A DNA stretch of 64,000 nt. Origin: Prolixibacteraceae bacterium. Lineage in GTDB: Bacteria > Bacteroidota > Bacteroidia > Bacteroidales > Prolixibacteraceae. How positions within the stretch are numbered: position 1 is the first letter of the stretch; each line of letters begins with the position of its first letter. This document shows positions 1 to 64,000 of the stretch, piece after piece. The translations under genes and the position numbers were made by a program. The stretch is from the NCBI GenBank assembly GCA_019459485.1, contig JAIBEZ010000022.1, positions 62,001-126,000 of the forward strand. The letters run 5' to 3'. Under the pieces are notes generated by a model that was given only the letters and a program-made list of their open reading frames with translations, was not told where the DNA came from and searched no databases.

Positions 1-1318
1 CAATCGGGTACCAGTTGCTTTCGCGGGTCAGCAAAACAAAATCAGGCGAAACAATGGCAGAACGTTTATCGATTTGGAACATATTTGCCCTGAAAGGTTC
101 CTGAAGTGTTTTATCGTCCACATCCAGAAAACTGCCAGCTTCGTTCAGGGTTCCGCTGTATGTAAATTCAAGTTCGGCAGTTTCGCCGGGTTCCAGTTTC
201 GATCCTGAAAAATCAATCATATGAAGTGTGCGTTTCGCCTCGATTTCCTGTCCGTTGAAACTCACTTTGCTTATTTCCAGTCCCGGATTCAGGCTAAAAA
301 CAAAATGATTGATTGCCTCCTGAAGCGGATTGCTCACTGTTAGTTTTGCTTTTACTTCCAGATTTTCGCCATTGTGATTGAGTTCTATCAGGTAGCTTTT
401 AACTTTCAGACGTGAAACAGTTTGGTTGGCATCGTTGAGCGACCGCATGTTTTCCCGCAATTCCTGATTTTCAACGAATGTGGAAACATGCTTGTTACCG
501 AGCCAGATACCGGCTGCAAAAAATGCCAACGCCGGAAATATCGTGATCTTGTTGCTGAACGGACTTTGCGGAAGTCGTTTGAGCAAGGTTATAGTCAGGA
601 AAATAAATGCGATACCAAAACAGGTGTACATTCCGCGGTGAACAATTATTGCAGGAAGGTTTCCGAAACCAATGAAATCGGAGTTCAGCAATGGCATACT
701 GTAAGCCATGTAATCGAACAGATAATAGAATTTTGTGTTGAGGTAGAATATTGTAATTGCCACATAACCAAGCAGAATGATAAAGGTAATGGCTTGATTT
801 TTCAGGATGCTCATCACGAAAAACGAAAGTCCGAGAATGAAAATCAGGGTTGGCAGACTGATGATCAGGAAATATTGCAGATAGGCCAGCCAGTTAACAG
901 CCACCCCTTCGGCTATCAGATTAAAAATAAGCGCTTCAGAAAGGATAATCAGGTTCAGGATAATGAAAACAACGAGGTTTCCGATGGTTTTTCCGGCCAC
1001 ATATTCGCCGTTTGACATAGAGCGGATGTAAATTACATCGGTGGTATCCAGTTTTTTATCGCGCTTCAGGAAATCGGAAGCCAGAAATATGGCAATAATC
1101 GCCTGAACAGTATTTAAAAATAATAGGTTGACGTATGGTATGGCTGACGAAATGGCTTTCATATCCCAATTATTACCTTGATCCATGGTAAGAACCGCCA
1201 TGTTGAAAAAGAACAGAATGAACATGGCCAACAGAGCGAAAATCCGGAAAAACCAACTGCGCAGAAGCGTGGTAATTTCGTATTTGGCAATTGATGTGAT
1301 GTTATGAAGGGATATCAT
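1..1318 (-). CDS. ABC transporter permease, probably fused to M1 peptidase-like domain (partial)
   Basis: The frame is open from an ATG at 1318 to the left edge, giving about 439 visible residues; the C-terminus lies outside. The first ~290 residues hold several hydrophobic segments (ABC-2 type permease), beginning with a helix around residues 23-42. After these comes a soluble beta-rich region (from about residue 300) with a NPGLEISKV stretch and ending near a WYP motif at the edge, which resembles the N-terminal domain of M1 metallopeptidases. Bacteroidota commonly carry long permease/M1 fusion proteins, so I infer such a fusion, but the zinc-binding HExxH is not in the window. The ATPase at 1408-2301 lies 89 nt upstream in the same direction and is the obvious partner. 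The permease identity is firm; the peptidase part is inferred. Confidence 0.75.
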   Translation of the reverse strand, partial: MISLHNITSIAKYEITTLLRSWFFRIFALLAMFILFFFNMAVLTMDQGNNWDMKAISSAIPYVNLLFLNTVQAIIAIFLASDFLKRDKKLDTTDVIYIRSMSNGEYVAGKTIGNLVVFIILNLIILSEALIFNLIAEGVAVNWLAYLQYFLIISLPTLIFILGLSFFVMSILKNQAITFIILLGYVAITIFYLNTKFYYLFDYMAYSMPLLNSDFIGFGNLPAIIVHRGMYTCFGIAFIFLTITLLKRLPQSPFSNKITIFPALAFFAAGIWLGNKHVSTFVENQELRENMRSLNDANQTVSRLKVKSYLIELNHNGENLEVKAKLTVSNPLQEAINHFVFSLNPGLEISKVSFNGQEIEAKRTLHMIDFSGSKLEPGETAELEFTYSGTLNEAGSFLDVDDKTLQEPFRANMFQIDKRSAIVSPDFVLLTRESNWYPI

Positions 1319-1407
1319 CTGTATTATTTACGATTTAATTATTTGCGATTTGTTCTGTTCATTACAGCGGCATTTGAATAGTCAATAGTAAATTGTCTAA
1401 TTGTCAA

Positions 1408-2301
1408 TTATATTGAGGTCCATTGGTCTAAATTACTTTCCATAAAGTAAACGTAAGCATGTTCCAGATTGGGGGCGATGTTTTGCCCGCTGTAACCGTT
1501 GATTGCATCGGCCACGACCTGAATTTCCCAGCCGTCGCTGTTGGGAACATTGGAAATAACCGGATATTTTTCGTTAATATCAAGGTATTCCTCTTCGCTG
1601 GCCTGAATGAGCCACACTTTTCCGTCGGCAAGTTTAACCAACTCATCAGGCGAGCCGGTAAAAGCCAAACCGCCCTTGTTAAGCAGCGCCATGTCGGTAC
1701 ACGAACTTGAAATATCGCCAACAATGTGGGTTGATAAAATGATAATTACATCCTGGGTTGAAATGGTGGAAAGTAAATTACGGAAGCGGATGCGTTCTTC
1801 GGGATCGAGACCGGTGGTTGGTTCGTCAACAATGATAATTTTTGGATCGTTGATCAATGCCTGCGCAATGCCGAGGCGACGTTTCATTCCTCCGGAAAGT
1901 TTGTTGGCCTGGCGGTCGCGTGCTTCGAACAAACCCACTTCTTCCAGCATTTTATCAACTGCTGTTTTGCGCTCTTTGCTTTTTGTCATTCCAGCCAGAC
2001 GAGCGGCATAATCTAAAAATTCGTAAGTTTTAAGGTGCGAGAAAAAGCGGAAATCCTGCGGAAGATAACCCAGCATAGAGCGAATTTCTTCGCGTTGTTT
2101 GGTGAGATCGTATCCATTCATTTTTACTATTCCCGACGAAGGTTGCATCAAAGTTACCAATATACGCATCAGACTTGATTTGCCTGCACCGTTGGGACCC
2201 AACAAACCGAACATGCCGTTATTGATTTCCAGGTTCACGTCCTTCAAAGCGTGGTTGCCGTTGGGATAGACTTTGTTGAGGTTTTCAATGGTTATCTTCA
2301 T
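1408..2301 (-). CDS. ABC transporter ATP-binding protein
   Basis: A 297-residue ATPase subunit. A Walker A motif GPNGAGKSS lies near residues 34-42, the ABC signature LSGGMKRR around residues 135-142, and a Walker B IIIVDEP about 20 residues later, followed by a switch His in STHIV. This is the full set for nucleotide hydrolysis. The C-terminal ~80 residues are a small accessory domain typical of single-domain ATPases that pair with ABC-2 permeases. It is followed after 89 nt by the permease gene in the same direction, so the two probably form one export module at the inner membrane. The substrate cannot be read from the sequence. Confidence 0.93.
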   Translation of the reverse strand: MKITIENLNKVYPNGNHALKDVNLEINNGMFGLLGPNGAGKSSLMRILVTLMQPSSGIVKMNGYDLTKQREEIRSMLGYLPQDFRFFSHLKTYEFLDYAARLAGMTKSKERKTAVDKMLEEVGLFEARDRQANKLSGGMKRRLGIAQALINDPKIIIVDEPTTGLDPEERIRFRNLLSTISTQDVIIILSTHIVGDISSSCTDMALLNKGGLAFTGSPDELVKLADGKVWLIQASEEEYLDINEKYPVISNVPNSDGWEIQVVADAINGYSGQNIAPNLEHAYVYFMESNLDQWTSI

Positions 2302-2431
2302 CCTGAAAAGTTAGTTCATGGTTTCTATGACTTGATTTCTTTCAATAGGTTTAATCAAGTGGCGCTTTGTTACAAAAAAGAGATGAATAGATAATTTTTC
2401 CTTCGGAATAGTGGCTTATTAATGACAAAAT

Positions 2432-2460
2432 GGTTGAATGTGCTGATAAGTCATTCAACC
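2432..2460. repeat. Perfect 9-bp inverted repeat between ABC ATPase and PIN toxin
   Basis: GGTTGAATG at 2432-2440 is the exact reverse complement of CATTCAACC at 2452-2460, with an 11-nt loop. It lies in the 283-nt space between the ABC ATPase start and the PIN gene stop; both genes read leftward. There is no strong T-run after it on either strand, so it is at best a weak terminator of the toxin operon or an operator. I see nothing else notable in that gap. Confidence 0.5.
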
Positions 2461-2584
2461 TAATGATGAGTTAGAAGGAACATAAAAATTAGGCAAAAGT
2501 TGAACTCTCGAAATTAATTGGGAGGAAGAAATAATTCTCTAAGACAAGAATAACTACATGCATTTTATCCAATGATTGGGTTCA

Positions 2585-3028
2585 TTAGTCTTTCCCTTTT
2601 CGTAATTCGTCTAATTCTTTTGTATTGATCACTTTCTTAAAGTTTTTTTCTTTAAGCCCATTGTAAAGTGGTTTGTCTCCAGTCCACAAATGTCCTTTCA
2701 TGAAGTTTGTAAGTGCAACGAAATCAGAATCATCAATGTCAATATCTTTTACGATGCGTTCGGCGGAGAGCCATTGTTTTTCTGGTATGAGTTCTTCGTT
2801 AATGAAGTTTATTTTCTTAAACAATTCCAATCTGGCTAACAGAAGTTGCTCCTCTGTAAGCTTTGAGATACTCTTCAATTTGTCCCAATGTTTGTCGATT
2901 TCGTGCTTCATATAGCTGCAACTATAAAACTCAAAGTTCCTGTCAGAGTTGAAAATCAAGTCGCCAATAGTACCGGTACTGTTTAGCAGAGCACTAAAAA
3001 TGATATTGGTATCAACGATTATCTTCAC
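2585..3028 (-). CDS. PIN-domain toxin (putative ribonuclease of a toxin-antitoxin pair)
   Basis: 147 residues, the usual PIN-domain length. The expected acidic metal-binding residues are visible: Asp6 in IIVDTN, Glu43 in KHEID, the cluster Asp99/Asp100/Asp102, and Asp118 in TGDK. PIN toxins are Mg-dependent RNases that typically cut RNA when freed from their antitoxin. Its ATG overlaps the stop of the upstream 75-aa gene by 4 nt, the classic translational coupling of toxin-antitoxin pairs. The family call is firm; toxicity and RNA target are inferred. Confidence 0.85.
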   Translation of the reverse strand: MKIIVDTNIIFSALLNSTGTIGDLIFNSDRNFEFYSCSYMKHEIDKHWDKLKSISKLTEEQLLLARLELFKKINFINEELIPEKQWLSAERIVKDIDIDDSDFVALTNFMKGHLWTGDKPLYNGLKEKNFKKVINTKELDELRKGKD

Positions 3029-3252
3029 TTGACAAATCTGCTTCTGTTTTTATCCCACCAACCCTTTTTTACTTCTGCGGCAAGTTCGTCAACTTCAGAC
3101 TGCGTCGCTTTTGACTTTGCAGTTGCTTCTCTATAAGTCAGAAAGTCAATAAGTCTTTGTAAACCTTGCGTATCAACGTAGGATGGAATCCGAATTACAA
3201 TTTCGTCTGTTGTTCTTTCTATTTGCATCGCTTCTATGTTTTTGTTGTTCAA
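3025..3252 (-). CDS. Small antitoxin-like protein paired with PIN toxin
   Basis: 75 residues, directly upstream of and overlapping (4 nt) the PIN toxin gene. The N-terminus is beta-rich (EIVIRIPSYVD), followed by a helix with LQRLIDFLTY and a charged C-terminal tail rich in Lys and Trp that could wrap the toxin. No certain DNA-binding fold is visible. An internal Met at residue 9 is an alternative start. I call it an antitoxin mainly from gene order, size and overlap, not from sequence similarity. Confidence 0.65.
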   Translation of the reverse strand: MNNKNIEAMQIERTTDEIVIRIPSYVDTQGLQRLIDFLTYREATAKSKATQSEVDELAAEVKKGWWDKNRSRFVK

Positions 3253-3404
3253 AAATAAGAAAAATCATCGGATGATGTGGACAATCTCTTCGTTTTAAAC
3301 TGATTTGAAAGTTCAGAGATGTTTGTGTTCATTACAAAACCATCAAAACCCGATTACAAATCAAATAAGCTGTTATTTTTGCATTCTCAATTTTGAAGGA
3401 CAGA

Positions 3405-5351
3405 ATGTTGAAATACCGGTTTAACGCGAAAAAATACGAAACCAACGAATACCTGGTTTTAATATATAGGATTGCAATCCTGATGGGATTTTATTCATTG
3501 TGCCGTATTTTGTTTTATCTGTTCAACACGGCATCGTTCCCCAAGGTCACTTTTTTATCTTTTCTGACCATCCTAAAAGGTGGAATGATGTTCGATATCA
3601 GCGCATTGCTTTATCTGAATGCAGTTTACATGCTGCTCTTTCTTTTGCCCTTCCATTTCAAATTCAACAACTGGTACCAAAAAGTACTGAAATGGCTTTT
3701 TATGATTGTCAACGGTGTCGGAATCGCATTCAATCTGATCGACATTATTTATTACCGGTATATCCTGAAACGCACCACTGCCAGCATGTTCGATGTGGCC
3801 GCTTTTGATGCCGGAAATACGAACCTGATCATGCGGTTTTTTTACGATTTCTGGTATATTCTGCTAATATTCATCGTTTTGATGTTTTTTCTTTCCCGGT
3901 TTTATTCGCTGTTAAAACCACGGCCATTTAAATTCAGGCATCCGTTTGTATATTTTCTTTCAGGAATACCCGTTATTTTTATCGTTTTCGGTCTTTCAAT
4001 TATTGGAATGCGGGGAGGTTGGCGGCACAGTACCCGCCCGATTAACATGAACAATGCAGGCGCTTTTGTAAGCACTCCCGAGGAGATGTCGCTGGTACAG
4101 AACACACCATTCTGCATTTTCCGTACCTGGGGAAAAAAGGCTTTCGAGCACAAGAGTTTTTTTACTTCGGAAGAAGAATTAAGCCGCATTTATTCGCCAA
4201 TTTATAAGCCAGACAGCGTTGGCGAATTTCGAAAGGAAAATGTGGTAATCATTATTCTGGAAAGTTTCAGCCGTGCATTTGTTGGTTCGCTCAACCCGCA
4301 ATTGGAAGATCCGCGCGACCGCAGTTACACTCCTTTTCTGGATTCGCTGATTCACGAAAGTCTTGTTTTCCCAAATTCATTTGCCAACGGGAGGAAATCA
4401 ATAGATGCCATTCCATCTGTAACGGCAAGTATTCCGGCGTTGGTGCTTCCTTATGTAATATCAGAACGTTCAGGGAATAAGATCAATAGTATCGCCAGTC
4501 TGCTTTCAGCGCAGGGATATCAAACCGCTTTTTTTCACGGGGCTCCCAATGGTTCGATGGGCTTCGATGCCTTCACAAAAATTGCCGGTTTTCACCAGTA
4601 TTTCGGTCGTGATGAATATGGCAACGATGCTGATTTCGACAACATCTGGGGAATTTGGGACGAACCTTTCTTTCAGTTTTTTGCCCGTGAGATGAATCAT
4701 TTCCAGGAACCATTTGCGACCGCCCTTTTTTCGGTTTCGTCGCATCATCCGTACGATGTTCCGGAGAAATACAAAGGTAAATTTCCGGAGGGAAGAATTC
4801 CGCTGAACAAATGCATCCGCTACACTGATATGGCGCTTCAGAAGTTTTTCGATTCGGCCCGGAAGATGCCGTGGTTTAAAAACACCCTGTTCGTGATAAC
4901 TGCCGATCATTCAACAGATTCGGAAATAAATGGATATTATACTTCTGTGAATCGTTTTGCCATTCCGATTGTGTTTTACAAACCCGATGGAAGCCTGAAA
5001 GGAGTTGATAGCGGGTTGGCGCAGCAAATCGACATCATGCCAACGGTGCTCAGTTACCTGAATTATCCTCAACCCTACGTAGCTTTTGGAAACGATTTGT
5101 TTGACAAAAGCAGCCAACGGTTTGCGATTAATTATATTCAGGATTCGTACCAGTTTTTAATTGGCGACCATGTTATTTATATGACCGACGAAATAATTAC
5201 GGCCATTTACAACCGCAAAGAAGATCCGGAGCTAACAAAGAATCTGCTTGGAACAGTTGATTTAACGGAAGATCAACAGTTGTTAAAAGCCATTGTACAG
5301 CAATTCAACAACCGAATGGCCGATAATCGTTTGGTGATTGAAAATCAGTAA
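3405..5351 (+). CDS. LTA synthase-like membrane sulfatase-fold protein
   Basis: About 648 residues. The N-terminal ~210 residues hold about five transmembrane helices; the rest is a periplasmic alkaline-phosphatase-superfamily domain as in LtaS and related phosphoglycerol/phosphoethanolamine transferases. Visible motifs: IILESFSRAF (metal Glu), SFANGRKSID (likely nucleophile Ser) and TADHST (metal Asp and His). I chose ATG 3405 rather than TTG 3393 because GAAGGA sits just before it. In Gram-negative bacteria such proteins modify envelope glycans or lipids with phospho-groups; the substrate here is unknown. It stands alone, divergent from the toxin-antitoxin pair and convergent with the DUF3088 gene. 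Confidence 0.87.
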   Translation: MLKYRFNAKKYETNEYLVLIYRIAILMGFYSLCRILFYLFNTASFPKVTFLSFLTILKGGMMFDISALLYLNAVYMLLFLLPFHFKFNNWYQKVLKWLFMIVNGVGIAFNLIDIIYYRYILKRTTASMFDVAAFDAGNTNLIMRFFYDFWYILLIFIVLMFFLSRFYSLLKPRPFKFRHPFVYFLSGIPVIFIVFGLSIIGMRGGWRHSTRPINMNNAGAFVSTPEEMSLVQNTPFCIFRTWGKKAFEHKSFFTSEEELSRIYSPIYKPDSVGEFRKENVVIIILESFSRAFVGSLNPQLEDPRDRSYTPFLDSLIHESLVFPNSFANGRKSIDAIPSVTASIPALVLPYVISERSGNKINSIASLLSAQGYQTAFFHGAPNGSMGFDAFTKIAGFHQYFGRDEYGNDADFDNIWGIWDEPFFQFFAREMNHFQEPFATALFSVSSHHPYDVPEKYKGKFPEGRIPLNKCIRYTDMALQKFFDSARKMPWFKNTLFVITADHSTDSEINGYYTSVNRFAIPIVFYKPDGSLKGVDSGLAQQIDIMPTVLSYLNYPQPYVAFGNDLFDKSSQRFAINYIQDSYQFLIGDHVIYMTDEIITAIYNRKEDPELTKNLLGTVDLTEDQQLLKAIVQQFNNRMADNRLVIENQ

Positions 5352-5376
5352 CTTTGAAAACCGGGTTTGCCCAAAA

Positions 5377-5679
5377 TTAATGCGCCTGCCCGATCCGGTG
5401 ATTTTTGGTCAAATGCTGAATTATTTCATCCGTTTCGTTCAGAAACGATCCATCTTCCAGAATTAAAACCGGACATCCCTGATTTTCTGCACCAATCAAT
5501 TCAATAATAGCTGGCCGTGGCCGTACAAAATCTACATAGGTAATCTCCAATTCATTGCGAAGTCGCGGATAAAAAGATAGAATTCCTTCTATCAATGCAC
5601 ACGGAGGGCAGAAATACTTTGTTTCAGGATTGCGGTTAATATCCTGAAAATCTGGCTTTAATAAAAATAATTTCTCCAT
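5377..5679 (-). CDS. DUF3088 family thioredoxin-fold protein
   Basis: 100 residues. It starts with KLFLLKPDF and carries a CPPC motif in YFCPPCALIEG, then RPRPAIIELIGAENQGCPVL, the conserved pattern I associate with DUF3088. The CxxC near the N-terminus and the later CPVL with a cis-Pro-like position suggest a small thioredoxin/glutaredoxin-like fold. No function is established. It ends 26 nt from the convergent LtaS-like gene and lies 61 nt downstream of the cyclophilin gene, same strand. Confidence 0.75.
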   Translation of the reverse strand: MEKLFLLKPDFQDINRNPETKYFCPPCALIEGILSFYPRLRNELEITYVDFVRPRPAIIELIGAENQGCPVLILEDGSFLNETDEIIQHLTKNHRIGQAH

Positions 5680-5740
5680 AACCTGTATTTATTTTTCTGA
5701 TTTATCTTTCAACAAAGAAAGCAATGATTTAGTTCTTCAG

Positions 5741-6316
5741 CTATTTGTCGATTCTCCGGATGGATTGGATGCCAATCGGCTCAATCAGGTATTGTCCGTT
5801 TTCTTTCAGTGCCTGAATTCTCTTCACTACTTTCATTCCTTTGGTAACCCTTCCGAAAGCTGCAAATCCCTGTCCATCGGGATTCCTTTTCCCGGCAAAG
5901 TCGAGTTCGGGTTGGTTGTTGATACAAATAAAAAAACTGCTCGTGGCAGAATTGGGCTTATCTCTGGCCATCGATAAAGTTCCGTTTTGGTGTGTAATTC
6001 CCGTTTGTTTGGTCGTTTCAATCGGTATTGGCTCAAACTGTTTGGCTTCGGGCATATCGCCACCCTGAATGACTTCAATTTTTACGGTTCTGTCTTTTTC
6101 GTTTTCAGGAGTACAGACCCGGTAAAAGTTGGTTCCATCGTACAATTGTTGGTCAACATACTTCAGAAAATTGGCCACAGTCAAAGGTGCTTTTTCAGAA
6201 TACAGCTCAAACTGTATATTTCCAATCGAAGTTTCCATCGAACATGAAACCGTTTTTTGTGAAAAGGAATTCAGGAATAGCAGGTTTAAGCAGGTAAAAA
6301 GCAAAATAATCTTCAT
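5741..6316 (-). CDS. Exported cyclophilin-type peptidyl-prolyl isomerase
   Basis: 191 residues with an N-terminal signal peptide (hydrophobic ILLFTCLNLLFLNSF, then SQK). The mature part is a bacterial cyclophilin: TSIGNIQFELYSEKAP, VIQGGD, SMARDKPNSATSSFFI and GFAAFGRVTKGM are all canonical. It should catalyse cis-trans isomerisation of prolyl bonds in periplasmic protein folding. It lies downstream of sppA on the same strand, separated by a hairpin terminator at 6354-6392, so it may have its own promoter. Confidence 0.93.
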   Translation of the reverse strand: MKIILLFTCLNLLFLNSFSQKTVSCSMETSIGNIQFELYSEKAPLTVANFLKYVDQQLYDGTNFYRVCTPENEKDRTVKIEVIQGGDMPEAKQFEPIPIETTKQTGITHQNGTLSMARDKPNSATSSFFICINNQPELDFAGKRNPDGQGFAAFGRVTKGMKVVKRIQALKENGQYLIEPIGIQSIRRIDK

Positions 6317-6353
6317 TTTTTTTGTTCAAGATTTGGCATTTATAGAAACAAAC

Positions 6354-6396
6354 AAGGGACAAAACCAGCTTCGCAACTTGATTTTGTCCCTTTTTT
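6354..6396 (-). terminator. Intrinsic terminator after sppA
   Basis: AAGGGACAAAA (6354-6364) and TTTTGTCCCTT (6382-6392) form a perfect 11-bp stem with a 17-nt loop. It lies between the sppA stop and the cyclophilin start. A T-run follows on the plus strand and a weaker T-rich stretch on the minus strand, so it could work in both directions. Confidence 0.7.
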
Positions 6397-6412
6397 ATAA
6401 GATTACCGCAGA

Positions 6413-8182
6413 TTAATGAATCTCAATATCATACGGCATCCTTGCAAGAACGCCTCTCTGCGAAATGATACTGCGCAATTGTTCGTAATATTTATAGTTC
6501 TCGCCCATCTCATCCTTCATAAAGCTGACCCTGGCCGATCCTGAAAATCCTTTCAGCAATTCTTCAAACGGATCTTTCAGTTTTGGCAGGTTTACAATCC
6601 GGTAACTATCCAGATTGGCCATTTCTTTAGCCAGATTAATGGCATCAGTCAATCCTCCATAAGCGTCAATCAACTTGATTTCTTTTGCATTGGTAGCGGC
6701 CCAAACGCGGCCTTGCCCGATTTCGTCAACCGCTGTTTTTTCCATCTTCCGACCCTCGGCAACCCTGCTGATGAAAGTGTCGTAGCCATCTTCAATGGTT
6801 TGCTGCATCAGGTCGCGCTCGAATGCAGACATGGGACGTGTTAGCGAAATCATGTCAGAATGTTCGTTTGTGGTTACCACATCCTGCGTAATTCCAAGCT
6901 TGTTAGTCATCAGCTTTTGCACGTTTGGTATCATCCCGAAAATCCCGATTGACCCGGTGATTGTTGTGCGATCGGCAAGAATGGTATCGGCGGCACATGC
7001 AATGTAATAACCGCCCGAAGCAGCGACATCACCCATTGAAGCAATCACTGGTTTGGTTTCGGCAGCCAGTTTCACTTCGCGCCAGATCACTTCTGATCCG
7101 TAAGCGCTTCCGCCCGGAGAGTTGATGCGAAGCACAATTGCTTTAATCGACGAATCGCGACGTGCTTCACGAATCGCTTTTGAAAGTTCTTCCGATTTGA
7201 TTCCATCGTCAGAAACACCGGCATCAATACTTCCGGAGGCATAAATTACTGCAATCTTTTGACGGGCAAGACCTTTTTGTTCGCGCTGCTCAGGCACCTT
7301 TACGTATTTCTGAATTTCAATCGCTTTTACGTCGTCCTTTTCACTGGTTCCGGTTAGTTTTTTCAGGTCGTCAATCACCTGATCTTTGTATTTCAGCCCA
7401 TCAACCAGATTTTTCTGTTTTGCGAAATCAGCTTTTCTGAAAGTTGCTACCAAGTCGGCAATATCGTTCAGTTCGTCAAAACTCATGTTACGCGCAGCCG
7501 AGATATCAACCAGCATTTCATTCCAAAGACTATTCAAATAAGTTTCAGTTTGAAGGCGATTTTCGTCGCTCATTTTTTCGAGAAGAAAAGGTTCGACAGC
7601 GGCTTTGAATTTTCCATGACGAACAATTTGCACTTCTACACCTAGTTTTTCCAACGCATTTTTGTAAAAACTCCGTTCGCCTCCCAATCCACGAAAATCT
7701 ACCGATCCCTGCGGATTCAGTATTAATGAGTCGGAAACTGTTACCAAATAGTAAGCTTTTTGGGAAAGGTATTCGCCGTATGCATACACAAATTTTCCTG
7801 AAGTTTTAAAATCTTTCAGCGCTGCCCTTATTTCCTCAACGGTGGCCATTCCTGCCTGAATATCCATTGGGTTCAGATAGATACCTTTGATGTTGTCGTC
7901 TGTTTTGGCTTTGCGAATGCAATCAAGGATATCGTTCAATCCAACGGTTTTCACGCCCTGAAACATTCCGAAATCGAGTCCTTCCAGTGGATTGCTCTTT
8001 GCACGGTCAACAATCTGATGATCAAATTTCATAAGCAACACACTATTGGCCTGAATTTGAGCAGGCTGATCGGAAACGGAAACCATGGCCGAAATAATGC
8101 CGATGGTTATAAATAGCAACAAAAGACCGGCAATCATTATCCCGAGGATTGATGCCAGCGTAAATTTGAAAAATTCCTTCAT
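6413..8182 (-). CDS. sppA: Signal peptide peptidase SppA, 67K type
   Basis: 589 residues, the usual length of the tandem-domain SppA. One N-terminal transmembrane helix (about residues 8-32) anchors two ClpP/crotonase-like domains. The catalytic pair splits between the halves: Lys193 in GKFKAAVEPF and Ser389 in GDVAASGGYYIA, matching the Escherichia coli Lys209/Ser409 dyad. The enzyme degrades cleaved signal peptides in the inner membrane. The gene is transcribed alone, divergent from the AlbA_2 gene, and ends at a strong hairpin. Confidence 0.95.
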   Translation of the reverse strand: MKEFFKFTLASILGIMIAGLLLLFITIGIISAMVSVSDQPAQIQANSVLLMKFDHQIVDRAKSNPLEGLDFGMFQGVKTVGLNDILDCIRKAKTDDNIKGIYLNPMDIQAGMATVEEIRAALKDFKTSGKFVYAYGEYLSQKAYYLVTVSDSLILNPQGSVDFRGLGGERSFYKNALEKLGVEVQIVRHGKFKAAVEPFLLEKMSDENRLQTETYLNSLWNEMLVDISAARNMSFDELNDIADLVATFRKADFAKQKNLVDGLKYKDQVIDDLKKLTGTSEKDDVKAIEIQKYVKVPEQREQKGLARQKIAVIYASGSIDAGVSDDGIKSEELSKAIREARRDSSIKAIVLRINSPGGSAYGSEVIWREVKLAAETKPVIASMGDVAASGGYYIACAADTILADRTTITGSIGIFGMIPNVQKLMTNKLGITQDVVTTNEHSDMISLTRPMSAFERDLMQQTIEDGYDTFISRVAEGRKMEKTAVDEIGQGRVWAATNAKEIKLIDAYGGLTDAINLAKEMANLDSYRIVNLPKLKDPFEELLKGFSGSARVSFMKDEMGENYKYYEQLRSIISQRGVLARMPYDIEIH

Positions 8183-8283
8183 GTGTATCTTATTTGAGTT
8201 ATAAATTCGAAAATGTACAATAGATTTGTACGAAATTAGTTTTTTTGTTACAAACTCACGAGGTATTCAATGTCAGAAATAAT

Positions 8284-9645
8284 ATGACCACGGAAAATCA
8301 GAATATTGAATGGAAAGAAACATGGCGCGATGAATACATAAAATGGATTTGTGGCTTTGCCAATGCACAGGGTGGAATACTGATCATTGGCAAAAATGAC
8401 AATGGCGAAATCATCGGCCTGAGAGATGCGAAAAAGCTTTCGGAAGAAATACCTAATAAAGTACGCGACCTGCTTGGTATTATGGTTGATGTTAACCTCA
8501 AGGAAGATGTGAGAGGGCAATATCTTGAAATAATAGTTGATCCATACCCTTATCCAATCAATTACAAAGGGCAGTACCATTACCGCAGTGGCAGTACCAA
8601 GCAGGAACTGAAAGGTAATGCCCTGAATAAATTCATTTTACAAAGAACAGGGAAACATTGGGACAGCATTCCCATTCCACACCTTAAGTCCGAGGAGTTG
8701 GATGTTGCTGCTTTTGAGCTTTTCAGGAAAAAAGCGACAAAAGCAAAGCGAATTGATGAGGATACCTTAAACGAAAGCAATGATTTGTTGCTGGATCATT
8801 TGCACCTTTCAGAAAATGGGCAACTAAAAAGGGCTGCTGTATTGCTTTTTCATCGGGATCCGGGAAAATTTATTACAGGATCGTACCTAAAAATTGGTTT
8901 TTTTGAGAGTGAAACAGAACTGATATACCACGACGAAATTCATGGTAATCTTTTTCAGCAAGCGGACAAAACAATGGAAGTGCTCCTGACCAAATATCTG
9001 AAAGCCAGAGTTAGTTACGAAGGAATTACAAGAGTTGAAACGTATCCATATCCTGAAGCAGCCTTACGCGAAGCAATTATCAATGCGATTGTTCATAAAG
9101 AATACAGTACAGCAATTCCAATTCAGATTAAAGTTTTTGAAAATAAAATCAGAATCTGGAATGATGGACAGCTTCCAAATGATTGGTCAATAAAAAATTT
9201 GTTTCTAACTCATCCATCCAAGCCCAATAATCCCGATGTGGCAAATGCTTTTTTTAGGGCAGGAATGATTGAATCCTGGGGAAGAGGGATCGAGAAAATC
9301 ATAGATATGTGTGTATCATCCGGACTGGCAAAGCCAGTTTTCGACACCAGCTTTGGCGGACTACAGATTGAATTTCTTTCAAAACAGATAAAAGCATATC
9401 CAAAAGGAAAAGAGATAGTTGCAGGGATAGTAAAAGAAAAAACGTCGGTGAAAACGTCGGTGAAAACGTCGGTGAAAATCATCCAAATACTAGGTAAAAA
9501 TTCTGATGCGACTATTCCTGAAATGGCACTACAAATTGGAGTATCACAAAGATCGATTGAAAGAAATCTACAACAATTGCAAAAAACTAAACAGATTAAA
9601 CGTATTGGTCCTGACAAAGGTGGTTATTGGAAAGTAACTGAATAA
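8284..9645 (+). CDS. AlbA_2/RecG-like ATP-binding regulator with KTSV repeats
   Basis: 453 residues from ATG 8284; an in-frame TTG at 8245 is less likely. The N-terminal AlbA_2 (Schlafen-like) domain covers about residues 5-125 (NIEWKETW, GFANAQGGILIIGKND). A GHKL-like ATP-binding region follows around residues 255-350 (REAIINAIVHKEY, IWNDGQLP, GMIESWGRGIEKI), and the C-terminus is a winged helix (TIPEMALQIGVSQRSIERNLQQLQ). Between them three 12-bp tandem units (about 9439-9476) encode KTSVKTSVKTSVK. Family members are annotated as putative transcriptional regulators or RecG-like proteins; the role is unproven. It sits 17 nt before folK. Confidence 0.82.
   Translation: MTTENQNIEWKETWRDEYIKWICGFANAQGGILIIGKNDNGEIIGLRDAKKLSEEIPNKVRDLLGIMVDVNLKEDVRGQYLEIIVDPYPYPINYKGQYHYRSGSTKQELKGNALNKFILQRTGKHWDSIPIPHLKSEELDVAAFELFRKKATKAKRIDEDTLNESNDLLLDHLHLSENGQLKRAAVLLFHRDPGKFITGSYLKIGFFESETELIYHDEIHGNLFQQADKTMEVLLTKYLKARVSYEGITRVETYPYPEAALREAIINAIVHKEYSTAIPIQIKVFENKIRIWNDGQLPNDWSIKNLFLTHPSKPNNPDVANAFFRAGMIESWGRGIEKIIDMCVSSGLAKPVFDTSFGGLQIEFLSKQIKAYPKGKEIVAGIVKEKTSVKTSVKTSVKIIQILGKNSDATIPEMALQIGVSQRSIERNLQQLQKTKQIKRIGPDKGGYWKVTE
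9439..9476 (+). repeat. In-frame 12-bp tandem repeat, three copies
   Basis: The unit AAAACGTCGGTG occurs three times head to tail inside the AlbA_2 gene and encodes a Lys-Thr-Ser-Val linker before the winged helix. The copies are identical at the DNA level, which suggests recent slippage-driven expansion. Similar short linker repeats are familiar from this protein family. Confidence 0.9.
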
Positions 9646-9662
9646 TGCAAAACATTGTATAA

Positions 9663-10148
9663 ATGGCCAAGCTATATTTACTTTTGGGAGGAAACTTAGG
9701 AGATAAGGAAAAAATATTTTCGGAAGCACGGATTAATCTGCATAATTTGGTTGGAGAAATCACTGCGCAATCGGCGGTTTACGAAACCGAACCGTGGGGT
9801 TTTGAGTCAACCGATTTATTCTGGAATCAGGTGCTCGAAATAACGACCCGCCTATCTCCAGAAGAAGTTCTCCGGAAAACACAGCAAACAGAGCTTGAAC
9901 TGGGAAGAGTCAGGAAATCAAATCAATACGATTCACGCATCATTGATATTGATATTTTATTTTATGGAGAAAAAATCATTGAACTGCCAAATCTGATCAT
10001 TCCCCATCCCCGAATTCAGGAACGAAAATTTGTATTGGTGCCCTTAAATGAAATCGCCCCAAATTTGAAACATCCTGTTTTTCAGAAAACAGTCAGCCAA
10101 TTATTGGCAGAATGCACCGATCAGCTTCGGGTTGAAAAAGTGAAGTAA
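9663..10148 (+). CDS. folK: HPPK, 2-amino-4-hydroxy-6-hydroxymethyldihydropteridine pyrophosphokinase
   Basis: 161 residues, the normal single-domain HPPK length. Diagnostic stretches: LLLGGNLGDKEK at the N-terminus, YETEPWGFE, and RIIDIDILFYGE with the Asp-x-Asp pair that binds Mg and ATP, then IPHPRIQERKFVLVPL. It transfers pyrophosphate from ATP to 6-hydroxymethyl-dihydropterin in folate synthesis in the cytoplasm. It follows the AlbA_2 gene by 17 nt and is convergent with upp. Confidence 0.95.
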   Translation: MAKLYLLLGGNLGDKEKIFSEARINLHNLVGEITAQSAVYETEPWGFESTDLFWNQVLEITTRLSPEEVLRKTQQTELELGRVRKSNQYDSRIIDIDILFYGEKIIELPNLIIPHPRIQERKFVLVPLNEIAPNLKHPVFQKTVSQLLAECTDQLRVEKVK

Positions 10149-10194
10149 CCTAGGAAAAGTGATCAGTGGTCAGTCGCAGTGATCCAGTTGGATA

Positions 10195-10310
10195 AACAGT
10201 CAATAAGTGGTCATTTGCTTCGCGTCATTTTTAGTCATTTTATTGCAATACAATGATTGACAATTAAATGACCACAGACCGAAACTTGGAACTTGGAATT
10301 TTAAACTTGG
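10195..10310. repeat. Dispersed hairpin repeat, copy A
   Basis: Between the convergent folK and upp genes. Perfect arms GTGGTCATTT (10207-10216) and AAATGACCAC (10266-10275) enclose further GTCATTTT units (10224-10241). It is followed by repeated ACTTGGA words (10284-10316). It shares the GTCATTT core with copies at 23521-23610 and 45278-45352. It could serve as a bidirectional terminator here. Confidence 0.65.
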
Positions 10311-10318
10311 AACTCGGA

Positions 10319-10981
10319 TTAATGCGAATCAATTTTTGCTCCGAAAGCCAGATCACCGGCATCGCCCAATCCTGGAACAATGTACGACATCGAGGTCATA
10401 TCGGGGTCAACAGCTCCAAGCCAGAGGGTTACATTGTCGGCAGTAATTTTATTAATAACTTGTTCAACTCCTTTGGCACTTGCAATTATCGCTACCAGAT
10501 GAACATGCTTAGGTGTTCCTTTTTTTAGCAGCGCTCTGTAACCAATTTCCATCGATGACCCTGAAGCCAGCATCGGATCGGAGAGAATAACTTCCTTTCC
10601 CTCAAGCGATGGAGAAGCCAGGTATTCAAATTCGATGTGGAATTCGCTTTTTTCATCGTACTTGCGGTAAGCCGAAATGAAAGCGTTTTCAGCACGATCG
10701 AAAATATTAAGCAATCCTTGCTGAAGAGGCAGTCCGGCGCGTAAAATAGTGGCTAAAACCGGCTGTTGAACCAGCGTTTCGACTTTGGCAACTCCAAGCG
10801 GAGTTTTTATGTCAACAGTTTGATAATCCATCACTTTGCTTATTTCATAAGCGAAAATTTCTCCCAAACGCTCGAGGTTTCTTCTGAACCGCATCGGATC
10901 TTTCTGGATTACTTCGCAACGGATTTCTGAGATGAACTGATTAAAAACGGAATTCGACTCGCCAACAATATTTACCTTCAT
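10319..10981 (-). CDS. upp: Uracil phosphoribosyltransferase
   Basis: 220 residues, close to the normal UPRTase length. PLGVAKVETL, TILRAGLPLQQGLLN and the PRPP-binding loop VILSDPMLASGSSMEIGYRAL are visible, and the C-terminus carries the uracil-binding GLGDAGDLAFG. It salvages uracil to UMP using PRPP. It is convergent with folK and has a TACTTTTG box upstream, so it probably forms its own unit. Confidence 0.94.
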   Translation of the reverse strand: MKVNIVGESNSVFNQFISEIRCEVIQKDPMRFRRNLERLGEIFAYEISKVMDYQTVDIKTPLGVAKVETLVQQPVLATILRAGLPLQQGLLNIFDRAENAFISAYRKYDEKSEFHIEFEYLASPSLEGKEVILSDPMLASGSSMEIGYRALLKKGTPKHVHLVAIIASAKGVEQVINKITADNVTLWLGAVDPDMTSMSYIVPGLGDAGDLAFGAKIDSH

Positions 10982-10998
10982 GATTTAAAAAGTTTGGG

Positions 10999-11006
10999 CA
11001 AAAGTA
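10999..11006 (-). promoter_or_regulatory. Candidate -7 promoter box for upp
   Basis: On the minus strand the sequence reads TACTTTTG, an exact match to the Bacteroidota consensus TAnnTTTG, 18 nt upstream of the upp start. I do not see a clear -33 TTTG at the usual spacing. Confidence 0.4.
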
Positions 11007-11043
11007 ATAAAAAGACGATATCCAGTATGGTCGTTTCACAATT

Positions 11044-12141
11044 TTAAGTAAAAACAATGTCACCATCTCCATCCTGAATCAATGGGTATTTTTGATAATC
11101 ATCAAACAAATTTTTCGAAATCGCCACCAATCGCTTTATTTTCTTTTTGAATATAAACGGATGAACGCCCGAATCCATCATATTAACCAAAACGGGATTA
11201 AACACAGTGAGGGTAACTGCTTTTTTTAGAAGTGCCTGCTGGTAAATTACTTTAAGAACCATTCGGGCATCTTTTCCCTGAAAATAACCATACGGAACTT
11301 TCATATGACCATCTCTAACCGAAATTAAAAGCAATCCAATTGTTTGGGTTGAAGAGGTAATTTTCACAAAATACTGTTCGAAACTTCCGACGATGTGAGA
11401 GAACGGATATTCAACCGGAGTTTTTGTCTGATGGGTATTGGATCCAATTATCCACGGAAATTTTAATATCCATTCCAGATCTTTCCCTGTTCTGCGTATA
11501 AACTCGTTTTGCGAATGAAGTTCGATAAATATATGCAATTCCTGATCGAGCGAATTCAGGCATTCGACCTGCATTCTATCCTTCATAATCACATACCGAA
11601 CGATTATCCGATAAGGAAGAATCAGGAAATTAAGAATTTGGTCTGTCAGTTTCAGTAACGGTTTTAATTTTCGGGTTGATGGTAATTTCGCGGGAATCAA
11701 TTCATGAAGGTTAAATTTCAGAAAGCCCCGGATTCCGGGGGCTATATCGGGGAAGTCGAACCAATTTGTTTTTCTAAGAATACTGATGGTGTGAGGTGTA
11801 CAATCGGTCATAAACATTCGCTGGCCGCACGTAGCAAAGGCTTTCATAAATAGCGGAAACGCAAGTTGTTTGCCTTTTTCAGGATGAACCCACCAGCAGG
11901 TATTTGAACTGGCCGGAAGGTCAACCTTGCCGTTGATCAGATTTGGTAATATTCCTGCCAGACCAATCAGTTCATTGTTTTCGTGGGCAAAAATGAGCGC
12001 AACATCGTTTGGGTTGGCCCGTGGATTATGAAATTGAGAGATCGCCCGTAATACGGTGAGTGGTTTTGTTCGGAGTTTCCGCCAGAGTTCACTCTTTACA
12101 AAATCAGGTAAATCGGCAACCTTAATTTCTGCTATTTGCAT
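11044..12141 (-). CDS. GNAT-fold acyltransferase-like protein, last gene of the carrier-protein operon
   Basis: 365 residues. The first half has GNAT-like elements (ALIFAHENNELIGLAGILPN, WWVHPEKGKQLAFPLFMKAF, then a PHTISILRKTNWF end). The second half (about 190-365) is a further alpha/beta region with possible second GNAT-like repeat (SFEQYFVKI, IGLLLISVRDG). No single-enzyme function is recognisable. Its start overlaps the ACP stop by 10 nt, so it is translationally coupled to the ACP. I infer that it uses, or is specific for, the carrier-bound acyl group, or acts on the acceptor glycan. Confidence 0.6.
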   Translation of the reverse strand: MQIAEIKVADLPDFVKSELWRKLRTKPLTVLRAISQFHNPRANPNDVALIFAHENNELIGLAGILPNLINGKVDLPASSNTCWWVHPEKGKQLAFPLFMKAFATCGQRMFMTDCTPHTISILRKTNWFDFPDIAPGIRGFLKFNLHELIPAKLPSTRKLKPLLKLTDQILNFLILPYRIIVRYVIMKDRMQVECLNSLDQELHIFIELHSQNEFIRRTGKDLEWILKFPWIIGSNTHQTKTPVEYPFSHIVGSFEQYFVKITSSTQTIGLLLISVRDGHMKVPYGYFQGKDARMVLKVIYQQALLKKAVTLTVFNPVLVNMMDSGVHPFIFKKKIKRLVAISKNLFDDYQKYPLIQDGDGDIVFT

Positions 12142-12380
12142 TGATCTTGCTTTTTTTCAATCAGGTCAACAAAATCACCAAATTTGGTGATCCCAATAAT
12201 TTCCATGATATCAAAAGTAACCACAAATTCTTTTTCGATGGTGGCGATAAGGATTACATGGTTCATCGAGTCCCATTTTTCAATATCTGCCGAAGTGGTT
12301 TCCTCGGTAATAATTGTTCCGTCGCCAAATATTTTTTTAGCAATGGCTTCAATTCCGTCGAAAATTTGTTGTCTGCTCAT
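12132..12380 (-). CDS. Free-standing acyl carrier protein
   Basis: 82 residues, a normal ACP length. The phosphopantetheine attachment site is Ser38 in KWDSMNHVIL, followed by the helix-II/III pattern IEKEFVVTFDIMEI. It is acidic, as ACPs are. It is not next to fatty-acid genes; it lies between a GNAT gene (4-nt overlap) and another GNAT-like gene (10-nt overlap), downstream of an adenylating enzyme. It is therefore likely to be a dedicated DltC-like or PCP-like carrier loaded by the enzyme at 13140-14636. Confidence 0.88.
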   Translation of the reverse strand: MSRQQIFDGIEAIAKKIFGDGTIITEETTSADIEKWDSMNHVILIATIEKEFVVTFDIMEIIGITKFGDFVDLIEKKQDQCK

Positions 12381-13147
12381 AAGTTGGCATTTATATATCG
12401 GTACAAAAAGAACTGGTTAAAGGGCAAAAAACCCAATTTAGAATACAAGGCTTCTCCTGTTTTTGTCGCATGTAAAATCACTGGCAATTTTGATTTTCGG
12501 GCATTTTGCGATAAAATTTGCTGGACCAGTAATTTAGCAAATCCTTGTCGTTGAGCCGATTTTTGTGTGGCAATAAAATATAGTCCGGTAGAGGTTTCCG
12601 AGCTAAAAACGAGCATGGTCGAAACGCCTTTGCCATTGTATTTTAGCAAATATACTTCAACTCCGGATTGATCAATTAAATTTTCCAACAAGACTTTATC
12701 AAATTGCACCGGGGTAATCAGTTCCGAAGTAACAATTTGTATCCATTGCTCAATATCGTCTGAATTTTCGCACCGCACAATTTGGACTGTTTCGGGTAAT
12801 TGAGAAGTCACAATATCGCCCATATTCCTGATAGCCATTCCTTTCCAGGCCGAAAACGGGTAAAAACCAAGCGTTCTAAAAAAAGGATCAATTTGTTGAA
12901 TATTTTCATCTTCGGAAATCAGCAATTCAGGATAGGAGCCTGATTTAACTTTTTCAGAAAAAATGATTGATGATTTCTGCTCAACGATTTCTGTATTAAT
13001 TCTGTAAATTATTCTGGGCCAAACTTTCGGGACGTTTTTGATAACCGACCAGCAATCTTGCTTTTCAGAATAAATCCCGCCGTTGTGCGCCACGCAATCA
13101 TAAAATTCATACAGGTTATTCCTGATTTCTACTTCAATATTATCCAT
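12377..13147 (-). CDS. GNAT family acyltransferase
   Basis: 256 residues from ATG 13147 (MDNIEVEIRN). A longer frame from 13189 would overlap the upstream gene by 50 nt; the shorter start overlaps it by 8 nt, as is usual in coupled operons. The GNAT fold is clear in the second half: VEVYLLKYNGKGVSTMLVF, then LYFIATQKSAQRQGFAKLLVQQIL with an acyl-CoA/pantetheine-binding QxxGxA-like loop, and LHATKTGEALYSKLGFLPF. It overlaps the ACP gene by 4 nt. I infer that it transfers the acyl or aminoacyl group from the adjacent carrier protein, or acetylates the product. Confidence 0.8.
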   Translation of the reverse strand: MDNIEVEIRNNLYEFYDCVAHNGGIYSEKQDCWSVIKNVPKVWPRIIYRINTEIVEQKSSIIFSEKVKSGSYPELLISEDENIQQIDPFFRTLGFYPFSAWKGMAIRNMGDIVTSQLPETVQIVRCENSDDIEQWIQIVTSELITPVQFDKVLLENLIDQSGVEVYLLKYNGKGVSTMLVFSSETSTGLYFIATQKSAQRQGFAKLLVQQILSQNARKSKLPVILHATKTGEALYSKLGFLPFNQFFLYRYINANL

Positions 13148-14636
13148 AAATCTGGGTTGAATATTCCTCAAAGAGGACTGATTTATCAACTTTTCCGTTC
13201 ATGTTAATCGGGAATTGCCTGATAGAGATTACCTTTTCAGGAATTAATGCCGAAGGAAGAAGTGTACGCAGTTTATCTTTCAGTTTTTCCGGTTCTTCGT
13301 CAAATTTTTCTATAAAGACCACGATGCTTTCTGTTCCTCCTTTGTTCCGAAATCCAAAAGCTTTCGATTTCAAACCATTGGCAACATTACCAACAGCAAA
13401 CTCAATTTCAGCAGGTTCTACACGATATCCGCTTATTTTTAACTGATCGTCCTTTCTTCCGCAAAAAAACAAATCTCCCTGTGAATTTTTGAAAGCAAGG
13501 TCACCGCTTCGGTAATACCGCTCTTGTGTGTTTTCAGTTACAAAGAATGGATTTCGGTCATCATGAAATACATTCAGGTAGCCATCCATCACCTGACTTC
13601 CGCCAATGCAAAGTTCGCCCTTTTCTCCGTCGGGCACAATACGATCATTTTCATCGACTATCAGTATTTTTACTTCTTTAAAAGGTTTTCCAATTGAAAC
13701 GATTCCATTGTAAACATGCTCATTTAGCTGATCAATATTTGCTCGGTGAATCGTACAGGTAACCGTGGTTTCTGTTGGTCCGTAACCATTTGATATTTCA
13801 GCATTCGGAACACATTTGGCCCATTCGGCAACCAGATCATAAGACAAAGCTTCGCCACCAAAATGCGAATGTTTGAGTGAGTCGAACCGCATTGATTTGA
13901 AATACGGGCGAAGGTAATTCAGTATAGACGGGGTAAATTTTGTAAATGTAATTTGTTGTTCCTGAAGGATTTTCACAATCGTCAGGTATTTGAAACTTCC
14001 TGAAGGAATCGTGTAAACAGTAGCTCCCAGAAACAGCGGAATCAGGTAGCCGGTAAATGCCGCATCTGAGGTTAAATCGTATGTTTGGAGAAAGCGATCT
14101 TCGGAAGTTAAATCTGGGTAAAGTTCCAGAAAGCCTTCGGCGAAAGCAGTCAGGTTTTTTAAATTGATCGGGACTCCTTTCGGTTTTCCGGTGCTTCCTG
14201 AAGTGAAAAGGATGTACGCACGTTCCATCTCCTGAGTAATAATCAATGGTTCTGTGCTTTTTATCTCTTTATTGCAAATGTGTTTTGCCTGTAAATCGCT
14301 TGGAGACTGATTCATTTCCGAATCGAAGATAAATCGTGCACCCGATTGCTCGATTTTCTCGTTATTTACAATTGTTGGATGAAGTGGATGAAGCGGCACA
14401 AAACAACAGCCTGAAAACCATATCGCGAAAATGGCAGCAAATGTTTCGATGGTATCGTTGCAAATTACGCCAACAGTTTGCCCGGTTGATTGTCCAATAT
14501 TCTTCTGCAATAATTGCTGACTGCCGGAAATATATTCGACAAATTCATTGTAAGAATAAAACTTTCCACCTATGCAAAAAGCATTGGCAGAAGCATTTTC
14601 CTTAAAACTGGCATCAAATTTTTTCCAAAGATTCAT
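13140..14636 (-). CDS. DltA-like amino-acid/acyl adenylating enzyme (AMP-binding, standalone A domain)
   Basis: 498 residues, the size of DltA and other standalone adenylation domains. Core motifs: ILFTSGSTGKPKG (142-154), GYGPTETT (284-291), YRSGDLA (375-381), GRKDDQLKISGYRVEPAEIE (393-412) and NGKVDK (480-485) with catalytic Lys482. Aligned by eye to GrsA-PheA, the amino-group-binding Asp235 position is Asp191 (SDAAFTG), suggesting an amino-acid substrate; the other pocket residues read A192, T195, K233, H258, G260, G284, V292, T293, a combination I cannot assign. No condensation or carrier domain is fused. The free ACP two genes downstream is the natural partner. Confidence 0.88.
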   Translation of the reverse strand: MNLWKKFDASFKENASANAFCIGGKFYSYNEFVEYISGSQQLLQKNIGQSTGQTVGVICNDTIETFAAIFAIWFSGCCFVPLHPLHPTIVNNEKIEQSGARFIFDSEMNQSPSDLQAKHICNKEIKSTEPLIITQEMERAYILFTSGSTGKPKGVPINLKNLTAFAEGFLELYPDLTSEDRFLQTYDLTSDAAFTGYLIPLFLGATVYTIPSGSFKYLTIVKILQEQQITFTKFTPSILNYLRPYFKSMRFDSLKHSHFGGEALSYDLVAEWAKCVPNAEISNGYGPTETTVTCTIHRANIDQLNEHVYNGIVSIGKPFKEVKILIVDENDRIVPDGEKGELCIGGSQVMDGYLNVFHDDRNPFFVTENTQERYYRSGDLAFKNSQGDLFFCGRKDDQLKISGYRVEPAEIEFAVGNVANGLKSKAFGFRNKGGTESIVVFIEKFDEEPEKLKDKLRTLLPSALIPEKVISIRQFPINMNGKVDKSVLFEEYSTQIYG

Positions 14637-15655
14637 TAACGACTTACTTTATTTTTTCCAAAAACTGATTTCAGATAAAACCAGATGTACTCTGTTCTGA
14701 TTACCTTTTCCCCATCCTTGCTTACGCCTGATTCCATCGGAATGCGTTGCAAATGGTTTTTCATGGTTTCGTCTTTGATTCCGGCAGTACCAAAACTCAT
14801 GTTCCACAACCTGTCGGTATTCGCTTTTTCGAAAACCGAATTGGGCACTTTAAAATCGGTAAACGGAAAGGCGAACGTATTAACAGGTGGATTTATTTCC
14901 CGAATCAGGAATTCCATGCTGGCGGAAATCTGTTCCAATATTTCGTCTTCCGAAGAAAGGAAAAATTCACGGTGATCCATTCCATGCGCACCGATCAAAA
15001 AACCATCTTTTTGCAATTCTTTAATCTGCTGAAGGTACATGTAAGGTTGATTCTGCTTCAGAAAATGGTCGAAATCAATTCCAAAAATTTCAGCAATTTG
15101 GTCAAGCAGCAAATGATCGGTAAATGTAGCCTTATGAAGGAACTGACGAATATTTTTACTGGGAAAATGTTTTAGTAAAAGCTGTTCCGCCGATTTTATT
15201 CCTGAAGGTTTTATTTGGGTAATGGAATTCAGGAGAAGACTGGATTTGAGACGGTGAAAAAGCATTTGGTTACCAACAAACGCGGGATTGATAAAGAAAG
15301 CTGCCTGAATACCTTTCTTTTTGAGGATAGGGGCAATCACATGGTAACATTCGGCCAAGCCATCGTCGAAACTGGGAAAGAAAAGGTTTTGATCTGATTT
15401 TCCTTTTGTATTTGCAAGCCTGAAAACATCCTCAACAGATGCAGGTTTGTAATTTTTCAGCAAAAAATCCAGATCGCGTTCGAATTCTGAAACTGTGGGG
15501 ACACGGTACAATTGCGACAAATGTGGAAGCGGAACATCGGAAACTGCGTGCCAAAATGGTAAAACAAACCGATGCCCGGAGGACACAATCATCCTTTCAA
15601 CCGGCAGAAATTCGGAGAAGGACGATAAAAGGCGTTTAATTGATCCACTGTTCAT
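14636..15655 (-). CDS. NodB-type polysaccharide deacetylase family protein
   Basis: 339 residues. The NodB motif 1 appears as FFPSFDDGL (metal Asp pair) and motif 2 as GAHGMDHREF in place of the usual SHxxxH; FAFPFTDF and the late RIPME region complete the barrel. These enzymes remove N- or O-acetyl groups from glycans. There is no signal peptide, so it would act in the cytoplasm on a lipid-linked or nucleotide-linked precursor. It shares one base with the adenylating-enzyme gene and starts 4 nt after the FemAB-like gene stop, in the middle of the operon. Confidence 0.8.
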   Translation of the reverse strand: MNSGSIKRLLSSFSEFLPVERMIVSSGHRFVLPFWHAVSDVPLPHLSQLYRVPTVSEFERDLDFLLKNYKPASVEDVFRLANTKGKSDQNLFFPSFDDGLAECYHVIAPILKKKGIQAAFFINPAFVGNQMLFHRLKSSLLLNSITQIKPSGIKSAEQLLLKHFPSKNIRQFLHKATFTDHLLLDQIAEIFGIDFDHFLKQNQPYMYLQQIKELQKDGFLIGAHGMDHREFFLSSEDEILEQISASMEFLIREINPPVNTFAFPFTDFKVPNSVFEKANTDRLWNMSFGTAGIKDETMKNHLQRIPMESGVSKDGEKVIRTEYIWFYLKSVFGKNKVSR

Positions 15656-15659
15656 TCGA

Positions 15660-16580
15660 TCACTTTTTTAACCAGCGCAAAGGAACGGGCAACCGATTCG
15701 ATTTCAGACAATAATATTGTTCCGGTTCGGAACCAAATCCGGCATAAAAACGTGCAATTCCAGGAATTGACGAGCCTTCAAAGTCGAGGTTTAACACTGA
15801 GCCTGAATGTTCCAGGATAAACTGATCAACAATTTTGTGCATCGCATTGGTTTTTTTCCCTTCGCCGTTCGAAACGGCGTTCAGATAGGTAGCCCGCTGG
15901 CCTGAGAAAAGAAAAAAAGTGGCTGCACAGAGCTCATTCTGCTGATTGTATGCAGCATAGATTGTTCCGTTTCCGTGAAGCGAACCATATTCCATCAACC
16001 GCTTTAAAGTTTGCATGGTTTGCGGTGCGAGCTTGCCGGGAGTGGCATTTTTTTTCAGATCAAGATATTCGCCTGTTTGTATTCCTTTAATTACAAATAC
16101 TTTGTTATCGTCGGCTTTCCTGATTTGACGCCTTGTATGTTGTGAATAATTCTTCTTCAGCTCATCGTAAACGGAAGACAAATTCAGGATAAAATTTGTG
16201 CGCGATTGAACTGAAAAGCCTTCAGGAAAAGGTTCGGAGTGACTTGAACTTAGATTGATTGTCACATATTTGAACCGATTGTAAACCTCGGTCAGAAAAG
16301 CATTTTGGATACCAGGGTTTGCTTCTGGAAAGATGCCTTGTTGCTGGGAATAAATTGGTTGCAACAAAAATGTGATGCCAAATTTCTGTTTTATGTTTAT
16401 GGGCATTACATGAAAATAATCACCCAAAACGAGTGCGTCCCATTTGGGGCTAACCAAGTCGAGATACCAAGATTGAGCATACACCAAAGGAATATAAGAC
16501 CCATTTATACATTGATCCCATTTCCGGTAATCAATATCCTTATTTTTTATCAGACGAATTTCAGGATGGATCATTGGCAT
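15660..16580 (-). CDS. FemAB/GNAT-like transferase
   Basis: 306 residues. The pattern NYSQHTRRQIRKADD followed by a GNAT domain (GTIYAAYNQQNELCAATFFLFSG, YLNAVSNGEGKKTNAMHKIVDQFI, VLNLDFEGSSIPGIARFYAGFGSEPEQYY) is that of the FemAB-like/peptidoglycan-bridge-type GNATs and of exopolysaccharide-cluster acetyltransferases. FemAB proteins pass aminoacyl groups to amino acceptors. It overlaps the upstream deacetylase by 20 nt (11 nt if Met4 is used). The acceptor is unknown; I infer the glycan handled by the neighbouring deacetylases. Confidence 0.75.
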   Translation of the reverse strand: MPMIHPEIRLIKNKDIDYRKWDQCINGSYIPLVYAQSWYLDLVSPKWDALVLGDYFHVMPINIKQKFGITFLLQPIYSQQQGIFPEANPGIQNAFLTEVYNRFKYVTINLSSSHSEPFPEGFSVQSRTNFILNLSSVYDELKKNYSQHTRRQIRKADDNKVFVIKGIQTGEYLDLKKNATPGKLAPQTMQTLKRLMEYGSLHGNGTIYAAYNQQNELCAATFFLFSGQRATYLNAVSNGEGKKTNAMHKIVDQFILEHSGSVLNLDFEGSSIPGIARFYAGFGSEPEQYYCLKSNRLPVPLRWLKK

Positions 16581-17904
16581 AATTTAAACCTTTTTTCAGA
16601 ATTTGTTCAAAAACTTTGCGCCAACCGAGCCATTGGCCCGAATCTTTCAGCGATTCGTTGTGCCACAAGCTGACAAATGTACCATTCACATTTTTCACTT
16701 CAAACATTAACTTTTCAATCTGCTCCCAAGCTTGTTCCGAATCCATTTTCAGGTAGTTTTTCAGGGTCACATCCATAACCTGAAACGGATGAATCATCAA
16801 TTCAGTTCGCTGGTTCCGGCTTAAATCGAAAAAATGAAACGCGGTGCATGTTCCGGCCCTGAAACCGACCAGACTGGCAAATCCCATCGTGTAATCATCG
16901 GTAATTCCCGTCTTCTGCAACTGCTGATAAGTTTGAGGCATTTTTAATTTCAGAAAATGTTGCCGGCTTTTTGTAACCGGTTTCTGTATAATATCCTCTA
17001 AACGTTCTTTTTCTGTTTCGAATAGCCACGGCTTGGAATTCGAAGCATACGACGGATGAATTCCCACTTCGCAAACTGATGAAAGGTGTGCGATTAGCTG
17101 GCGAAAATTCTTGTTCCTGAAAGAAATACTTTTGTCGTATTGATTTCGATCGCCAATCAGGATAAAAAACAGGATGTGGTTTAGCAGCCCTTTGTAGGTT
17201 TCAAATATGTATTTGTATGTGTCGTAAGGATCATTTTGTAAGCCAAGAAAAACGATGAGCCGCTGTTTCAATTCGTCCCACCGTGCATTAAAAACAGCTT
17301 TCATAATTGCTCCCATCGAAACCATCAAACTTTTATTTTTGAAAGCCCAGGCATTGTCGATGTCGATGGAAGTCACAAACTGAAATGAGCGCCGGCGAAT
17401 TTTAAACTCCGGAAATTGTACTGAAATTTTTTCAGCAAGCCAATAAGCAAACATGTCCACAACTGGTTTTTGATGTATCCCAAGGCGAACCAGAATATTT
17501 TTGGAATCGGTAAAACGCTCGTGTTCGTCGGTACTTTCGGAGAGATATTCTTCGTATCGCGTAACAAGGTAAAAAGCACAGGCAAAAGGATCGAAAGGCA
17601 AAAATGAATCTCCGGAAGTTGGGAAAAATAACTGTAATTGCTGGTATTCAACTGGCTCAATTTTCTGATCAAAAATGGATTTTTGGAACAGCAAATCGCT
17701 GTATTTCAGGAATAATCCGGCGGATAAATTTGTTTGCGAATAGTTTATTTTGGGCAAGTCAGATTGCAGAAACTCATCAGTATTCGTGGTAAAAATAAGC
17801 TCAGTTCCAAGAATGGTTTTGAAGATCAGTTCAAACGTATATTCGACTCGTGGCGTAATTTCAGGAGTGAAAATTAAAAGCGTTGAAAGGTGTGTTTTTT
17901 CCAC
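16561..17904 (-). CDS. Polysaccharide deacetylase-like protein with DUF7033-type N-terminus, first gene of operon
   Basis: 447 residues. The C-terminal two-thirds is a divergent carbohydrate esterase fold: FVTSIDIDNAW, the HILFFILIGDRNQYDKS stretch, VCEVGIHPSYASNS (metal His region), VGFRAGTC and VSLWHNESL are conserved features of this group in Bacteroidota polysaccharide clusters. The N-terminal ~150 residues contain FTPEITPRVEY and FLPFDPFACAFYLVTRYEEY, typical of the DUF7033 extension. It opens the seven-gene run and lies 68 nt downstream of radC on the same strand. The substrate is unknown. Confidence 0.75.
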   Translation of the reverse strand: MEKTHLSTLLIFTPEITPRVEYTFELIFKTILGTELIFTTNTDEFLQSDLPKINYSQTNLSAGLFLKYSDLLFQKSIFDQKIEPVEYQQLQLFFPTSGDSFLPFDPFACAFYLVTRYEEYLSESTDEHERFTDSKNILVRLGIHQKPVVDMFAYWLAEKISVQFPEFKIRRRSFQFVTSIDIDNAWAFKNKSLMVSMGAIMKAVFNARWDELKQRLIVFLGLQNDPYDTYKYIFETYKGLLNHILFFILIGDRNQYDKSISFRNKNFRQLIAHLSSVCEVGIHPSYASNSKPWLFETEKERLEDIIQKPVTKSRQHFLKLKMPQTYQQLQKTGITDDYTMGFASLVGFRAGTCTAFHFFDLSRNQRTELMIHPFQVMDVTLKNYLKMDSEQAWEQIEKLMFEVKNVNGTFVSLWHNESLKDSGQWLGWRKVFEQILKKGLNYANDPS

Positions 17905-17972
17905 AGAAAACGGTTCATAGTTTCAAACCATAAAACTAACAATTTTGTCCCGGTTTTTCATTGACAATAAAA

Positions 17973-18662
17973 TCAAATCAGCCCGTCGTCGGCAAAACTA
18001 AAGTACGAACCATTCCCGATTATTATATGGTCGAGTACCGGAATATCCATGTGCTTCCCGGCTTCTTTGATCTTTTTGGTAATCTCCTTGTCAGCTTCGC
18101 TGGGCACCAGGTTTCCTGAAGGGTGGTTGTGACACAAGATGATGGAACAGGCCAGTTTGTCGAGCGCCATTTTCAGGATAATTCGCACATCAATCACTGT
18201 TCCTGCGAGGCCACCCTGACTCACAATCATTTTATCGATTACCAGATTGTTGCGATTGAGCAAAAGTACCCAAAATTCTTCGTGCGGAAGGTCGCTCAGC
18301 AAAGGTTTAAAAATGGCTGCCGCATCGCCGCTGGTGATCACTTTGGGTTTTTCGTCGGGTTCCGATTCTTTTCGGCGACGCCCAAGTTCCATCGCTGCCG
18401 CAATTGTTATCGCTTTTGCCGGTCCGATACCTTTGAACTTTTGCAAGTCGTTAATGTTCTTTTTGCCCAATTCGTTGAGGTTGTTGTTTACCGATGCCAT
18501 AATCCGGCGCGAGACTTCAACCGCCGATTCTTCCAGATTTCCGGACCCAATCAAAATGGCAATCAACTCGGCTTCCGACAATGAACGGACTCCTTTGGCC
18601 TGCATTTTCTCACGTGGACGGTCTTCAACAGCCCATTCCTTGATACTTGGTTTCTTGTACAT
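17973..18662 (-). CDS. radC: RadC family JAB-domain protein
   Basis: 229 residues, the normal RadC length. The N-terminal helix-hairpin-helix part (ELIAILIGSG, LQKFKGIGPAKAITIAAAMELGRR) is followed by the JAB/MPN domain with the metal motif CHNHPSGNLVPSEAD. Despite the name its DNA-repair role is doubtful; the domain resembles deubiquitinase-type metallopeptidases. It is upstream of the seven-gene operon on the same strand. A perfect 12-bp palindrome TTAGTTAACTAA lies just before it at 18675-18686. Confidence 0.93.
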   Translation of the reverse strand: MYKKPSIKEWAVEDRPREKMQAKGVRSLSEAELIAILIGSGNLEESAVEVSRRIMASVNNNLNELGKKNINDLQKFKGIGPAKAITIAAAMELGRRRKESEPDEKPKVITSGDAAAIFKPLLSDLPHEEFWVLLLNRNNLVIDKMIVSQGGLAGTVIDVRIILKMALDKLACSIILCHNHPSGNLVPSEADKEITKKIKEAGKHMDIPVLDHIIIGNGSYFSFADDGLI

Positions 18663-18674
18663 CTTAGTGTTTGT

Positions 18675-18686
18675 TTAGTTAACTAA
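18675..18686. promoter_or_regulatory. Perfect 12-bp palindrome upstream of radC
   Basis: TTAGTTAACTAA lies 12 nt upstream of the radC start, between it and the GH2 stop. It could be an operator, but being AT-rich and short it may be chance. Confidence 0.3.
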
Positions 18687-18721
18687 GTTATGAAACTGAA
18701 ATGAGATGGCCAAACCGAATT

Positions 18722-21700
18722 TTATTTCCTGAACGGTTCAAAAACCATCTGAAACTTCCTTTCTGACGGCATCACCCGGTATTTATTCAGTACCGAAATG
18801 GCTGTACAGCCCACTCCACTTAAAGCGTAATCCAGATTCAAAGTTACACCGTCAAAAGGTTTTAGCTGAAACGGATACCATGCCCGTGAAAGATTGTCGG
18901 ACTGCACATTTTGCGCACTGAAGTTGAATGGTTCTGACGCCGAAATCGTTACACCAACTCCCTGTGCATTTTGAAGTGTTGTCCAGCGAACATCCGTTTT
19001 GTTGCCGTTTTCCTGCGGAATCAAATAAGGTACATATTGCTCTGCAACCGAACCTGAATAAGTTCCGATTTTCGCGCCGGTTTTGCGGTCGGGATAGGTT
19101 TCGAACGGGCCGCGGCCATACCATTTTACCTGATCGAACGATTGGTTCAGCACCATCTGAATTCCTACCCGTGGCAGCCATTCCGGCATTTTTCCATTGG
19201 GAGTCACGGTATGGTCGAGCGTCATTTTTCCTGAACCCGAAATAGTGAACTCAAACCGGTTTTCAAACGCTGTCGTTTTTTCAGGATTTGCAGTATGACT
19301 TTCAATCACCAGTTTTATTTCTTCGGAATGTTTTGTCCAGCTGATGCGGTCGGCTTTGGTAGTCAACTTGTCCAGACCATGCGCAAACCAAGCATTCGAT
19401 TGACCTGATCCCATTCCGGGTGTGCGTGTTAATCCTGATTGCCAGTTGGTCCATTGATCGATATCGTTGGCAAGCGGGGCACGCCAAACGTTCAGGTTCA
19501 ATCCTTCTTTCAGCAATTCGGTTCCGTCGAAAATGATGGAAGTCAGGCTTCCTGTTTTTTTGCTGAACGAATAGGTAAAATTATTCCCTTGAACCTTGAT
19601 CATATCACTCGTTTCTGTGATTTCAGGAGCAGGCAGATTTACAGTTGAAATAGCATGAGCCGGATCCACTTTCAAAGGCAACTGATCCCACGCCAGTTCA
19701 AAGCCTTTTGCGGCCCAGGGCTTGTCTGCTTTCTGCCGGAAGCTCACCAGCAGAAAGTATTCTTTTCCGGCTTCCTTAGTGAAAGGCAGATAGGGAACGA
19801 TGTATTTTGCCTTTCTCAAAGCGGAAACTGATGTTTCCAAAGTTCCTTCTTTTACCACCGCTCCTTCACACTGCAACTGCCAAACGGCATCGAGTTCGCT
19901 CGTGTTGGTAAAGTGCATCCTGTTCCAGATTTCTACTTCGCCTTTTGTTTCGTCGAGCATTTTAACAGAAACTGGCTGTGCCGATTTTTTGATCTGCCAC
20001 ATTTCGGGCTGCGGGGTGCGGTCGGGCCAAATGTTACCGTAAGTACGGCCTCCAACTCCCATACTGAAAAACTCCTGCCCGGTTTTTTGCTCATCGAAAT
20101 CGAGCCAGCAAAGCGCCGATTTTTTCATGTCTTCGGTCGGATTCAGCAAATCCTGAACATTAACTGCACGATCGAAAATAGCCAACTGATCGAATGCTGC
20201 GTTGCTGTAATGATTGGGGTTTTCCTGCGCTTCAATCTCCGGATTGCGGCCAAGGTTGATTGGGAAAGGTTTGTTTTCGATGGTTAGGGTGCAAGCTACT
20301 TCGGCTTTCTTTTCGCCATCAATATACAATTGAAGTTGTGTTCCGTTATAAATTCCGCTTACCAGATGCCAGTTGTTTTGCCAGTTTGCAGGAAGAGTGG
20401 TTTTTACACTGGTTTTCTTCCGGTCACCCACATAGAATTCCAACTCTGTTTCGCTGATTTGTTCAATACCAAATTGATAAAATCCTTTCGACAGGAAAGT
20501 TCCGTTGCCGTTCCACTCGCGGGGTTTCACCCAAAACGAAACGGTCAACGCTTTTCCTGAAATGTCAAGTTTTGGGTCGCGGTACAATTCCACCCAGGTA
20601 TCGGTTCCGGTGAGTTGAACGGCCTTGCCAAATTTTCCGGCGACCAGTTCAGTTTTGCCCATTAATGCAGCGTCCAGTTTGTTTCCTGAAGCATCAGGAG
20701 AGCTGATGTAATTTTCGCGCAACCCCGGACTTACAAAATCCCAAATTGCACCACCCATCAGGCGCGGATACTCATAGATTACATGCCAGTATTCGTCCAG
20801 TCCGCCCATGCTGTTGCCGGCAGCCGACAAATATTCGTCCATAAACGACGGACGAGGATCTATTTCTTCAGGAGATTGACCAAAGAACACTTTCAATTCG
20901 AAAGGCGTTCCGTAGCGCGGGCCAATAATATCTTCACATTTCACTGGATTATTTTTTCCCGGATGATCAAGGTCGTTTCCGCCGTACATCCATGCCGGAC
21001 GGCTCGGATCGAGTCGCTTTCCGGCAGCAATTACTTCGCAGATGTTGAAACCCGAACCACTTTCATTTCCGGCACTCCAGAAGATGATACTTGGGTGATT
21101 GCGATCGCGCAGCACCATTTTTTCAGCACGCTCCACGTACGATTTGGTCCATTCGGGCATTTGGGAGATAAATTCGGTGGCATGAGCTTCCACTCCAGCT
21201 TCGTCCACGATATAAATGCCAATTTCATCAGCCAGTTCCAGGTATTCTTTTACCGGTGGGTAGTGACAAGTTCGCACGCAGTTGATGTTGAACTGCTTCA
21301 TCAGGAACATGTCTTTGCGAATGGTTTCCACATCCATCGTGTGTCCCAAATCGGGATGCTGCATGTGGCTGTTAACGCCGTTCAGTTTTATTGGCGCACC
21401 ATTCACATAAAAAACCTGATTCCTTACTTCCACTTCTTTAAAGCCAATCCGTTCGGCCAGCGCTTCCGTAGTTTTTCCTGAAGCATCCACCAGTTCGAAG
21501 CCAATTCGGTACAAATTGGGCTTTTCGTCCGACCATTTCAATGGCGATTTGACCGGTGCATTCAGCCGGATCGTTGTTTTTTCTCCAGCTGCCAGTCGTA
21601 TTTTTTCTGAGATGAGGTTCTCTAAAACCATCCGGTTCTGTGCATCGAACAGGCTAACTTTCACCTGATAATCCTGAACCGGGACCGATGAATAATTCTG

Positions 21701-22507
21701 GATTTCGGCTTCCACTTTAAGGGTGGCATCCTCGTATTTATCATCAAGGTCGGTCACTACATAGTAATCTCGGATGTGTACTTTGGGCGTGGCCATCAGG
21801 TAAACGCTGCGGAATATTCCGCCCAGCCGCCACATGTCCTGATCTTCGTTGTAAATGCCGTCGGAATACTGAAAAACCATCACCGAAACCGTGTTCTTTC
21901 CGGGTTTTACCAGTTTGGTCACATCGAATTCGGCGGGTTCGTTGGCGCCCTGGTTGTAGCCCACTTCCTGACCATTTACCCAAACAAAATAGGCAGAGGC
22001 AACGCCCTCGAAATGAAGGAAAAGCTGCTTGTCTTTGAAGTTAGCAGGTACGGTGAATGTTTTGCGGTAGGAGCCAACCGGATTGTAATCGCGCGGAATT
22101 TTGGGTGGATCGGATTTAAACGGTTGCGCAACATTGCGGAAAATCTTCTCGCCCCAACCCTGCATCTGCCACATTCCGGGAACAGCAATTTCGGCCATGC
22201 CTTTTTCGCTGAAATCGTTCCTGAGAAAGTTTTTATTGATGCCATCGGGATTGACGGTATAAAGAAACTTCCATTTGCCGTCGAGCGAAAGGAAGCCCGA
22301 CGATTGTGTTTTATCGCGGGTAAAGGCTTTATCCAAGTTGGCGTAGGGCAACAGCGGAACATGGCCTTCTTCCTGATTGAGGCCGATCATCTGCGGATTT
22401 TCGATGTAATCGTAGATGTTTTCGAGGAAAGGATTGTGCTGGGCAACCAACGATTGCATACTGAAAACCAGCAAAATGACAAGCGTGGAGAATTTGATTC
22501 GGTTCAT
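18722..22507 (-). CDS. Exported GH2 beta-galactosidase-type glycosidase with inserted LamG domain
   Basis: 1261 residues with an N-terminal signal peptide ending near VAQ (residue 23). LacZ-like layout: sugar-binding domain (about 60-240), Ig-like domain (245-355), TIM barrel (360-600) with acid/base Glu482 in GNESGSGFN and nucleophile Glu558 in MDEYLSAAGNSMGG, and a C-terminal Bgal_small_N-like domain (from about 970). Between barrel and C-terminus, at about 613-810, lies a concanavalin/LamG-like domain (LTVSFWVKP, LQLYIDGEKKAEV, FDQLAIFDRA). GH2 enzymes of this form are usually beta-galactosidases, but specificity cannot be read. It follows the isomerase-like gene on the same strand after a palindrome-bearing gap. 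Confidence 0.9.
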   Translation of the reverse strand: MNRIKFSTLVILLVFSMQSLVAQHNPFLENIYDYIENPQMIGLNQEEGHVPLLPYANLDKAFTRDKTQSSGFLSLDGKWKFLYTVNPDGINKNFLRNDFSEKGMAEIAVPGMWQMQGWGEKIFRNVAQPFKSDPPKIPRDYNPVGSYRKTFTVPANFKDKQLFLHFEGVASAYFVWVNGQEVGYNQGANEPAEFDVTKLVKPGKNTVSVMVFQYSDGIYNEDQDMWRLGGIFRSVYLMATPKVHIRDYYVVTDLDDKYEDATLKVEAEIQNYSSVPVQDYQVKVSLFDAQNRMVLENLISEKIRLAAGEKTTIRLNAPVKSPLKWSDEKPNLYRIGFELVDASGKTTEALAERIGFKEVEVRNQVFYVNGAPIKLNGVNSHMQHPDLGHTMDVETIRKDMFLMKQFNINCVRTCHYPPVKEYLELADEIGIYIVDEAGVEAHATEFISQMPEWTKSYVERAEKMVLRDRNHPSIIFWSAGNESGSGFNICEVIAAGKRLDPSRPAWMYGGNDLDHPGKNNPVKCEDIIGPRYGTPFELKVFFGQSPEEIDPRPSFMDEYLSAAGNSMGGLDEYWHVIYEYPRLMGGAIWDFVSPGLRENYISSPDASGNKLDAALMGKTELVAGKFGKAVQLTGTDTWVELYRDPKLDISGKALTVSFWVKPREWNGNGTFLSKGFYQFGIEQISETELEFYVGDRKKTSVKTTLPANWQNNWHLVSGIYNGTQLQLYIDGEKKAEVACTLTIENKPFPINLGRNPEIEAQENPNHYSNAAFDQLAIFDRAVNVQDLLNPTEDMKKSALCWLDFDEQKTGQEFFSMGVGGRTYGNIWPDRTPQPEMWQIKKSAQPVSVKMLDETKGEVEIWNRMHFTNTSELDAVWQLQCEGAVVKEGTLETSVSALRKAKYIVPYLPFTKEAGKEYFLLVSFRQKADKPWAAKGFELAWDQLPLKVDPAHAISTVNLPAPEITETSDMIKVQGNNFTYSFSKKTGSLTSIIFDGTELLKEGLNLNVWRAPLANDIDQWTNWQSGLTRTPGMGSGQSNAWFAHGLDKLTTKADRISWTKHSEEIKLVIESHTANPEKTTAFENRFEFTISGSGKMTLDHTVTPNGKMPEWLPRVGIQMVLNQSFDQVKWYGRGPFETYPDRKTGAKIGTYSGSVAEQYVPYLIPQENGNKTDVRWTTLQNAQGVGVTISASEPFNFSAQNVQSDNLSRAWYPFQLKPFDGVTLNLDYALSGVGCTAISVLNKYRVMPSERKFQMVFEPFRK

Positions 22508-22578
22508 GGTAGTTAGTTAAGTGTCAGGGGTACAATTATAGGGAATTTGAGGGGAGATTGCAAATTGGTAGAGGCGTG

Positions 22579-22606
22579 GTAGAGACGCGATTAATTGCGT
22601 CTCTAC
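22579..22606. repeat. Perfect palindrome with GTAGAGACGC arms
   Basis: GTAGAGACGC (22579-22588) and GCGTCTCTAC (22597-22606) are exact reverse complements around an 8-nt centre. It sits between the isomerase-like gene and the GH2 gene, 6 nt beyond the isomerase stop. Elements of this type recur in many Bacteroidota and cyanobacterial genomes. A lone GTAGAGAC half-site occurs at about 25046-25053. Confidence 0.85.
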
Positions 22607-22611
22607 GGCTG

Positions 22612-23469
22612 TTAAAACCTCACATTCTTCAAATATTCCGCACTTCCACGCAGACATTCGATTCCGTTCTGTTCGTTGTCGCGTTCCACAATGTAGTGGC
22701 GCACGCCCTGATCCCAAGCTTCGCGGAACACGGGACGAAAATCGATAATTCCGGAACCCGGACACGCAAATGATTTTTCGGGAGTGGCATCCATGTCTTT
22801 CACGTGCAGGATTTCGTAGCGTCCGGGATATTTTTTCATACATTCCACAGGATCGCCGCCGCCTTTAAGAACCCAGTAAATGTCGAGTTCTGTTTTTACG
22901 GTCTTTGGGTCGGTATTTTTCATCAGAATATCGAATGGCATTCCTTCAGAGGTGGCTTTTTCAAACTCCCAGTTGTGGTTGTGCCAGCAGAATTTGATGC
23001 CGCCTTTTTTTGCGGCTGCGCCCAGTTTGTTCAGGTTGTCAGCTGCGATTTTGCCTTCGTCGGCGGTAATGTTTTTGGCATCTGAAAGCCACGGCCAGTA
23101 ACAGACCCAGTATTTTTTGCCGATTTTGAGTGCTTCGGCAATTTTCTTTTCTGGTTCTTTCAGCATGTCAGCAATGGAACCTCCACCGGCAAATGGATTA
23201 ATTCCAAGTGATCTGCAAACCGCTTTAAATTCAGCCAGCGAATTGCCATGGTAGTTGCCGGTTTCCATTTCGGTATAGCCCATTTTGGTCAGTTTTTCGA
23301 GCGTGCCTTTCCAGTCTTCCTTCATAAAGTTACTCACGATTCCGGAAATGAACCCGATTTTATCGAGTCGGTCGGCTTTCTTTTCGAGGGCCCAGGCTGG
23401 TAATCCGGCAGATAATCCGGCCGTTGCCAGACCCATGGTTGTTAAAAATTGTCGTCGGTTGGTAGTCAT
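22612..23469 (-). CDS. Tat-exported sugar isomerase/epimerase-like TIM-barrel protein
   Basis: 285 residues. The N-terminus NRRQFLTTMGLATAGLSAGLPAWA has the twin Arg of a Tat signal. The body is a xylose-isomerase-like TIM barrel (AP_endonuc_2 family): GIVSNFMKEDW, YTEMETGNYHG, FCWHNHNWEFE, KTELDIYWVLKGGGDP, EILHVKDMD, and a late Glu in YIVERDNEQNG; these His, Asp and Glu residues form the usual metal site. Neighbours are a Tat-exported Gfo/Idh/MocA oxidoreductase upstream and a GH2 downstream, so a periplasmic sugar-modifying route is likely. The exact reaction (isomerisation, epimerisation or lyase-type chemistry on a keto sugar) is not known. Confidence 0.85.
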   Translation of the reverse strand: MTTNRRQFLTTMGLATAGLSAGLPAWALEKKADRLDKIGFISGIVSNFMKEDWKGTLEKLTKMGYTEMETGNYHGNSLAEFKAVCRSLGINPFAGGGSIADMLKEPEKKIAEALKIGKKYWVCYWPWLSDAKNITADEGKIAADNLNKLGAAAKKGGIKFCWHNHNWEFEKATSEGMPFDILMKNTDPKTVKTELDIYWVLKGGGDPVECMKKYPGRYEILHVKDMDATPEKSFACPGSGIIDFRPVFREAWDQGVRHYIVERDNEQNGIECLRGSAEYLKNVRF

Positions 23470-23520
23470 GGAAAAAATAGTTTGTAAGGTTTAATCATTG
23501 AATTTAGCAAAGTCATTAAT

Positions 23521-23610
23521 AGTCAATTGTTTCACGTCATTTAGTTGTCATTTATGGTCAAGCTTAAACAAAAAAGGACCATAAAATGACAACCAGTGAC
23601 AATAAATGAA
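23521..23610. repeat. Dispersed hairpin repeat, copy B
   Basis: GTTGTCATTTATGGTC (23544-23559) pairs with GACCATAAAATGACAAC (23577-23593) with only one bulged base, a long near-perfect stem. It lies between the Gfo/Idh gene and the isomerase-like gene, both minus strand. It shares its core with copies at 10195-10310 and 45278-45352. Confidence 0.8.
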
Positions 23611-23613
23611 CTT

Positions 23614-24948
23614 CTATACTTTCGGCAATGCCCAGGGTTTTCGGTATTCAGGAACGATATACTGATTGGCTTTTTCTGAATTCGTGAATTTACCTTTGGC
23701 TTCGTCCCAAAGCAAAAGGTTTTCGCCCGTGCGAACGGCAATGTTGGCGCTGTGTGCCGCAACTGCAACCGCACGGCCAATTTCAGGAGAGCAAACAGGT
23801 TTTTGCCGCGATTTGATGCAATCAATAAAGTTTTGGGCATGTTCCTGATGGTTCTCACCGCCTTTATCAGATTCTTCGGCTTCAGTTTTTCCTTTCTTTT
23901 CCTTGTCGTCCCACTGCGGAATCACTTTGTATCCGGCACGATCGGCCACAATTGTTCCCAGATCTCCAATAAATTCAATTCCATAATTCTTGTTCCACGG
24001 ACCGTTTTGGATTCCGGCGGTGTGTTGCCATGTAACCTGATAATCTCCAATTTCGAAAATCACCGACATGGTGTCGTAGGTTTCGTGGTTGTTGTTCGGG
24101 AAGGAAATATTTGCTCCTGAAGCCAGTATTTTATTTGGTGGAGTGGTGATGTCTTTGGCCCAAAATGCCATGTCGATGAGGTGAACGCCCCAGTCAGTAA
24201 CCAGTCCGCCGCCGTAATCCCAGAACATGCGCCACGAACCATGAAAGCGTGTTGGATTGAACGACCGCGATGGTGCAGGCCCGAGCCACATTTCAAAATC
24301 AACTCCGGCAGGGATTGCAGTGTCAGCGGTTACAGTTTGCCCAATGCCATAATTAAAATTTCCCCAGATATTGGTTTTCCGGAGTTTTCCAATTCTGCCC
24401 GATTTGATCATTTGATTGATCTTGTTCCAGTGTGCACCGCTTCGTTGTTGCTGACCTACCTGAACAACCCTGTTGTAGCGGTTTGCAGCTTTCACCATCA
24501 GGTTGCATTCTTCAATACTGTTTGCCATTGGTTTTTCAACATAAACGTCCAATCCGGCTTCGCAGGCATTTACCATCGGGAGACAGTGCCAGTGATCGGG
24601 AGTTCCGATTACTACCGCGTGCAAATCTTTATTTTCAAGTAATTTTCTGTAATCGCCGTACAATTTTGGTTTCTGATTGTAGGTTTTCAGAATTTCGGCA
24701 GCTTTGTCGTTCAGGATATTTTGGTCGATGTCGCACAGACCAATACAATTGACTCCGGGAATATTAAGGTGATTCTTCAGATCGCCAAAACCCATACTTC
24801 GGCAACCAATAAGTGCAATGTTGATTTGGTCGCTGGGAGCCAAATTTCGGGTTGCAGCCTGAATTGCTCCGGGGAAACTGCTGATCAGTCCTATTCCTGC
24901 GGTTGCTGCAACTGAATTCCGGATAAATGATCTTCGGTTTGTAGTCAT
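23614..24948 (-). CDS. Tat-exported Gfo/Idh/MocA family oxidoreductase
   Basis: 444 residues. The N-terminus NRRSFIRNSVAATAGIGLISSF is a Tat signal. The Rossmann domain follows with INIALIGCRSMGFGDL, a glycine pattern looser than the classical GxGxxG, then GLCDID, VVIGTPDHWHCLPMVNACEAGLDVYVEKPM with the conserved EKP Lys, and GWGVHLIDMAFWA in the C-terminal domain. The Tat export fits a folded enzyme exported with tightly bound NAD(P). Family members oxidise or hydrolyse sugars through 3-keto intermediates. The isomerase-like gene follows after 144 nt containing a hairpin repeat. A DUF1080 gene lies 3.1 kb away. Confidence 0.9.
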   Translation of the reverse strand: MTTNRRSFIRNSVAATAGIGLISSFPGAIQAATRNLAPSDQINIALIGCRSMGFGDLKNHLNIPGVNCIGLCDIDQNILNDKAAEILKTYNQKPKLYGDYRKLLENKDLHAVVIGTPDHWHCLPMVNACEAGLDVYVEKPMANSIEECNLMVKAANRYNRVVQVGQQQRSGAHWNKINQMIKSGRIGKLRKTNIWGNFNYGIGQTVTADTAIPAGVDFEMWLGPAPSRSFNPTRFHGSWRMFWDYGGGLVTDWGVHLIDMAFWAKDITTPPNKILASGANISFPNNNHETYDTMSVIFEIGDYQVTWQHTAGIQNGPWNKNYGIEFIGDLGTIVADRAGYKVIPQWDDKEKKGKTEAEESDKGGENHQEHAQNFIDCIKSRQKPVCSPEIGRAVAVAAHSANIAVRTGENLLLWDEAKGKFTNSEKANQYIVPEYRKPWALPKV

Positions 24949-25256
24949 TGCTGTTAAGTTAGTTGGTTAAGAAAATCGAGTCTAAATGTAGCAATTCTTT
25001 GTCAGTTTCTTTCGCCCAGACACCGTGGTGCGGATTAAGAATTGATATACGTCCGTAGAGACATACCGGGAGTTTATCAATCCCTGATTTTACAAGAGGT
25101 GCATGGAAAACCAACCACACGAGTTGATGCCAAAAGGCGGCGGAACAACCGGAGATAAAGACCTGAAAAAAGGCAGCGAAAAGCAATTGGGAATTTAAGA
25201 AGTATTATTCCTGCAATTATATTTATATTTGAGTTTTTGCTAAAACTCAATTTCTT
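24949..25256. other. 308-nt divergent intergenic region between Gfo/Idh and hybrid sensor
   Basis: It carries the outward promoters of the oxidoreductase (minus) and the hybrid regulator (plus). I see a TATATTTG box and a hairpin near the plus-strand start (annotated separately), and a lone GTAGAGAC half-site near 25046. I see no small gene or RNA. Confidence 0.6.
25224..25250 (+). promoter_or_regulatory. Promoter box and overlapping leader hairpin of hybrid regulator
   Basis: TATATTTG (25224-25231) matches TAnnTTTG exactly, 25 nt before the start codon. Overlapping its end, TTGAGTTTT (25229-25237) and AAAACTCAA (25242-25250) form a perfect 9-bp stem with a 4-nt loop that ends 6 nt before the ATG. 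It could be an operator or a translation-controlling hairpin. Confidence 0.5.
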
Positions 25257-28064
25257 ATGCATCCCGGCAGAAACATAAAATATATCCTATTTCTCTTTTT
25301 CCTGCTTCACTTGACTCCCGGTTTTTCCAGCAAAAAAGTCAGGATTGGTTTTTCGCAATGCACTACTGCCGACAAGTGGAGGCAATCGCAGATCAGATTG
25401 ATGGAAATTGAACTTGCGTTTTTCCCGAATATGGAATTGTCGATTAAAGATGCGAAAGACAATAACGAGAACCAGATCAGGCAAATCGAAGAATTTTTGA
25501 AAGAGGGAATTGATTTGCTGATTGTTTCGCCCAACGAATCGGAACCCATTACGTCCATTGTGGAAAAGGTATTTAAAAGCGGAATACCTGTAATCGTTAT
25601 CGATCGCAAGGTGAATACTCCGTTTTACACGGCCTACATAGGCGGAAACAATTACCGGATTGGACAGGAAGCCGGGGCTTATGCAGCCAAACTGCTGAAG
25701 GGCAAGGGAAAAATACTGGAGATTTCGGGTCGTAAAGGATCGTCACCAGCCATCGAAAGGCACAATGGACTGGTGGATTTTCTAAAAAATTATCCTGAAA
25801 TCCAGATCATCAAATCAGTTTCAGGCGAATGGAATTGGGACAAAACGCGGGAGGTGATGCAGCAAATAGTTGCTTCATCGCTTGAGTTTGACCTGGTTTT
25901 CGCCCACAACGATGTGATGGCTCGCGAAGCTTTCAATGTGCTGCACGAACATGGAACCAGAAATGGAAAATTTATCCTGGGAGTTGATGGCCTTGCCGGA
26001 GATGATGCAGGAATTCAATATGTTATTGACAAAAAACTGAATGCTACTTTTTTGTATCCTACCGGCGGAGAAACGGCCATCCAGATCGCGAACAAGATTC
26101 TTAACCGGCAGGCCTTTGAAAAAGAGAATATTCTCCCAACGATGGTAATTGATTCGACCAATGCACCAATATTAAAAGTCCAGACCAACCAGGTTGAATT
26201 GCTCCATCAAAAAATTGAAAAGCAAAAATCCATTCTTGACATCCAGATCTCAAAAAACCAGACCCAACGGCTGATCCTGATATTTTTAATTGCACTGCTG
26301 GTGCTTATCGCGGCATTGGTGATTTTGACTTTTCAGGCCTTCAGGAATAAAAAAATTGCCAATGAGAAACTGGAAGCCAAGAATCATAAAATTAAAAAGC
26401 AAAACATTGCCATACTCGAACAGCGCGACAAGTTGGTGGAAGTTAGTCAGCAGCTGGAAGAAGCCACGCAGGCGAAACTTCGTTTTTTCACCAATATCTC
26501 GCACGAGTTCCGTACTCCGTTAACTTTAATAAAAGGCCCGCTGGAAAACCTGATGCAATCGGAACAATATACATCCGAACAGCAAAACCAGTTTAAACTG
26601 ATGCACCGGAACACGATCCGGCTATTGCGATTGGTGAACCAGTTAATGGACTTCAGAAAACTGGAAAATAAGAAGATGGAATTGGCAGCTTCAGAAAATG
26701 ATTTGATCGCTTTTTTGCAGGAAACGAAAGACTCTTTTGCATCGCTTGCCTCGGGCCGGAACATCGAATTGGACGTTGTTTGTCCTGAAAAGCAGTTGCC
26801 CGTTTGGTTCGACCGCGACAAGATGGACAAGGTATTGTTCAACATTCTTTCCAACGCGTTTAAATTCACCTCCGATGGCGGAAAAATTACCATTTTGGCC
26901 AACAAAGTGATTCCAATGGTACCAGGAATTTACACCGAAGAAGTGCAAATTGAAATTAGAGATACCGGTATCGGTATGGCAGAAAAACATTTGGACAAGA
27001 TCTTCGACCGGTTTTATCAGGCCGGAAAATCACATGCAGTGAAGGGAACAGGGCTTGGGCTCAACCTTTCAAAAGAATTTGTTGAAATGCACCGGGGGCG
27101 GATCAGCGTGAAAAGTGCTGAAGGAAAGGGAACTTCTTTTTTCATTTATCTGCCATTGGGAAGTCAGCATCTGCTGCCTGATGAAATGGTCATTGATGAA
27201 ACGGTACAGGAACATAACTTAGACAACCAGATTTTAACCAGAGATTTGGCTGCTGATGAAATACCTTCAGCAACAATTCATGAAGGCAAAAATAAACCTG
27301 CTATTCTGGTGGTCGAAGATGTGTCGGATGTCAGGGAATTTATCCGAATGAGCCTCGGGAGTCAGTATCAAATAATTGAAGCGAAGAACGGAAAAGATGG
27401 CCTTGAAAAGGCATTGGAAGAAGAGCCTGATTTGATTATCAGCGATATAATGATGCCTGTGATGGATGGACTGGAATTGACCCGGCATTTGAAAACAGAC
27501 ATGAAAACCTGTCATATTCCGATTATCCTGTTGACAGCCAAGGCCGCGCTGGAGCATAAACTGGAAGGTCTGGAAGAGGGCGCCGATTCGTACATTCCAA
27601 AACCGTTTAACAGCCGTCACCTGCAGGTCAGGGTGAAAAAACTGCTTGAGTTGCGTGCCAAAATCAGGGAACATTACAAGGAACAACTCGATTTTCAGGA
27701 AAAAGAAAGTGATTTGAACCGGCTGGATAAAAAATTCCTGTCGAAAATCACCCAGATTGTTGAGCAAAATAGTGGAAACGAAGACCTGAGCGTTGACGAT
27801 CTCGGGCATAAACTGGGAATGTCGAGGGTACACCTTTACCGCAAAATAAAAAAGCTGACCGATATGTCGGTCAGCGAATTTGTTACTTCGGTAAAACTAC
27901 GGAAGTCGCTTGAACTGCTCCGGAACAGCGGGAAAACAATTGCCGAAATTGCCTATGAAGTGGGATTTTCATCTCCATCATACTTCACACGATGTTTTAA
28001 AGAGCAATTTAAAATGTCGCCCAGTGATTATCAGAATAAAAATAAATCTACTTCGCAGGAGTAA
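25257..28064 (+). CDS. Hybrid two-component system with sugar-binding-protein-like sensor (fructan locus regulator)
   Basis: 935 residues combining sensor, kinase, receiver and DNA-binding domain in one inner-membrane protein. After a signal peptide, residues ~28-315 are a type-1 periplasmic binding protein fold (FSQCTTADKWRQSQ, DLLIVSPNES, IPVIVIDRK). One transmembrane helix at about 341-362 leads to the kinase with His416 in ISHEFRTPL, an ATP-binding domain (DTGIGM, GTGLGL), a receiver with Asp730 in ISDIMMPVMDG, and a C-terminal AraC-type HTH (ENSGNEDLSVDDLGHKLGMS region onward). In B. thetaiotaomicron the regulator of this architecture beside GH32/SusCD genes (BT1754) senses fructose. I infer the same role here. 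Its 3' end overlaps the convergent DUF1080 gene by 17 nt. Confidence 0.93.
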   Translation: MHPGRNIKYILFLFFLLHLTPGFSSKKVRIGFSQCTTADKWRQSQIRLMEIELAFFPNMELSIKDAKDNNENQIRQIEEFLKEGIDLLIVSPNESEPITSIVEKVFKSGIPVIVIDRKVNTPFYTAYIGGNNYRIGQEAGAYAAKLLKGKGKILEISGRKGSSPAIERHNGLVDFLKNYPEIQIIKSVSGEWNWDKTREVMQQIVASSLEFDLVFAHNDVMAREAFNVLHEHGTRNGKFILGVDGLAGDDAGIQYVIDKKLNATFLYPTGGETAIQIANKILNRQAFEKENILPTMVIDSTNAPILKVQTNQVELLHQKIEKQKSILDIQISKNQTQRLILIFLIALLVLIAALVILTFQAFRNKKIANEKLEAKNHKIKKQNIAILEQRDKLVEVSQQLEEATQAKLRFFTNISHEFRTPLTLIKGPLENLMQSEQYTSEQQNQFKLMHRNTIRLLRLVNQLMDFRKLENKKMELAASENDLIAFLQETKDSFASLASGRNIELDVVCPEKQLPVWFDRDKMDKVLFNILSNAFKFTSDGGKITILANKVIPMVPGIYTEEVQIEIRDTGIGMAEKHLDKIFDRFYQAGKSHAVKGTGLGLNLSKEFVEMHRGRISVKSAEGKGTSFFIYLPLGSQHLLPDEMVIDETVQEHNLDNQILTRDLAADEIPSATIHEGKNKPAILVVEDVSDVREFIRMSLGSQYQIIEAKNGKDGLEKALEEEPDLIISDIMMPVMDGLELTRHLKTDMKTCHIPIILLTAKAALEHKLEGLEEGADSYIPKPFNSRHLQVRVKKLLELRAKIREHYKEQLDFQEKESDLNRLDKKFLSKITQIVEQNSGNEDLSVDDLGHKLGMSRVHLYRKIKKLTDMSVSEFVTSVKLRKSLELLRNSGKTIAEIAYEVGFSSPSYFTRCFKEQFKMSPSDYQNKNKSTSQE

Positions 28065-29025
28065 TAATGATGTTTCTGTAATCAGCAGGTTGGTGATCTC
28101 CCTGAAGCATAATTGGACCCGGTTCACCTTCTTTGCTGTCAATTGCCCCACCGGTAATTCCCGGGATAATCTGGTCACAAATAACTATTTTACCATTTGC
28201 CTCAATTGTAACGCGCCGGCCAATCAATGTAATGTCATACGTTTGCCACTCACCCGGAGATTTTGCCACATTTTCATTCGGTGTCAGGAAACCATAAACC
28301 CCTCCAAGGTAAACCGATGAAGGTTCTTTTCCTTTGCTATCTTCGATCTGTACTTCATACCGGCCTCTTAAATATATACCGGTATTACCTTCTTCAGGAT
28401 ACCTGAACTCAATGTGCAATTTAAAATCATCAAACTTTTGATTGGTAATTAGGTTGGTTCCGGGCTTTGGACTTCTCAGGATTCCGTTTTCAACCACCCA
28501 TTGATTATTTGATTTTTGTGGATGCCAGGCATCGAGATTCCGGCCATCAAAAAGAGCGATTGGCGTTCCCCATTCAGGAGTAGTATTTCTTTTAAGCAAA
28601 GGCGCTCTTTCTCCAACGAATGAATGTTTGTTGCCTGAACTACTTGTAATCACACCCTTGAGTTTGTCATTTTCAATAGTTCCTTCAAAAACCATGTCCT
28701 TGTCTGCGTTATCCCATTGAGGTGGAATACTAAACGTGATTTTTCCGTCACTAACATTTACTTTTGAAATCGGCCGGGCGCTTCCTGACTCAGCAACAAA
28801 ATAACCAACAAGCGTGGTTAATCCTGAAAGTTTAACTTCCAGCCAGGAAGGAACAGACTGATCTCCCATTTGAACAGTGATGTCCCAACGGCCAATAATT
28901 GGCTGATCTCCGGCAGTTGTATTACTGCTTTGTGAAGTAAAAGATATCGAAACAAACAAAGTCAGGGCTATTAACAAATAGTAGAATTTGCTACTAAACA
29001 TTGAAAAAAATCGAGTGTGTTTCAT
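28048..29025 (-). CDS. DUF1080 (3-keto-glycoside hydrolase-like) exported protein
   Basis: 325 residues with an N-terminal signal peptide. A small beta-rich domain covers about residues 40-140; the DUF1080 lectin-like jelly roll follows, with ALFDGRNLDAWHP, RYPEEGNTGIYLRGRYEVQIEDS, GGVYG and a closing GPIMLQGDHQPADYRNIII. DUF1080 proteins have been shown to cleave 3-keto-glycosides in partnership with Gfo/Idh oxidoreductases; others remain uncharacterised. Here it lies downstream of the fructan operon on the same strand, after a hairpin, and 3.1 kb from the Tat-exported oxidoreductase. Its 3' end overlaps the hybrid sensor gene by 17 nt. Confidence 0.85.
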   Translation of the reverse strand: MKHTRFFSMFSSKFYYLLIALTLFVSISFTSQSSNTTAGDQPIIGRWDITVQMGDQSVPSWLEVKLSGLTTLVGYFVAESGSARPISKVNVSDGKITFSIPPQWDNADKDMVFEGTIENDKLKGVITSSSGNKHSFVGERAPLLKRNTTPEWGTPIALFDGRNLDAWHPQKSNNQWVVENGILRSPKPGTNLITNQKFDDFKLHIEFRYPEEGNTGIYLRGRYEVQIEDSKGKEPSSVYLGGVYGFLTPNENVAKSPGEWQTYDITLIGRRVTIEANGKIVICDQIIPGITGGAIDSKEGEPGPIMLQGDHQPADYRNIIITPAK

Positions 29026-29127
29026 TGCAGATTATTTTTTTAATAATGCACTAAAGTACGGTTTTATCTATAAATGATTGAGAAATGTTTTTATAAATCA
29101 GATCAATCATTTTTAATTGCCAATCTA

Positions 29128-29160
29128 AACAGGAGGCAAGCCTTCTGCGGCTTGCCTGTT
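29128..29160 (-). terminator. Hairpin terminator at the end of the fructan operon
   Basis: On the minus strand AACAGGCAAGCC pairs with GGCTTGCCTCCTGTT (three unpaired bases on one side) around a 6-nt loop, 18 nt beyond the last GH32 stop. The following T-stretch is weak, so it may be leaky into the DUF1080 gene. Confidence 0.6.
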
Positions 29161-29177
29161 CCTCTCGGTAGCAACAG

Positions 29178-30761
29178 CTACCAGATTCGCTTCAGGCCGT
29201 GAAATTCAGCTTTTTCCAACAACAAATCACCGCCGGTTGAGAATACTTTCAGCTTGGTGAAATTCTCTGTCGGAAAAGCGATATCGGTCATCACCAGTTT
29301 CCCGCCATCCACAAACAGCTCTGTTGATGCAGCATCCACAAAAATCCTCAATTGCAGATGTCCGCCCGCGGTGTAGGACGCCTTCGAAATCCCTGCAAAT
29401 TCTTTTGAAAATGTGGAAAGACCGGCAGCCCTGCGATCAACAAAAAATTGTTTCTGACTGATCGAATAGCCGATTACCAATTTTTCCTGAAGATTGTTTT
29501 CCAGCACAATGCCCAGCGAATCAACTTTGCCGTTTTCGAGGTCAAAGTCAAAAATCAGCTCGCTTTGGCTGAGCGTAATACTATCCAGTGCCATTTCCTT
29601 TTCGCCTGAAATGTTTTGTGTGGCATGATAAACCGGAGTTGTTCCACCGCGAAGTACTTCGAGTTCTCTTACAGGTTTCGAAACCAGCAAATAACTGTTG
29701 TTCTGACTGATCAGCGACAATTCGCGCGGAATTGTTGTGGCACTGCGCCAAACGGTGGTTGGTACAACATTGGCATACTGCCAGTTGCTCATCCAACCAA
29801 TAAAAAGCCTGCGGCCATCAGTGTCCGGAACATTCGACCAGGTTACACCAGCGTAATTATCGCGGCCCCAGTCCACCCATTTCTCATTGGTCTCGTCAGG
29901 AGTAAACTTTTTTCCGTCGAACTCACCGGTAAAATACTGGTTGGCAGAGCCTCCGTTTGGTCCGCCGGGATTGATATTGACCAACATCACCCATTTGGAA
30001 ACATCGCTTCCCTCCACTTTTAGCGGAAACAAATCCGGACATTCCCAAACTCCGCCATGAGCGCCGATTCCTTTTCCGAATTCACTTTCAAATTTCCAGC
30101 TGATTAAATTGGGCGATGAATAAAGATGCACCCTGTCCTGAACGGCCAGAATCATTACCCATTTGCCTGTTTCATTGTGCCAGAATACTTTTGGGTCACG
30201 AAAATCGGGAATTCCGGGGCTTTCGAGTACCGGATTGTTGGCGTATTTGGTCCATGTGCGACCTTTATCGGTGCTAAAAGCCAGCGCCTGACTCTGCGGA
30301 GTTTTGCTTCCGCTTTTTTCAAGCATCACATTGTGGTAAGTGTAAATAGCTACCAGCGGCGGGTTTTCTGCAGTGCCTAAACCCGATGTGTTTTTGAGGT
30401 CGGCAACCGCACTTCCCGAGAAAATCCATCCCAGCGAATCGGGGTAAATGGCAACGGGCATGTGTTCCCAATGAACCAGATCTTTGCTGATGGCATGTCC
30501 CCAGTGCATCGGTCCCCAAACAGTACTGTCGGGATAATACTGGTAAAACAGGTGGTATTCACCTTCATAATAAACCATGCCATTCGGGTCGTTCATCCAG
30601 TTGGCTTCAGGAGTAAAATGAAATTGAGGGCGGTATTGTTCGGTGTAATAGTAACTTACAGCTTCGCTGCTCTTTTTGGAATATTGATTGCACCCAACAA
30701 GCAGAACAGCGATTAAAATGCTGACTACTATTCCAATAATTGTATAAGAGTTTCTTTTCAT
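29178..30761 (-). CDS. GH32 fructan hydrolase lipoprotein (third of three)
   Basis: 527 residues. A lipobox LLVGC puts the lipid on Cys24, so the enzyme is anchored in the outer or inner membrane. The GH32 five-blade propeller has all three acidic residues: nucleophile Asp58 in WMNDPNG, Asp189 in FRDP and acid/base Glu240 in ECPD; a C-terminal beta sandwich follows (from about 370). GH32 enzymes hydrolyse beta-fructosides such as levan, inulin or sucrose. Its start overlaps the stop of the divergent GH32 gene by 4 nt. It is the last gene of the operon before a hairpin. Exo- versus endo-action cannot be decided from sequence here. Confidence 0.94.
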   Translation of the reverse strand: MKRNSYTIIGIVVSILIAVLLVGCNQYSKKSSEAVSYYYTEQYRPQFHFTPEANWMNDPNGMVYYEGEYHLFYQYYPDSTVWGPMHWGHAISKDLVHWEHMPVAIYPDSLGWIFSGSAVADLKNTSGLGTAENPPLVAIYTYHNVMLEKSGSKTPQSQALAFSTDKGRTWTKYANNPVLESPGIPDFRDPKVFWHNETGKWVMILAVQDRVHLYSSPNLISWKFESEFGKGIGAHGGVWECPDLFPLKVEGSDVSKWVMLVNINPGGPNGGSANQYFTGEFDGKKFTPDETNEKWVDWGRDNYAGVTWSNVPDTDGRRLFIGWMSNWQYANVVPTTVWRSATTIPRELSLISQNNSYLLVSKPVRELEVLRGGTTPVYHATQNISGEKEMALDSITLSQSELIFDFDLENGKVDSLGIVLENNLQEKLVIGYSISQKQFFVDRRAAGLSTFSKEFAGISKASYTAGGHLQLRIFVDAASTELFVDGGKLVMTDIAFPTENFTKLKVFSTGGDLLLEKAEFHGLKRIW

Positions 30762-32317
30762 CTTATGTTGTTTAAGTTTGTATTATTACTTTTTAGTTTC
30801 GAAATATTTCCATTGGTCAGTTTAATTTTACCATGATCGGCAAACAATTTAATGCTATTAAAGGCTTCAGTAGGGAAGATCCGTTCAGTCATAACAATCA
30901 GACCGTTTTTTGCAAACAATTCTACCGATGAACCATCAATTATCAGATGCCAACCCATCGAAGATTCATTTTCCACGTACGGCGCGTAGTTTACCCACTT
31001 AAAATCGGGTGATTCAATATAATTCCCGGCATTTGTACGGTCGATAAAGAAATATTTCTCCAGATTATTGTACCCAATAATCAATTTTTCACCGGTGGCA
31101 TTTGACAATTCAATCCCAAATTTTTCAGCAAATCCAAATTGCGTCATATTGCTGGTATTGAAATTCAGTTTTAATTCAGTTGGAGTTTCAAAATCGTGAT
31201 GAAATTCAACTAAACCTTCAATTTCAGTTTCTTCCAGCATGTTCTTATCCTGTTGAACTGTATGTAGTTCTCTGGCTGGCTGTGCATTCAGCAAGTATTC
31301 ATTGTGTTTTTTTACCAATGATAACTCTCGCGGAAATGTCAATATTCCTCTCCAGCCTCTTGCTGGTATCAGATTGGCATATTGCCAGTTATTCATCCAT
31401 CCGACAAAAAGAGTACGTTCGTTAGCTGAATCCTGACAGGTGATTCCGGCGTAGTTGTCTTTCCCGTAATCAACCCATTTTGGTTTTTCCCCAATGAATT
31501 CAAATTCGTGGCCATCAAAATTTCCGGGGAAATACTGAATACCCGAGCCGCCGTTGAGTGCACCCTGATCAACACTTACTCCAAGAACCCATTTGGTTTC
31601 ATCTTCCCCGTTTACTCTAAGGCGAAATAAATCAACATATTCCCAGGTTCCGGTATGAGATCCTTTGCCTGCTCCGAAGTCACTTTCGAAGGTCCAATTT
31701 ATTAAATCTGTCGATGAGTAAAAACTCACACGATCACTCCTGGACCCTACCATGATCCATTTCCCGCTTTCATCATGCCAGATTAATCTTGGATATTTAC
31801 ATTCCTGTAAATCTGAAATAGTGGAATCTGATTTGGAATTGTGCTTCGACCATGTTTGTCCATTGTCAAGGCTAAAAACCAAAGCAAGGTTATTAAAATC
31901 AATCACTCCGGCAAAATGGTTATCATCTTTGTGTAATAAAGCCAAAGCCACCCAAGGCGCTTTGCCATCTTTGCCTAAGCCTGAAGTATTTCGCACATCA
32001 ACAACTGTAGTGGATAACAGGACTTCAGCTAAGCCGTCGGGTAAAATTATTTTCACATCATGCTGCCAATCTATCAGGTCTTTGCTCTGGGCATGTCCCC
32101 ATTCCAATTTTCCAGATTCAGAACTGTCGGATAAAAATTGATAAAACAAGTGGTAATCGCTTCCATCGGAAACTAAACCAATGGCATCACTCGTCCAAAC
32201 TTTTCCGGGAGAAAAATGGATGGCCGGCTGGTACTTTTCCATAGTGCCGGCTGGTTTTTTCTGTAAACAACCCTGGCTTAAAAGTATTACTAAAATGATT
32301 ACTGATAACTGCTTCAT
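30758..32317 (-). CDS. Divergent GH32 lipoprotein with altered RDP motif
   Basis: 519 residues, lipobox Cys17 (LSQGC). It aligns along its length with its two neighbours but its motifs have drifted: WMNDPNG reads VWTSDAIG (Asp44 kept), FRDP reads CKYP so the transition-state-stabilising Asp is Tyr175, and ECPD reads EYVD (Glu226 kept). The FSGSA stretch reads LLSTTV. The reading frame is intact and lies in the middle of the operon, so it is not a decayed pseudogene. It may have become a fructan-binding protein or have a different, weaker specificity. 16 nt separate it from the upstream GH32 gene. Confidence 0.88.
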   Translation of the reverse strand: MKQLSVIILVILLSQGCLQKKPAGTMEKYQPAIHFSPGKVWTSDAIGLVSDGSDYHLFYQFLSDSSESGKLEWGHAQSKDLIDWQHDVKIILPDGLAEVLLSTTVVDVRNTSGLGKDGKAPWVALALLHKDDNHFAGVIDFNNLALVFSLDNGQTWSKHNSKSDSTISDLQECKYPRLIWHDESGKWIMVGSRSDRVSFYSSTDLINWTFESDFGAGKGSHTGTWEYVDLFRLRVNGEDETKWVLGVSVDQGALNGGSGIQYFPGNFDGHEFEFIGEKPKWVDYGKDNYAGITCQDSANERTLFVGWMNNWQYANLIPARGWRGILTFPRELSLVKKHNEYLLNAQPARELHTVQQDKNMLEETEIEGLVEFHHDFETPTELKLNFNTSNMTQFGFAEKFGIELSNATGEKLIIGYNNLEKYFFIDRTNAGNYIESPDFKWVNYAPYVENESSMGWHLIIDGSSVELFAKNGLIVMTERIFPTEAFNSIKLFADHGKIKLTNGNISKLKSNNTNLNNIR

Positions 32318-32333
32318 TGAGTTAAGTTTTAGT

Positions 32334-33887
32334 TCACTGCCTGATAATGGATTTGTTTAAAGCCGAAATAGTATAAGTTCTTAAAAAATCTTTTCCTGAA
32401 TTACTATGAACTTTGAGAAATCGGTATTCATATTTTGGAAAAAATAGGGTGGTCATAACTTTTTCGCCTTTGTTAATAAAGATTTCAAGTGAAGATTTGT
32501 CAACCAAAAGTTGGAGGAAAATTTTTGAACTTTGTGGAATGAACTTGCATTTAATCGGTCGTTTAAACATTGGGCTGAAGTCAGTAATTCCGGAATTACT
32601 CCTGTCGACAACAAATTCAGTATTTGCTTTGCTGTAACTGATGATCATTTTTTCAAGTTCATTTCCCATCGAAATTTCGAAATCATCGGTGAGCGTGGCA
32701 TCAATTTCCATTTCAACCAAATAACTTCCGGTGCCAACAATTTCATTGTTGTTCAGATCAAGTCCGTTCAACGGAGTGCTGGCAGTTGACGTATGTTGAG
32801 CGTCTTTCAAAGTATTCAATTCATCTAACAGTGGAAAATGAAGTTTGTATTTTCCGTTAGTTTCCGCCAGTTTAACCTCTCTTGCAACAGTCATCGCGCC
32901 TCGCCATCCTATGGTTGGTGTCGAGCCGGCATAGACCCAATTGCTCATCCATCCCATAAAAATTCGTTGTCCATCTTTTGCAGGAATATCGCTCCAACTT
33001 ACTCCGGCATAGTTGTCAACCCCATAGTCGGCCCAAAGAACCTCCTGATTTTCCGCGGTAAATGTTTTTCCATTGAAACTGCCGATGAAATATTGAGTTG
33101 AACTTCCGCCATTTGGCTCGCTCGATTCTCCACCGCCAATACTAACCAGCAGTGCCCATTTGCGTGCACCTTTGCTGTCAGTTAATTCAAATAAATCCGG
33201 ACATTCCCATACTCCGCCATGATATCCCTGGTTTTCTCCGAAATCACTTTCGAAATTCCAGTCTTTTAAATTCTGCGATGAGTAAATTTTAATCTTGTTA
33301 CCGGCTGCCAGCACCATAATCCATTTATTCATGGGTTCGTACCAAATTACTTTTGGATCCCTGAAGTCTGTAATTCCGGGGTTTTTCAAAACCGGGTTTC
33401 CCGAATATTTTACCCATGTGGTTCCCTTGTCGGTGCTGAAAGCCAGACTTTGCTGTTGCAGGCCCCCAAAATTTTGATGGTGTGTGAAAATGGCCACCAA
33501 AGGAGCATTGGCATTGCTTTTAAAACCCGCAGTATTGTTTTTATCGACAACAGCACTTCCTGAGAAAATGTAACCCAATTCATCAGGATAGAGTTTGGTG
33601 CCTTTATCTTCCCAATGAAACAAATCAGTGCTGGTTGCGTGTGCCCAATGCATTGGCCCCCAGTTTACACCATTCGGATAATACTGATAGAAAAGGTGAT
33701 AAGTGCCATCAGAATAAACCATTCCATTTGGATCGTTCATCCAGTTCTTTGGTGGGGTAAAATGATAGAAAGGTCTGAGGTCATGATGTTTCATAACCTG
33801 ACGTTCGTCTGTTTCATCAGATTCATTCTGTCTGCACCCAAAAACAATCAGGCTCATTAAAAGGATTATTACGAGTTTAGTTTTCAT
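32334..33887 (-). CDS. GH32 fructan hydrolase lipoprotein (first of three)
   Basis: 517 residues with a lipobox VFGC (Cys18). All GH32 catalytic motifs are present: Asp52 in WMNDPNG, Asp177 in FRDP and Glu228 in ECPD, plus IFSGSAV. The C-terminal ~140 residues are the GH32 beta sandwich. It is most similar by eye to the protein at 29178-30761, consistent with tandem duplication. It is the first GH32 gene after the surface-protein gene, but an intrinsic terminator lies between them (33930-33960), so it may be expressed at a lower level or from another start. Confidence 0.94.
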   Translation of the reverse strand: MKTKLVIILLMSLIVFGCRQNESDETDERQVMKHHDLRPFYHFTPPKNWMNDPNGMVYSDGTYHLFYQYYPNGVNWGPMHWAHATSTDLFHWEDKGTKLYPDELGYIFSGSAVVDKNNTAGFKSNANAPLVAIFTHHQNFGGLQQQSLAFSTDKGTTWVKYSGNPVLKNPGITDFRDPKVIWYEPMNKWIMVLAAGNKIKIYSSQNLKDWNFESDFGENQGYHGGVWECPDLFELTDSKGARKWALLVSIGGGESSEPNGGSSTQYFIGSFNGKTFTAENQEVLWADYGVDNYAGVSWSDIPAKDGQRIFMGWMSNWVYAGSTPTIGWRGAMTVAREVKLAETNGKYKLHFPLLDELNTLKDAQHTSTASTPLNGLDLNNNEIVGTGSYLVEMEIDATLTDDFEISMGNELEKMIISYSKANTEFVVDRSNSGITDFSPMFKRPIKCKFIPQSSKIFLQLLVDKSSLEIFINKGEKVMTTLFFPKYEYRFLKVHSNSGKDFLRTYTISALNKSIIRQ

Positions 33888-33929
33888 TCAAGCGTTTTCA
33901 GGATATATTAAGTACAAAACAAGAGTGAA

Positions 33930-33960
33930 AGATAAAAGCAGGGATCAAATGACCCCTGCT
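33930..33960 (-). terminator. Intrinsic terminator/attenuator inside the fructan operon
   Basis: On the minus strand AGCAGGG (33960-33954) pairs with CCCTGCT (33943-33937), with further GTC/GAT pairing inside the loop, and is followed by TTTTATC. It lies 11 nt after the stop of the DUF4960 gene and before the GH32 genes. Confidence 0.7.
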
Positions 33961-33971
33961 CTATATTATCC

Positions 33972-35138
33972 CTAATTTTTAATCGATAAATAGTCCAAAG
34001 AATTCTTAGTAAGCAAGTTGATATTGTTTTGGTAAGCATTTACTCCTGATGGATTTCTTTCTCCTTTGGCATTTTGGCTGAATTCTATACCACCAATACC
34101 TAAATAGAGCAATTTGCCTTTATAGGCGGTGGTAGGTGAAAATTCAAAAACTCCTCCCATCCAATAGTCCCGGATTCCGGCCCAAACACCAAGCCATTTT
34201 ACATTGTGTTTGGTTGTAAAAGCGGTATAAGCAGCTTCGTCGTTATTGGGTAATCCACCAAGGTTGGCGGGAATCGAAGCAATTACGTAGTTGTGGTCCT
34301 CTTTCCATCCCGACCCAATTACAGGAACCGACTTATAACCATCGCCTTCAAGGTTTAAAGTAACTCCTTTATAAATTGGGTGGCTGCTCATGTCATGAGC
34401 CCCAATGGTTACGCCAATGCCCCATGTATCAGGATTGTCGCCGCCTTCACCGTCGCCAATAACCATCTCGTAAGTGTCGGTCATGCGGCCAAGTGTCCAC
34501 AAATAAGCGCATGCATGTGCATTCAGCAACAAATTTCCGCCGGTTTTATAGAAATTGGTAATGGCATTTAGAACAGTTGCGTCTTTTGCGATTTCAGGTA
34601 AATTTCGGCCTGAATCGTAATACCACCAAAGAACCCTAAATTTAGATACGTCAACTTTCCCGTTTTTAATATCATCAAAACTGATGTATTTCCCGTTTGA
34701 ATAATTCTGGAAGAACCAGGCGGCGGCAGCTTTTTCGTCATCATCAACTAATGACGATGCGCTTGCAGCGGTTCCAAGAAACCCAATGAAAAACTCTTCG
34801 GAAACATTAACTGTATATTTACTGAAAACATCGCCATTTACCAGGGTAAATTCAAGTGGCTCGCTAAAATTCATGTTCGACGTAATCGCTGGTGTTATAA
34901 CCGCTCCTTCGGCAATTTTTACTATGGGGCTGATTTTTGAGACATCTGTGCCATCGGGCATGGTCACAACAATGGTTTTGTTCTTCTCATTGATTACACC
35001 GTTCACTCCATTAACAGTAAATTCTGCAATGGTAACATCCTTATCCAGTTCTAAAGTGGAGGTATATTTATCTTCACAGGAGTGGAACAATCCGATAAAT
35101 AAAGTGAGGATGAAAGTATATTTTATGAAATTCTTCAT
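33972..35138 (-). CDS. DUF4960 surface glycan-binding lipoprotein
   Basis: 388 residues with a lipobox LFHSC near residue 20. A DUF5018-like Ig domain follows (about 35-115: ITEFTVNG-type strand, TMPDGTDVSKISPIV). The rest is the DUF4960 domain, a class-I-amidotransferase-like fold (RVLWWYYDSGRNLPE, GGNLLLNAHACAYLWTLGR, IGAHDMSSHPIYKGV). It sits directly after SusD, where utilisation loci encode the surface glycan-binding protein; the equivalent gene in the B. thetaiotaomicron fructan locus (BT1761) is of this kind. I infer that it binds levan or inulin at the cell surface. A hairpin terminator follows. Confidence 0.8.
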   Translation of the reverse strand: MKNFIKYTFILTLFIGLFHSCEDKYTSTLELDKDVTIAEFTVNGVNGVINEKNKTIVVTMPDGTDVSKISPIVKIAEGAVITPAITSNMNFSEPLEFTLVNGDVFSKYTVNVSEEFFIGFLGTAASASSLVDDDEKAAAAWFFQNYSNGKYISFDDIKNGKVDVSKFRVLWWYYDSGRNLPEIAKDATVLNAITNFYKTGGNLLLNAHACAYLWTLGRMTDTYEMVIGDGEGGDNPDTWGIGVTIGAHDMSSHPIYKGVTLNLEGDGYKSVPVIGSGWKEDHNYVIASIPANLGGLPNNDEAAYTAFTTKHNVKWLGVWAGIRDYWMGGVFEFSPTTAYKGKLLYLGIGGIEFSQNAKGERNPSGVNAYQNNINLLTKNSLDYLSIKN

Positions 35139-35174
35139 TTTGTTATAATTTAAAGTTATGAGCTACTTTTAAAA

Positions 35175-36917
35175 TTACCATCCATGGTTTTGTTTGTACA
35201 AACCCTTGCTAAAGTCGATCTGTTTCTGTGGAATCGGGAAATATTCGTGTTTGTTTTTGGTAAACAGCGCATCTTTCAGGTATTGCCTTTCGGGTGTTTC
35301 TTCAGCAAAATATTTATTCAGATATTCGGCTGCAATTCCCCAACGTACCAAATCGAAGAAGCGGATTCCTTCCATTGCAAATTCCAGGCGTCTTTCCCAT
35401 CTCAATGCCGTACGGGCAAAATCCTGCGACCAGGTGCAGTTAACACCAGGTTTGTAGGTATCCATAAAGTAATTGGAAACAGGTGCTCCGTTTTTGTCCT
35501 TCAATTTATTGGTACTGTTCATGGCTCTTGTTCTGATCTCATTGATAATTGGAAGGGCTTCATTCTGACGGCCAAGTTCTATTAATGCTTCTGCTTTCCA
35601 TAGCAACACATCAGCATAACGGATGATATCGGTGTTTTTCGATGCTGCCATAAACGGTGGAACTTTCTGGAAGCATGCGCATGTGTAATGCTGAACTTCT
35701 TTCATCGAAGCAAAATGTCCGTATGTTACGCCTGAACGAGACCAGCCTTGCTCATAAATAAAGTTCGGATCATATTTGTATGGTTTGCCGGGTACTGCCA
35801 AAGTATGGTCAATGCGCACATCAAAAGTATTATTCTTGAAATCAGCACCTGCCACAGCGTTTGTATTGTTGAAAGTATCAAAAAGCGGCAGACCTTTGGT
35901 ACCATCGGTTTTGAAAGAATTCATCAGGTTTTGGCTTCCGATATGGAATCCACAGCAGCCATATTCGGGGTTCATTGGATAATTGAGCGCATTGCCCCAA
36001 TCAAGGCGGCCTTTTGGTGTACCATCGTTGATCGAACGTTGAATGGCAAAAACAGATTCAGTACTGTTTTTATCCTTTTCCCACAGAAAATTATAGGCAA
36101 AATCGCTGAACAGGGAGTATTTCCCTGAATTGATTACCTGGTCTGTTAAGGATACAACCTCGTTTAAAGTTGCCGCATTGATGGATTTCACATTGTTTGT
36201 TTCGTCCTGTTCGAATGCTATATAGAGCTTTACTTTGGCAAGATAGGCCATAGCTGTAAATTTGTTCGGACGTCCGGCATCTGCTTGTGTTTCCGGCAAA
36301 TTTGTAACCCCATCCTGAAATTCAGCAGCAATGTTATCCCACAACTCTTTGCTGGTCAGGTCAACGTTTGAAACTTTTCCAAAACCATCTCCCTCGATAG
36401 TTTCATCAATCCAGGGAATACGATTAAACATGGTTTTCAGTAGGAAATACTGGTGGCCACGTAAAAAATGAACTTCAGCCATACGTTGCTTTTTCTTCGG
36501 AACTTCTACTTCTGTTACAGCTTCTAATCTTTTTAATGCTTCGTTGCAACGCGAAATCCCTACATATAAACGATACCATTTCTGATCGAGAAGCGGATTG
36601 TTAGGAGTATTGATCTTAAAGAGTTCAAGGAAGTTGAATTCCTGAATATCGCCTGTCCCATCACCACCTTTATAGGCATCGCCACTGGTAATGTCGGCAT
36701 AAGGCCATAAAGAGTTGGGCGCTGTATAATGGTCGTTTCCTAATTCTGCATAAGCTGCAATCACCATTCCGTCAATATTTTCAGGTGTATTTAATTGGTC
36801 GCTGCTTACGGTTGCCTGCGGGGGGAGGTTAAGGAAATCGTTCGAACATGATATCTGAGCAAAAGCCAGAACAACCAACGAAGCAAATAGCTTTATTTTT
36901 GCATGAATATTTTTCAT
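35175..36917 (-). CDS. SusD/RagB family lipoprotein (fructan locus)
   Basis: 580 residues, lipobox QISC with Cys24. The TPR-containing SusD fold is recognisable from NEALKRLEAV, AEVHFLRGHQYFLLKTMFNRIPWID, and the C-terminal RWERRLEFAMEGIRFFDLVRWG and EYFPIPQKQIDFSKGLYKQN. SusD forms the lid on the SusC channel and helps capture oligosaccharides. It begins 11 nt after SusC in the same operon. The substrate is inferred as fructo-oligosaccharide from the neighbouring fructokinase and GH32 genes. Confidence 0.95.
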   Translation of the reverse strand: MKNIHAKIKLFASLVVLAFAQISCSNDFLNLPPQATVSSDQLNTPENIDGMVIAAYAELGNDHYTAPNSLWPYADITSGDAYKGGDGTGDIQEFNFLELFKINTPNNPLLDQKWYRLYVGISRCNEALKRLEAVTEVEVPKKKQRMAEVHFLRGHQYFLLKTMFNRIPWIDETIEGDGFGKVSNVDLTSKELWDNIAAEFQDGVTNLPETQADAGRPNKFTAMAYLAKVKLYIAFEQDETNNVKSINAATLNEVVSLTDQVINSGKYSLFSDFAYNFLWEKDKNSTESVFAIQRSINDGTPKGRLDWGNALNYPMNPEYGCCGFHIGSQNLMNSFKTDGTKGLPLFDTFNNTNAVAGADFKNNTFDVRIDHTLAVPGKPYKYDPNFIYEQGWSRSGVTYGHFASMKEVQHYTCACFQKVPPFMAASKNTDIIRYADVLLWKAEALIELGRQNEALPIINEIRTRAMNSTNKLKDKNGAPVSNYFMDTYKPGVNCTWSQDFARTALRWERRLEFAMEGIRFFDLVRWGIAAEYLNKYFAEETPERQYLKDALFTKNKHEYFPIPQKQIDFSKGLYKQNHGW

Positions 36918-36928
36918 CTTACTAATTA

Positions 36929-39900
36929 TTAAAAGGTTAAGTTAACGCCTAATGTGAATGTCCTTGGGATTGGATAGGCAAAATTTGGATTTTCAGGATC
37001 AACTCCGGTATATTTATCTGAACCATTGTTGTCTTTAATTGTAAACAAATTTTGTCCCTGAACATAGATTCTGGCACTCGCGATTTTTACAGATTCCATT
37101 ATGCTTTTCGGGATAGTGTATCCTGCCTGAAGGTTGCGCAATTTCAAATAGGATCCATTCTCGATAAAATAGGATGAATACCTGCTTTCATTATTGGTAT
37201 CGGTAAGTGTCAGCATCGGAATGGTAGAACCTGTATTTGTCGGCGACCAGGCATCGAGTGTCCTTGCGCCAAAGTTGGTTCCCTGCCAAATAGATGTAAA
37301 ATCGGTTAAATGCTTGTAATCATTGTAAACCTCGGCTCCGGAGACTCCCTGAAAGAATACTGACACATCAAAACCCTTGTAACTTGCATTTGCACTAATT
37401 CCGTATTCAAAATCCGGATTTGGATCGCCAATCCATGTTCTGTCGAGCGCATTCACAACTCCATCTGGTTTATTCACATACTTACCAGATGCATCCAATC
37501 CACCAATATCTTTATACCTGATGCGGCCAATAGCCTTCCCCGGTTGTGCTGCATAAGCGTCAACTTCAGCCTGATTCTGGAAAAGTCCATCAGCAATATA
37601 TCCGAATTGAGCAAGGTCAGAATGTCCCAGTACACTCTTCCCATTTGCAGGATCTCCCGGATAACCGGTCAAAACATCTTCCGGCAAATAAGTTACTTCA
37701 CGTTTGTAAGTTGAGATATTTCCTGAAACACTTAATTCTATTCCATTATCGAACTTGGTTTCATATCCCAAAACAAATTCCAATCCTTTAACATTTAAAG
37801 ATGCGCCATTTACCCACTGATTTCCACCTTCGCCTTTTGCTGCCAGATATGGCGGCTCCAACAAAATATTTTTGGTGTCTTTTACGAAGTAATCTAAACT
37901 CCCAATGATCTTTTGTCCGAAGAATCCATAATCCAAACCGAAGTTGGTTTGTTCTGCTTCTTCCCATCTTAGCAGCGAGTTGCCTTCTCTGATTTTACGG
38001 AATCCTGAAGGAAGTGCACCTCCATCAGAACCGGAAATATCATAGGATGTGCCTGAATCAAAATCCCATGTTGGATCAATACCTGTATCTGTTTTATAGA
38101 TAGAGTAGATAGCCTCGTTGTTAATTTCCTGGTTACCTGTTTTACCCCAACCAGCCCTAAGCTTCAGATTTGAAACACTTTTTACGTTATCCTTGATGAA
38201 AGATTCCTCACTAAGCCTCCAGCCGAATGAGAATGCCGGGAAAATACCATACTGGTTATCCTTACCAAAACGCGAGGAACCATCACGACGAACGGTAGCT
38301 GAAGCAAGATATCTGTCGTTGTAAGAATAATTAATTTTTCCGAAGTACGATAATAAAGAGTTGGCTGCACCGCCTCCACCGTTCAGGAATTTTGATGTGC
38401 CCGAACTCAGGTACATATAGTTGTCGTCCTGAATCACGTACCCTTCGCGGCTTCCGTTGAAAGTAACAAATTGTGCTTTAATGGCTTCCATACCTGCCAG
38501 GAATTCAGCAGAATGATTGCCTTTCTTGATTTTATAATTTAATGTATTTGACCAGGTCCATGCCATATTGTGATCTTGCGACATGGTGGTACGACTAATA
38601 TCGCTGATAAGGAAACCTGAAGCATAAGTGTAATCCATCCTGCGGTAATACCTTTCAGTATAATCGATACCAAAATTGCTTCTGAAATTCAGGTCTTTAA
38701 TAATTTCGAGGTCTGCATAAAGGTTACCAAAAATGCGTGCAGAATTGGATACATTTTGCTTGTTGTCTTCTATCAGCCTAACGGGATTGTGACGGTCCGT
38801 CATGCCCGGAGCCGGACCACCCCATGCGCCATCTACCGAACGTACCGGAACAACAGGCTGTTGAACCAATGAAAGATACATGACATCGCCAACCGGTATT
38901 TCAACATTATTAATTTTAGAAATTGACAGGTTTTCACCAACTTTTAATTTTCCGCCCAGAAAATTATAGTCTGAATTGATGCGGGCGGTGTATTTCTTGT
39001 GATTCGTTTCTTTGATAATACCATTGTTGTCGAAATAATTCAATGACAACAGTGTTGTTCCTTTTTCGCTGCCACTTGTAAAAGTAAGGTTCTGCGATTG
39101 AAGAAAAGCTAGCTGTGAAACTTCATCTACCCATTTTGTGTCGGCAGGCCGCATGGTTTGGGCAGGATCAATAAATTCAGGGAAAAGAATTTTATCTAAA
39201 ACAGCCGTGTTGCTGGCGTCCCTGTGCCACTCATAGCTGTAGATATTTGAAGTAGGGGTTCGTCCATCGTTGATCGCTGCCTGCCAGTTAACATACCCCC
39301 TGTCATAGGCGTTCAAAACATCCAGCTTTTTGGCATAGTTTTGAATAGTATAATAAGAACTGTACTCAATTTTACTTGATCCGGCTTTCCCTTTTTTTGT
39401 AGTAATCAGAATTACACCGTTGTTGGCCCGCGAACCATAAATACTTGATGCGGAAGCATCCTTTAAAACCTGCATTGACTCAATGTCGTTTGCATTTAAT
39501 TGTTCGATGCCGCCTGTTGTCGGAATACCATCGATAATGTAAAGCGGATCATTAAAACCCCCAGTCATGGTGCTACCCCCTCTGATTCGAACTGTTGCAC
39601 CTCCACCGGGAGACCCGTCAGTTTTAACGTAAACTCCTGCTACCTGACCCTGAAGTGCTTTCATAATATTCCCGGTGGGAACCTCTTTCAGCTTATCTAT
39701 TTCTACTACGCCAACCGAGCCAGTCAGATCTGCCCTTCGTTGAGTCTGATAACCGGTTACGATCACCTCATCCAACCCACGTATTTCTTCTTCTAAAACC
39801 ACATTGATAGATGTGCGTCCGCCAACTGAAATTTCCTGCGGTTTCATTCCAACAAAGCTGAAATTCAAGGTCGCATTTGTAGTTGTTTTAATGGAGTAAT

Positions 39901-40099
39901 TACCATCAAAATCAGTAATAGCGCCATTCACAGTACCCTTTTCAACAATGGTTACACCCGGCAATCCAGCACCCGTTTGTTCAGTAACTTTTCCGGAAAC
40001 TGATACCTGTTGGGCTATTGCCTCCAAAGAGAATAAAAATGCCAAAAGGAGGAATATTCCTCTGGCCATTTGTTTCAAAAAAAAGGATCTTTTTTTCAT
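36929..40099 (-). CDS. SusC/RagA TonB-dependent outer-membrane transporter (fructan locus)
   Basis: 1056 residues. A signal peptide ends near AIAQ (residue 29). A carboxypeptidase-regulatory-like domain follows (VSGKVTEQTGAGLPGVTIVEKGT), then the TonB box region and plug (LDEVIVTGYQTQRR, GSTMTGGFNDPLYIIDGIPTTGG, VLKDASASSIYGSRANNGVILITTKKG) and a 22-strand barrel ending in aromatic TLGVNLTF. It imports oligosaccharides into the periplasm using TonB energy. It lies between fructokinase (7 nt) and SusD (11 nt). Confidence 0.96.
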   Translation of the reverse strand: MKKRSFFLKQMARGIFLLLAFLFSLEAIAQQVSVSGKVTEQTGAGLPGVTIVEKGTVNGAITDFDGNYSIKTTTNATLNFSFVGMKPQEISVGGRTSINVVLEEEIRGLDEVIVTGYQTQRRADLTGSVGVVEIDKLKEVPTGNIMKALQGQVAGVYVKTDGSPGGGATVRIRGGSTMTGGFNDPLYIIDGIPTTGGIEQLNANDIESMQVLKDASASSIYGSRANNGVILITTKKGKAGSSKIEYSSYYTIQNYAKKLDVLNAYDRGYVNWQAAINDGRTPTSNIYSYEWHRDASNTAVLDKILFPEFIDPAQTMRPADTKWVDEVSQLAFLQSQNLTFTSGSEKGTTLLSLNYFDNNGIIKETNHKKYTARINSDYNFLGGKLKVGENLSISKINNVEIPVGDVMYLSLVQQPVVPVRSVDGAWGGPAPGMTDRHNPVRLIEDNKQNVSNSARIFGNLYADLEIIKDLNFRSNFGIDYTERYYRRMDYTYASGFLISDISRTTMSQDHNMAWTWSNTLNYKIKKGNHSAEFLAGMEAIKAQFVTFNGSREGYVIQDDNYMYLSSGTSKFLNGGGGAANSLLSYFGKINYSYNDRYLASATVRRDGSSRFGKDNQYGIFPAFSFGWRLSEESFIKDNVKSVSNLKLRAGWGKTGNQEINNEAIYSIYKTDTGIDPTWDFDSGTSYDISGSDGGALPSGFRKIREGNSLLRWEEAEQTNFGLDYGFFGQKIIGSLDYFVKDTKNILLEPPYLAAKGEGGNQWVNGASLNVKGLEFVLGYETKFDNGIELSVSGNISTYKREVTYLPEDVLTGYPGDPANGKSVLGHSDLAQFGYIADGLFQNQAEVDAYAAQPGKAIGRIRYKDIGGLDASGKYVNKPDGVVNALDRTWIGDPNPDFEYGISANASYKGFDVSVFFQGVSGAEVYNDYKHLTDFTSIWQGTNFGARTLDAWSPTNTGSTIPMLTLTDTNNESRYSSYFIENGSYLKLRNLQAGYTIPKSIMESVKIASARIYVQGQNLFTIKDNNGSDKYTGVDPENPNFAYPIPRTFTLGVNLTF

Positions 40100-40106
40100 A
40101 GTTTGT

Positions 40107-41003
40107 TTAATTTGAGATTAATAGTTGTTCTATTTCAATCCGATCATATTCCGGAGTTGCTCCGGTTTTGCTTGCAACAAAAGCCCCGGTTGCACAGGCA
40201 AATTCAAGCGCTTTGTCGTTTGTTTTTCCTTCGAGCAAGGCAGCAATAAACCCAGCCAGGAATGCATCGCCCGCCCCAACAGTATCAACCGCATCTACTT
40301 TAAATCCGGGATGTTCGTAAAACACTCCATCGGAATAAAGCAAAGCGCCTTTGTCGCCTTTGGTAACAATTACCATTTTCGAGTCGTACTCTTCGGCAAA
40401 CCATCTCACCAGACTTTCCTCATCGTGTTTGTGTTTGTTGTACCATTGTCCGAAAACGCCCAGTTCTTCATCGTTCAACTTAACGATGTCCGATTTCAGG
40501 ATAAGCTGTTCGACAATTTCCCTTGTGTCATAAGGTTGACGTAGATTTACATCAATGAGTTTCACGACATCATTTTCGAGCAATTGAAGAATCGTATGCC
40601 TTGTTTCAGGATTACGGGAAGCCAGCGTTCCATAGATTATCAGGCCAGATGATTTTGCCTGATGGATCAGAGAATCAGTTAAAACCAGGTTGTCCCAGGC
40701 AACAGGTTCGCAGATTTCGTAAGTTGCATTGTTGTTTTCATCTAAATGAACCAATACTTCGCTGGTGGGAAGTGTTTCATCAATCTGAATGAGATCAGTT
40801 CGCAAACCTGAATCTTCCAGAAAAGCGAGTAATTTTTTACCTCTTTCATCAATACCAACTTTACTGGAAATGGATACTTTCTGTCCGATACGGTTCAGGT
40901 GCAGGGCCACGTTCATTGGGGCGCCTCCCGGTTTTGCCCCTGATGGGAGATTGTCCCAAAGGATTTCGCCGATACACAGAATTTGATTGTTCTTTATTTT
41001 CAT
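40107..41003 (-). CDS. Fructokinase, PfkB family
   Basis: 298 residues, a normal ribokinase/PfkB length. The N-terminal CIGEILWDNLPSGAKPGGAPMNVALHLNRIG contains the substrate-binding Gly motif and the C-terminal DTVGAGDAFLAGF has the catalytic base Asp246. It should phosphorylate imported fructose in the cytoplasm. It starts 11 nt after the sugar porter stop and is followed by SusC, so uptake, phosphorylation and outer-membrane capture are co-transcribed. The call as fructokinase rests on this context and on similarity to the fructokinase of the B. thetaiotaomicron fructan locus. Confidence 0.93.
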   Translation of the reverse strand: MKIKNNQILCIGEILWDNLPSGAKPGGAPMNVALHLNRIGQKVSISSKVGIDERGKKLLAFLEDSGLRTDLIQIDETLPTSEVLVHLDENNNATYEICEPVAWDNLVLTDSLIHQAKSSGLIIYGTLASRNPETRHTILQLLENDVVKLIDVNLRQPYDTREIVEQLILKSDIVKLNDEELGVFGQWYNKHKHDEESLVRWFAEEYDSKMVIVTKGDKGALLYSDGVFYEHPGFKVDAVDTVGAGDAFLAGFIAALLEGKTNDKALEFACATGAFVASKTGATPEYDRIEIEQLLISN

Positions 41004-41014
41004 TTTGAAGTCAG

Positions 41015-42373
41015 TTATTTTGTTTTATTCCGTTGTTTATCCATTTCAACCTGAATTTCTTCAAGCGATTTACCTTTGGTTTCAGGCAGAATTTTCCAGG
41101 CAAAGAAGAAATGCAGCACCATCATTACAGCAAAAAAGGCGAACGACGGTCCTCCGCCAATTGACGGCATGTTGGCAAAAACCGGGAACGACCAACTAAT
41201 GGCGGCTGCCATAATCCAATGGGTAAAACTGCCCAGTGCCTGTCCTTTGGCGCGTAATTTATTAGGAAAGATTTCAGAGATAACCACCCAGAGTACGGCT
41301 CCCTGCGAGAATGCGAAGAAGGCGATAAATCCCATCAGGTAAATCATTACCCCATAACCGCCAAACTCGGTGAAATTATTGGTGAAGAATGCTTTCGACA
41401 GCATTCCGAGGAAGAATACCATTCCAACAGAGCCGGCCATCAGGAGGTTTCGGCGCCCATAACGGTCGATTAAAAATAGCGCAACAATGGTGAAAAGCAG
41501 ATTGGTCAGTCCGATTGAAATGGACTGAAGCAGGGAGGCATTTTGACCCATGCCGGTCATTTCGAAAATACGTGGCGCATAATAAATAATGGCATTGATA
41601 CCGGCAAGCTGATTGAAGGCCGCGATCAGAATGGCAATCATTACCGGAAAGCGGTTCTCTTTGCTGAATAAGTTGTAATGTCCGGTTTTTTCCTGGCTTT
41701 GAATGGAGTCAGTAATTAGTTTCACTTCCCCTTCAGGATTTGCTGCACCAATGCGGGTAAAGATATTGATGGCTTCTTCTTTGCGGTTGTTCATGGCCAG
41801 CCAGCGTGGACTTTCCGGCATTCCGAAAAGCAGCACAAAGAATGAAAAGGCAGGAATGGCTTCAACACCAATCATCCACCGCCACGAAGCGGTTTCAATG
41901 GCGCCTGAAATCAGGTAATTAATTACATAGGCCAGAAATATGGCGGTCACCACATTAAACTGATTCATTACTACCAGCCGTCCGCGTTGAGCTGCAGGTG
42001 ATATTTCGGCAATAAACATGGGGGTAACTACTGAAATGCAGCCCAGAAGGATTCCGGTAAGAAACCTGAAAAAGAGGAACACGCCCCAAACTGGTGAAAG
42101 TGCACTTCCAAGCGTTGCAAGGGCAAACAGTCCGGAAAGAAAAATAAGCGATTTACGGCGGCCAAACTGATCAACCGGTTTACCTATTATAATGGTACCG
42201 ATAATGGTACCGATTAATGCAATCGCTACGGTAAAACCAAGGGAGAATTTGCTGAGCTGGAAGACTGTCTCTAACTGAGAAGTAGTTCCGGAGATCATTG
42301 CAATATCGTAACCGAACAGGAAACCGCCCAGTGCGATAATCATAGCTACAGTACTTACTTTTTGTGTTTTCAT
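41015..42373 (-). CDS. Sugar porter MFS transporter (probable fructose importer)
   Basis: 452 residues with 12 predicted transmembrane helices. Sugar-porter signatures: GRRKS after helix 2, PESPRWLAMNNR before the central loop, DRYGRR in the second half, and the C-terminal PETKGKSLEEIQVEMDK. Such carriers move monosaccharides across the inner membrane, usually with protons. It is the first gene of the fructan operon and is preceded by a promoter box and phased repeats. I infer fructose as substrate from the fructokinase next to it. Confidence 0.93.
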   Translation of the reverse strand: MKTQKVSTVAMIIALGGFLFGYDIAMISGTTSQLETVFQLSKFSLGFTVAIALIGTIIGTIIIGKPVDQFGRRKSLIFLSGLFALATLGSALSPVWGVFLFFRFLTGILLGCISVVTPMFIAEISPAAQRGRLVVMNQFNVVTAIFLAYVINYLISGAIETASWRWMIGVEAIPAFSFFVLLFGMPESPRWLAMNNRKEEAINIFTRIGAANPEGEVKLITDSIQSQEKTGHYNLFSKENRFPVMIAILIAAFNQLAGINAIIYYAPRIFEMTGMGQNASLLQSISIGLTNLLFTIVALFLIDRYGRRNLLMAGSVGMVFFLGMLSKAFFTNNFTEFGGYGVMIYLMGFIAFFAFSQGAVLWVVISEIFPNKLRAKGQALGSFTHWIMAAAISWSFPVFANMPSIGGGPSFAFFAVMMVLHFFFAWKILPETKGKSLEEIQVEMDKQRNKTK

Positions 42374-42402
42374 AAGTGTCGGGAATAGATTTTTTGTATT
42401 CC

Positions 42403-42410
42403 CAAAACTA
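42403..42410 (-). promoter_or_regulatory. Candidate -7 box of the fructan operon
   Basis: On the minus strand it reads TAGTTTTG, an exact TAnnTTTG match about 30 nt before the transporter start. TTTTG words occur 10 and 25 nt upstream, not at the usual 17-21, which fits a promoter that depends on an activator. Confidence 0.5.
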
Positions 42411-42439
42411 CTGCCTACCCCAAAAAGCGCGTATCCAAA

Positions 42440-42467
42440 ATGATACTAAGATGATCACCTATGATAC
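42440..42467 (-). promoter_or_regulatory. Phased direct repeats, candidate operator for the hybrid regulator
   Basis: ATGATAC (42440-42446), ATGATCA (42451-42457) and ATGATAC (42461-42467) are spaced 11 and 10 nt apart; the outer two are identical and 21 nt apart, two helical turns. They lie about 30 nt upstream of the -7 box, where an AraC-type activator would bind. Confidence 0.5.
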
Positions 42468-42613
42468 ATTCACACACCCCAATTACCCGTGTTTGCAGAA
42501 ATGTTACATGGATGGCAGCTATGTTACCTGATGCTGGTTTCGAACTTTAAAATTTTTCACTTCTGAAATAAACCGATTGGAAGGATTTTGACTTCGGATT
42601 TTGATTTTTGCGC

Positions 42614-42653
42614 AAAAAAAAGGTGGTCTGTAATTTCTACAGCCACCTTTTGG
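42614..42653 (-). terminator. Intrinsic terminator after head-GIN-domain gene
   Basis: On the minus strand AAAGGTGGCTGTA (42650-42638) pairs with TACAGACCACCTTT (42632-42619), one bulged base, 5-nt loop, followed by a run of seven T. It lies 24 nt after the stop. Confidence 0.85.
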
Positions 42654-42673
42654 AATTTTTTTCTGAAGATCTT

Positions 42674-43381
42674 TTACTTTGCACTTTTAACCTTGCCTGA
42701 ACCGGTTATTGCCTGATCAATAAGTGGTTTTCCTTTGTAAGTAACATTTCCGGAGCCAGCCATACGGACGTACAGGTTGTTATTGGCTTCAACCTCAACA
42801 TTTCCGGAGCCTGAAACTTTAACCGTCACATCATCGGCAGGGTATTTCAACCCTTTGAAATTTCCGCTTCCCGAAATGTTCACACTTAAATCCTGTGCAG
42901 CGGTTTCTCCTTCCAGAATAATGTTGCCCGAGCCTGAAATGGTTGTTTTTACCCGTTCGGCAGTAAGCTCCGAAAGCTTGATATTTCCGCTTCCGCTAAC
43001 CGCCAAATCGATGATCTTTGATTTGATTTCGTCTTCGGCAATAATATCGCCTGAGCCAGCCACGCCCAATCCGTTAATTTCAGGAGTGGTGATGTAAATT
43101 GTTATTTCTCCCGGATTAAATGTCGTCCAGAAGAAGTTTTTGTTGGGAAACCTGATAATCAGTTTGCCATCTTTCACTTCTGTAATTAGTTCTTCCATGG
43201 CCGATGGTTTGGCTACAATTTCGAGGTTTTGTTTTGCACCCTGTTCAAGGTGAACTGTTGCTCCAACCCTTAGCGAAATTTCGGTGAAAGGATCAACTTT
43301 ACGGGTTTCTTCGTCGGCCTGAACCTGAATTGCAGTGAGAAAAAACGTGAATAGAATGAATGCTACTAATTGTGTTTTCAT
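42674..43381 (-). CDS. Exported head-GIN-domain (DUF2807) protein
   Basis: 235 residues with a signal peptide ending near QVQA (residue 22). The mature protein starts with FTEISLRVGATVHLEQG and then a series of repeated VSGSGNI/SGSGNVE turns every ~20 residues, the sign of a single-stranded beta-helix-like DUF2807 fold. Such proteins are widespread in Bacteroidota, sometimes as putative auto-transporter adhesin heads; function is unknown. It is divergent from lemA and ends at a strong terminator. Confidence 0.88.
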   Translation of the reverse strand: MKTQLVAFILFTFFLTAIQVQADEETRKVDPFTEISLRVGATVHLEQGAKQNLEIVAKPSAMEELITEVKDGKLIIRFPNKNFFWTTFNPGEITIYITTPEINGLGVAGSGDIIAEDEIKSKIIDLAVSGSGNIKLSELTAERVKTTISGSGNIILEGETAAQDLSVNISGSGNFKGLKYPADDVTVKVSGSGNVEVEANNNLYVRMAGSGNVTYKGKPLIDQAITGSGKVKSAK

Positions 43382-43565
43382 TTGTTTCGTATTTAATTGA
43401 TTGTTCTGAACTTCTAAACGTGTTTATAGACGGCAAATTATTCGGGAAGTTGCAAAGTGGCAAAAATAATTAGGTAGCAGGCACAACCAAGTCAAACGCT
43501 AAACTTTTTTCTCCATTCACCAGCATGTTCGATAATTCGCAGGCGAATATCCTCCAGTCACCTTT

Positions 43566-43573
43566 TATATTTG
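43566..43573 (+). promoter_or_regulatory. Candidate -7 box upstream of lemA-like gene
   Basis: TATATTTG matches TAnnTTTG exactly, 97 nt upstream of the lemA start. There is no clear -33 element. The rest of this 288-nt divergent gap shows nothing notable. Confidence 0.35.
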
Positions 43574-43669
43574 ATAAATCAATCCCGAATCTGTAATTTT
43601 ACGATCATAATTATTTTAAAATCACACAAACCTTTAATGGGTTAAAAACTAACACCAAAATTAACTACA

Positions 43670-44245
43670 ATGAACTCAACGCTGATTTTCGTAATTGTTA
43701 TCGCTTTAATTCTTCTCCTTGTATTTGTTTCAGTTTTCAACAGCCTGACCAATAAAAAGAACCAGGTAACCAATGCTTTTGGAACCATCGATGTTCAACT
43801 AAAAAATCGTTACGACCTGATTCCCAATTTGGTTGCAACCGTTCAGCAATATGCAACCCATGAAAAAGAGCTGCTGACAAAAATTACAGAATTACGCTCC
43901 AAGGCACTTAAGCATGATCTCGCTCCTGAAGACCGCGTTAACCTTGATAACCAGATATCTTCAGCTCTTTCAGGATTGATGGTTGCAGTTGAAAATTATC
44001 CCGACCTGAAAGCGAGCCAGAACTTTATTGACCTGCAACGGTCGCTGAACGAAGTTGAATCGCAGATTGCCGCGGCCCGCCGGGCTTATAATGCTGCCGT
44101 AACCGATTTCAACAATGCCATCGAAATGTTTCCGGGAAACCTGCTGGCCGGGATGATGCTCCTGAAAACCAAACAAGTATTTACAGCCACTGAAACCGAA
44201 CGGGAAAATGTGAACGTTAAGAATCTTTTTCAGTCTCAAATTTAG
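43670..44245 (+). CDS. lemA: LemA family protein
   Basis: 191 residues. One N-terminal transmembrane helix (LIFVIVIALILLLVFVSVFNSL) is followed by the conserved FGTIDVQLKNRYDLIPNLVATVQQYATHEKELL and SLNEVESQIAAARRAYNAAVTDFNNAIEMFPGNLLA. These form the LemA helical bundle on the outer face of the inner membrane. The molecular role is not established. It is followed after 6 nt by a DUF3137 gene, a common pairing, so the two probably work together. Confidence 0.95.
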   Translation: MNSTLIFVIVIALILLLVFVSVFNSLTNKKNQVTNAFGTIDVQLKNRYDLIPNLVATVQQYATHEKELLTKITELRSKALKHDLAPEDRVNLDNQISSALSGLMVAVENYPDLKASQNFIDLQRSLNEVESQIAAARRAYNAAVTDFNNAIEMFPGNLLAGMMLLKTKQVFTATETERENVNVKNLFQSQI

Positions 44246-44251
44246 CTTCAG

Positions 44252-45226
44252 ATGGCATCGGAAAACGAATTAAAACTGCTTTACGAAAATCAGTTAAAAG
44301 AAAAACTGAGCGCGCTTGAATCGACCCGCAAAAAGATTCTAAACAGATATCTGCTTACCTTCCTGTTTTTGGCAGGCCTGACAGCAGGAATCTTTTTTCT
44401 GGTTAGTCTGAATCCTCATGAAGCATTGATTATTATATCAATTCTGGGTTCTGTCGCATTTTTGATCTGGTTCATTTATGAAACCGGGAAAATAAACAGG
44501 AAATACCGCGAAACATTCAAGTCGGGCGTGGTGGCCGAAGTTGTTAAATTGATTAATCCTGAATGGCAATACCTGTACGATCATTGCATGAGTCAGGAAT
44601 CGTATCAGCAAAGCGGTTTATTTCCGCAACACTATGACCGCTATGAAGGGGACGACTTTGTTACCGGCCAGATTGAAAAAACAGATTTTCAGTTTTCCGA
44701 ACTTCATACACAATACAAACAGGTTACTTACGGACCGAAAGTACAGCGCAGAGAACATTGGGTGACCATTTTCAGGGGAGTATTTCTTCATGCCGATTTT
44801 AACAAAAACTTTTCAGGAATAACTTATGTACTTCCTGATACTGCGGAAAGACTGCTTGGAAAATTTGGGCAGAGCCTGCAAAAAATGAGCGGCAGGGGAG
44901 AATTGGTTCAGCTTGAAAATCCAGAATTCGAAAAGCTATTTGTGGTTTATAGTTCCGATCAGGTTGAATCGCGGTACATCCTCACTCCAACAATTATGGA
45001 AGCGATGGTCAATCTTTACAATCGTTTTGGAGGGGAAATATATTTTTCGTTTGTTGGCTCGCGTGTTTATTTTGCAAACAGTATCAACGAAGCGCTTTTT
45101 GAACCCAACATTTTCCGTTCGGGAGTTAATTTCAGCGATATGAAAGAAATGTACGACTTGTTTGAAATGATTTCGGTTCTTGTAAACGAGTTAAACCTGA
45201 ATACGCGAATCTGGACGAAGAATTAG
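44252..45226 (+). CDS. DUF3137 membrane protein
   Basis: 324 residues. Two transmembrane helices near the N-terminus (about 32-52 and 57-77) follow a short charged helix; the rest is the DUF3137 soluble domain (SGLFPQHYDRYEGDDFVTGQIEKTDFQFSE, TIFRGVFLHADFNKNF, NRFGGEIYFSFVGSRVYFA). It lies 6 nt after the lemA-like gene. Function is unknown; the conserved pairing suggests a shared envelope role. It is convergent with rimM across a hairpin repeat. Confidence 0.9.
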   Translation: MASENELKLLYENQLKEKLSALESTRKKILNRYLLTFLFLAGLTAGIFFLVSLNPHEALIIISILGSVAFLIWFIYETGKINRKYRETFKSGVVAEVVKLINPEWQYLYDHCMSQESYQQSGLFPQHYDRYEGDDFVTGQIEKTDFQFSELHTQYKQVTYGPKVQRREHWVTIFRGVFLHADFNKNFSGITYVLPDTAERLLGKFGQSLQKMSGRGELVQLENPEFEKLFVVYSSDQVESRYILTPTIMEAMVNLYNRFGGEIYFSFVGSRVYFANSINEALFEPNIFRSGVNFSDMKEMYDLFEMISVLVNELNLNTRIWTKN

Positions 45227-45277
45227 CAGAACAGAGCCAAATATTCGTTGATAATTAAAAGTTTATCTGAAAACAGA

Positions 45278-45352
45278 TGGTCATTGGTTGTCATTTATGG
45301 TCATTCGTAGTAAAAAGGTACCAACAATTAAATGACTATGAATGACTACAAA
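45278..45352. repeat. Dispersed hairpin repeat, copy C
   Basis: GTCATTCGTAGT (45300-45311) pairs with ACTATGAATGAC (45335-45346) with a single wobble, and GTCATTTA (45291-45298) can alternatively pair with TAAATGAC (45329-45336). It lies between the convergent DUF3137 and rimM genes and shares its core with copies A and B. Confidence 0.7.
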
Positions 45353-45361
45353 TTTCCTGAC

Positions 45362-45901
45362 TCAATCCTCGTCCAGATCAAACAAGCCTTCCGGAATTCG
45401 GAGTTCGATTTCATGTTTGTCTTCGTCTAAGCTCACAATCAGTTCTTCGTTGAGTGGGACAAGCGCTTCCTTCCCCTGATAGTCAACCAAAAGCAACATG
45501 TTTCCGGCGTAATCGTGAACTTCCTTAATTTCACCAATCAGCCCGAGCGTTTCGTCGAACAGTTGATATCCGACCAATGCATGAGGGCTCATTTCGTCGT
45601 CAGACTCGATGACATCCTCTTTGTTTACAAAGACTGACAATCCGCAAAGGGCTTTGGCTTTTGCATCGGTATCTACCCAATCGAGTTGTGTAATAACCGA
45701 TTCAGATGATTTGAATCGTAGTCCTTCTTCAGCAATAAAGAATGGAACAAGTAAATTGTCGATCTCCAGAAAAAGGGCCGGATATTCCTCGAGTGTTTCG
45801 TAGTATTCTTCCTGAAAGCGGATGACGAGTTCACCGTTGATGCCATGCGGTTTCTGCACATAGCCCACTTTTACGCAATTGTTTTTCGGTATGGTTTCCA
45901 T
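45362..45901 (-). CDS. rimM: Ribosome maturation factor RimM
   Basis: 179 residues, normal length. The N-terminal domain has VGYVQKPHGINGELVIRF and the C-terminal PRC-barrel contains LVGYQLFDETLGLIGEIKEVHDYAGNMLLLVDYQGKEALVPL. It assists 30S head assembly around S19. It is downstream of rpsP on the same strand, a conserved gene order, with a hairpin between. Confidence 0.95.
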   Translation of the reverse strand: METIPKNNCVKVGYVQKPHGINGELVIRFQEEYYETLEEYPALFLEIDNLLVPFFIAEEGLRFKSSESVITQLDWVDTDAKAKALCGLSVFVNKEDVIESDDEMSPHALVGYQLFDETLGLIGEIKEVHDYAGNMLLLVDYQGKEALVPLNEELIVSLDEDKHEIELRIPEGLFDLDED

Positions 45902-45912
45902 AGTTGTAAAAA

Positions 45913-45945
45913 TAGAAAAAAGCGACAGATTTCTCTATCGCTTTT
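45913..45945 (-). terminator. Hairpin with T-run between rpsP and rimM
   Basis: On the minus strand AAAAGCGA (45945-45938) pairs with TCGCTTTT (45925-45918) and is followed by TTTCTATTTTT. It probably lowers read-through from rpsP into rimM. Confidence 0.6.
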
Positions 45946-45994
45946 ATAAGTTGTCTGTTTTATTCCGAAGTTTAAAACAGGATTTGGTCAAAAA

Positions 45995-46549
45995 TTAACC
46001 TTCAGTTTCTTCAGGAGCAGCTTCTTCGGCTACTTCTTCAGCAACTGGTGCAGGTGCAGGTGCGGCGGCAGCTTTTGCAGCGGCAGCAGCATCAGCATTG
46101 CGTTTTGCAATTGCGTTCAATCTTTCAGCGTTCTTTTTGGTTTCTGCTTCGAGCTGAGCTTTACGCGAAGACTCTGAATTTGAAACCAATCCATCTTTTT
46201 TAGCCTGAACTTTATTCGCTTTTTCGGTTACCCAAGCATCGAATTTGGTTTCAGCTTCTTCAGCAGTGAAAGCGCCTTTGGCGACACCACCTAAAAGATG
46301 TTTTTTGTACATTACTCCTTTGTAAGATAAAATAGCTCTTACTGTGTCGGTTGGTTGAGCACCTTTGGCAAGCCAGTCAATGGCTTTATCAAAATCGAGT
46401 TCAATAGTAGCAGGATTTGTATTTGGATTGTACGATCCAATACGTTCAATATTACTACCATCCCGTGGTGCCCTGCTATCAGCTATCACAATGTGATAGT
46501 AAGCATACCGTTTGCGACCATGTCGCTGCAATCTGATTTTTGCTGGCAT
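45995..46549 (-). CDS. rpsP: 30S ribosomal protein S16 with long Ala-rich tail
   Basis: 184 residues. The first ~80 residues are canonical S16 ([40 protein letters not shown]). The remaining ~100 are a charged helix and then an Ala/Pro/Glu-rich tail, about twice the usual bacterial S16 length; such tails are common in Bacteroidota. It has a well-formed promoter upstream and precedes rimM. Confidence 0.96.
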
Positions 46550-46594
46550 TTTGCTTAAATTTAAATGATAAACAGTGATTTAAAAATTGTGGCG

Positions 46595-46625
46595 CAAAGT
46601 TAAAACATTAATCCTGAAATCAAAA
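46595..46625 (-). promoter_or_regulatory. Promoter of rpsP
   Basis: On the minus strand TTTTG (46625-46621) and TAACTTTG (46602-46595) are separated by 18 nt, matching the Bacteroidota -33/-7 pattern. The -7 box is 45 nt upstream of the rpsP start. Confidence 0.65.
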
Positions 46626-46716
46626 TGGAGTTTTGAAATAAATCCGAGAGAATCTGCACCTCGCATTTTTATCCGTTTTATTTCTACTTTTACTGAGTCG
46701 CTGATCAATTTTTAAA

Positions 46717-49700
46717 ATGCTTAAAAAGTGCATTCTTCCGGTACTCTTTTTCCTGATTTCTCTCCCGTTATTCGCAGAATTCAGAACGAATGTACATTCC
46801 ATTTCACGTCGTGAAGGTTTATCGAACGGTGCGGTAAATACGATTGCGAAGGATGCGGATGGATACATCTGGTTCGGAACCTGGAATGGTCTTAACCGGT
46901 TTGACGGCAATGACATGACAACTTATCTGCCCGGAATTAATTCCTATTCCATACACAACCATGTTGTCCGCGAATTGTACCCCACAGCTTCGGGCCCAAT
47001 CTGGATGCTTACCAACAAAGGAGTGGGTTTGTACGACAATGTCCACGACCGTTTTACCAACTATTTCACGAATGAGTCAGAACAGCTCAACTACGAAAAT
47101 GACATTTCTATCAGTCACTCTGACAAATACGGAACACTGGTTTCCGTGTTCGGAAGAGGAATTTTCAGTTATGACAGCATTTCCGGTGAATTCAGGAATA
47201 TTATTTTTGAAGAGACTTCGAAAGCGATTTCCCTTGGCATAAAATGGGTTCAATGGCTGGGCGACTGTGCTTACTTCATTTCAGAAAATGGCCGGCTGAT
47301 TTTAATGAATGGCAACCACCTTCAGGAGATTATGCCGCTGCCTCTCAGTGAAACCCTGACATCATCCAATTCATTCCTCATCAACAACCGTCCTTTCCTG
47401 ATGCTGACACAACGTTCAGGAATGGCCATCCTAATTGATATAGATGCGAAAGAAATTCAGCAGCTATCGATTCCTGATGATATTATTACTTCATTTTCCA
47501 GTTCGAAAAATAAGGAACAACTTTGGGCAGGCACTGAAAAAGGCAAGATATACAGTTTCAACTTGCTTACACGCAAATTTGAAGTGCTTGACCAGCTCTC
47601 AACGCTGTTTATTAATAATCCAATTACTACCCGGATATTGTGTATTTACGAAACTGAACCCGGTATTTTGTGGATAGGAACTGACGGAAACGCCGTATAT
47701 ACACTGAAGTTAACTGAATTCCCGAGTAAGAGCCTGTCATCGGATCAGCTGGCATATCCCACCGTTAGAAGCATACATGTTACCCGCAAGGGCGATGTTC
47801 TGATCGGCACCAAAGGTGGTGGCATCGATATTTTCAACAATAAAGGCGCTCACATTACTTCAATTTCTGTAAAAAACGGACTGAACAACAATTCAGTACT
47901 TTCATTTCACGAACTTAACGATGGTTCGATATGGGTTGGCACTGATGGATTTGGCATTGATATTATTTCGCCGGATTATAAATCCATCCGCAATTTTCCA
48001 TCCGACTTTAAAAGTATGAATACATTGAGTTTCGCTTCTGTATACCGGATACTAGCAGGAAACGATCAGAGGATTTACCTTGGAACGAGCGGTTATGGAG
48101 TAATTATAGTTGAACTCGATTCCAAGGGAATTTTGCCGTTAAGCTGCGAACAATTAATTCTCGAAAAAAATATTACTTCAGCCGGACTGCAAAAACAAAT
48201 TGTTTATGCCCTTGCCGAAGAAAAGCCCGGCATCATCTGGATCGGGTCGCGCGGAGCCGGGGTTTTCAGGTACAATACCATTACAAAAAGAGTCATTGCT
48301 CAGTACAATACCGCAACGCACCCCAATCAAATCAGGAATGATGATATCCTTTCATTATTTACTGACCGGAACGGCCAGATCTGGGCCGGAAGTAGTTATG
48401 GTATTTTTAGTTTCGTGCCTGTTGACGCCGACTCTGTAATTATTGCCGGTTTAAATATTCAAACCGATCTGTCAACTGCCAGTATTCACACGATTCAACC
48501 CGGCAGCCCCGGGGATTTGTGGGTTACGACCAATGAAGGTCTCTCATTAATAAATATCATCAGTTGGAACGTTAAAAGTTTCAATGTAAACGATGGACTG
48601 ATTAATTTTGAATACAGCGACGGCGCATCGTTTTTTGATAAAAATACAGACAAGCTTTATGTCGGGGGCACGATGGGGGTGGATATTATCCAGACCAAAG
48701 AGATTAAATTTTCCTCCTATTTTCCTCCCATAGCGATCAACCATCTTTATATCCGAAACCAATTGATTGAACCCGGGAAGGAAAGTGTATTGACAATCGG
48801 TATTAACTACCAGCAAAACCTGAAGTTAAAGTACAATCAAAATACCATCTCGTTTCATGTCGCGCCTCTCGCATACTGGGGTCGCGAACGGCATAAAATT
48901 TCATACCGGCTTATAAACTTCGATAATGAATGGACGACCAATCCTCAAAATCAGCCAATTAATTTTGCCAATCTGGAACCGGGAAATTACAAGCTCCAGA
49001 TCAGGGTGAGCGATGAGAATGGCATCTGGTCGAAACGAATCAGGGAAATCAGCATGGTTATTGATCCCCCATTCTGGCTAACAGCATGGGCAATTGCTGG
49101 GTATATTTTGGTTTTCATCGGTATCCAGCTTATGATATTCGTAGTTTACCGCCGGCGTGCGATCCGGAAGAAAGAAGCCGCATTGCAGGAATTCAAAATG
49201 AAACAAGAGGAAGAATTGCACAATTACAAAATTGAGTTCTTTACCAACGTGGCCCATGAGTTTCGCACTCCGCTGACAATTATCACTTCACACTTACATA
49301 CATTACTTGATGATACGCAGCTGGCGCTTGAAAATCCCCGCCTGTTAAAAGTATTCAACAACAGTATTAAACTTCAGAAACTGGTGGTTGAAATTATGCA
49401 GTTCAGGAAGTTGGAAAAGGGAAAAGAACCTTTGAATATTCAGCGGACAAATCCGGTTGAACTTATAAAAGAAGTTGTTTCAGATCTGGATTTGCTCGCA
49501 CAGCAAAGAACCATTTCTATGGAGGTGATTGCGCCCGAAACTGAGATTTGTATCATGACCGATGCAGATAAGTTTCAGCGGATATTTACCAACCTGATCT
49601 CAAATTCAGTCAAATACAACAACCCGGGTGGATTTGTAAAAATCAACGTTAATTTTGAAAAACAACTACTTACAATCGAGGTAGAAGACAATGGCGTTGG

Positions 49701-50790
49701 TATTAAATCGGAATATTTTCAGAAAATATTTGAACCTTTTGGAGTTTCTTCAGCAAATAAAAAAGGAAGTTTTCCGGGATATCTGTCAACCGGAATGGGG
49801 CTGGCGGTTACAAAAGGACTGATAGAATTACTGAAAGGAACCATTCAGTTTGAAAGTATTCCGGGAGAAGGAACAAAGTTTACCTGTATTTTTCCTGATG
49901 TGCACCAGCTAAGTTCGGATGAATTGCTCAATGATACTGCAAATAAACTGATCGGAATCGACTATATCAAAGAGCCAACTCATGAAAATATTTTGGAAAA
50001 TCCGGAACTTATAGCTGGAAAGCCATTGATTCTGCTGGTCGATGATGATCCCGAAATTCTGGTTTTGCTAAGGGATTTTCTTCAGCTTGATTATAACATC
50101 CAATTTGCCACCAATGGACTTGATGCTTATAACAAGGTATTGACCGAAAAACCTGATTTAATTGTTTCGGATGTTATGATGCCCGAAATGGATGGTGTTG
50201 AACTGTGCGCAAAACTTCGTGAGAACTTTGATACGAGCCATCTGCCACTGATCCTGCTCACAGCAAAAGCTGAAATTGAAGACCGGATTGCCGGATTGAA
50301 AGCCGGAGCCGATTCGTACATACCCAAACCATTTCACCCCGAACATCTTAAAATTCGTATCGAAAAACTCCTGCACCTTTGGTCAGGAATGAAGAACCGC
50401 TTCAGCCATCCGGATGAGAATCCGGCACTTGAAAAGGAAATCACGGATCCGTTTTTCCATAAAATGATCGGTTGTATCGATGAAAACCTTGACGATGAAT
50501 CATTCTCGTCTGAAAAGTTATGCGATAAACTTGCGATCAGTAAATCTTCGCTTTACAACAAAACCAAATCGTTGCTCAATACCACTCCAAACAGCCTGAT
50601 CAATCAGCGAAGGCTAAGCAAAGCGTCAATCCTCCTCAAATCGACCAACTTATCGGTTAGCGAAATTATCGACCAAACCGGATTTGCAAGCCGCACTTAT
50701 TTCTATGATCTGTTCAGCAAGGCTTATGATTGTTCTCCTTCAGACTACAGGAAAGGTCAGACCGTAAAATCAGCTACCGAAAAAACCTGA
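46717..50790 (+). CDS. Hybrid two-component system with propeller sensor (second utilisation locus)
   Basis: 1357 residues. A signal peptide (to about residue 20) is followed by Reg_prop beta-propeller repeats (DGYIWFGTWNGLNRFDG, PGILWIGTDGNAVYTL, DGSIWVGTDGFGIDII, PGIIWIGSRGAGVFRY) up to about 660, a Y_Y_Y domain (FDNEWTTNPQNQPINFANLEPGNYKL), one transmembrane helix near 790-812, a kinase with His847 in VAHEFRTPL, an ATP-binding domain, a receiver with Asp1152 in VSDVMMPEMDG, and a C-terminal AraC HTH. It senses a periplasmic oligosaccharide and activates genes in cis. The utilisation genes follow directly, so this is almost certainly their regulator. The ligand is unknown. Confidence 0.95.
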   Translation: MLKKCILPVLFFLISLPLFAEFRTNVHSISRREGLSNGAVNTIAKDADGYIWFGTWNGLNRFDGNDMTTYLPGINSYSIHNHVVRELYPTASGPIWMLTNKGVGLYDNVHDRFTNYFTNESEQLNYENDISISHSDKYGTLVSVFGRGIFSYDSISGEFRNIIFEETSKAISLGIKWVQWLGDCAYFISENGRLILMNGNHLQEIMPLPLSETLTSSNSFLINNRPFLMLTQRSGMAILIDIDAKEIQQLSIPDDIITSFSSSKNKEQLWAGTEKGKIYSFNLLTRKFEVLDQLSTLFINNPITTRILCIYETEPGILWIGTDGNAVYTLKLTEFPSKSLSSDQLAYPTVRSIHVTRKGDVLIGTKGGGIDIFNNKGAHITSISVKNGLNNNSVLSFHELNDGSIWVGTDGFGIDIISPDYKSIRNFPSDFKSMNTLSFASVYRILAGNDQRIYLGTSGYGVIIVELDSKGILPLSCEQLILEKNITSAGLQKQIVYALAEEKPGIIWIGSRGAGVFRYNTITKRVIAQYNTATHPNQIRNDDILSLFTDRNGQIWAGSSYGIFSFVPVDADSVIIAGLNIQTDLSTASIHTIQPGSPGDLWVTTNEGLSLINIISWNVKSFNVNDGLINFEYSDGASFFDKNTDKLYVGGTMGVDIIQTKEIKFSSYFPPIAINHLYIRNQLIEPGKESVLTIGINYQQNLKLKYNQNTISFHVAPLAYWGRERHKISYRLINFDNEWTTNPQNQPINFANLEPGNYKLQIRVSDENGIWSKRIREISMVIDPPFWLTAWAIAGYILVFIGIQLMIFVVYRRRAIRKKEAALQEFKMKQEEELHNYKIEFFTNVAHEFRTPLTIITSHLHTLLDDTQLALENPRLLKVFNNSIKLQKLVVEIMQFRKLEKGKEPLNIQRTNPVELIKEVVSDLDLLAQQRTISMEVIAPETEICIMTDADKFQRIFTNLISNSVKYNNPGGFVKINVNFEKQLLTIEVEDNGVGIKSEYFQKIFEPFGVSSANKKGSFPGYLSTGMGLAVTKGLIELLKGTIQFESIPGEGTKFTCIFPDVHQLSSDELLNDTANKLIGIDYIKEPTHENILENPELIAGKPLILLVDDDPEILVLLRDFLQLDYNIQFATNGLDAYNKVLTEKPDLIVSDVMMPEMDGVELCAKLRENFDTSHLPLILLTAKAEIEDRIAGLKAGADSYIPKPFHPEHLKIRIEKLLHLWSGMKNRFSHPDENPALEKEITDPFFHKMIGCIDENLDDESFSSEKLCDKLAISKSSLYNKTKSLLNTTPNSLINQRRLSKASILLKSTNLSVSEIIDQTGFASRTYFYDLFSKAYDCSPSDYRKGQTVKSATEKT

Positions 50791-50944
50791 TTTACTCAGA
50801 AACAATTCTCAAATTCAGAAAAAATTACCTCCGAAAGGATATGTTTTTCCTGAAACCCAGCGATTTCTTCAAAATTTACACGCATTTGTACTATACCGGA
50901 CAAGATCGGGAACGGGGCGGACACAGGTTCAGTTCATTGGATCG

Positions 50945-50952
50945 TAGCTTTG
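50945..50952 (+). promoter_or_regulatory. Candidate -7 box upstream of GH130 gene
   Basis: TAGCTTTG matches TAnnTTTG exactly, 24 nt before the preferred GH130 start at 50976, and would make the locus a transcription unit separate from its regulator gene. No -33 element at normal spacing is visible, which fits an activated promoter. Confidence 0.4.
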
Positions 50953-50975
50953 TTGCAACTATAACAAAACTACCA

Positions 50976-52019
50976 ATGGATATTGCACAACGATTCCCCC
51001 GGAACCCGCTGATTCGTCCTGCCGATCTGAAACCCGGCATTGAAGGAATGGAAATTCTCTGCCTGTTAAACCCGGGCGTTTTTCAATTCGAAGGTAAAAT
51101 CTGGTTGCTTCTTCGCGTTGCCGAAAGACCTAAACAGATTGAAGGCAAAATCAGTTTCCCTGTATATAATAGTAAAGGAAATATCGAAATTCTCAGTTTC
51201 GACACCAATGATCCTGATCTGGATGCGTCAGATCCGCGGGTAATTAATTACAAGAAGAAAGATTATCTGACGACTCTTTCATACCTGCGATTGGTTTGCA
51301 GCGACGACGGAATTCATTTCTCGGAACCCGATGGTTATCCTCCCATTTTTGGCAAAGGCGAACTCGAAACTTTTGGCATTGAAGACTGCCGCGTGGCCAC
51401 TATGGAAGATGGTTTCAGCCTTACTTTTACCGAAGTATCTGAGTTTGGAGTTGGAGTTGGGCTTATCCGCACCAAAGACTGGAAGAACTTCGATCGCAAA
51501 GGGATGATTTTTCCGCCTCACAACAAGGATTGTGCGCTCTTCGAAGAAAAAATAAACGGAAAATATTACGCACTGCACCGCCCAAGCAGCCCTGAACTGG
51601 GTGGAAACTACATCTGGCTGGCCGAATCGCCCGACCTGATTCACTGGGGGCAACACAAATGCATAGCTACCGTGCGACCTGACAGTTGGGATTCGAAACG
51701 TGTCGGAGCTGGTGGCGCGCCTATCAGGACAGAAAAAGGCTGGCTTGAAATTTATCACGGCGCCAACAGCGATCACCGCTATTGCCTGGGAGCCTTGTTG
51801 CTCGACATCAACGATCCTTCAAAAGTACTTGCCCGCAGCGTTGAGCCCATTATGGAACCGATTGAAACCTACGAGCAAACCGGATTTTTCGGGAATGTGG
51901 TATTTACCAACGGCCATTATGTGAAAGGCGACGATATTTTCATGTACTACGGTGCAAGCGATGAAGTGATTTGTGGCGCCAAACTCTCTATATCAAAAAT
52001 ACTTTCAACGCTCATTTAA
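50976..52019 (+). CDS. GH130 family glycoside phosphorylase/hydrolase
   Basis: 347 residues from ATG 50976 (DIAQRFPRNPLIRP), which gives the usual GH130 N-terminus; ATG 50841 would add 45 residues not typical of the family but has a GAAAGGAT just before it. The five-blade propeller shows ILCLLNPGVFQFEGKIWLLLRV, catalytic Asp137 in GIEDCRV, GAGGAPIRTEKGWLEIYHGA and the closing YYGASDEVI. No signal peptide: a cytoplasmic enzyme. GH130 members phosphorolyse or hydrolyse beta-mannosides (beta-1,2- or beta-1,4-linked, often to Glc, GlcNAc or Man). It is followed by an MFS importer after 15 nt, so it probably splits an imported disaccharide. Confidence 0.9.
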   Translation: MDIAQRFPRNPLIRPADLKPGIEGMEILCLLNPGVFQFEGKIWLLLRVAERPKQIEGKISFPVYNSKGNIEILSFDTNDPDLDASDPRVINYKKKDYLTTLSYLRLVCSDDGIHFSEPDGYPPIFGKGELETFGIEDCRVATMEDGFSLTFTEVSEFGVGVGLIRTKDWKNFDRKGMIFPPHNKDCALFEEKINGKYYALHRPSSPELGGNYIWLAESPDLIHWGQHKCIATVRPDSWDSKRVGAGGAPIRTEKGWLEIYHGANSDHRYCLGALLLDINDPSKVLARSVEPIMEPIETYEQTGFFGNVVFTNGHYVKGDDIFMYYGASDEVICGAKLSISKILSTLI

Positions 52020-52034
52020 CAGCAAATTCCTGCA

Positions 52035-53294
52035 ATGATAGCAAAACTGACTGCCGAGTTTCGTTTTTTCCTCTCAATGCCGCACAATATGCGTGTACTG
52101 CTGATTACCAATATGCTGTATGCTTTGGTATTGCCGGTTGTCGAGATATTTATGGCTGCCTACATCATGCGCTATTTTGCCGATACCAGTTATGTGGCCA
52201 TTTTTCAGGTTGCTATGTACACGGGCATCATCATCACTTCGCTGACAAACGGATTTTTGCTGAAGAGTTTCAAAGTTGCACATCTGTACAGTTTTGGTAT
52301 TCTGTTGAGTGGCGTGTCGATGGTGGCAATGATGTTTGTAAAAGACATTAAACTGTTTGGACTGATCGTTTCAGGAACCATGATTGGCGCATCTGCCGGA
52401 TTTTTCTGGACCAACCGCTACCTGATGGCGTTAAACACCACCCGGGATGAAAACCGAAATTACTTTTTCGGGCTTGAATCGTTCTTCTTCACCATCGCTA
52501 ACATTACCATTCCATTGGCCATAGGCGCTTTGCTGGCCTCTATCGACGGGATGAAGATACTCGGAATTGTATTCGACATTTATAAAGGCTACCAAATTGT
52601 AACAATCTTTGTTTTTGTGATCACCATACTGGCCGTTATTTCACTGGCCCGTGGCAAATTCGAAAATCCGGTTCAGAAAGACTTTCTCTATTTTCGCTTC
52701 GATCGCCTTTGGAACAAACAGATTTTACTTGCATTCCTGAAAGGACTTGTTCAGGGATTTCTGGTAACTGCACCAGCCATGCTAATCATGAAATATGTGG
52801 GTCAGGAAGGTTCGCTTGGCCTCATTCAGGGAATCAGCGGCGGATTGACTGCCATTCTGATTTATCTGCTGGGTCGGTTTGCCAAGCCGAAACACCGTAT
52901 TCTCATTTTCGGATTCGGAATTACACTTTTCCTGATCGGAACTGTTGTTAACGGCATCGAGCTATCCATGTTCGGAGTAATGGTATTTGTACTGTGCAAG
53001 GTGTTTTTTCAGCCATTGCACGATCTGGCTTATTATCCGATTATGATGAAGGTGATTGATGTGGTTTCGAAACGCGAAAACCGCAATCAGTACGCCTATA
53101 TCCTCAACCACGAGTTTGGCCTTTATGCCGGTAGGGTTGGCGGACTGGGATTATTCATTTTCCTCGCATTTTACGTTTCAGAAAGCTTTGCACTGCGCTA
53201 CTCGCTAATTATCGTGGCAGTGCTTCAAATGCTCTCTATCCCTCTAGCTAAAAACATCATGAAAGATTCATATACTGAACCTGAAACCAAATGA
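52035..53294 (+). CDS. MFS transporter (probable oligosaccharide importer)
   Basis: 419 residues with about 12 hydrophobic segments (for example LLITNMLYALVLPVVEIFMAAYIM and LIVSGTMIGASAGFFWTNRYLMAL). It lacks the sugar-porter signatures of the fructan transporter and belongs to another MFS branch. It lies between the GH130 gene and a lipoprotein gene it overlaps by 4 nt. GH130 enzymes are often paired with an inner-membrane carrier that brings in the disaccharide, so I infer import of a mannose-containing di- or oligosaccharide. Confidence 0.85.
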   Translation: MIAKLTAEFRFFLSMPHNMRVLLITNMLYALVLPVVEIFMAAYIMRYFADTSYVAIFQVAMYTGIIITSLTNGFLLKSFKVAHLYSFGILLSGVSMVAMMFVKDIKLFGLIVSGTMIGASAGFFWTNRYLMALNTTRDENRNYFFGLESFFFTIANITIPLAIGALLASIDGMKILGIVFDIYKGYQIVTIFVFVITILAVISLARGKFENPVQKDFLYFRFDRLWNKQILLAFLKGLVQGFLVTAPAMLIMKYVGQEGSLGLIQGISGGLTAILIYLLGRFAKPKHRILIFGFGITLFLIGTVVNGIELSMFGVMVFVLCKVFFQPLHDLAYYPIMMKVIDVVSKRENRNQYAYILNHEFGLYAGRVGGLGLFIFLAFYVSESFALRYSLIIVAVLQMLSIPLAKNIMKDSYTEPETK

Positions 53295-55012
53295 AAAAAG
53301 GAACCCTTAAAATATTAGCGCTGGCGTTGCTGGCAGGATTATTCTCTTGCAGCGCACAATTGGGCGAACCGGTGGTTCAGACTTCTTTGCTGCGGATCGA
53401 ACAGATGCCGGATATGCCTCAGCCCCTGAAGATTATCGACTGGAAGAAAAAAACGATGCAGTTCGACAGCCTTGTTTACAATTTCAATTCCACGGATTCA
53501 TACGGCCCGTTGATTTGGCTCGATAGTTCCAGACGAAACATTGATCAGGTTACGTATGGGCTTTACACCGTTATTGGCGATGTTCGTCAGGGACCAAAGA
53601 AGAACAAAGGTGAGTTTCATGAAGCGCTAACATCATATAATTCACTGATCGGTGCAGGATTGATGGGAATTGACAAAACCAATCAGCATGGTTTCAACTA
53701 TGCGAAAATGTCTCAGAATTATTTCAACAGCGATACCAACTGGAATATTCTGATGAACAACACCAATCCTGAAGTGGCAATGGCCGGTGGCGGTTATGGG
53801 CGCGACTGGTGGTACGATGTTTATCCGAATGTGCTGTATTACGGAGTTGCTGCTCTTTTCCCTGATGTTGAAAATACTGAATTCATTCAGCGTAAAGTGG
53901 CAGAACAATTCTACAAAGCTGACTCTGTATTGAACGGGAATTACGATTATTCCTATTTCGATTATGCGCAGATGAAAGGCATGGTAAACAATATTCCATT
54001 ACAACAGGATGTTGCCGGTGGACATGCCTGGATATTGTATTCGGCGTATTACAAATTCGGCGACAAACGCTACCTCGATGGAGCGAAAAGTGCAACCGAA
54101 GCTTTGCTCAGCCAAAAGGAAAGCCGCTTTTACGAAATGCTGCTTCCGTTCGGAACATACACTGCCGCCCGGCTAAATGCTGAACAGGGAGCCAGTTACG
54201 ATGTAACCAAAATGCTGAATTGGATGTTTGACGGCTGCCAGAACAAAGAAGGCCGCTATGGTTGGGGTGTGATTGCCGAAAAATGGGGCGATTTTGATGT
54301 TTCCGGACTTCAGGGAAGTATTACCGATGGGGGCGGATATGCCTTTTTTATGAATTCTGTGGCAATGGCCTGGCCATTGGTGCCAATGGTAAAGTACGAA
54401 CCACAGTACGCACAAACAATCGGTAAATACATGCTGAATCTGGTCAATGCATCCCGTTTATTTTATCCTGATGAGGTTGACGATGCCCACCAGTTTCTGC
54501 CTGAATTGAAAAATCTGACGCAGGGAATTATCGGGTATGAAGGTTTGCGTAAAGTGGACGATTACAACAAACCTGAATTGAAGGGAATCACTCCTGTTTC
54601 AACCGGCGACGGACCCAAATGGACAGCCGGTCAGCCCAAAGAAACCATGTTCAGTCTTTACAGTACTTCTATTGTTGGAATTTTCGGCGCTATTGTAAAT
54701 ACAACCGATGTGGAAGGAATTCTGGCGCTCGATTGCAATGTGACCGACTTTTACGCGGATAACAAATACCCGCAGTACCTCTATTATAATCCTTATGGAA
54801 ATGACACGACAGTTACCTATTCTACAGAAATAAGTGTGGATCTGTTTGATGTGGTTTCGAAAAAATACCTGGCAAAAGCAGGCGAAGGAAACGTGAAAAT
54901 TAAACTGCCGGCAGGAAAGGCCGCTCTGGTTGTTGTCCTTCCTTCCGGTACAAAACTGACAACGGAAGGATCAAAAATAAAAGCCGGGAAGGTGGTAATT
55001 GCTTATAAGTAA
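53291..55012 (+). CDS. Lipoprotein of unrecognised family, putative glycan-active enzyme
   Basis: 573 residues, lipobox LFSC (Cys20). I do not recognise the family. The central ~350 residues are rich in helices with spaced aromatic and acidic residues (GYGRDWWYDVYPNVLYYGVAALFP, DVAGGHAWILYSAYYKFGDKRYLDGA, GSITDGGGYAFFMNSVAMAWP), the pattern of an (alpha/alpha)6-barrel glycosidase or lyase; the last ~100 form a beta sandwich. Possible catalytic residues are Asp/Glu in GRDWWYD and DGGGYAF, but this is a guess. It overlaps the MFS gene by 4 nt and precedes SusC. A paralogue starts at 63603. A role in cleaving the locus substrate is inferred. Confidence 0.6.
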   Translation: MKKGTLKILALALLAGLFSCSAQLGEPVVQTSLLRIEQMPDMPQPLKIIDWKKKTMQFDSLVYNFNSTDSYGPLIWLDSSRRNIDQVTYGLYTVIGDVRQGPKKNKGEFHEALTSYNSLIGAGLMGIDKTNQHGFNYAKMSQNYFNSDTNWNILMNNTNPEVAMAGGGYGRDWWYDVYPNVLYYGVAALFPDVENTEFIQRKVAEQFYKADSVLNGNYDYSYFDYAQMKGMVNNIPLQQDVAGGHAWILYSAYYKFGDKRYLDGAKSATEALLSQKESRFYEMLLPFGTYTAARLNAEQGASYDVTKMLNWMFDGCQNKEGRYGWGVIAEKWGDFDVSGLQGSITDGGGYAFFMNSVAMAWPLVPMVKYEPQYAQTIGKYMLNLVNASRLFYPDEVDDAHQFLPELKNLTQGIIGYEGLRKVDDYNKPELKGITPVSTGDGPKWTAGQPKETMFSLYSTSIVGIFGAIVNTTDVEGILALDCNVTDFYADNKYPQYLYYNPYGNDTTVTYSTEISVDLFDVVSKKYLAKAGEGNVKIKLPAGKAALVVVLPSGTKLTTEGSKIKAGKVVIAYK

Positions 55013-55039
55013 GTTCTAAAATCTTCAAAAACTGAATAT

Positions 55040-58000
55040 ATGAAAAGAATAGCATTATTAGTGTTGCTGATTTCTTCCACCTTTTCGCTGTTTGCGCAAC
55101 GAACAGTCGAAGGAATTGTAAGCGATTCCAAATCAGGAGAAACCCTGATTGGTGTTGCGGTTATGGTCAAAGGAACTACCACAGGCACCATTACCGATAT
55201 CGATGGCAAGTACCGTCTGGTATCGGATCAATTATCTGCCGAATCGGTAATTGTCTATTCATACATGGGTTTCACATCGTCAGAACAAATTACCGGCGAT
55301 CGCACAGTGATTGATGTGAAGCTTGTTCCGGAAGATATTTTGTTGAATGAAATGGTTGTGATTGGATACGGCTCTGTAAAAAAGCGCAGTGTTCTGGGCG
55401 CGGTTGCCAAAGTAAACAACAAAGATCTTACTGCATTGCCGGTTTCGGATGTCGCACAAGCTTTACAGGGTCGCGCGGCCGGGGTGCAGGTTACACAAAA
55501 CACTGGCGCTCCCGGCGAAGGAGTTTCGGTTCGTATCCGTGGTTCAGGTTCAATCAATTCGAGCAACGACCCGCTTTATATTGTTGACGGAATTCCAACT
55601 TCAGACGCGCTTAAAATTCTTTCGCCAGGTGATATTGAAAATATAACTGTACTGAAAGATGCTTCTGCTTCGGCTATTTATGGTTCGCGCGCCAATAACG
55701 GGGTGGTGCTTATTACAACAAAAAAAGGAGTTAAAGGTAAAACAAAAGTCACTTATCGCGGACAGACGGGCTTTCAGCAGGCGGCCAACCTCACGAAGAT
55801 GGTCAATACCACCGATTATGTGACCATATACAATGAAGCCGCCACCAACGACAATGCCTTCCTGCCTGAAAGTTTGCACCGCGGCCTGATCACTCCTGAC
55901 GATGCTCCAAAGTTTTCCAACGTGAACTATGTGAAAGAACTGCTCCAACCGGCACCAATCAATTCACATGAAATTTCACTTTCAGGAGGAAATGAAACAA
56001 CCAATTTTATGATTTCCACTTCGCTTTTCGATCAGAAGGGAATTGTAAAAGGAAGCGGATATACCCGCGGTACTATTCGTCTTGATGTCAATACAGAAGC
56101 CAGTAAATGGCTGACTGTAGGGGTAAATATGCTGGCCGGAATTTCAAGCAACGACATGATTGGCAGTTCGGGCGATGGTGCAGGTGGCAATGGCGGAAGT
56201 GTCGTCAGATATGCGTTCTTCCGCAATCCGGCTATTCCCGTCCGGTTTGAAGATGGAAGATTTGTTGACCGCCCTGCCGAATATTTTGGTGCACAGAAAT
56301 ACGATTCGTTCCTGGGCGATGGTTACAATCCAATCGGCATGAGCGCTTTGAATGACAACAACCGCAAGGACGACAGTTATATGGGCAAGGCCTATTTCAT
56401 TGCCAAAATAACTCCTGAATTAAAATTTACCACCAACGTGGGTGTTGATTACCGCAATTCGTTCAGCCGCCGTTTTTCACCGACCTGGGGAACGCTGGAT
56501 CGTATCAATGCCAAAAACGGACTGAGTATTGGCAGTGAACAAACTGCAAACCTATCGGTGAATAACCTGCTTAATTACGACACTCAAATCGGTGAATCGC
56601 ATACCGTTTCAGCAATGCTGGGGTTCGAAGCCATTAAAAACAGCGGGAAAGGACTATATTCGAGCGACATGGATTTTCCGGTCGAACAAAAGGAACTGAT
56701 TTATATCGGGAACGGATTGGGGATCAAAATGAGCAGCCAGAACGAGTACGCTTCGACACTGGCCTCGCTTTTCGGCAGAATAAACTACGATTACAAAGGA
56801 AAATACTACTTGTCGGGAACGCTCAGACGGGATGGTTCTTCAAGGTTTACAGGTGACAACAAATGGGGAACTTTCTACTCACTTTCTGCCGGATGGGTAT
56901 TGACTCAGGAAACATTTCTGAAGGACGTCTCGTGGCTCTCGAACCTTAAACTTCGCGCAGGCTATGGTGGTGTTGGAAACCAGGATGTCGGTCTTTATGC
57001 TGATAAGGACAGAATATCTCCCTATTACAACTATGCTTTTGGAAATATATCCAATAGCGGTTATGCACAATCAGCCCTTGGAAACGAAAACCTGAGGTGG
57101 GAAACCAGCTACCAGTACAATGCTGGTTTGGATGCAGAATTCTGGAAAGGTGCATTGGCATTTTCTATCGACTATTATTACAAAGTAACCGAAGATATGC
57201 TGGTAAAGGCATCCAATCCGCCATCAACCGGATATGCCGAAGCTGCCTGGATCAACAGCGGTTCAGTATTAAACAATGGGATTGAGCTTGAAGCAACATA
57301 CCGCAAAAACAAACGCGATTGGGGTTATTCAATCGGTGGAAACGTTGCTTTTGTACAAAACGAAGTACTCAAACTGGAGGCGCCACTCTATGGAGGACGG
57401 GTTGAGTCGGGCATAGACGCAACACAAACAGCGGTTGGGCATCCGATCGGTTCGTTTTACATGCTCGAAATGGAGGGCATATTTCATAATGAAACCGATG
57501 TTTTGCTTTCATCATTTCAGGGAGATAACATTCACCCTGGCGATGTAAAATACAAGGACAATACCCCTGACGGAACAATTGATAACCTCGACCGGGTCTA
57601 TCTGGGCAGTGCAATCCCATGGCTTACCGGCGGACTTAACATTGCAGCAAACTACAAAAACTTCGACATCGGCGTGTTCGCACAGGGTGTTTACGGCAAC
57701 AAGATTTATTCGCAGGTAAATCAGGACATAGAAGGTTTTTACCGCGGATTTACTGTTACGCAGCGCTATTTTGATGAACGCTGGATGGGAGAAGGTACTT
57801 CCAATACACAGCCAAGAGCATCCTGGACTTCCAAATCAAACAATGCGATGCCTTCGTCCAGGTTTTTGGAAGATGGCGCTTATCTGAGGTTGAAAAACGT
57901 TCAGCTCGGTTATACGATTCCGGAGAAAACACTGAAGGCAATCGGGTTATCGCAGGTAAGGCTATATGCTTCTGGTACCAACCTGCTTACCCTGACCAAA

Positions 58001-58132
58001 TATTCAGGACTCGACCCAGAAATGACCGTTAGCGACAACTCCAAAAACGAAGGCGACCGCGCCGCCGGTATCGACTGGGGAACTTATCCTTCGGCAATGA
58101 CTTTTATGCTCGGACTTGACATCACTTTTTAA
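55040..58132 (+). CDS. SusC/RagA TonB-dependent transporter (second locus)
   Basis: 1030 residues. A signal peptide (to about residue 21, LFAQ), a carboxypeptidase-like regulatory domain (TVEGIVSDSKSGETLIGVAVMVKGT), a plug (LNEMVVIGYGSVKKR, GSGSINSSNDPLYIVDGIPTSD, VLKDASASAIYGSRANNGVVLITTKKG) and an outer-membrane barrel ending in TFMLGLDITF. It imports the oligosaccharide of the locus. It is 27 nt after the unknown lipoprotein gene and 11 nt before SusD. Confidence 0.96.
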   Translation: MKRIALLVLLISSTFSLFAQRTVEGIVSDSKSGETLIGVAVMVKGTTTGTITDIDGKYRLVSDQLSAESVIVYSYMGFTSSEQITGDRTVIDVKLVPEDILLNEMVVIGYGSVKKRSVLGAVAKVNNKDLTALPVSDVAQALQGRAAGVQVTQNTGAPGEGVSVRIRGSGSINSSNDPLYIVDGIPTSDALKILSPGDIENITVLKDASASAIYGSRANNGVVLITTKKGVKGKTKVTYRGQTGFQQAANLTKMVNTTDYVTIYNEAATNDNAFLPESLHRGLITPDDAPKFSNVNYVKELLQPAPINSHEISLSGGNETTNFMISTSLFDQKGIVKGSGYTRGTIRLDVNTEASKWLTVGVNMLAGISSNDMIGSSGDGAGGNGGSVVRYAFFRNPAIPVRFEDGRFVDRPAEYFGAQKYDSFLGDGYNPIGMSALNDNNRKDDSYMGKAYFIAKITPELKFTTNVGVDYRNSFSRRFSPTWGTLDRINAKNGLSIGSEQTANLSVNNLLNYDTQIGESHTVSAMLGFEAIKNSGKGLYSSDMDFPVEQKELIYIGNGLGIKMSSQNEYASTLASLFGRINYDYKGKYYLSGTLRRDGSSRFTGDNKWGTFYSLSAGWVLTQETFLKDVSWLSNLKLRAGYGGVGNQDVGLYADKDRISPYYNYAFGNISNSGYAQSALGNENLRWETSYQYNAGLDAEFWKGALAFSIDYYYKVTEDMLVKASNPPSTGYAEAAWINSGSVLNNGIELEATYRKNKRDWGYSIGGNVAFVQNEVLKLEAPLYGGRVESGIDATQTAVGHPIGSFYMLEMEGIFHNETDVLLSSFQGDNIHPGDVKYKDNTPDGTIDNLDRVYLGSAIPWLTGGLNIAANYKNFDIGVFAQGVYGNKIYSQVNQDIEGFYRGFTVTQRYFDERWMGEGTSNTQPRASWTSKSNNAMPSSRFLEDGAYLRLKNVQLGYTIPEKTLKAIGLSQVRLYASGTNLLTLTKYSGLDPEMTVSDNSKNEGDRAAGIDWGTYPSAMTFMLGLDITF

Positions 58133-58143
58133 TCTGCTGAAAC

Positions 58144-59673
58144 ATGAAACGAATTACAATCAAAATAACAGACACTTTCAGAAATCAGATGATGAAAGCT
58201 TATAGAATGAAACTACAAACAGCAATGCTGCTGGTTTTGGCACTGGTCATTTTCAGTTCCTGTGAGGATTTTTTAACCGAAAACCTGAAAGGAAGTTTCT
58301 CAACCGACACCTTTTACAAGAATGACAAACAGTCTATTCAGGCTATAAACGGAGTGTATCATGCAATTTCATTTTCCAGTGCCGACAATGTAATCTGGGT
58401 ATTTGGAGCTGTTGCTTCCGACGACGCTGTTAAAGGCGGCAACCCGGGTGATCAGGCTGAAATTACTTACATCGATGAATTCACCGCGAATTCAACCAAT
58501 GGAATGATCAGCAATTACTGGAAATTTGCCTATGAAGCCATTGCCCGTGCCAACACCGTCATTGCCAATGTTCCGGCAGTTCCGATGGACGAAGCAATGA
58601 GAAACAGAATTATCGGCGAAGCTAAATTTATCAGGGCTTATAGTTACTTCAACCTGGTAAATATCTTTGGAAAGGTTCCGCTGAAACTGTTGCCCCAGCT
58701 CACTCCTGAAACGATTAATGTTCCGTTGAGCGAAGTTGCTGCCATTTATCTTCAGATTGAAAAAGACCTGACGGAAGCTGCCGCGGTTTTACCGGTTTCG
58801 TACACTTCAGCAGATATTGGCCGCGTTACCAAAGGCGCTGCGTTGGCTATGTCGGGAAAAGCAAGTTTGTACCAGCAAAAATGGGCTGCAGCCATCACCT
58901 TTTTTCAACAAGTTGAAGACTTTGGAATTTACAGCCTTTTACCCGATTATGCCGATAATTTCAAACTGGCTTTTGAAAACAGCAGCGAATCTATTTTCGA
59001 AATTCAGCAACTGACCGAACAAAATCCTTTCACCGGAAATGCCATGAACCAGTGGTTTGCACCTCCTGCAGAGGGTGGTTATTATTTCAATGCACCAACT
59101 CAAAGTCTGGTTGATGCTTTTGAAAAAAGTTCGACCGGCGAAGTTGATCCCCGCCTTGATGCTTCTGTTGGCCGCGATGGTCAATCCTGGCTGAACGGTG
59201 ATCTTTTCAGCGCCGGTTGGTCGCCTACGGGTTATCTCACAAAAAAACACCAGCAACCGCTTTCCGAAGTTTCTTCTTCGCTGAAAGGCGATGGCGACCT
59301 CAACTATATTTACCTGCGATATGCCGATGTTTTACTGATGAAGGCAGAAGCATACAATGAAACAAACAATGCAGAACAGGCCAAAACCAATCTGAATAAA
59401 GTGAGGCAACGTGCCCGTGCAAGCTTTGTTGGAACTCTTCCTGATGATCTGTTGGCTGATATCACAACTTCAGATCAATCCCTACTCCGGACAGCCATTC
59501 AAAAAGAAAGAAGGGTTGAACTGGCACAGGAATTTCACCGTTATTTCGACCTGACACGCTGGGGCAAAACAGTTGCCGAAGCTGCGCTTGGAGCTGATTA
59601 TAACTACGAGGCCAAACGGTATTTGCCAATACCGCAGGCTGAATCAGATGCAAACCGGGCTATAAATCCCTGA
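58144..59673 (+). CDS. SusD/RagB family lipoprotein (second locus)
   Basis: 509 residues as written, but the lipobox IFSSC lies at about residue 40, unusually late; an internal ATG at 58192 or 58207 (MKLQTAMLLVLALVIF) would give a normal lipoprotein signal, so the true start is probably one of those. The SusD fold is clear: AKFIRAYSYFNLVNIFGKVPL, YIYLRYADVLLMKAEAYNETNNAEQA, and RRVELAQEFHRYFDLTRWGKT with a final YLPIPQAESDANRAINP. It partners the SusC 11 nt upstream. Confidence 0.94.
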   Translation: MKRITIKITDTFRNQMMKAYRMKLQTAMLLVLALVIFSSCEDFLTENLKGSFSTDTFYKNDKQSIQAINGVYHAISFSSADNVIWVFGAVASDDAVKGGNPGDQAEITYIDEFTANSTNGMISNYWKFAYEAIARANTVIANVPAVPMDEAMRNRIIGEAKFIRAYSYFNLVNIFGKVPLKLLPQLTPETINVPLSEVAAIYLQIEKDLTEAAAVLPVSYTSADIGRVTKGAALAMSGKASLYQQKWAAAITFFQQVEDFGIYSLLPDYADNFKLAFENSSESIFEIQQLTEQNPFTGNAMNQWFAPPAEGGYYFNAPTQSLVDAFEKSSTGEVDPRLDASVGRDGQSWLNGDLFSAGWSPTGYLTKKHQQPLSEVSSSLKGDGDLNYIYLRYADVLLMKAEAYNETNNAEQAKTNLNKVRQRARASFVGTLPDDLLADITTSDQSLLRTAIQKERRVELAQEFHRYFDLTRWGKTVAEAALGADYNYEAKRYLPIPQAESDANRAINP

Positions 59674-59722
59674 GATTACCAATACAATTATTTAATATCA
59701 ATAAATCTTTAACAGTAACATT

Positions 59723-61006
59723 ATGAAAATGAAAAATTTGTTTGGAGTTCGTATCCTGCTGCTTATGCTAGTTGTAAGTTCAGCAATGATCTTTGGATCG
59801 TGTGAAAAAGATGAACCAGTTGGAGACAAAACCAGTTTAACTGCGTTAATTTCTGCGGCTGATCAGCTTTCTGCCTCTGCTACCGTTGCCGTTTATCCGC
59901 AGGCAGCAATTGATGCTTTTAAAACTGCCCTGGCTGCCGTAAAAACTGCTTCTGCTTCCACCACGCTTACCCAGGCGGAAGTTGATGCGCAGGTAACAGC
60001 TTTAAATGCAGCTACAGCCACCCTGAATACTTATAAAACGGATGACTATGCAGCGCTATATGCATTAATTACTTCCAGTGAAACGCTTGCCAATGGCGCA
60101 ACCTCTGCGACCTACCCGCAAACGGCAATCGACAACTTTAAGACAACCCTGGCGACCGTTAAAACTGCTGCCGCAACTTTACTTACTCCGGCACAAATCA
60201 CCAATCTGAACGTAAATTTAACCGCAGCCAAAAAAACTTTTGGAACGCAGATTTATGGTTTTATTGATGAAGCTTTGTACCTGACTGCCGGCTGGCATTT
60301 TGACGAAGGAACCGGAACTACAGCAACTGCTTTCTCAACAGTTAAGCATGTTGGAACATTTAAAGCAGGAAATGCAGTTATTATGGGTGCCAATTCCAAA
60401 TCACCAGCTTGGGGCGATGGTTTAAAAGGTGGAAAAGCGCTCGTTTTAGATGGAGGAGCTCATCTTGAAGTTCCTTATACAACAGCATTTCTTCCCGCTA
60501 ATCTGACAATTTCAGTTTGGGTAAAACCAACTGTATTAAGAGCTGACAACTACATCGTCTCACAAAATTACTGGACCGGATACAAATTGCAGATTCAGGA
60601 CGGTGGCAAACCATTCTTTACATTTAAGAAGGTTGATGGCGGTATTGTTGATGCCGATAATGAAACAGATAACTCTGTAAAGGTTAATGTTTGGAATCAT
60701 GTTGTTGTAACATTGAATGCAACCACCAAAGAATTGAAGTTCTTTGTAAATGGCACGCATACCAAAACATGGACAGAAGCAAACAAAGGTATAGGTCCAC
60801 TTACGCAAACCCTTACAGCTCCAAGCCCACAGCCATTTATTATTGGCGGAGTTGCTACCGATGCTGAACTCGCTGCCAATTTCATGGAATGGACAACAGC
60901 TGCAAATCTTGGATACTTCAAAGGATCTATCGATGAACTGAAAATCTACAACATCGCGTTGGCAGATGGTCAGATTTCTAAATTATACATGGACGAAAAA
61001 CCGTAA
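59723..61006 (+). CDS. LamG-domain lipoprotein on a helical-repeat stalk (probable surface glycan-binding protein)
   Basis: 427 residues with a lipobox IFGSC. Residues ~35-105 and ~106-175 are two FIVAR-like helical repeats (LISAADQLSASATVAVYPQAAIDAFKTAL and LITSSETLANGATSATYPQTAIDNFKTTL regions), probably a stalk. Residues ~185-425 are a concanavalin/LamG domain (LTISVWVKPTVL, WNHVVVTLNATTKELKFFVNG, GSIDELKIYNIAL). It lies straight after SusD, the usual position of a surface glycan-binding protein. The ligand is unknown. It is followed by an intrinsic terminator. Confidence 0.82.
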   Translation: MKMKNLFGVRILLLMLVVSSAMIFGSCEKDEPVGDKTSLTALISAADQLSASATVAVYPQAAIDAFKTALAAVKTASASTTLTQAEVDAQVTALNAATATLNTYKTDDYAALYALITSSETLANGATSATYPQTAIDNFKTTLATVKTAAATLLTPAQITNLNVNLTAAKKTFGTQIYGFIDEALYLTAGWHFDEGTGTTATAFSTVKHVGTFKAGNAVIMGANSKSPAWGDGLKGGKALVLDGGAHLEVPYTTAFLPANLTISVWVKPTVLRADNYIVSQNYWTGYKLQIQDGGKPFFTFKKVDGGIVDADNETDNSVKVNVWNHVVVTLNATTKELKFFVNGTHTKTWTEANKGIGPLTQTLTAPSPQPFIIGGVATDAELAANFMEWTTAANLGYFKGSIDELKIYNIALADGQISKLYMDEKP

Positions 61007-61040
61007 TCAGTTGGGTTAGTTTTTTGTTTTGATATTTAAA

Positions 61041-61093
61041 GGAAGGCCCAATTGAACTGCATGTGAAAGCAGGCTTTTGGGCCATCCTTTTTT
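61041..61093 (+). terminator. Intrinsic terminator inside the second locus
   Basis: GGAAGGCCCAA (61041-61051) pairs with TTGGGCCATCC (61077-61087) with one mismatch, followed by six T. It lies 35 nt after the LamG gene stop and 22 nt before the next start, and should reduce transcription of the downstream enzyme genes. Confidence 0.75.
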
Positions 61094-61115
61094 AAAGACA
61101 ACGTAATTGTTCATC

Positions 61116-63584
61116 ATGTCATTACTCAAATTTAGACTCATATCTGTTTTAATTTTTCTGACGATTCTTTGTATTGGTTTCTCCGCGAGCAGCCAGCAGT
61201 TGCATCTCCGGGCGACCGGCGACACCCTCGATGGATACCGTGTTGAGATTTATGATGACAATCGCCTGCTTGTCACCAATACCGAAGAGTTTTCTATCAG
61301 GCTTTTCAATACCGACGGCAGTACCGTGGCAACAATGGCATGGAAAGGCGACAAATGGACCGGAAATGCTTCGCTGATCACCCTAACCCGTGATTCTTAT
61401 ATTCCGGAGTTTGATGCCAATCTATCTGTCAGCGTTCAGTACCGGATTGTCAACCGGAATGTGGTGAAAAAGACCATTCAGCTTTTTCAAGCCTCCATGA
61501 CAGATATGTATTACATTTTGGAAGAGACGTCCCGCCCGGCACAAAAGCCCTTGAAATATATAAGCTTCGGATACGATAACTTTCCCGGTGGGCTTGTGCA
61601 CGAAATGTATCCTGCAGCCGGTTGGGTAACTCCTGATAATAAAGTCGTTGGTTTTTTAACCGATGCAGGTTACCGGAACCAGTTTACACGCACCACCCGT
61701 CGCCGTTTTAGTGGCAGGGGAGGTGGTTTTGTCGGAATGCGCGTGCTTCCCGATCCTGCACTTTATACCGTGGCTACTCCGGAAGAACAAAATCAGCAAA
61801 ACGATTATATCCGCCAGACGTTTGGCGAAATGTACAACCTGGATGCAGGAACCACCCGGATAGTCAATGCCGGAAATGAATGGCACAAAGAAGGAAATGT
61901 AGATGTGGTGCGTAACGACAGCCTGATTTCGCTTATCTGTCACCCAAATGGCAGGGCAGGCATAGAATTTATCGCCCCCTTCGAAGACCAGAAAATTTAT
62001 ACCATCTCTTTTCAATGCAAAGGCAACACGCCCATAGCGCTCAAATTATTTCGTTTTCGCAATGGAGTAAGAACCACCGAACTCGAAGAAGGCGTAAAAT
62101 ACATCGATAATTTCCCTGCCAACGAAAAGGAATGGACCCTTTTTAAAGGCAGTATTCTCGTTCCGTATATAGAACATGATTCAGTATCCATGTTTATCGG
62201 GACACAATCAGGGCTGGAATCAAAATTACAAATTAAAAATCTGCAATTCGAAGAGCATCAGCCGCAAAAGGAAGCATACAACCTTCTTCCCATGGGGCAA
62301 CCAATGGAGAAAACCACCTATATTTTTACCGAACCCAATACAACCCACAAAGACTTTATGATTTCCGCGCAAACCCGCATGGCGGAAGGCAAGGGATTCA
62401 AAGGCTCACAAATTGAAAAAATGCTGTATGCCAACTTCAATATGCTGACCTGGATCACTTCAGTACGGGACATGACTCCCTTCAATGTGCCGAACATGAA
62501 TTATTCTCCGGACATGTACAACCGCGATTCGTTTTTCTCTACCGTTGCTACCTATAACAAGGAATTAAATCTGTCCATCTGGGATCAATGGGGCAAAACG
62601 CAGACACCCAAGGGCGGAATCGGCACCATTATCACTCCATACATGGGATCGGTGGAAGCCAAAGACAACGAGGCTACCATTGAATGGCTGATCTGGGCAA
62701 TGCTGAACAAACGCCGTTTTGGAGTCAGCCTTCCGGAGGAAAAGATAAAGAAGGCCGTTGACTATGTGCTGAATGAATTCGATGCTGAACACAATGGCAA
62801 ATGCCGTTCACACTTTTCCCTTAGCCAGGTCGATATTGTCGATTTCAAACCAAAGACAGACCGGTTGGGTGTTAACCAGGGAATGTTGGCCATTGCATTG
62901 CGCACGATCAAAGAACTGGGCTTCGATATTTCAGAATCTTATCTCGAAAAAGTGGAACAGGAATACCGGAACTTTTATGACCCGCAGCGACGCCATCTTT
63001 TGTTCGACCGCAACTTTCCCGACATCATTACCCTGACTGATCTGGAACCTGAATTCTTCTCACTTTGGCTGTTCAACCGGCCAATGCTGACGGATGAAAT
63101 GGTCGTCAATCACCTGAATCAAGTACCCGTTCTGAATAAAGTGTCCAATTCGCCGCATCCAGAATTGGGTACCACTGCACCTATTTGTGTTCGCCTCACC
63201 AAGGATGAAAAAGGATTTGCCTATCTGACTGGCGATTACCAGCCTTTTGAGAAATTCGGCGAAGCCAACTACAGCAATGGGCAGAGCGACGGATATTATT
63301 ACAATGGAGGAAGCTGGATGAGGGCCGAATATTGCGCCTACGTGGTTGGGCTGAAACACGGATGGAAGAATGCCGGCAAGCTGATGGAGAACCGGATTTG
63401 GGCGGAGATCAATCTCAACCCGAAATGGCCGTTCAGCAAGGAATTTATCCCCACCAAATGGACGGACACCGATTCGTGGTGGGTTTCAACCAAAGGTCTC
63501 TGCTGGAATGTGTTCATCCTCATGGCCAATGAAGTGGCTGGCCTTCGTACTCCCGATATGGATCCTGATTATCAGAAAAAATAA
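61116..63584 (+). CDS. Large secreted protein of unrecognised family, predicted (alpha/alpha)6-barrel glycosidase
   Basis: 822 residues from ATG 61116; an upstream in-frame TTG at 61107 is less likely. A signal peptide runs to about residue 25 (FSASSQQ). Layout by eye: beta-sandwich ~28-240, an inserted jelly-roll-like, carbohydrate-binding-type domain ~245-385 (ISLICHPNGRAGIEFIAPF, YTISFQCKGNTPIALKLF), then a helical half ~410-815 with NYSPDMYNRDSFFSTVATYNKEL, KDNEATIEWLIWAML, YNGGSWMRAEYCAYVVGL and WTDTDSWWVSTKGLCWNVF. This recalls clan GH-L/GH-M/rhamnosidase-like barrels, but I cannot name a family. Asp and Glu in NRDSF, DNEAT and MRAEY are possible catalytic residues. It follows a terminator in the locus. 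Confidence 0.55.
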   Translation: MSLLKFRLISVLIFLTILCIGFSASSQQLHLRATGDTLDGYRVEIYDDNRLLVTNTEEFSIRLFNTDGSTVATMAWKGDKWTGNASLITLTRDSYIPEFDANLSVSVQYRIVNRNVVKKTIQLFQASMTDMYYILEETSRPAQKPLKYISFGYDNFPGGLVHEMYPAAGWVTPDNKVVGFLTDAGYRNQFTRTTRRRFSGRGGGFVGMRVLPDPALYTVATPEEQNQQNDYIRQTFGEMYNLDAGTTRIVNAGNEWHKEGNVDVVRNDSLISLICHPNGRAGIEFIAPFEDQKIYTISFQCKGNTPIALKLFRFRNGVRTTELEEGVKYIDNFPANEKEWTLFKGSILVPYIEHDSVSMFIGTQSGLESKLQIKNLQFEEHQPQKEAYNLLPMGQPMEKTTYIFTEPNTTHKDFMISAQTRMAEGKGFKGSQIEKMLYANFNMLTWITSVRDMTPFNVPNMNYSPDMYNRDSFFSTVATYNKELNLSIWDQWGKTQTPKGGIGTIITPYMGSVEAKDNEATIEWLIWAMLNKRRFGVSLPEEKIKKAVDYVLNEFDAEHNGKCRSHFSLSQVDIVDFKPKTDRLGVNQGMLAIALRTIKELGFDISESYLEKVEQEYRNFYDPQRRHLLFDRNFPDIITLTDLEPEFFSLWLFNRPMLTDEMVVNHLNQVPVLNKVSNSPHPELGTTAPICVRLTKDEKGFAYLTGDYQPFEKFGEANYSNGQSDGYYYNGGSWMRAEYCAYVVGLKHGWKNAGKLMENRIWAEINLNPKWPFSKEFIPTKWTDTDSWWVSTKGLCWNVFILMANEVAGLRTPDMDPDYQKK

Positions 63585-63602
63585 CCTTTTAAAATAACAA
63601 TT

Positions 63603-64000
63603 ATGACCCGTTTTATTCTCCTCGCACAGTTGTGCATCTTCGCGATGCAATCATTTGCACAACAGGGACAATTGAGTATTTCCCGGATCGATAAAATGCC
63701 CGATACCCCTTCGCCCCTTCAAATCAGGGACTGGAAAACAGTGGCGCACGATTACGACAGCTTTGTTTTCGACCTGAATAAAACCGGGACCTATTTACCC
63801 TTGGCGCGTTTGGGAACTCCGGGTCAATTTAACTATACCGACAATACACCGCTATTTCTTGATTCGTATGTGGGGGCTGACAATCATTCCAATCAGGCTG
63901 AAGCCATAAACATTATGCCAGCCATCGTTGGAGCTTCGCTTTCAGGAATAGACAAAAGCAACCAGAATGGCACGAACTGGGTCGCCAAAGCCAAAGACTT
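63603..64000 (+). CDS. Paralogue of the 573-aa unrecognised lipoprotein family (partial)
   Basis: The frame is open from ATG 63603 to the right edge, 132 residues visible. A signal peptide (FILLAQLCIFAMQSFAQ) without a lipobox is followed by ISRIDKMPDTPSPLQIRDWK and SLSGIDKSNQNGTNWVAKAKD. These match LRIEQMPDMPQPLKIIDWK and GLMGIDKTNQHGFNYAKMSQ of the protein at 53291-55012, so the two are paralogues in one locus. Unlike the first, it would be a soluble periplasmic or secreted form. The family is unknown to me. It starts 18 nt after the previous gene and is probably co-transcribed. Confidence 0.7.
   Translation, partial: MTRFILLAQLCIFAMQSFAQQGQLSISRIDKMPDTPSPLQIRDWKTVAHDYDSFVFDLNKTGTYLPLARLGTPGQFNYTDNTPLFLDSYVGADNHSNQAEAINIMPAIVGASLSGIDKSNQNGTNWVAKAKD

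Follow-up and report, generated by a model that had tools for sequence, protein, structure and literature searches.

The right-hand part of a stretch of 64,000 nucleotides from a Prolixibacteraceae bacterium, here called the window (bases 62001 to 126000 of a contig of 144,141 bases in a genome of 5.53 Mb), carries a locus that is read here as a utilisation locus for beta-1,2-mannosides. In this reading the glycan would be depolymerised and trimmed by two protein families, termed A (proteins A1 and A2) and B, each a previously undescribed glycoside hydrolase family of the (alpha/alpha)6 type; the chances for and against it are judged to be about balanced. It is built on the gene content and the end of the locus, the absence of known endo-acting enzymes, the linkage indicated by the nearest GH130 relatives, the conserved gene order and the predicted folds, and from these we infer catalysis by A and B, their endo- or exo-acting roles, their cellular locations and the exact glycan. 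The genes of the locus are listed in Table 1.

Table 1. Genes of the locus; positions are those of the window, and positions beyond 64000 are window-equivalent.
Feature	Position	Strand	Basis of assignment
Hybrid two-component system regulator (HTCS), 1357 aa	46717..50790	+	Pfam Reg_prop, Y_Y_Y, HisKA, HATPase_c, Response_reg, HTH_18
GH130, 347 aa, no signal peptide (by eye)	50976..52019	+	PF04041 145.9 bits, curated cut-off 26
MFS transporter, 419 aa	52035..53294	+	PF07690 48.7 bits, cut-off 33.4
Family A protein A1, 573 aa, lipoprotein-type signal LFSC (by eye)	53291..55012	+	no Pfam/NCBIfam/PDB match; predicted fold
SusC TonB-dependent transporter, 1030 aa	55040..58132	+	TIGR04056 883 bits, TIGR04057
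SusD glycan-binding lipoprotein, 509 aa	58144..59673	+	PF07980, PF14322
LamG-domain lipoprotein, 427 aa, lipobox FGSC (by eye)	59723..61006	+	PF13385 72.9 bits
Family B protein, 822 aa, secretion signal (by eye)	61116..63584	+	no Pfam/NCBIfam/PDB match; predicted fold
Family A protein A2, 1038 aa	63603..66719 (cut by the window end at 64000)	+	family A domain; LamG PF13385 and T9SS tail PF18962, both above cut-off
Lipoprotein, 233 aa, last gene of the locus, after A2	ends 67600

Adjacent SusC and SusD genes, a regulator and a glycan-active enzyme occur together, as in a SusC/SusD polysaccharide utilisation locus, and the set of regulator, SusC, SusD, surface LamG protein, MFS transporter and GH130 that had been named in an earlier note on this DNA was confirmed by Pfam or NCBIfam matches above cut-off. 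The LamG lipoprotein is a probable surface glycan-binding protein, and the MFS transporter is likely to be the inner-membrane importer of the released mannoside. The genes are closely spaced, with gaps of 185 bases between regulator and GH130, 15 between GH130 and MFS, 27 between A1 and SusC, 11 between SusC and SusD, 49 between SusD and the LamG gene, 109 between the LamG gene and B, and 18 between B and A2, while the MFS and A1 genes overlap by 4 bases. Upstream, on the opposite strand, lie genes that we take from their sequences to encode ribosomal protein S16 and RimM. The contig was followed for 18,141 bases past the window to its end, which places the true span of the locus at about 46717 to 67600; a release factor gene comes right after the 233-aa lipoprotein, and a terminator scan at the locus end gave no excess over shuffled sequences. 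Nine of the ten larger downstream genes were assigned with Pfam (release factor, acetyltransferase, polyphosphate kinase, LysR, AAA/DUF4143, Suf, AIRS), and the tenth had no Pfam match. No match to a glycanase or lyase family was obtained with Pfam in the complete locus or in these ten genes. The claim that no recognised endo-glycosidase or lyase is present thus extends to the full locus and the larger genes beyond it, and among these larger genes a standard endo-mannanase or lyase just downstream was rejected.

The imported product is indicated by the GH130 enzyme, whose start codon was picked by alignment to Uhgb_MS and whose family assignment is well above the curated cut-off. In a phmmer ranking of PDB entries, Uhgb_MS stood first with 604 bits and an end-to-end alignment, Lin0857 reached 347 bits and two more beta-1,2 phosphorylases 181 and 165 bits; every beta-1,2-mannoside phosphorylase outranked all beta-1,4 types, which scored 147 bits and below. 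According to PMC8950772, Uhgb_MS, termed a mixed-linkage mannoside synthase, converts mannose and alpha-mannose 1-phosphate into beta-1,2-mannobiose, and Lin0857 and Teth514_1789 are beta-1,2-mannobiose phosphorylases. The locus enzyme stays under the curated equivalog cut-offs for beta-1,2-mannobiose phosphorylase (NF050092, 427 of 550 bits; NF052550, 213 of 450 bits); judged by its nearest relatives it appears to resemble such a phosphorylase, though it is not filed as one. Only three NCBIfam models are listed that match these GH130 proteins, all of beta-1,2 type, so that the NCBIfam ranking of distant GH130s is biased; for two distant GH130s from other loci, beta-1,2 and beta-1,4 enzymes are mixed in the PDB rankings.

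A second line of evidence comes from Mucilaginibacter L196 (locus L054), which carries A (37% identity) and B and no phosphorylase of the window type. The GH130 directly upstream of its A gene scores 667 bits, over the cut-off of 550 for the BT3780 beta-1,2-mannosidase, and ROK-family and MFS genes lie 2 to 4 kb downstream of B; judging by these matches, the same linkage is probably handled there by another route. That two distinct GH130 branches of one linkage are found next to A and B speaks more strongly for a beta-1,2-mannoside than any other single piece of evidence. The earlier deduction of a beta-mannoside in the cytoplasm was upheld and, by the nearest GH130 relatives, narrowed: a beta-1,2-mannoside, and not a product of plant beta-1,4-mannan, is most likely what the cell imports, and because of this narrowing plant mannans and N-glycans become less likely substrates. 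That the locus serves a plant beta-1,4-mannan with unusual enzymes, GH130 acting on beta-1,4-mannobiose, is regarded as most improbable. Four GH26 matches exist elsewhere in the genome, and in L073 a gene of GH26, the beta-1,4-mannanase family, lies about 6 kb from B; however, beta-1,2 enzymes rank first for the GH130 by a wide margin, GH26, GH5 and GH113 are without a Pfam match in the locus, and all four GH26 matches of the genome lie on other contigs.

The earlier note had singled out A1 and B as unrecognised, and both were found to be without a significant relative: Pfam and NCBIfam yielded nothing above their cut-offs for either protein, and PDB searches, with a single sequence or a profile of each family, returned no hit below E 0.1. 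A2 shares 33% identity with A1 over 580 columns and consists of an A1-type domain, a LamG domain and a T9SS C-terminal sorting tail; the latter two point to a location at the cell surface. Significant PHROGs matches fall in the LamG region of A2. The AlphaFold model of A1 (pLDDT 89, pTM 0.91, 15 sequences) predicts a helical barrel followed by a C-terminal beta-sandwich, and in Foldseek GH127 and GH146 structures came out on top (best GH127, E 1.6e-7), with a phage tail protein at rank 12. Assignment of A to GH127 was rejected: PF07944 was not matched, and the hhalign probability against 28 GH127 proteins was 2.8%, compared with 100% in a control of GH127 against GH127, the comparison proteins being from the same phylum. 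Among 60 family A sequences, D59, E111, E282, E417, D440 and D486 are conserved to at least 97%, and no cysteine or histidine is conserved at 97%. With regard to the modelled fold, A1 is proposed to be a glycoside hydrolase.

A GH76 structure appears at rank 46 of the same Foldseek list (TM 0.53 by target length), which would suit an alpha-mannan with beta-1,2-mannose caps, of the yeast type, family A being an alpha-mannanase of GH76-like fold. Uhgb_MS is reported to take alpha-1,2-mannobiose too (PMC8950772), and BT3780 to act on the beta-1,2-mannose of Candida mannan (PMC4599007). Nevertheless, this explanation is unlikely: the GH76 match is weak (E 3.7e-3), and GH76, GH92, GH99 and GH125 are unmatched by Pfam in the locus, none of them being common to two of the 63 other operon genes scanned in related loci.

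For B, the AlphaFold model (pLDDT 77, pTM 0.75, 36 sequences; several conserved loops of low confidence) predicts an N-terminal beta-sandwich, an inserted CBM-like beta domain and a helical barrel. GH116 was the best Foldseek match (E 2.4e-11), then came maltose and cellobiose phosphorylases among others; a CBM22 match extends over about 160 columns. Membership of B in GH116 was rejected, since PF04685 was not matched and the hhalign probability, against a set of just 3 GH116 proteins, was 2.2% in one direction and 11.9% in the other. B is strongly conserved where present (61 to 89% identity in the best segment), with 255 columns conserved to at least 98% among 62 sequences, and on its predicted structure it is proposed to be a glycoside hydrolase as well. 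That A, B or both are binding proteins with a degenerate barrel instead of enzymes is considered very unlikely. A1 is lipoprotein-like, as are many binding proteins, but the six near-invariant acidic residues of A and the strongly conserved columns of B speak against such a role, and the locus would then be left without any depolymerase.

Both families thus have predicted folds of the glycosidase type. The TM-scores of the best Foldseek matches of A and B are low, about 0.3 to 0.4, with large rmsd, so that "(alpha/alpha)6-kind glycosidase" is the appropriate description and family membership is not claimed. A single sequence family comprising A, B, a 440-aa family C and a DUF608-like family D was also rejected, with hhalign values of about 10% or less. 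While a utilisation locus and a glycosidase fold are of already known kinds, the sequence families A and B and their conserved tie to a beta-1,2-type GH130 look undescribed in Pfam, NCBIfam, the PDB, PHROGs and the papers searched. The proposal that they form a new enzyme class is, on the predicted structures, a well-founded lead and not a result.

The distribution of the families was surveyed across Bacteroidota. Among 296 sampled genomes of the phylum, 14 have A and 2 have B, the own genome being counted in both, and a scan of one genome per species yielded 71 loci with B; these and 14 places from the sampled genomes gave 85 tblastn maps, L019 and L062 covering one and the same place. In 12 of the 13 family A loci outside this genome a GH130 gene lies within about 10 kb (20 kb fetched), seven of the window type (at least 59% identity) and five of other types (29 to 39%); the locus without GH130, L028, is 5.4 kb from a contig end. 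With 3 GH130 genes in the 5.5 Mb of this genome, one would be expected near A by chance in roughly 1% of cases. B is absent from all of these 13 loci and hence not essential. Of the 39 loci with this MFS, 34 have GH130, MFS and A in succession, 30 of them directly and four with B inserted after GH130; in three of the other five, B, SusC, SusD and family C separate GH130 from MFS, and a contig end interrupts the remaining two. GH130-MFS-A is the most conserved cassette, and it occurs in cultured strains of Flavobacterium, Pedobacter, Lutibacter, Labilibaculum, Daejeonella and Ferruginibacter.

For 33 B loci the sequence extends at least 9 kb to either side; A is present in 28 of them, GH130 in 23, MFS in 22 and SusC in 28. 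Five of these fully flanked loci are without A (L036, where a 50-residue piece is kept, L062, L070, L087 and L102), and six have A and no GH130 in the fetched stretch. In L052, L057, L077 and L084 an upstream GH130 is invisible because the stretch starts inside SusC or SusD; L049 and L073 have no GH130 though they are not cut there. B would be placed, given its predicted fold, as a possible added enzyme in part of the loci. Conversely, window-type GH130 (at least 59%) was found in 17 genomes, eight of which, the own included, have A; in the other nine, both A and this MFS are missing from the 20 kb fetched, and two of these (L127, L128) carry SusC/SusD-like genes on the opposite strand. Left out of the 17 were G202 (58%, partial, one stop inside), G249 (47%) and G236 (39%), and A is absent around the GH130 of the latter two. 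A is therefore usually accompanied by GH130, and GH130 often occurs without A.

Since A is the only exported enzyme candidate in GH130-MFS-A, it most likely releases what the MFS transporter imports and GH130 splits. Activity of A or B as a beta-1,2-mannanase is likewise what we infer. In its most far-reaching form the proposal is that family A, alone or together with B, founds a new GH family as a dedicated endo-beta-1,2-mannanase of bacteria, and that a beta-1,2-mannan food chain widespread among free-living Bacteroidota has GH130-MFS-A at its core; in this form it is put forward tentatively, as a possibility with the weight of expectation against it.

The other genes of the related loci bear on the nature of the glycan. 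A GH13 alpha-glucosidase-like protein, with an export signal by eye in many copies, is encoded in 20 of the mapped loci, which suggests that the natural glycan also carries alpha-glucose and is perhaps not plain beta-1,2-mannan. The frequent GH13 is the main fact left unexplained by beta-1,2-mannanase activity, and it fits a glycan of beta-1,2-mannose and alpha-glucose. The 440-aa family C, present in 12 loci, may be a further candidate enzyme judged by its sequence: one copy is without a Pfam match at 0.01, two others match GH127 weakly (E 0.015 and 0.02), and hhalign gave 63% to GH127. PMI (mannose 6-phosphate isomerase) genes come after in some loci. When core families, GH13, family C and ORFs of less than 150 aa had been set aside, 69 other genes were left; no known glycanase family was common to two of the 63 other operon genes scanned, GH3, GH10, GH32, GH115 and GH2 each occurring once.

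A possible, though doubtful, alternative is a substrate of mixed composition, such as an exopolysaccharide of bacteria or algae, that contains both beta-mannose and alpha-glucose; A and B would then cut other linkages (such as glucosyl or uronosyl ones), and GH130 would clear only the mannosyl end product. Apart from GH13, this would be in line with GH32 in L078 and L021, the occurrence of GH2 in six further A or B loci, a LacZ-type GH2 in L102, a polysaccharide lyase structure at rank 26 of the Foldseek list for B, and the existence of GH130 enzymes acting on mannosyl-glucuronate, which is mentioned in PMC8950772. On the other hand, GH32 is confined to those two loci, and GH13 is absent from the window locus, its own genome having partial matches only (the best by E-value with 31% over residues 43 to 225), yet GH130, MFS and A stay together.

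Under the preferred reading, a beta-1,2-mannoside locus with A and B as glycoside hydrolases, the following route is proposed. T9SS-exported A2, combining a family A domain with LamG, would cut the glycan at the cell surface, assisted by the LamG and SusD lipoproteins, and SusC would bring the pieces in. Lipoprotein A1 and secreted B would trim these pieces to a beta-1,2-mannosyl disaccharide, which MFS would move into the cytoplasm, where GH130 would phosphorolyse it to alpha-mannose 1-phosphate and a free sugar.

According to PMC4264767, beta-1,2-mannans are constituents of the cell walls of Candida, the stores of Leishmania and certain bacterial O-antigens; mannogen is named as background only in PMC7105311. 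Beta-1,2-mannoside enzymes are known at the oligosaccharide end, as GH130 phosphorylases and mannosidases (PMC8950772, PMC4599007, PMC4264767). A literature search, which covered no preprints and few subscription papers and may have missed a published example, returned no enzyme cutting the beta-1,2-mannan polymer. An endo-beta-1,2-mannanase, if true, would also be a useful analytical tool.

Compared with known systems, the locus GH130 belongs to the same family as Uhgb_MS and Lin0857, its native role being predicted from its sequence. Family A shares its predicted helical barrel and beta-sandwich with the GH127 and GH146 beta-L-arabinofuranosidases that head its Foldseek list. GH127 enzymes have a conserved catalytic cysteine. 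The PDB title of 8qf2 speaks of cysteine-directed GH127 probes; family A, in contrast, has no conserved cysteine, and it differs from GH127 also by the missing PF07944 match and the low hhalign probability. Family B shares a predicted beta-sandwich and helical barrel with the GH116 beta-glycosidases TxGH116 and TeGH116, the catalytic residues of TxGH116 being E441 (Glu) and D593 (Asp) according to PDB titles, but lacks a PF04685 match, has low hhalign values and contains the extra CBM-like insert. The closest counterpart in terms of target is the BT3780 system of the Bacteroides yeast mannan loci, which are reported in PMC4599007 to depolymerise yeast alpha-mannans: the beta-1,2-mannosyl target is alike, and in L054 A and B have a GH130 of the BT3780 type as their neighbour, whereas the window locus is without a known alpha-mannan enzyme and its GH130 is nearest to phosphorylases.

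Family B, the 822-aa putative glycoside hydrolase, retains at least 61% identity in the best segment between distant Bacteroidota (B loci from a scan of one genome per species), whereas the SusC and SusD proteins adjoining it in the mapped B loci are often down to approximately 35% identity. This difference suggests that the cassette is exchanged between genomes or that family B is very strongly constrained. Of 17 genomes with a GH130 gene of the window type (at least 59% identity), nine have neither family A nor the MFS transporter gene that directly follows the window GH130 in the fetched 20 kb around it (L127-L135), and thus a second role of this GH130 may exist. In two of these nine stretches (L127 and L128), SusC/SusD-like genes are present on the opposite strand.

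A GH13 alpha-glucosidase-like protein is encoded in 20 loci holding A or B, and a pure beta-1,2-mannan substrate leaves it unexplained. Family C (approximately 440 aa), with weak GH127 similarity, was found in 12 loci and is a further undescribed family of candidate enzymes. On another contig of the window's own genome (C17), a gap of 3.3 kb separates a second GH130 gene from the gene for a GT4 glycosyltransferase carrying a fused domain that distantly resembles family C (25% identity); the two are possibly a pair for mannoside synthesis or recycling.

Coordinates of individual genes in the fetched stretches
Feature	Location	Strand	Remark
Open frame, 3247 aa, weak GH130 match (56 bits)	L137:2-9742		directly upstream of GH130 gene
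Family C gene	L058:17475-18791		example
GH13 alpha-glucosidase-like gene	L099:16704-18338		example
GT4 fusion gene	L146:5319-7673	(-)	own genome, contig C17
Second GH130 gene	L146:10962-12560	(-)	own genome, contig C17

In two Mucilaginibacter loci (L054 and L073), A and B occur together with a ROK-family gene and a different MFS gene, assigned by scanning the genes in L054 and by sequence cluster in L073. GH26 and DUF5060 genes lie near A/B in L073, and GH130 was not found within that fetched stretch. L054 encodes two GH130 proteins of one cluster, the first scoring above the curated cut-off for the Bacteroides beta-1,2-mannosidase BT3780, and is apparently a hydrolase-plus-kinase variant.
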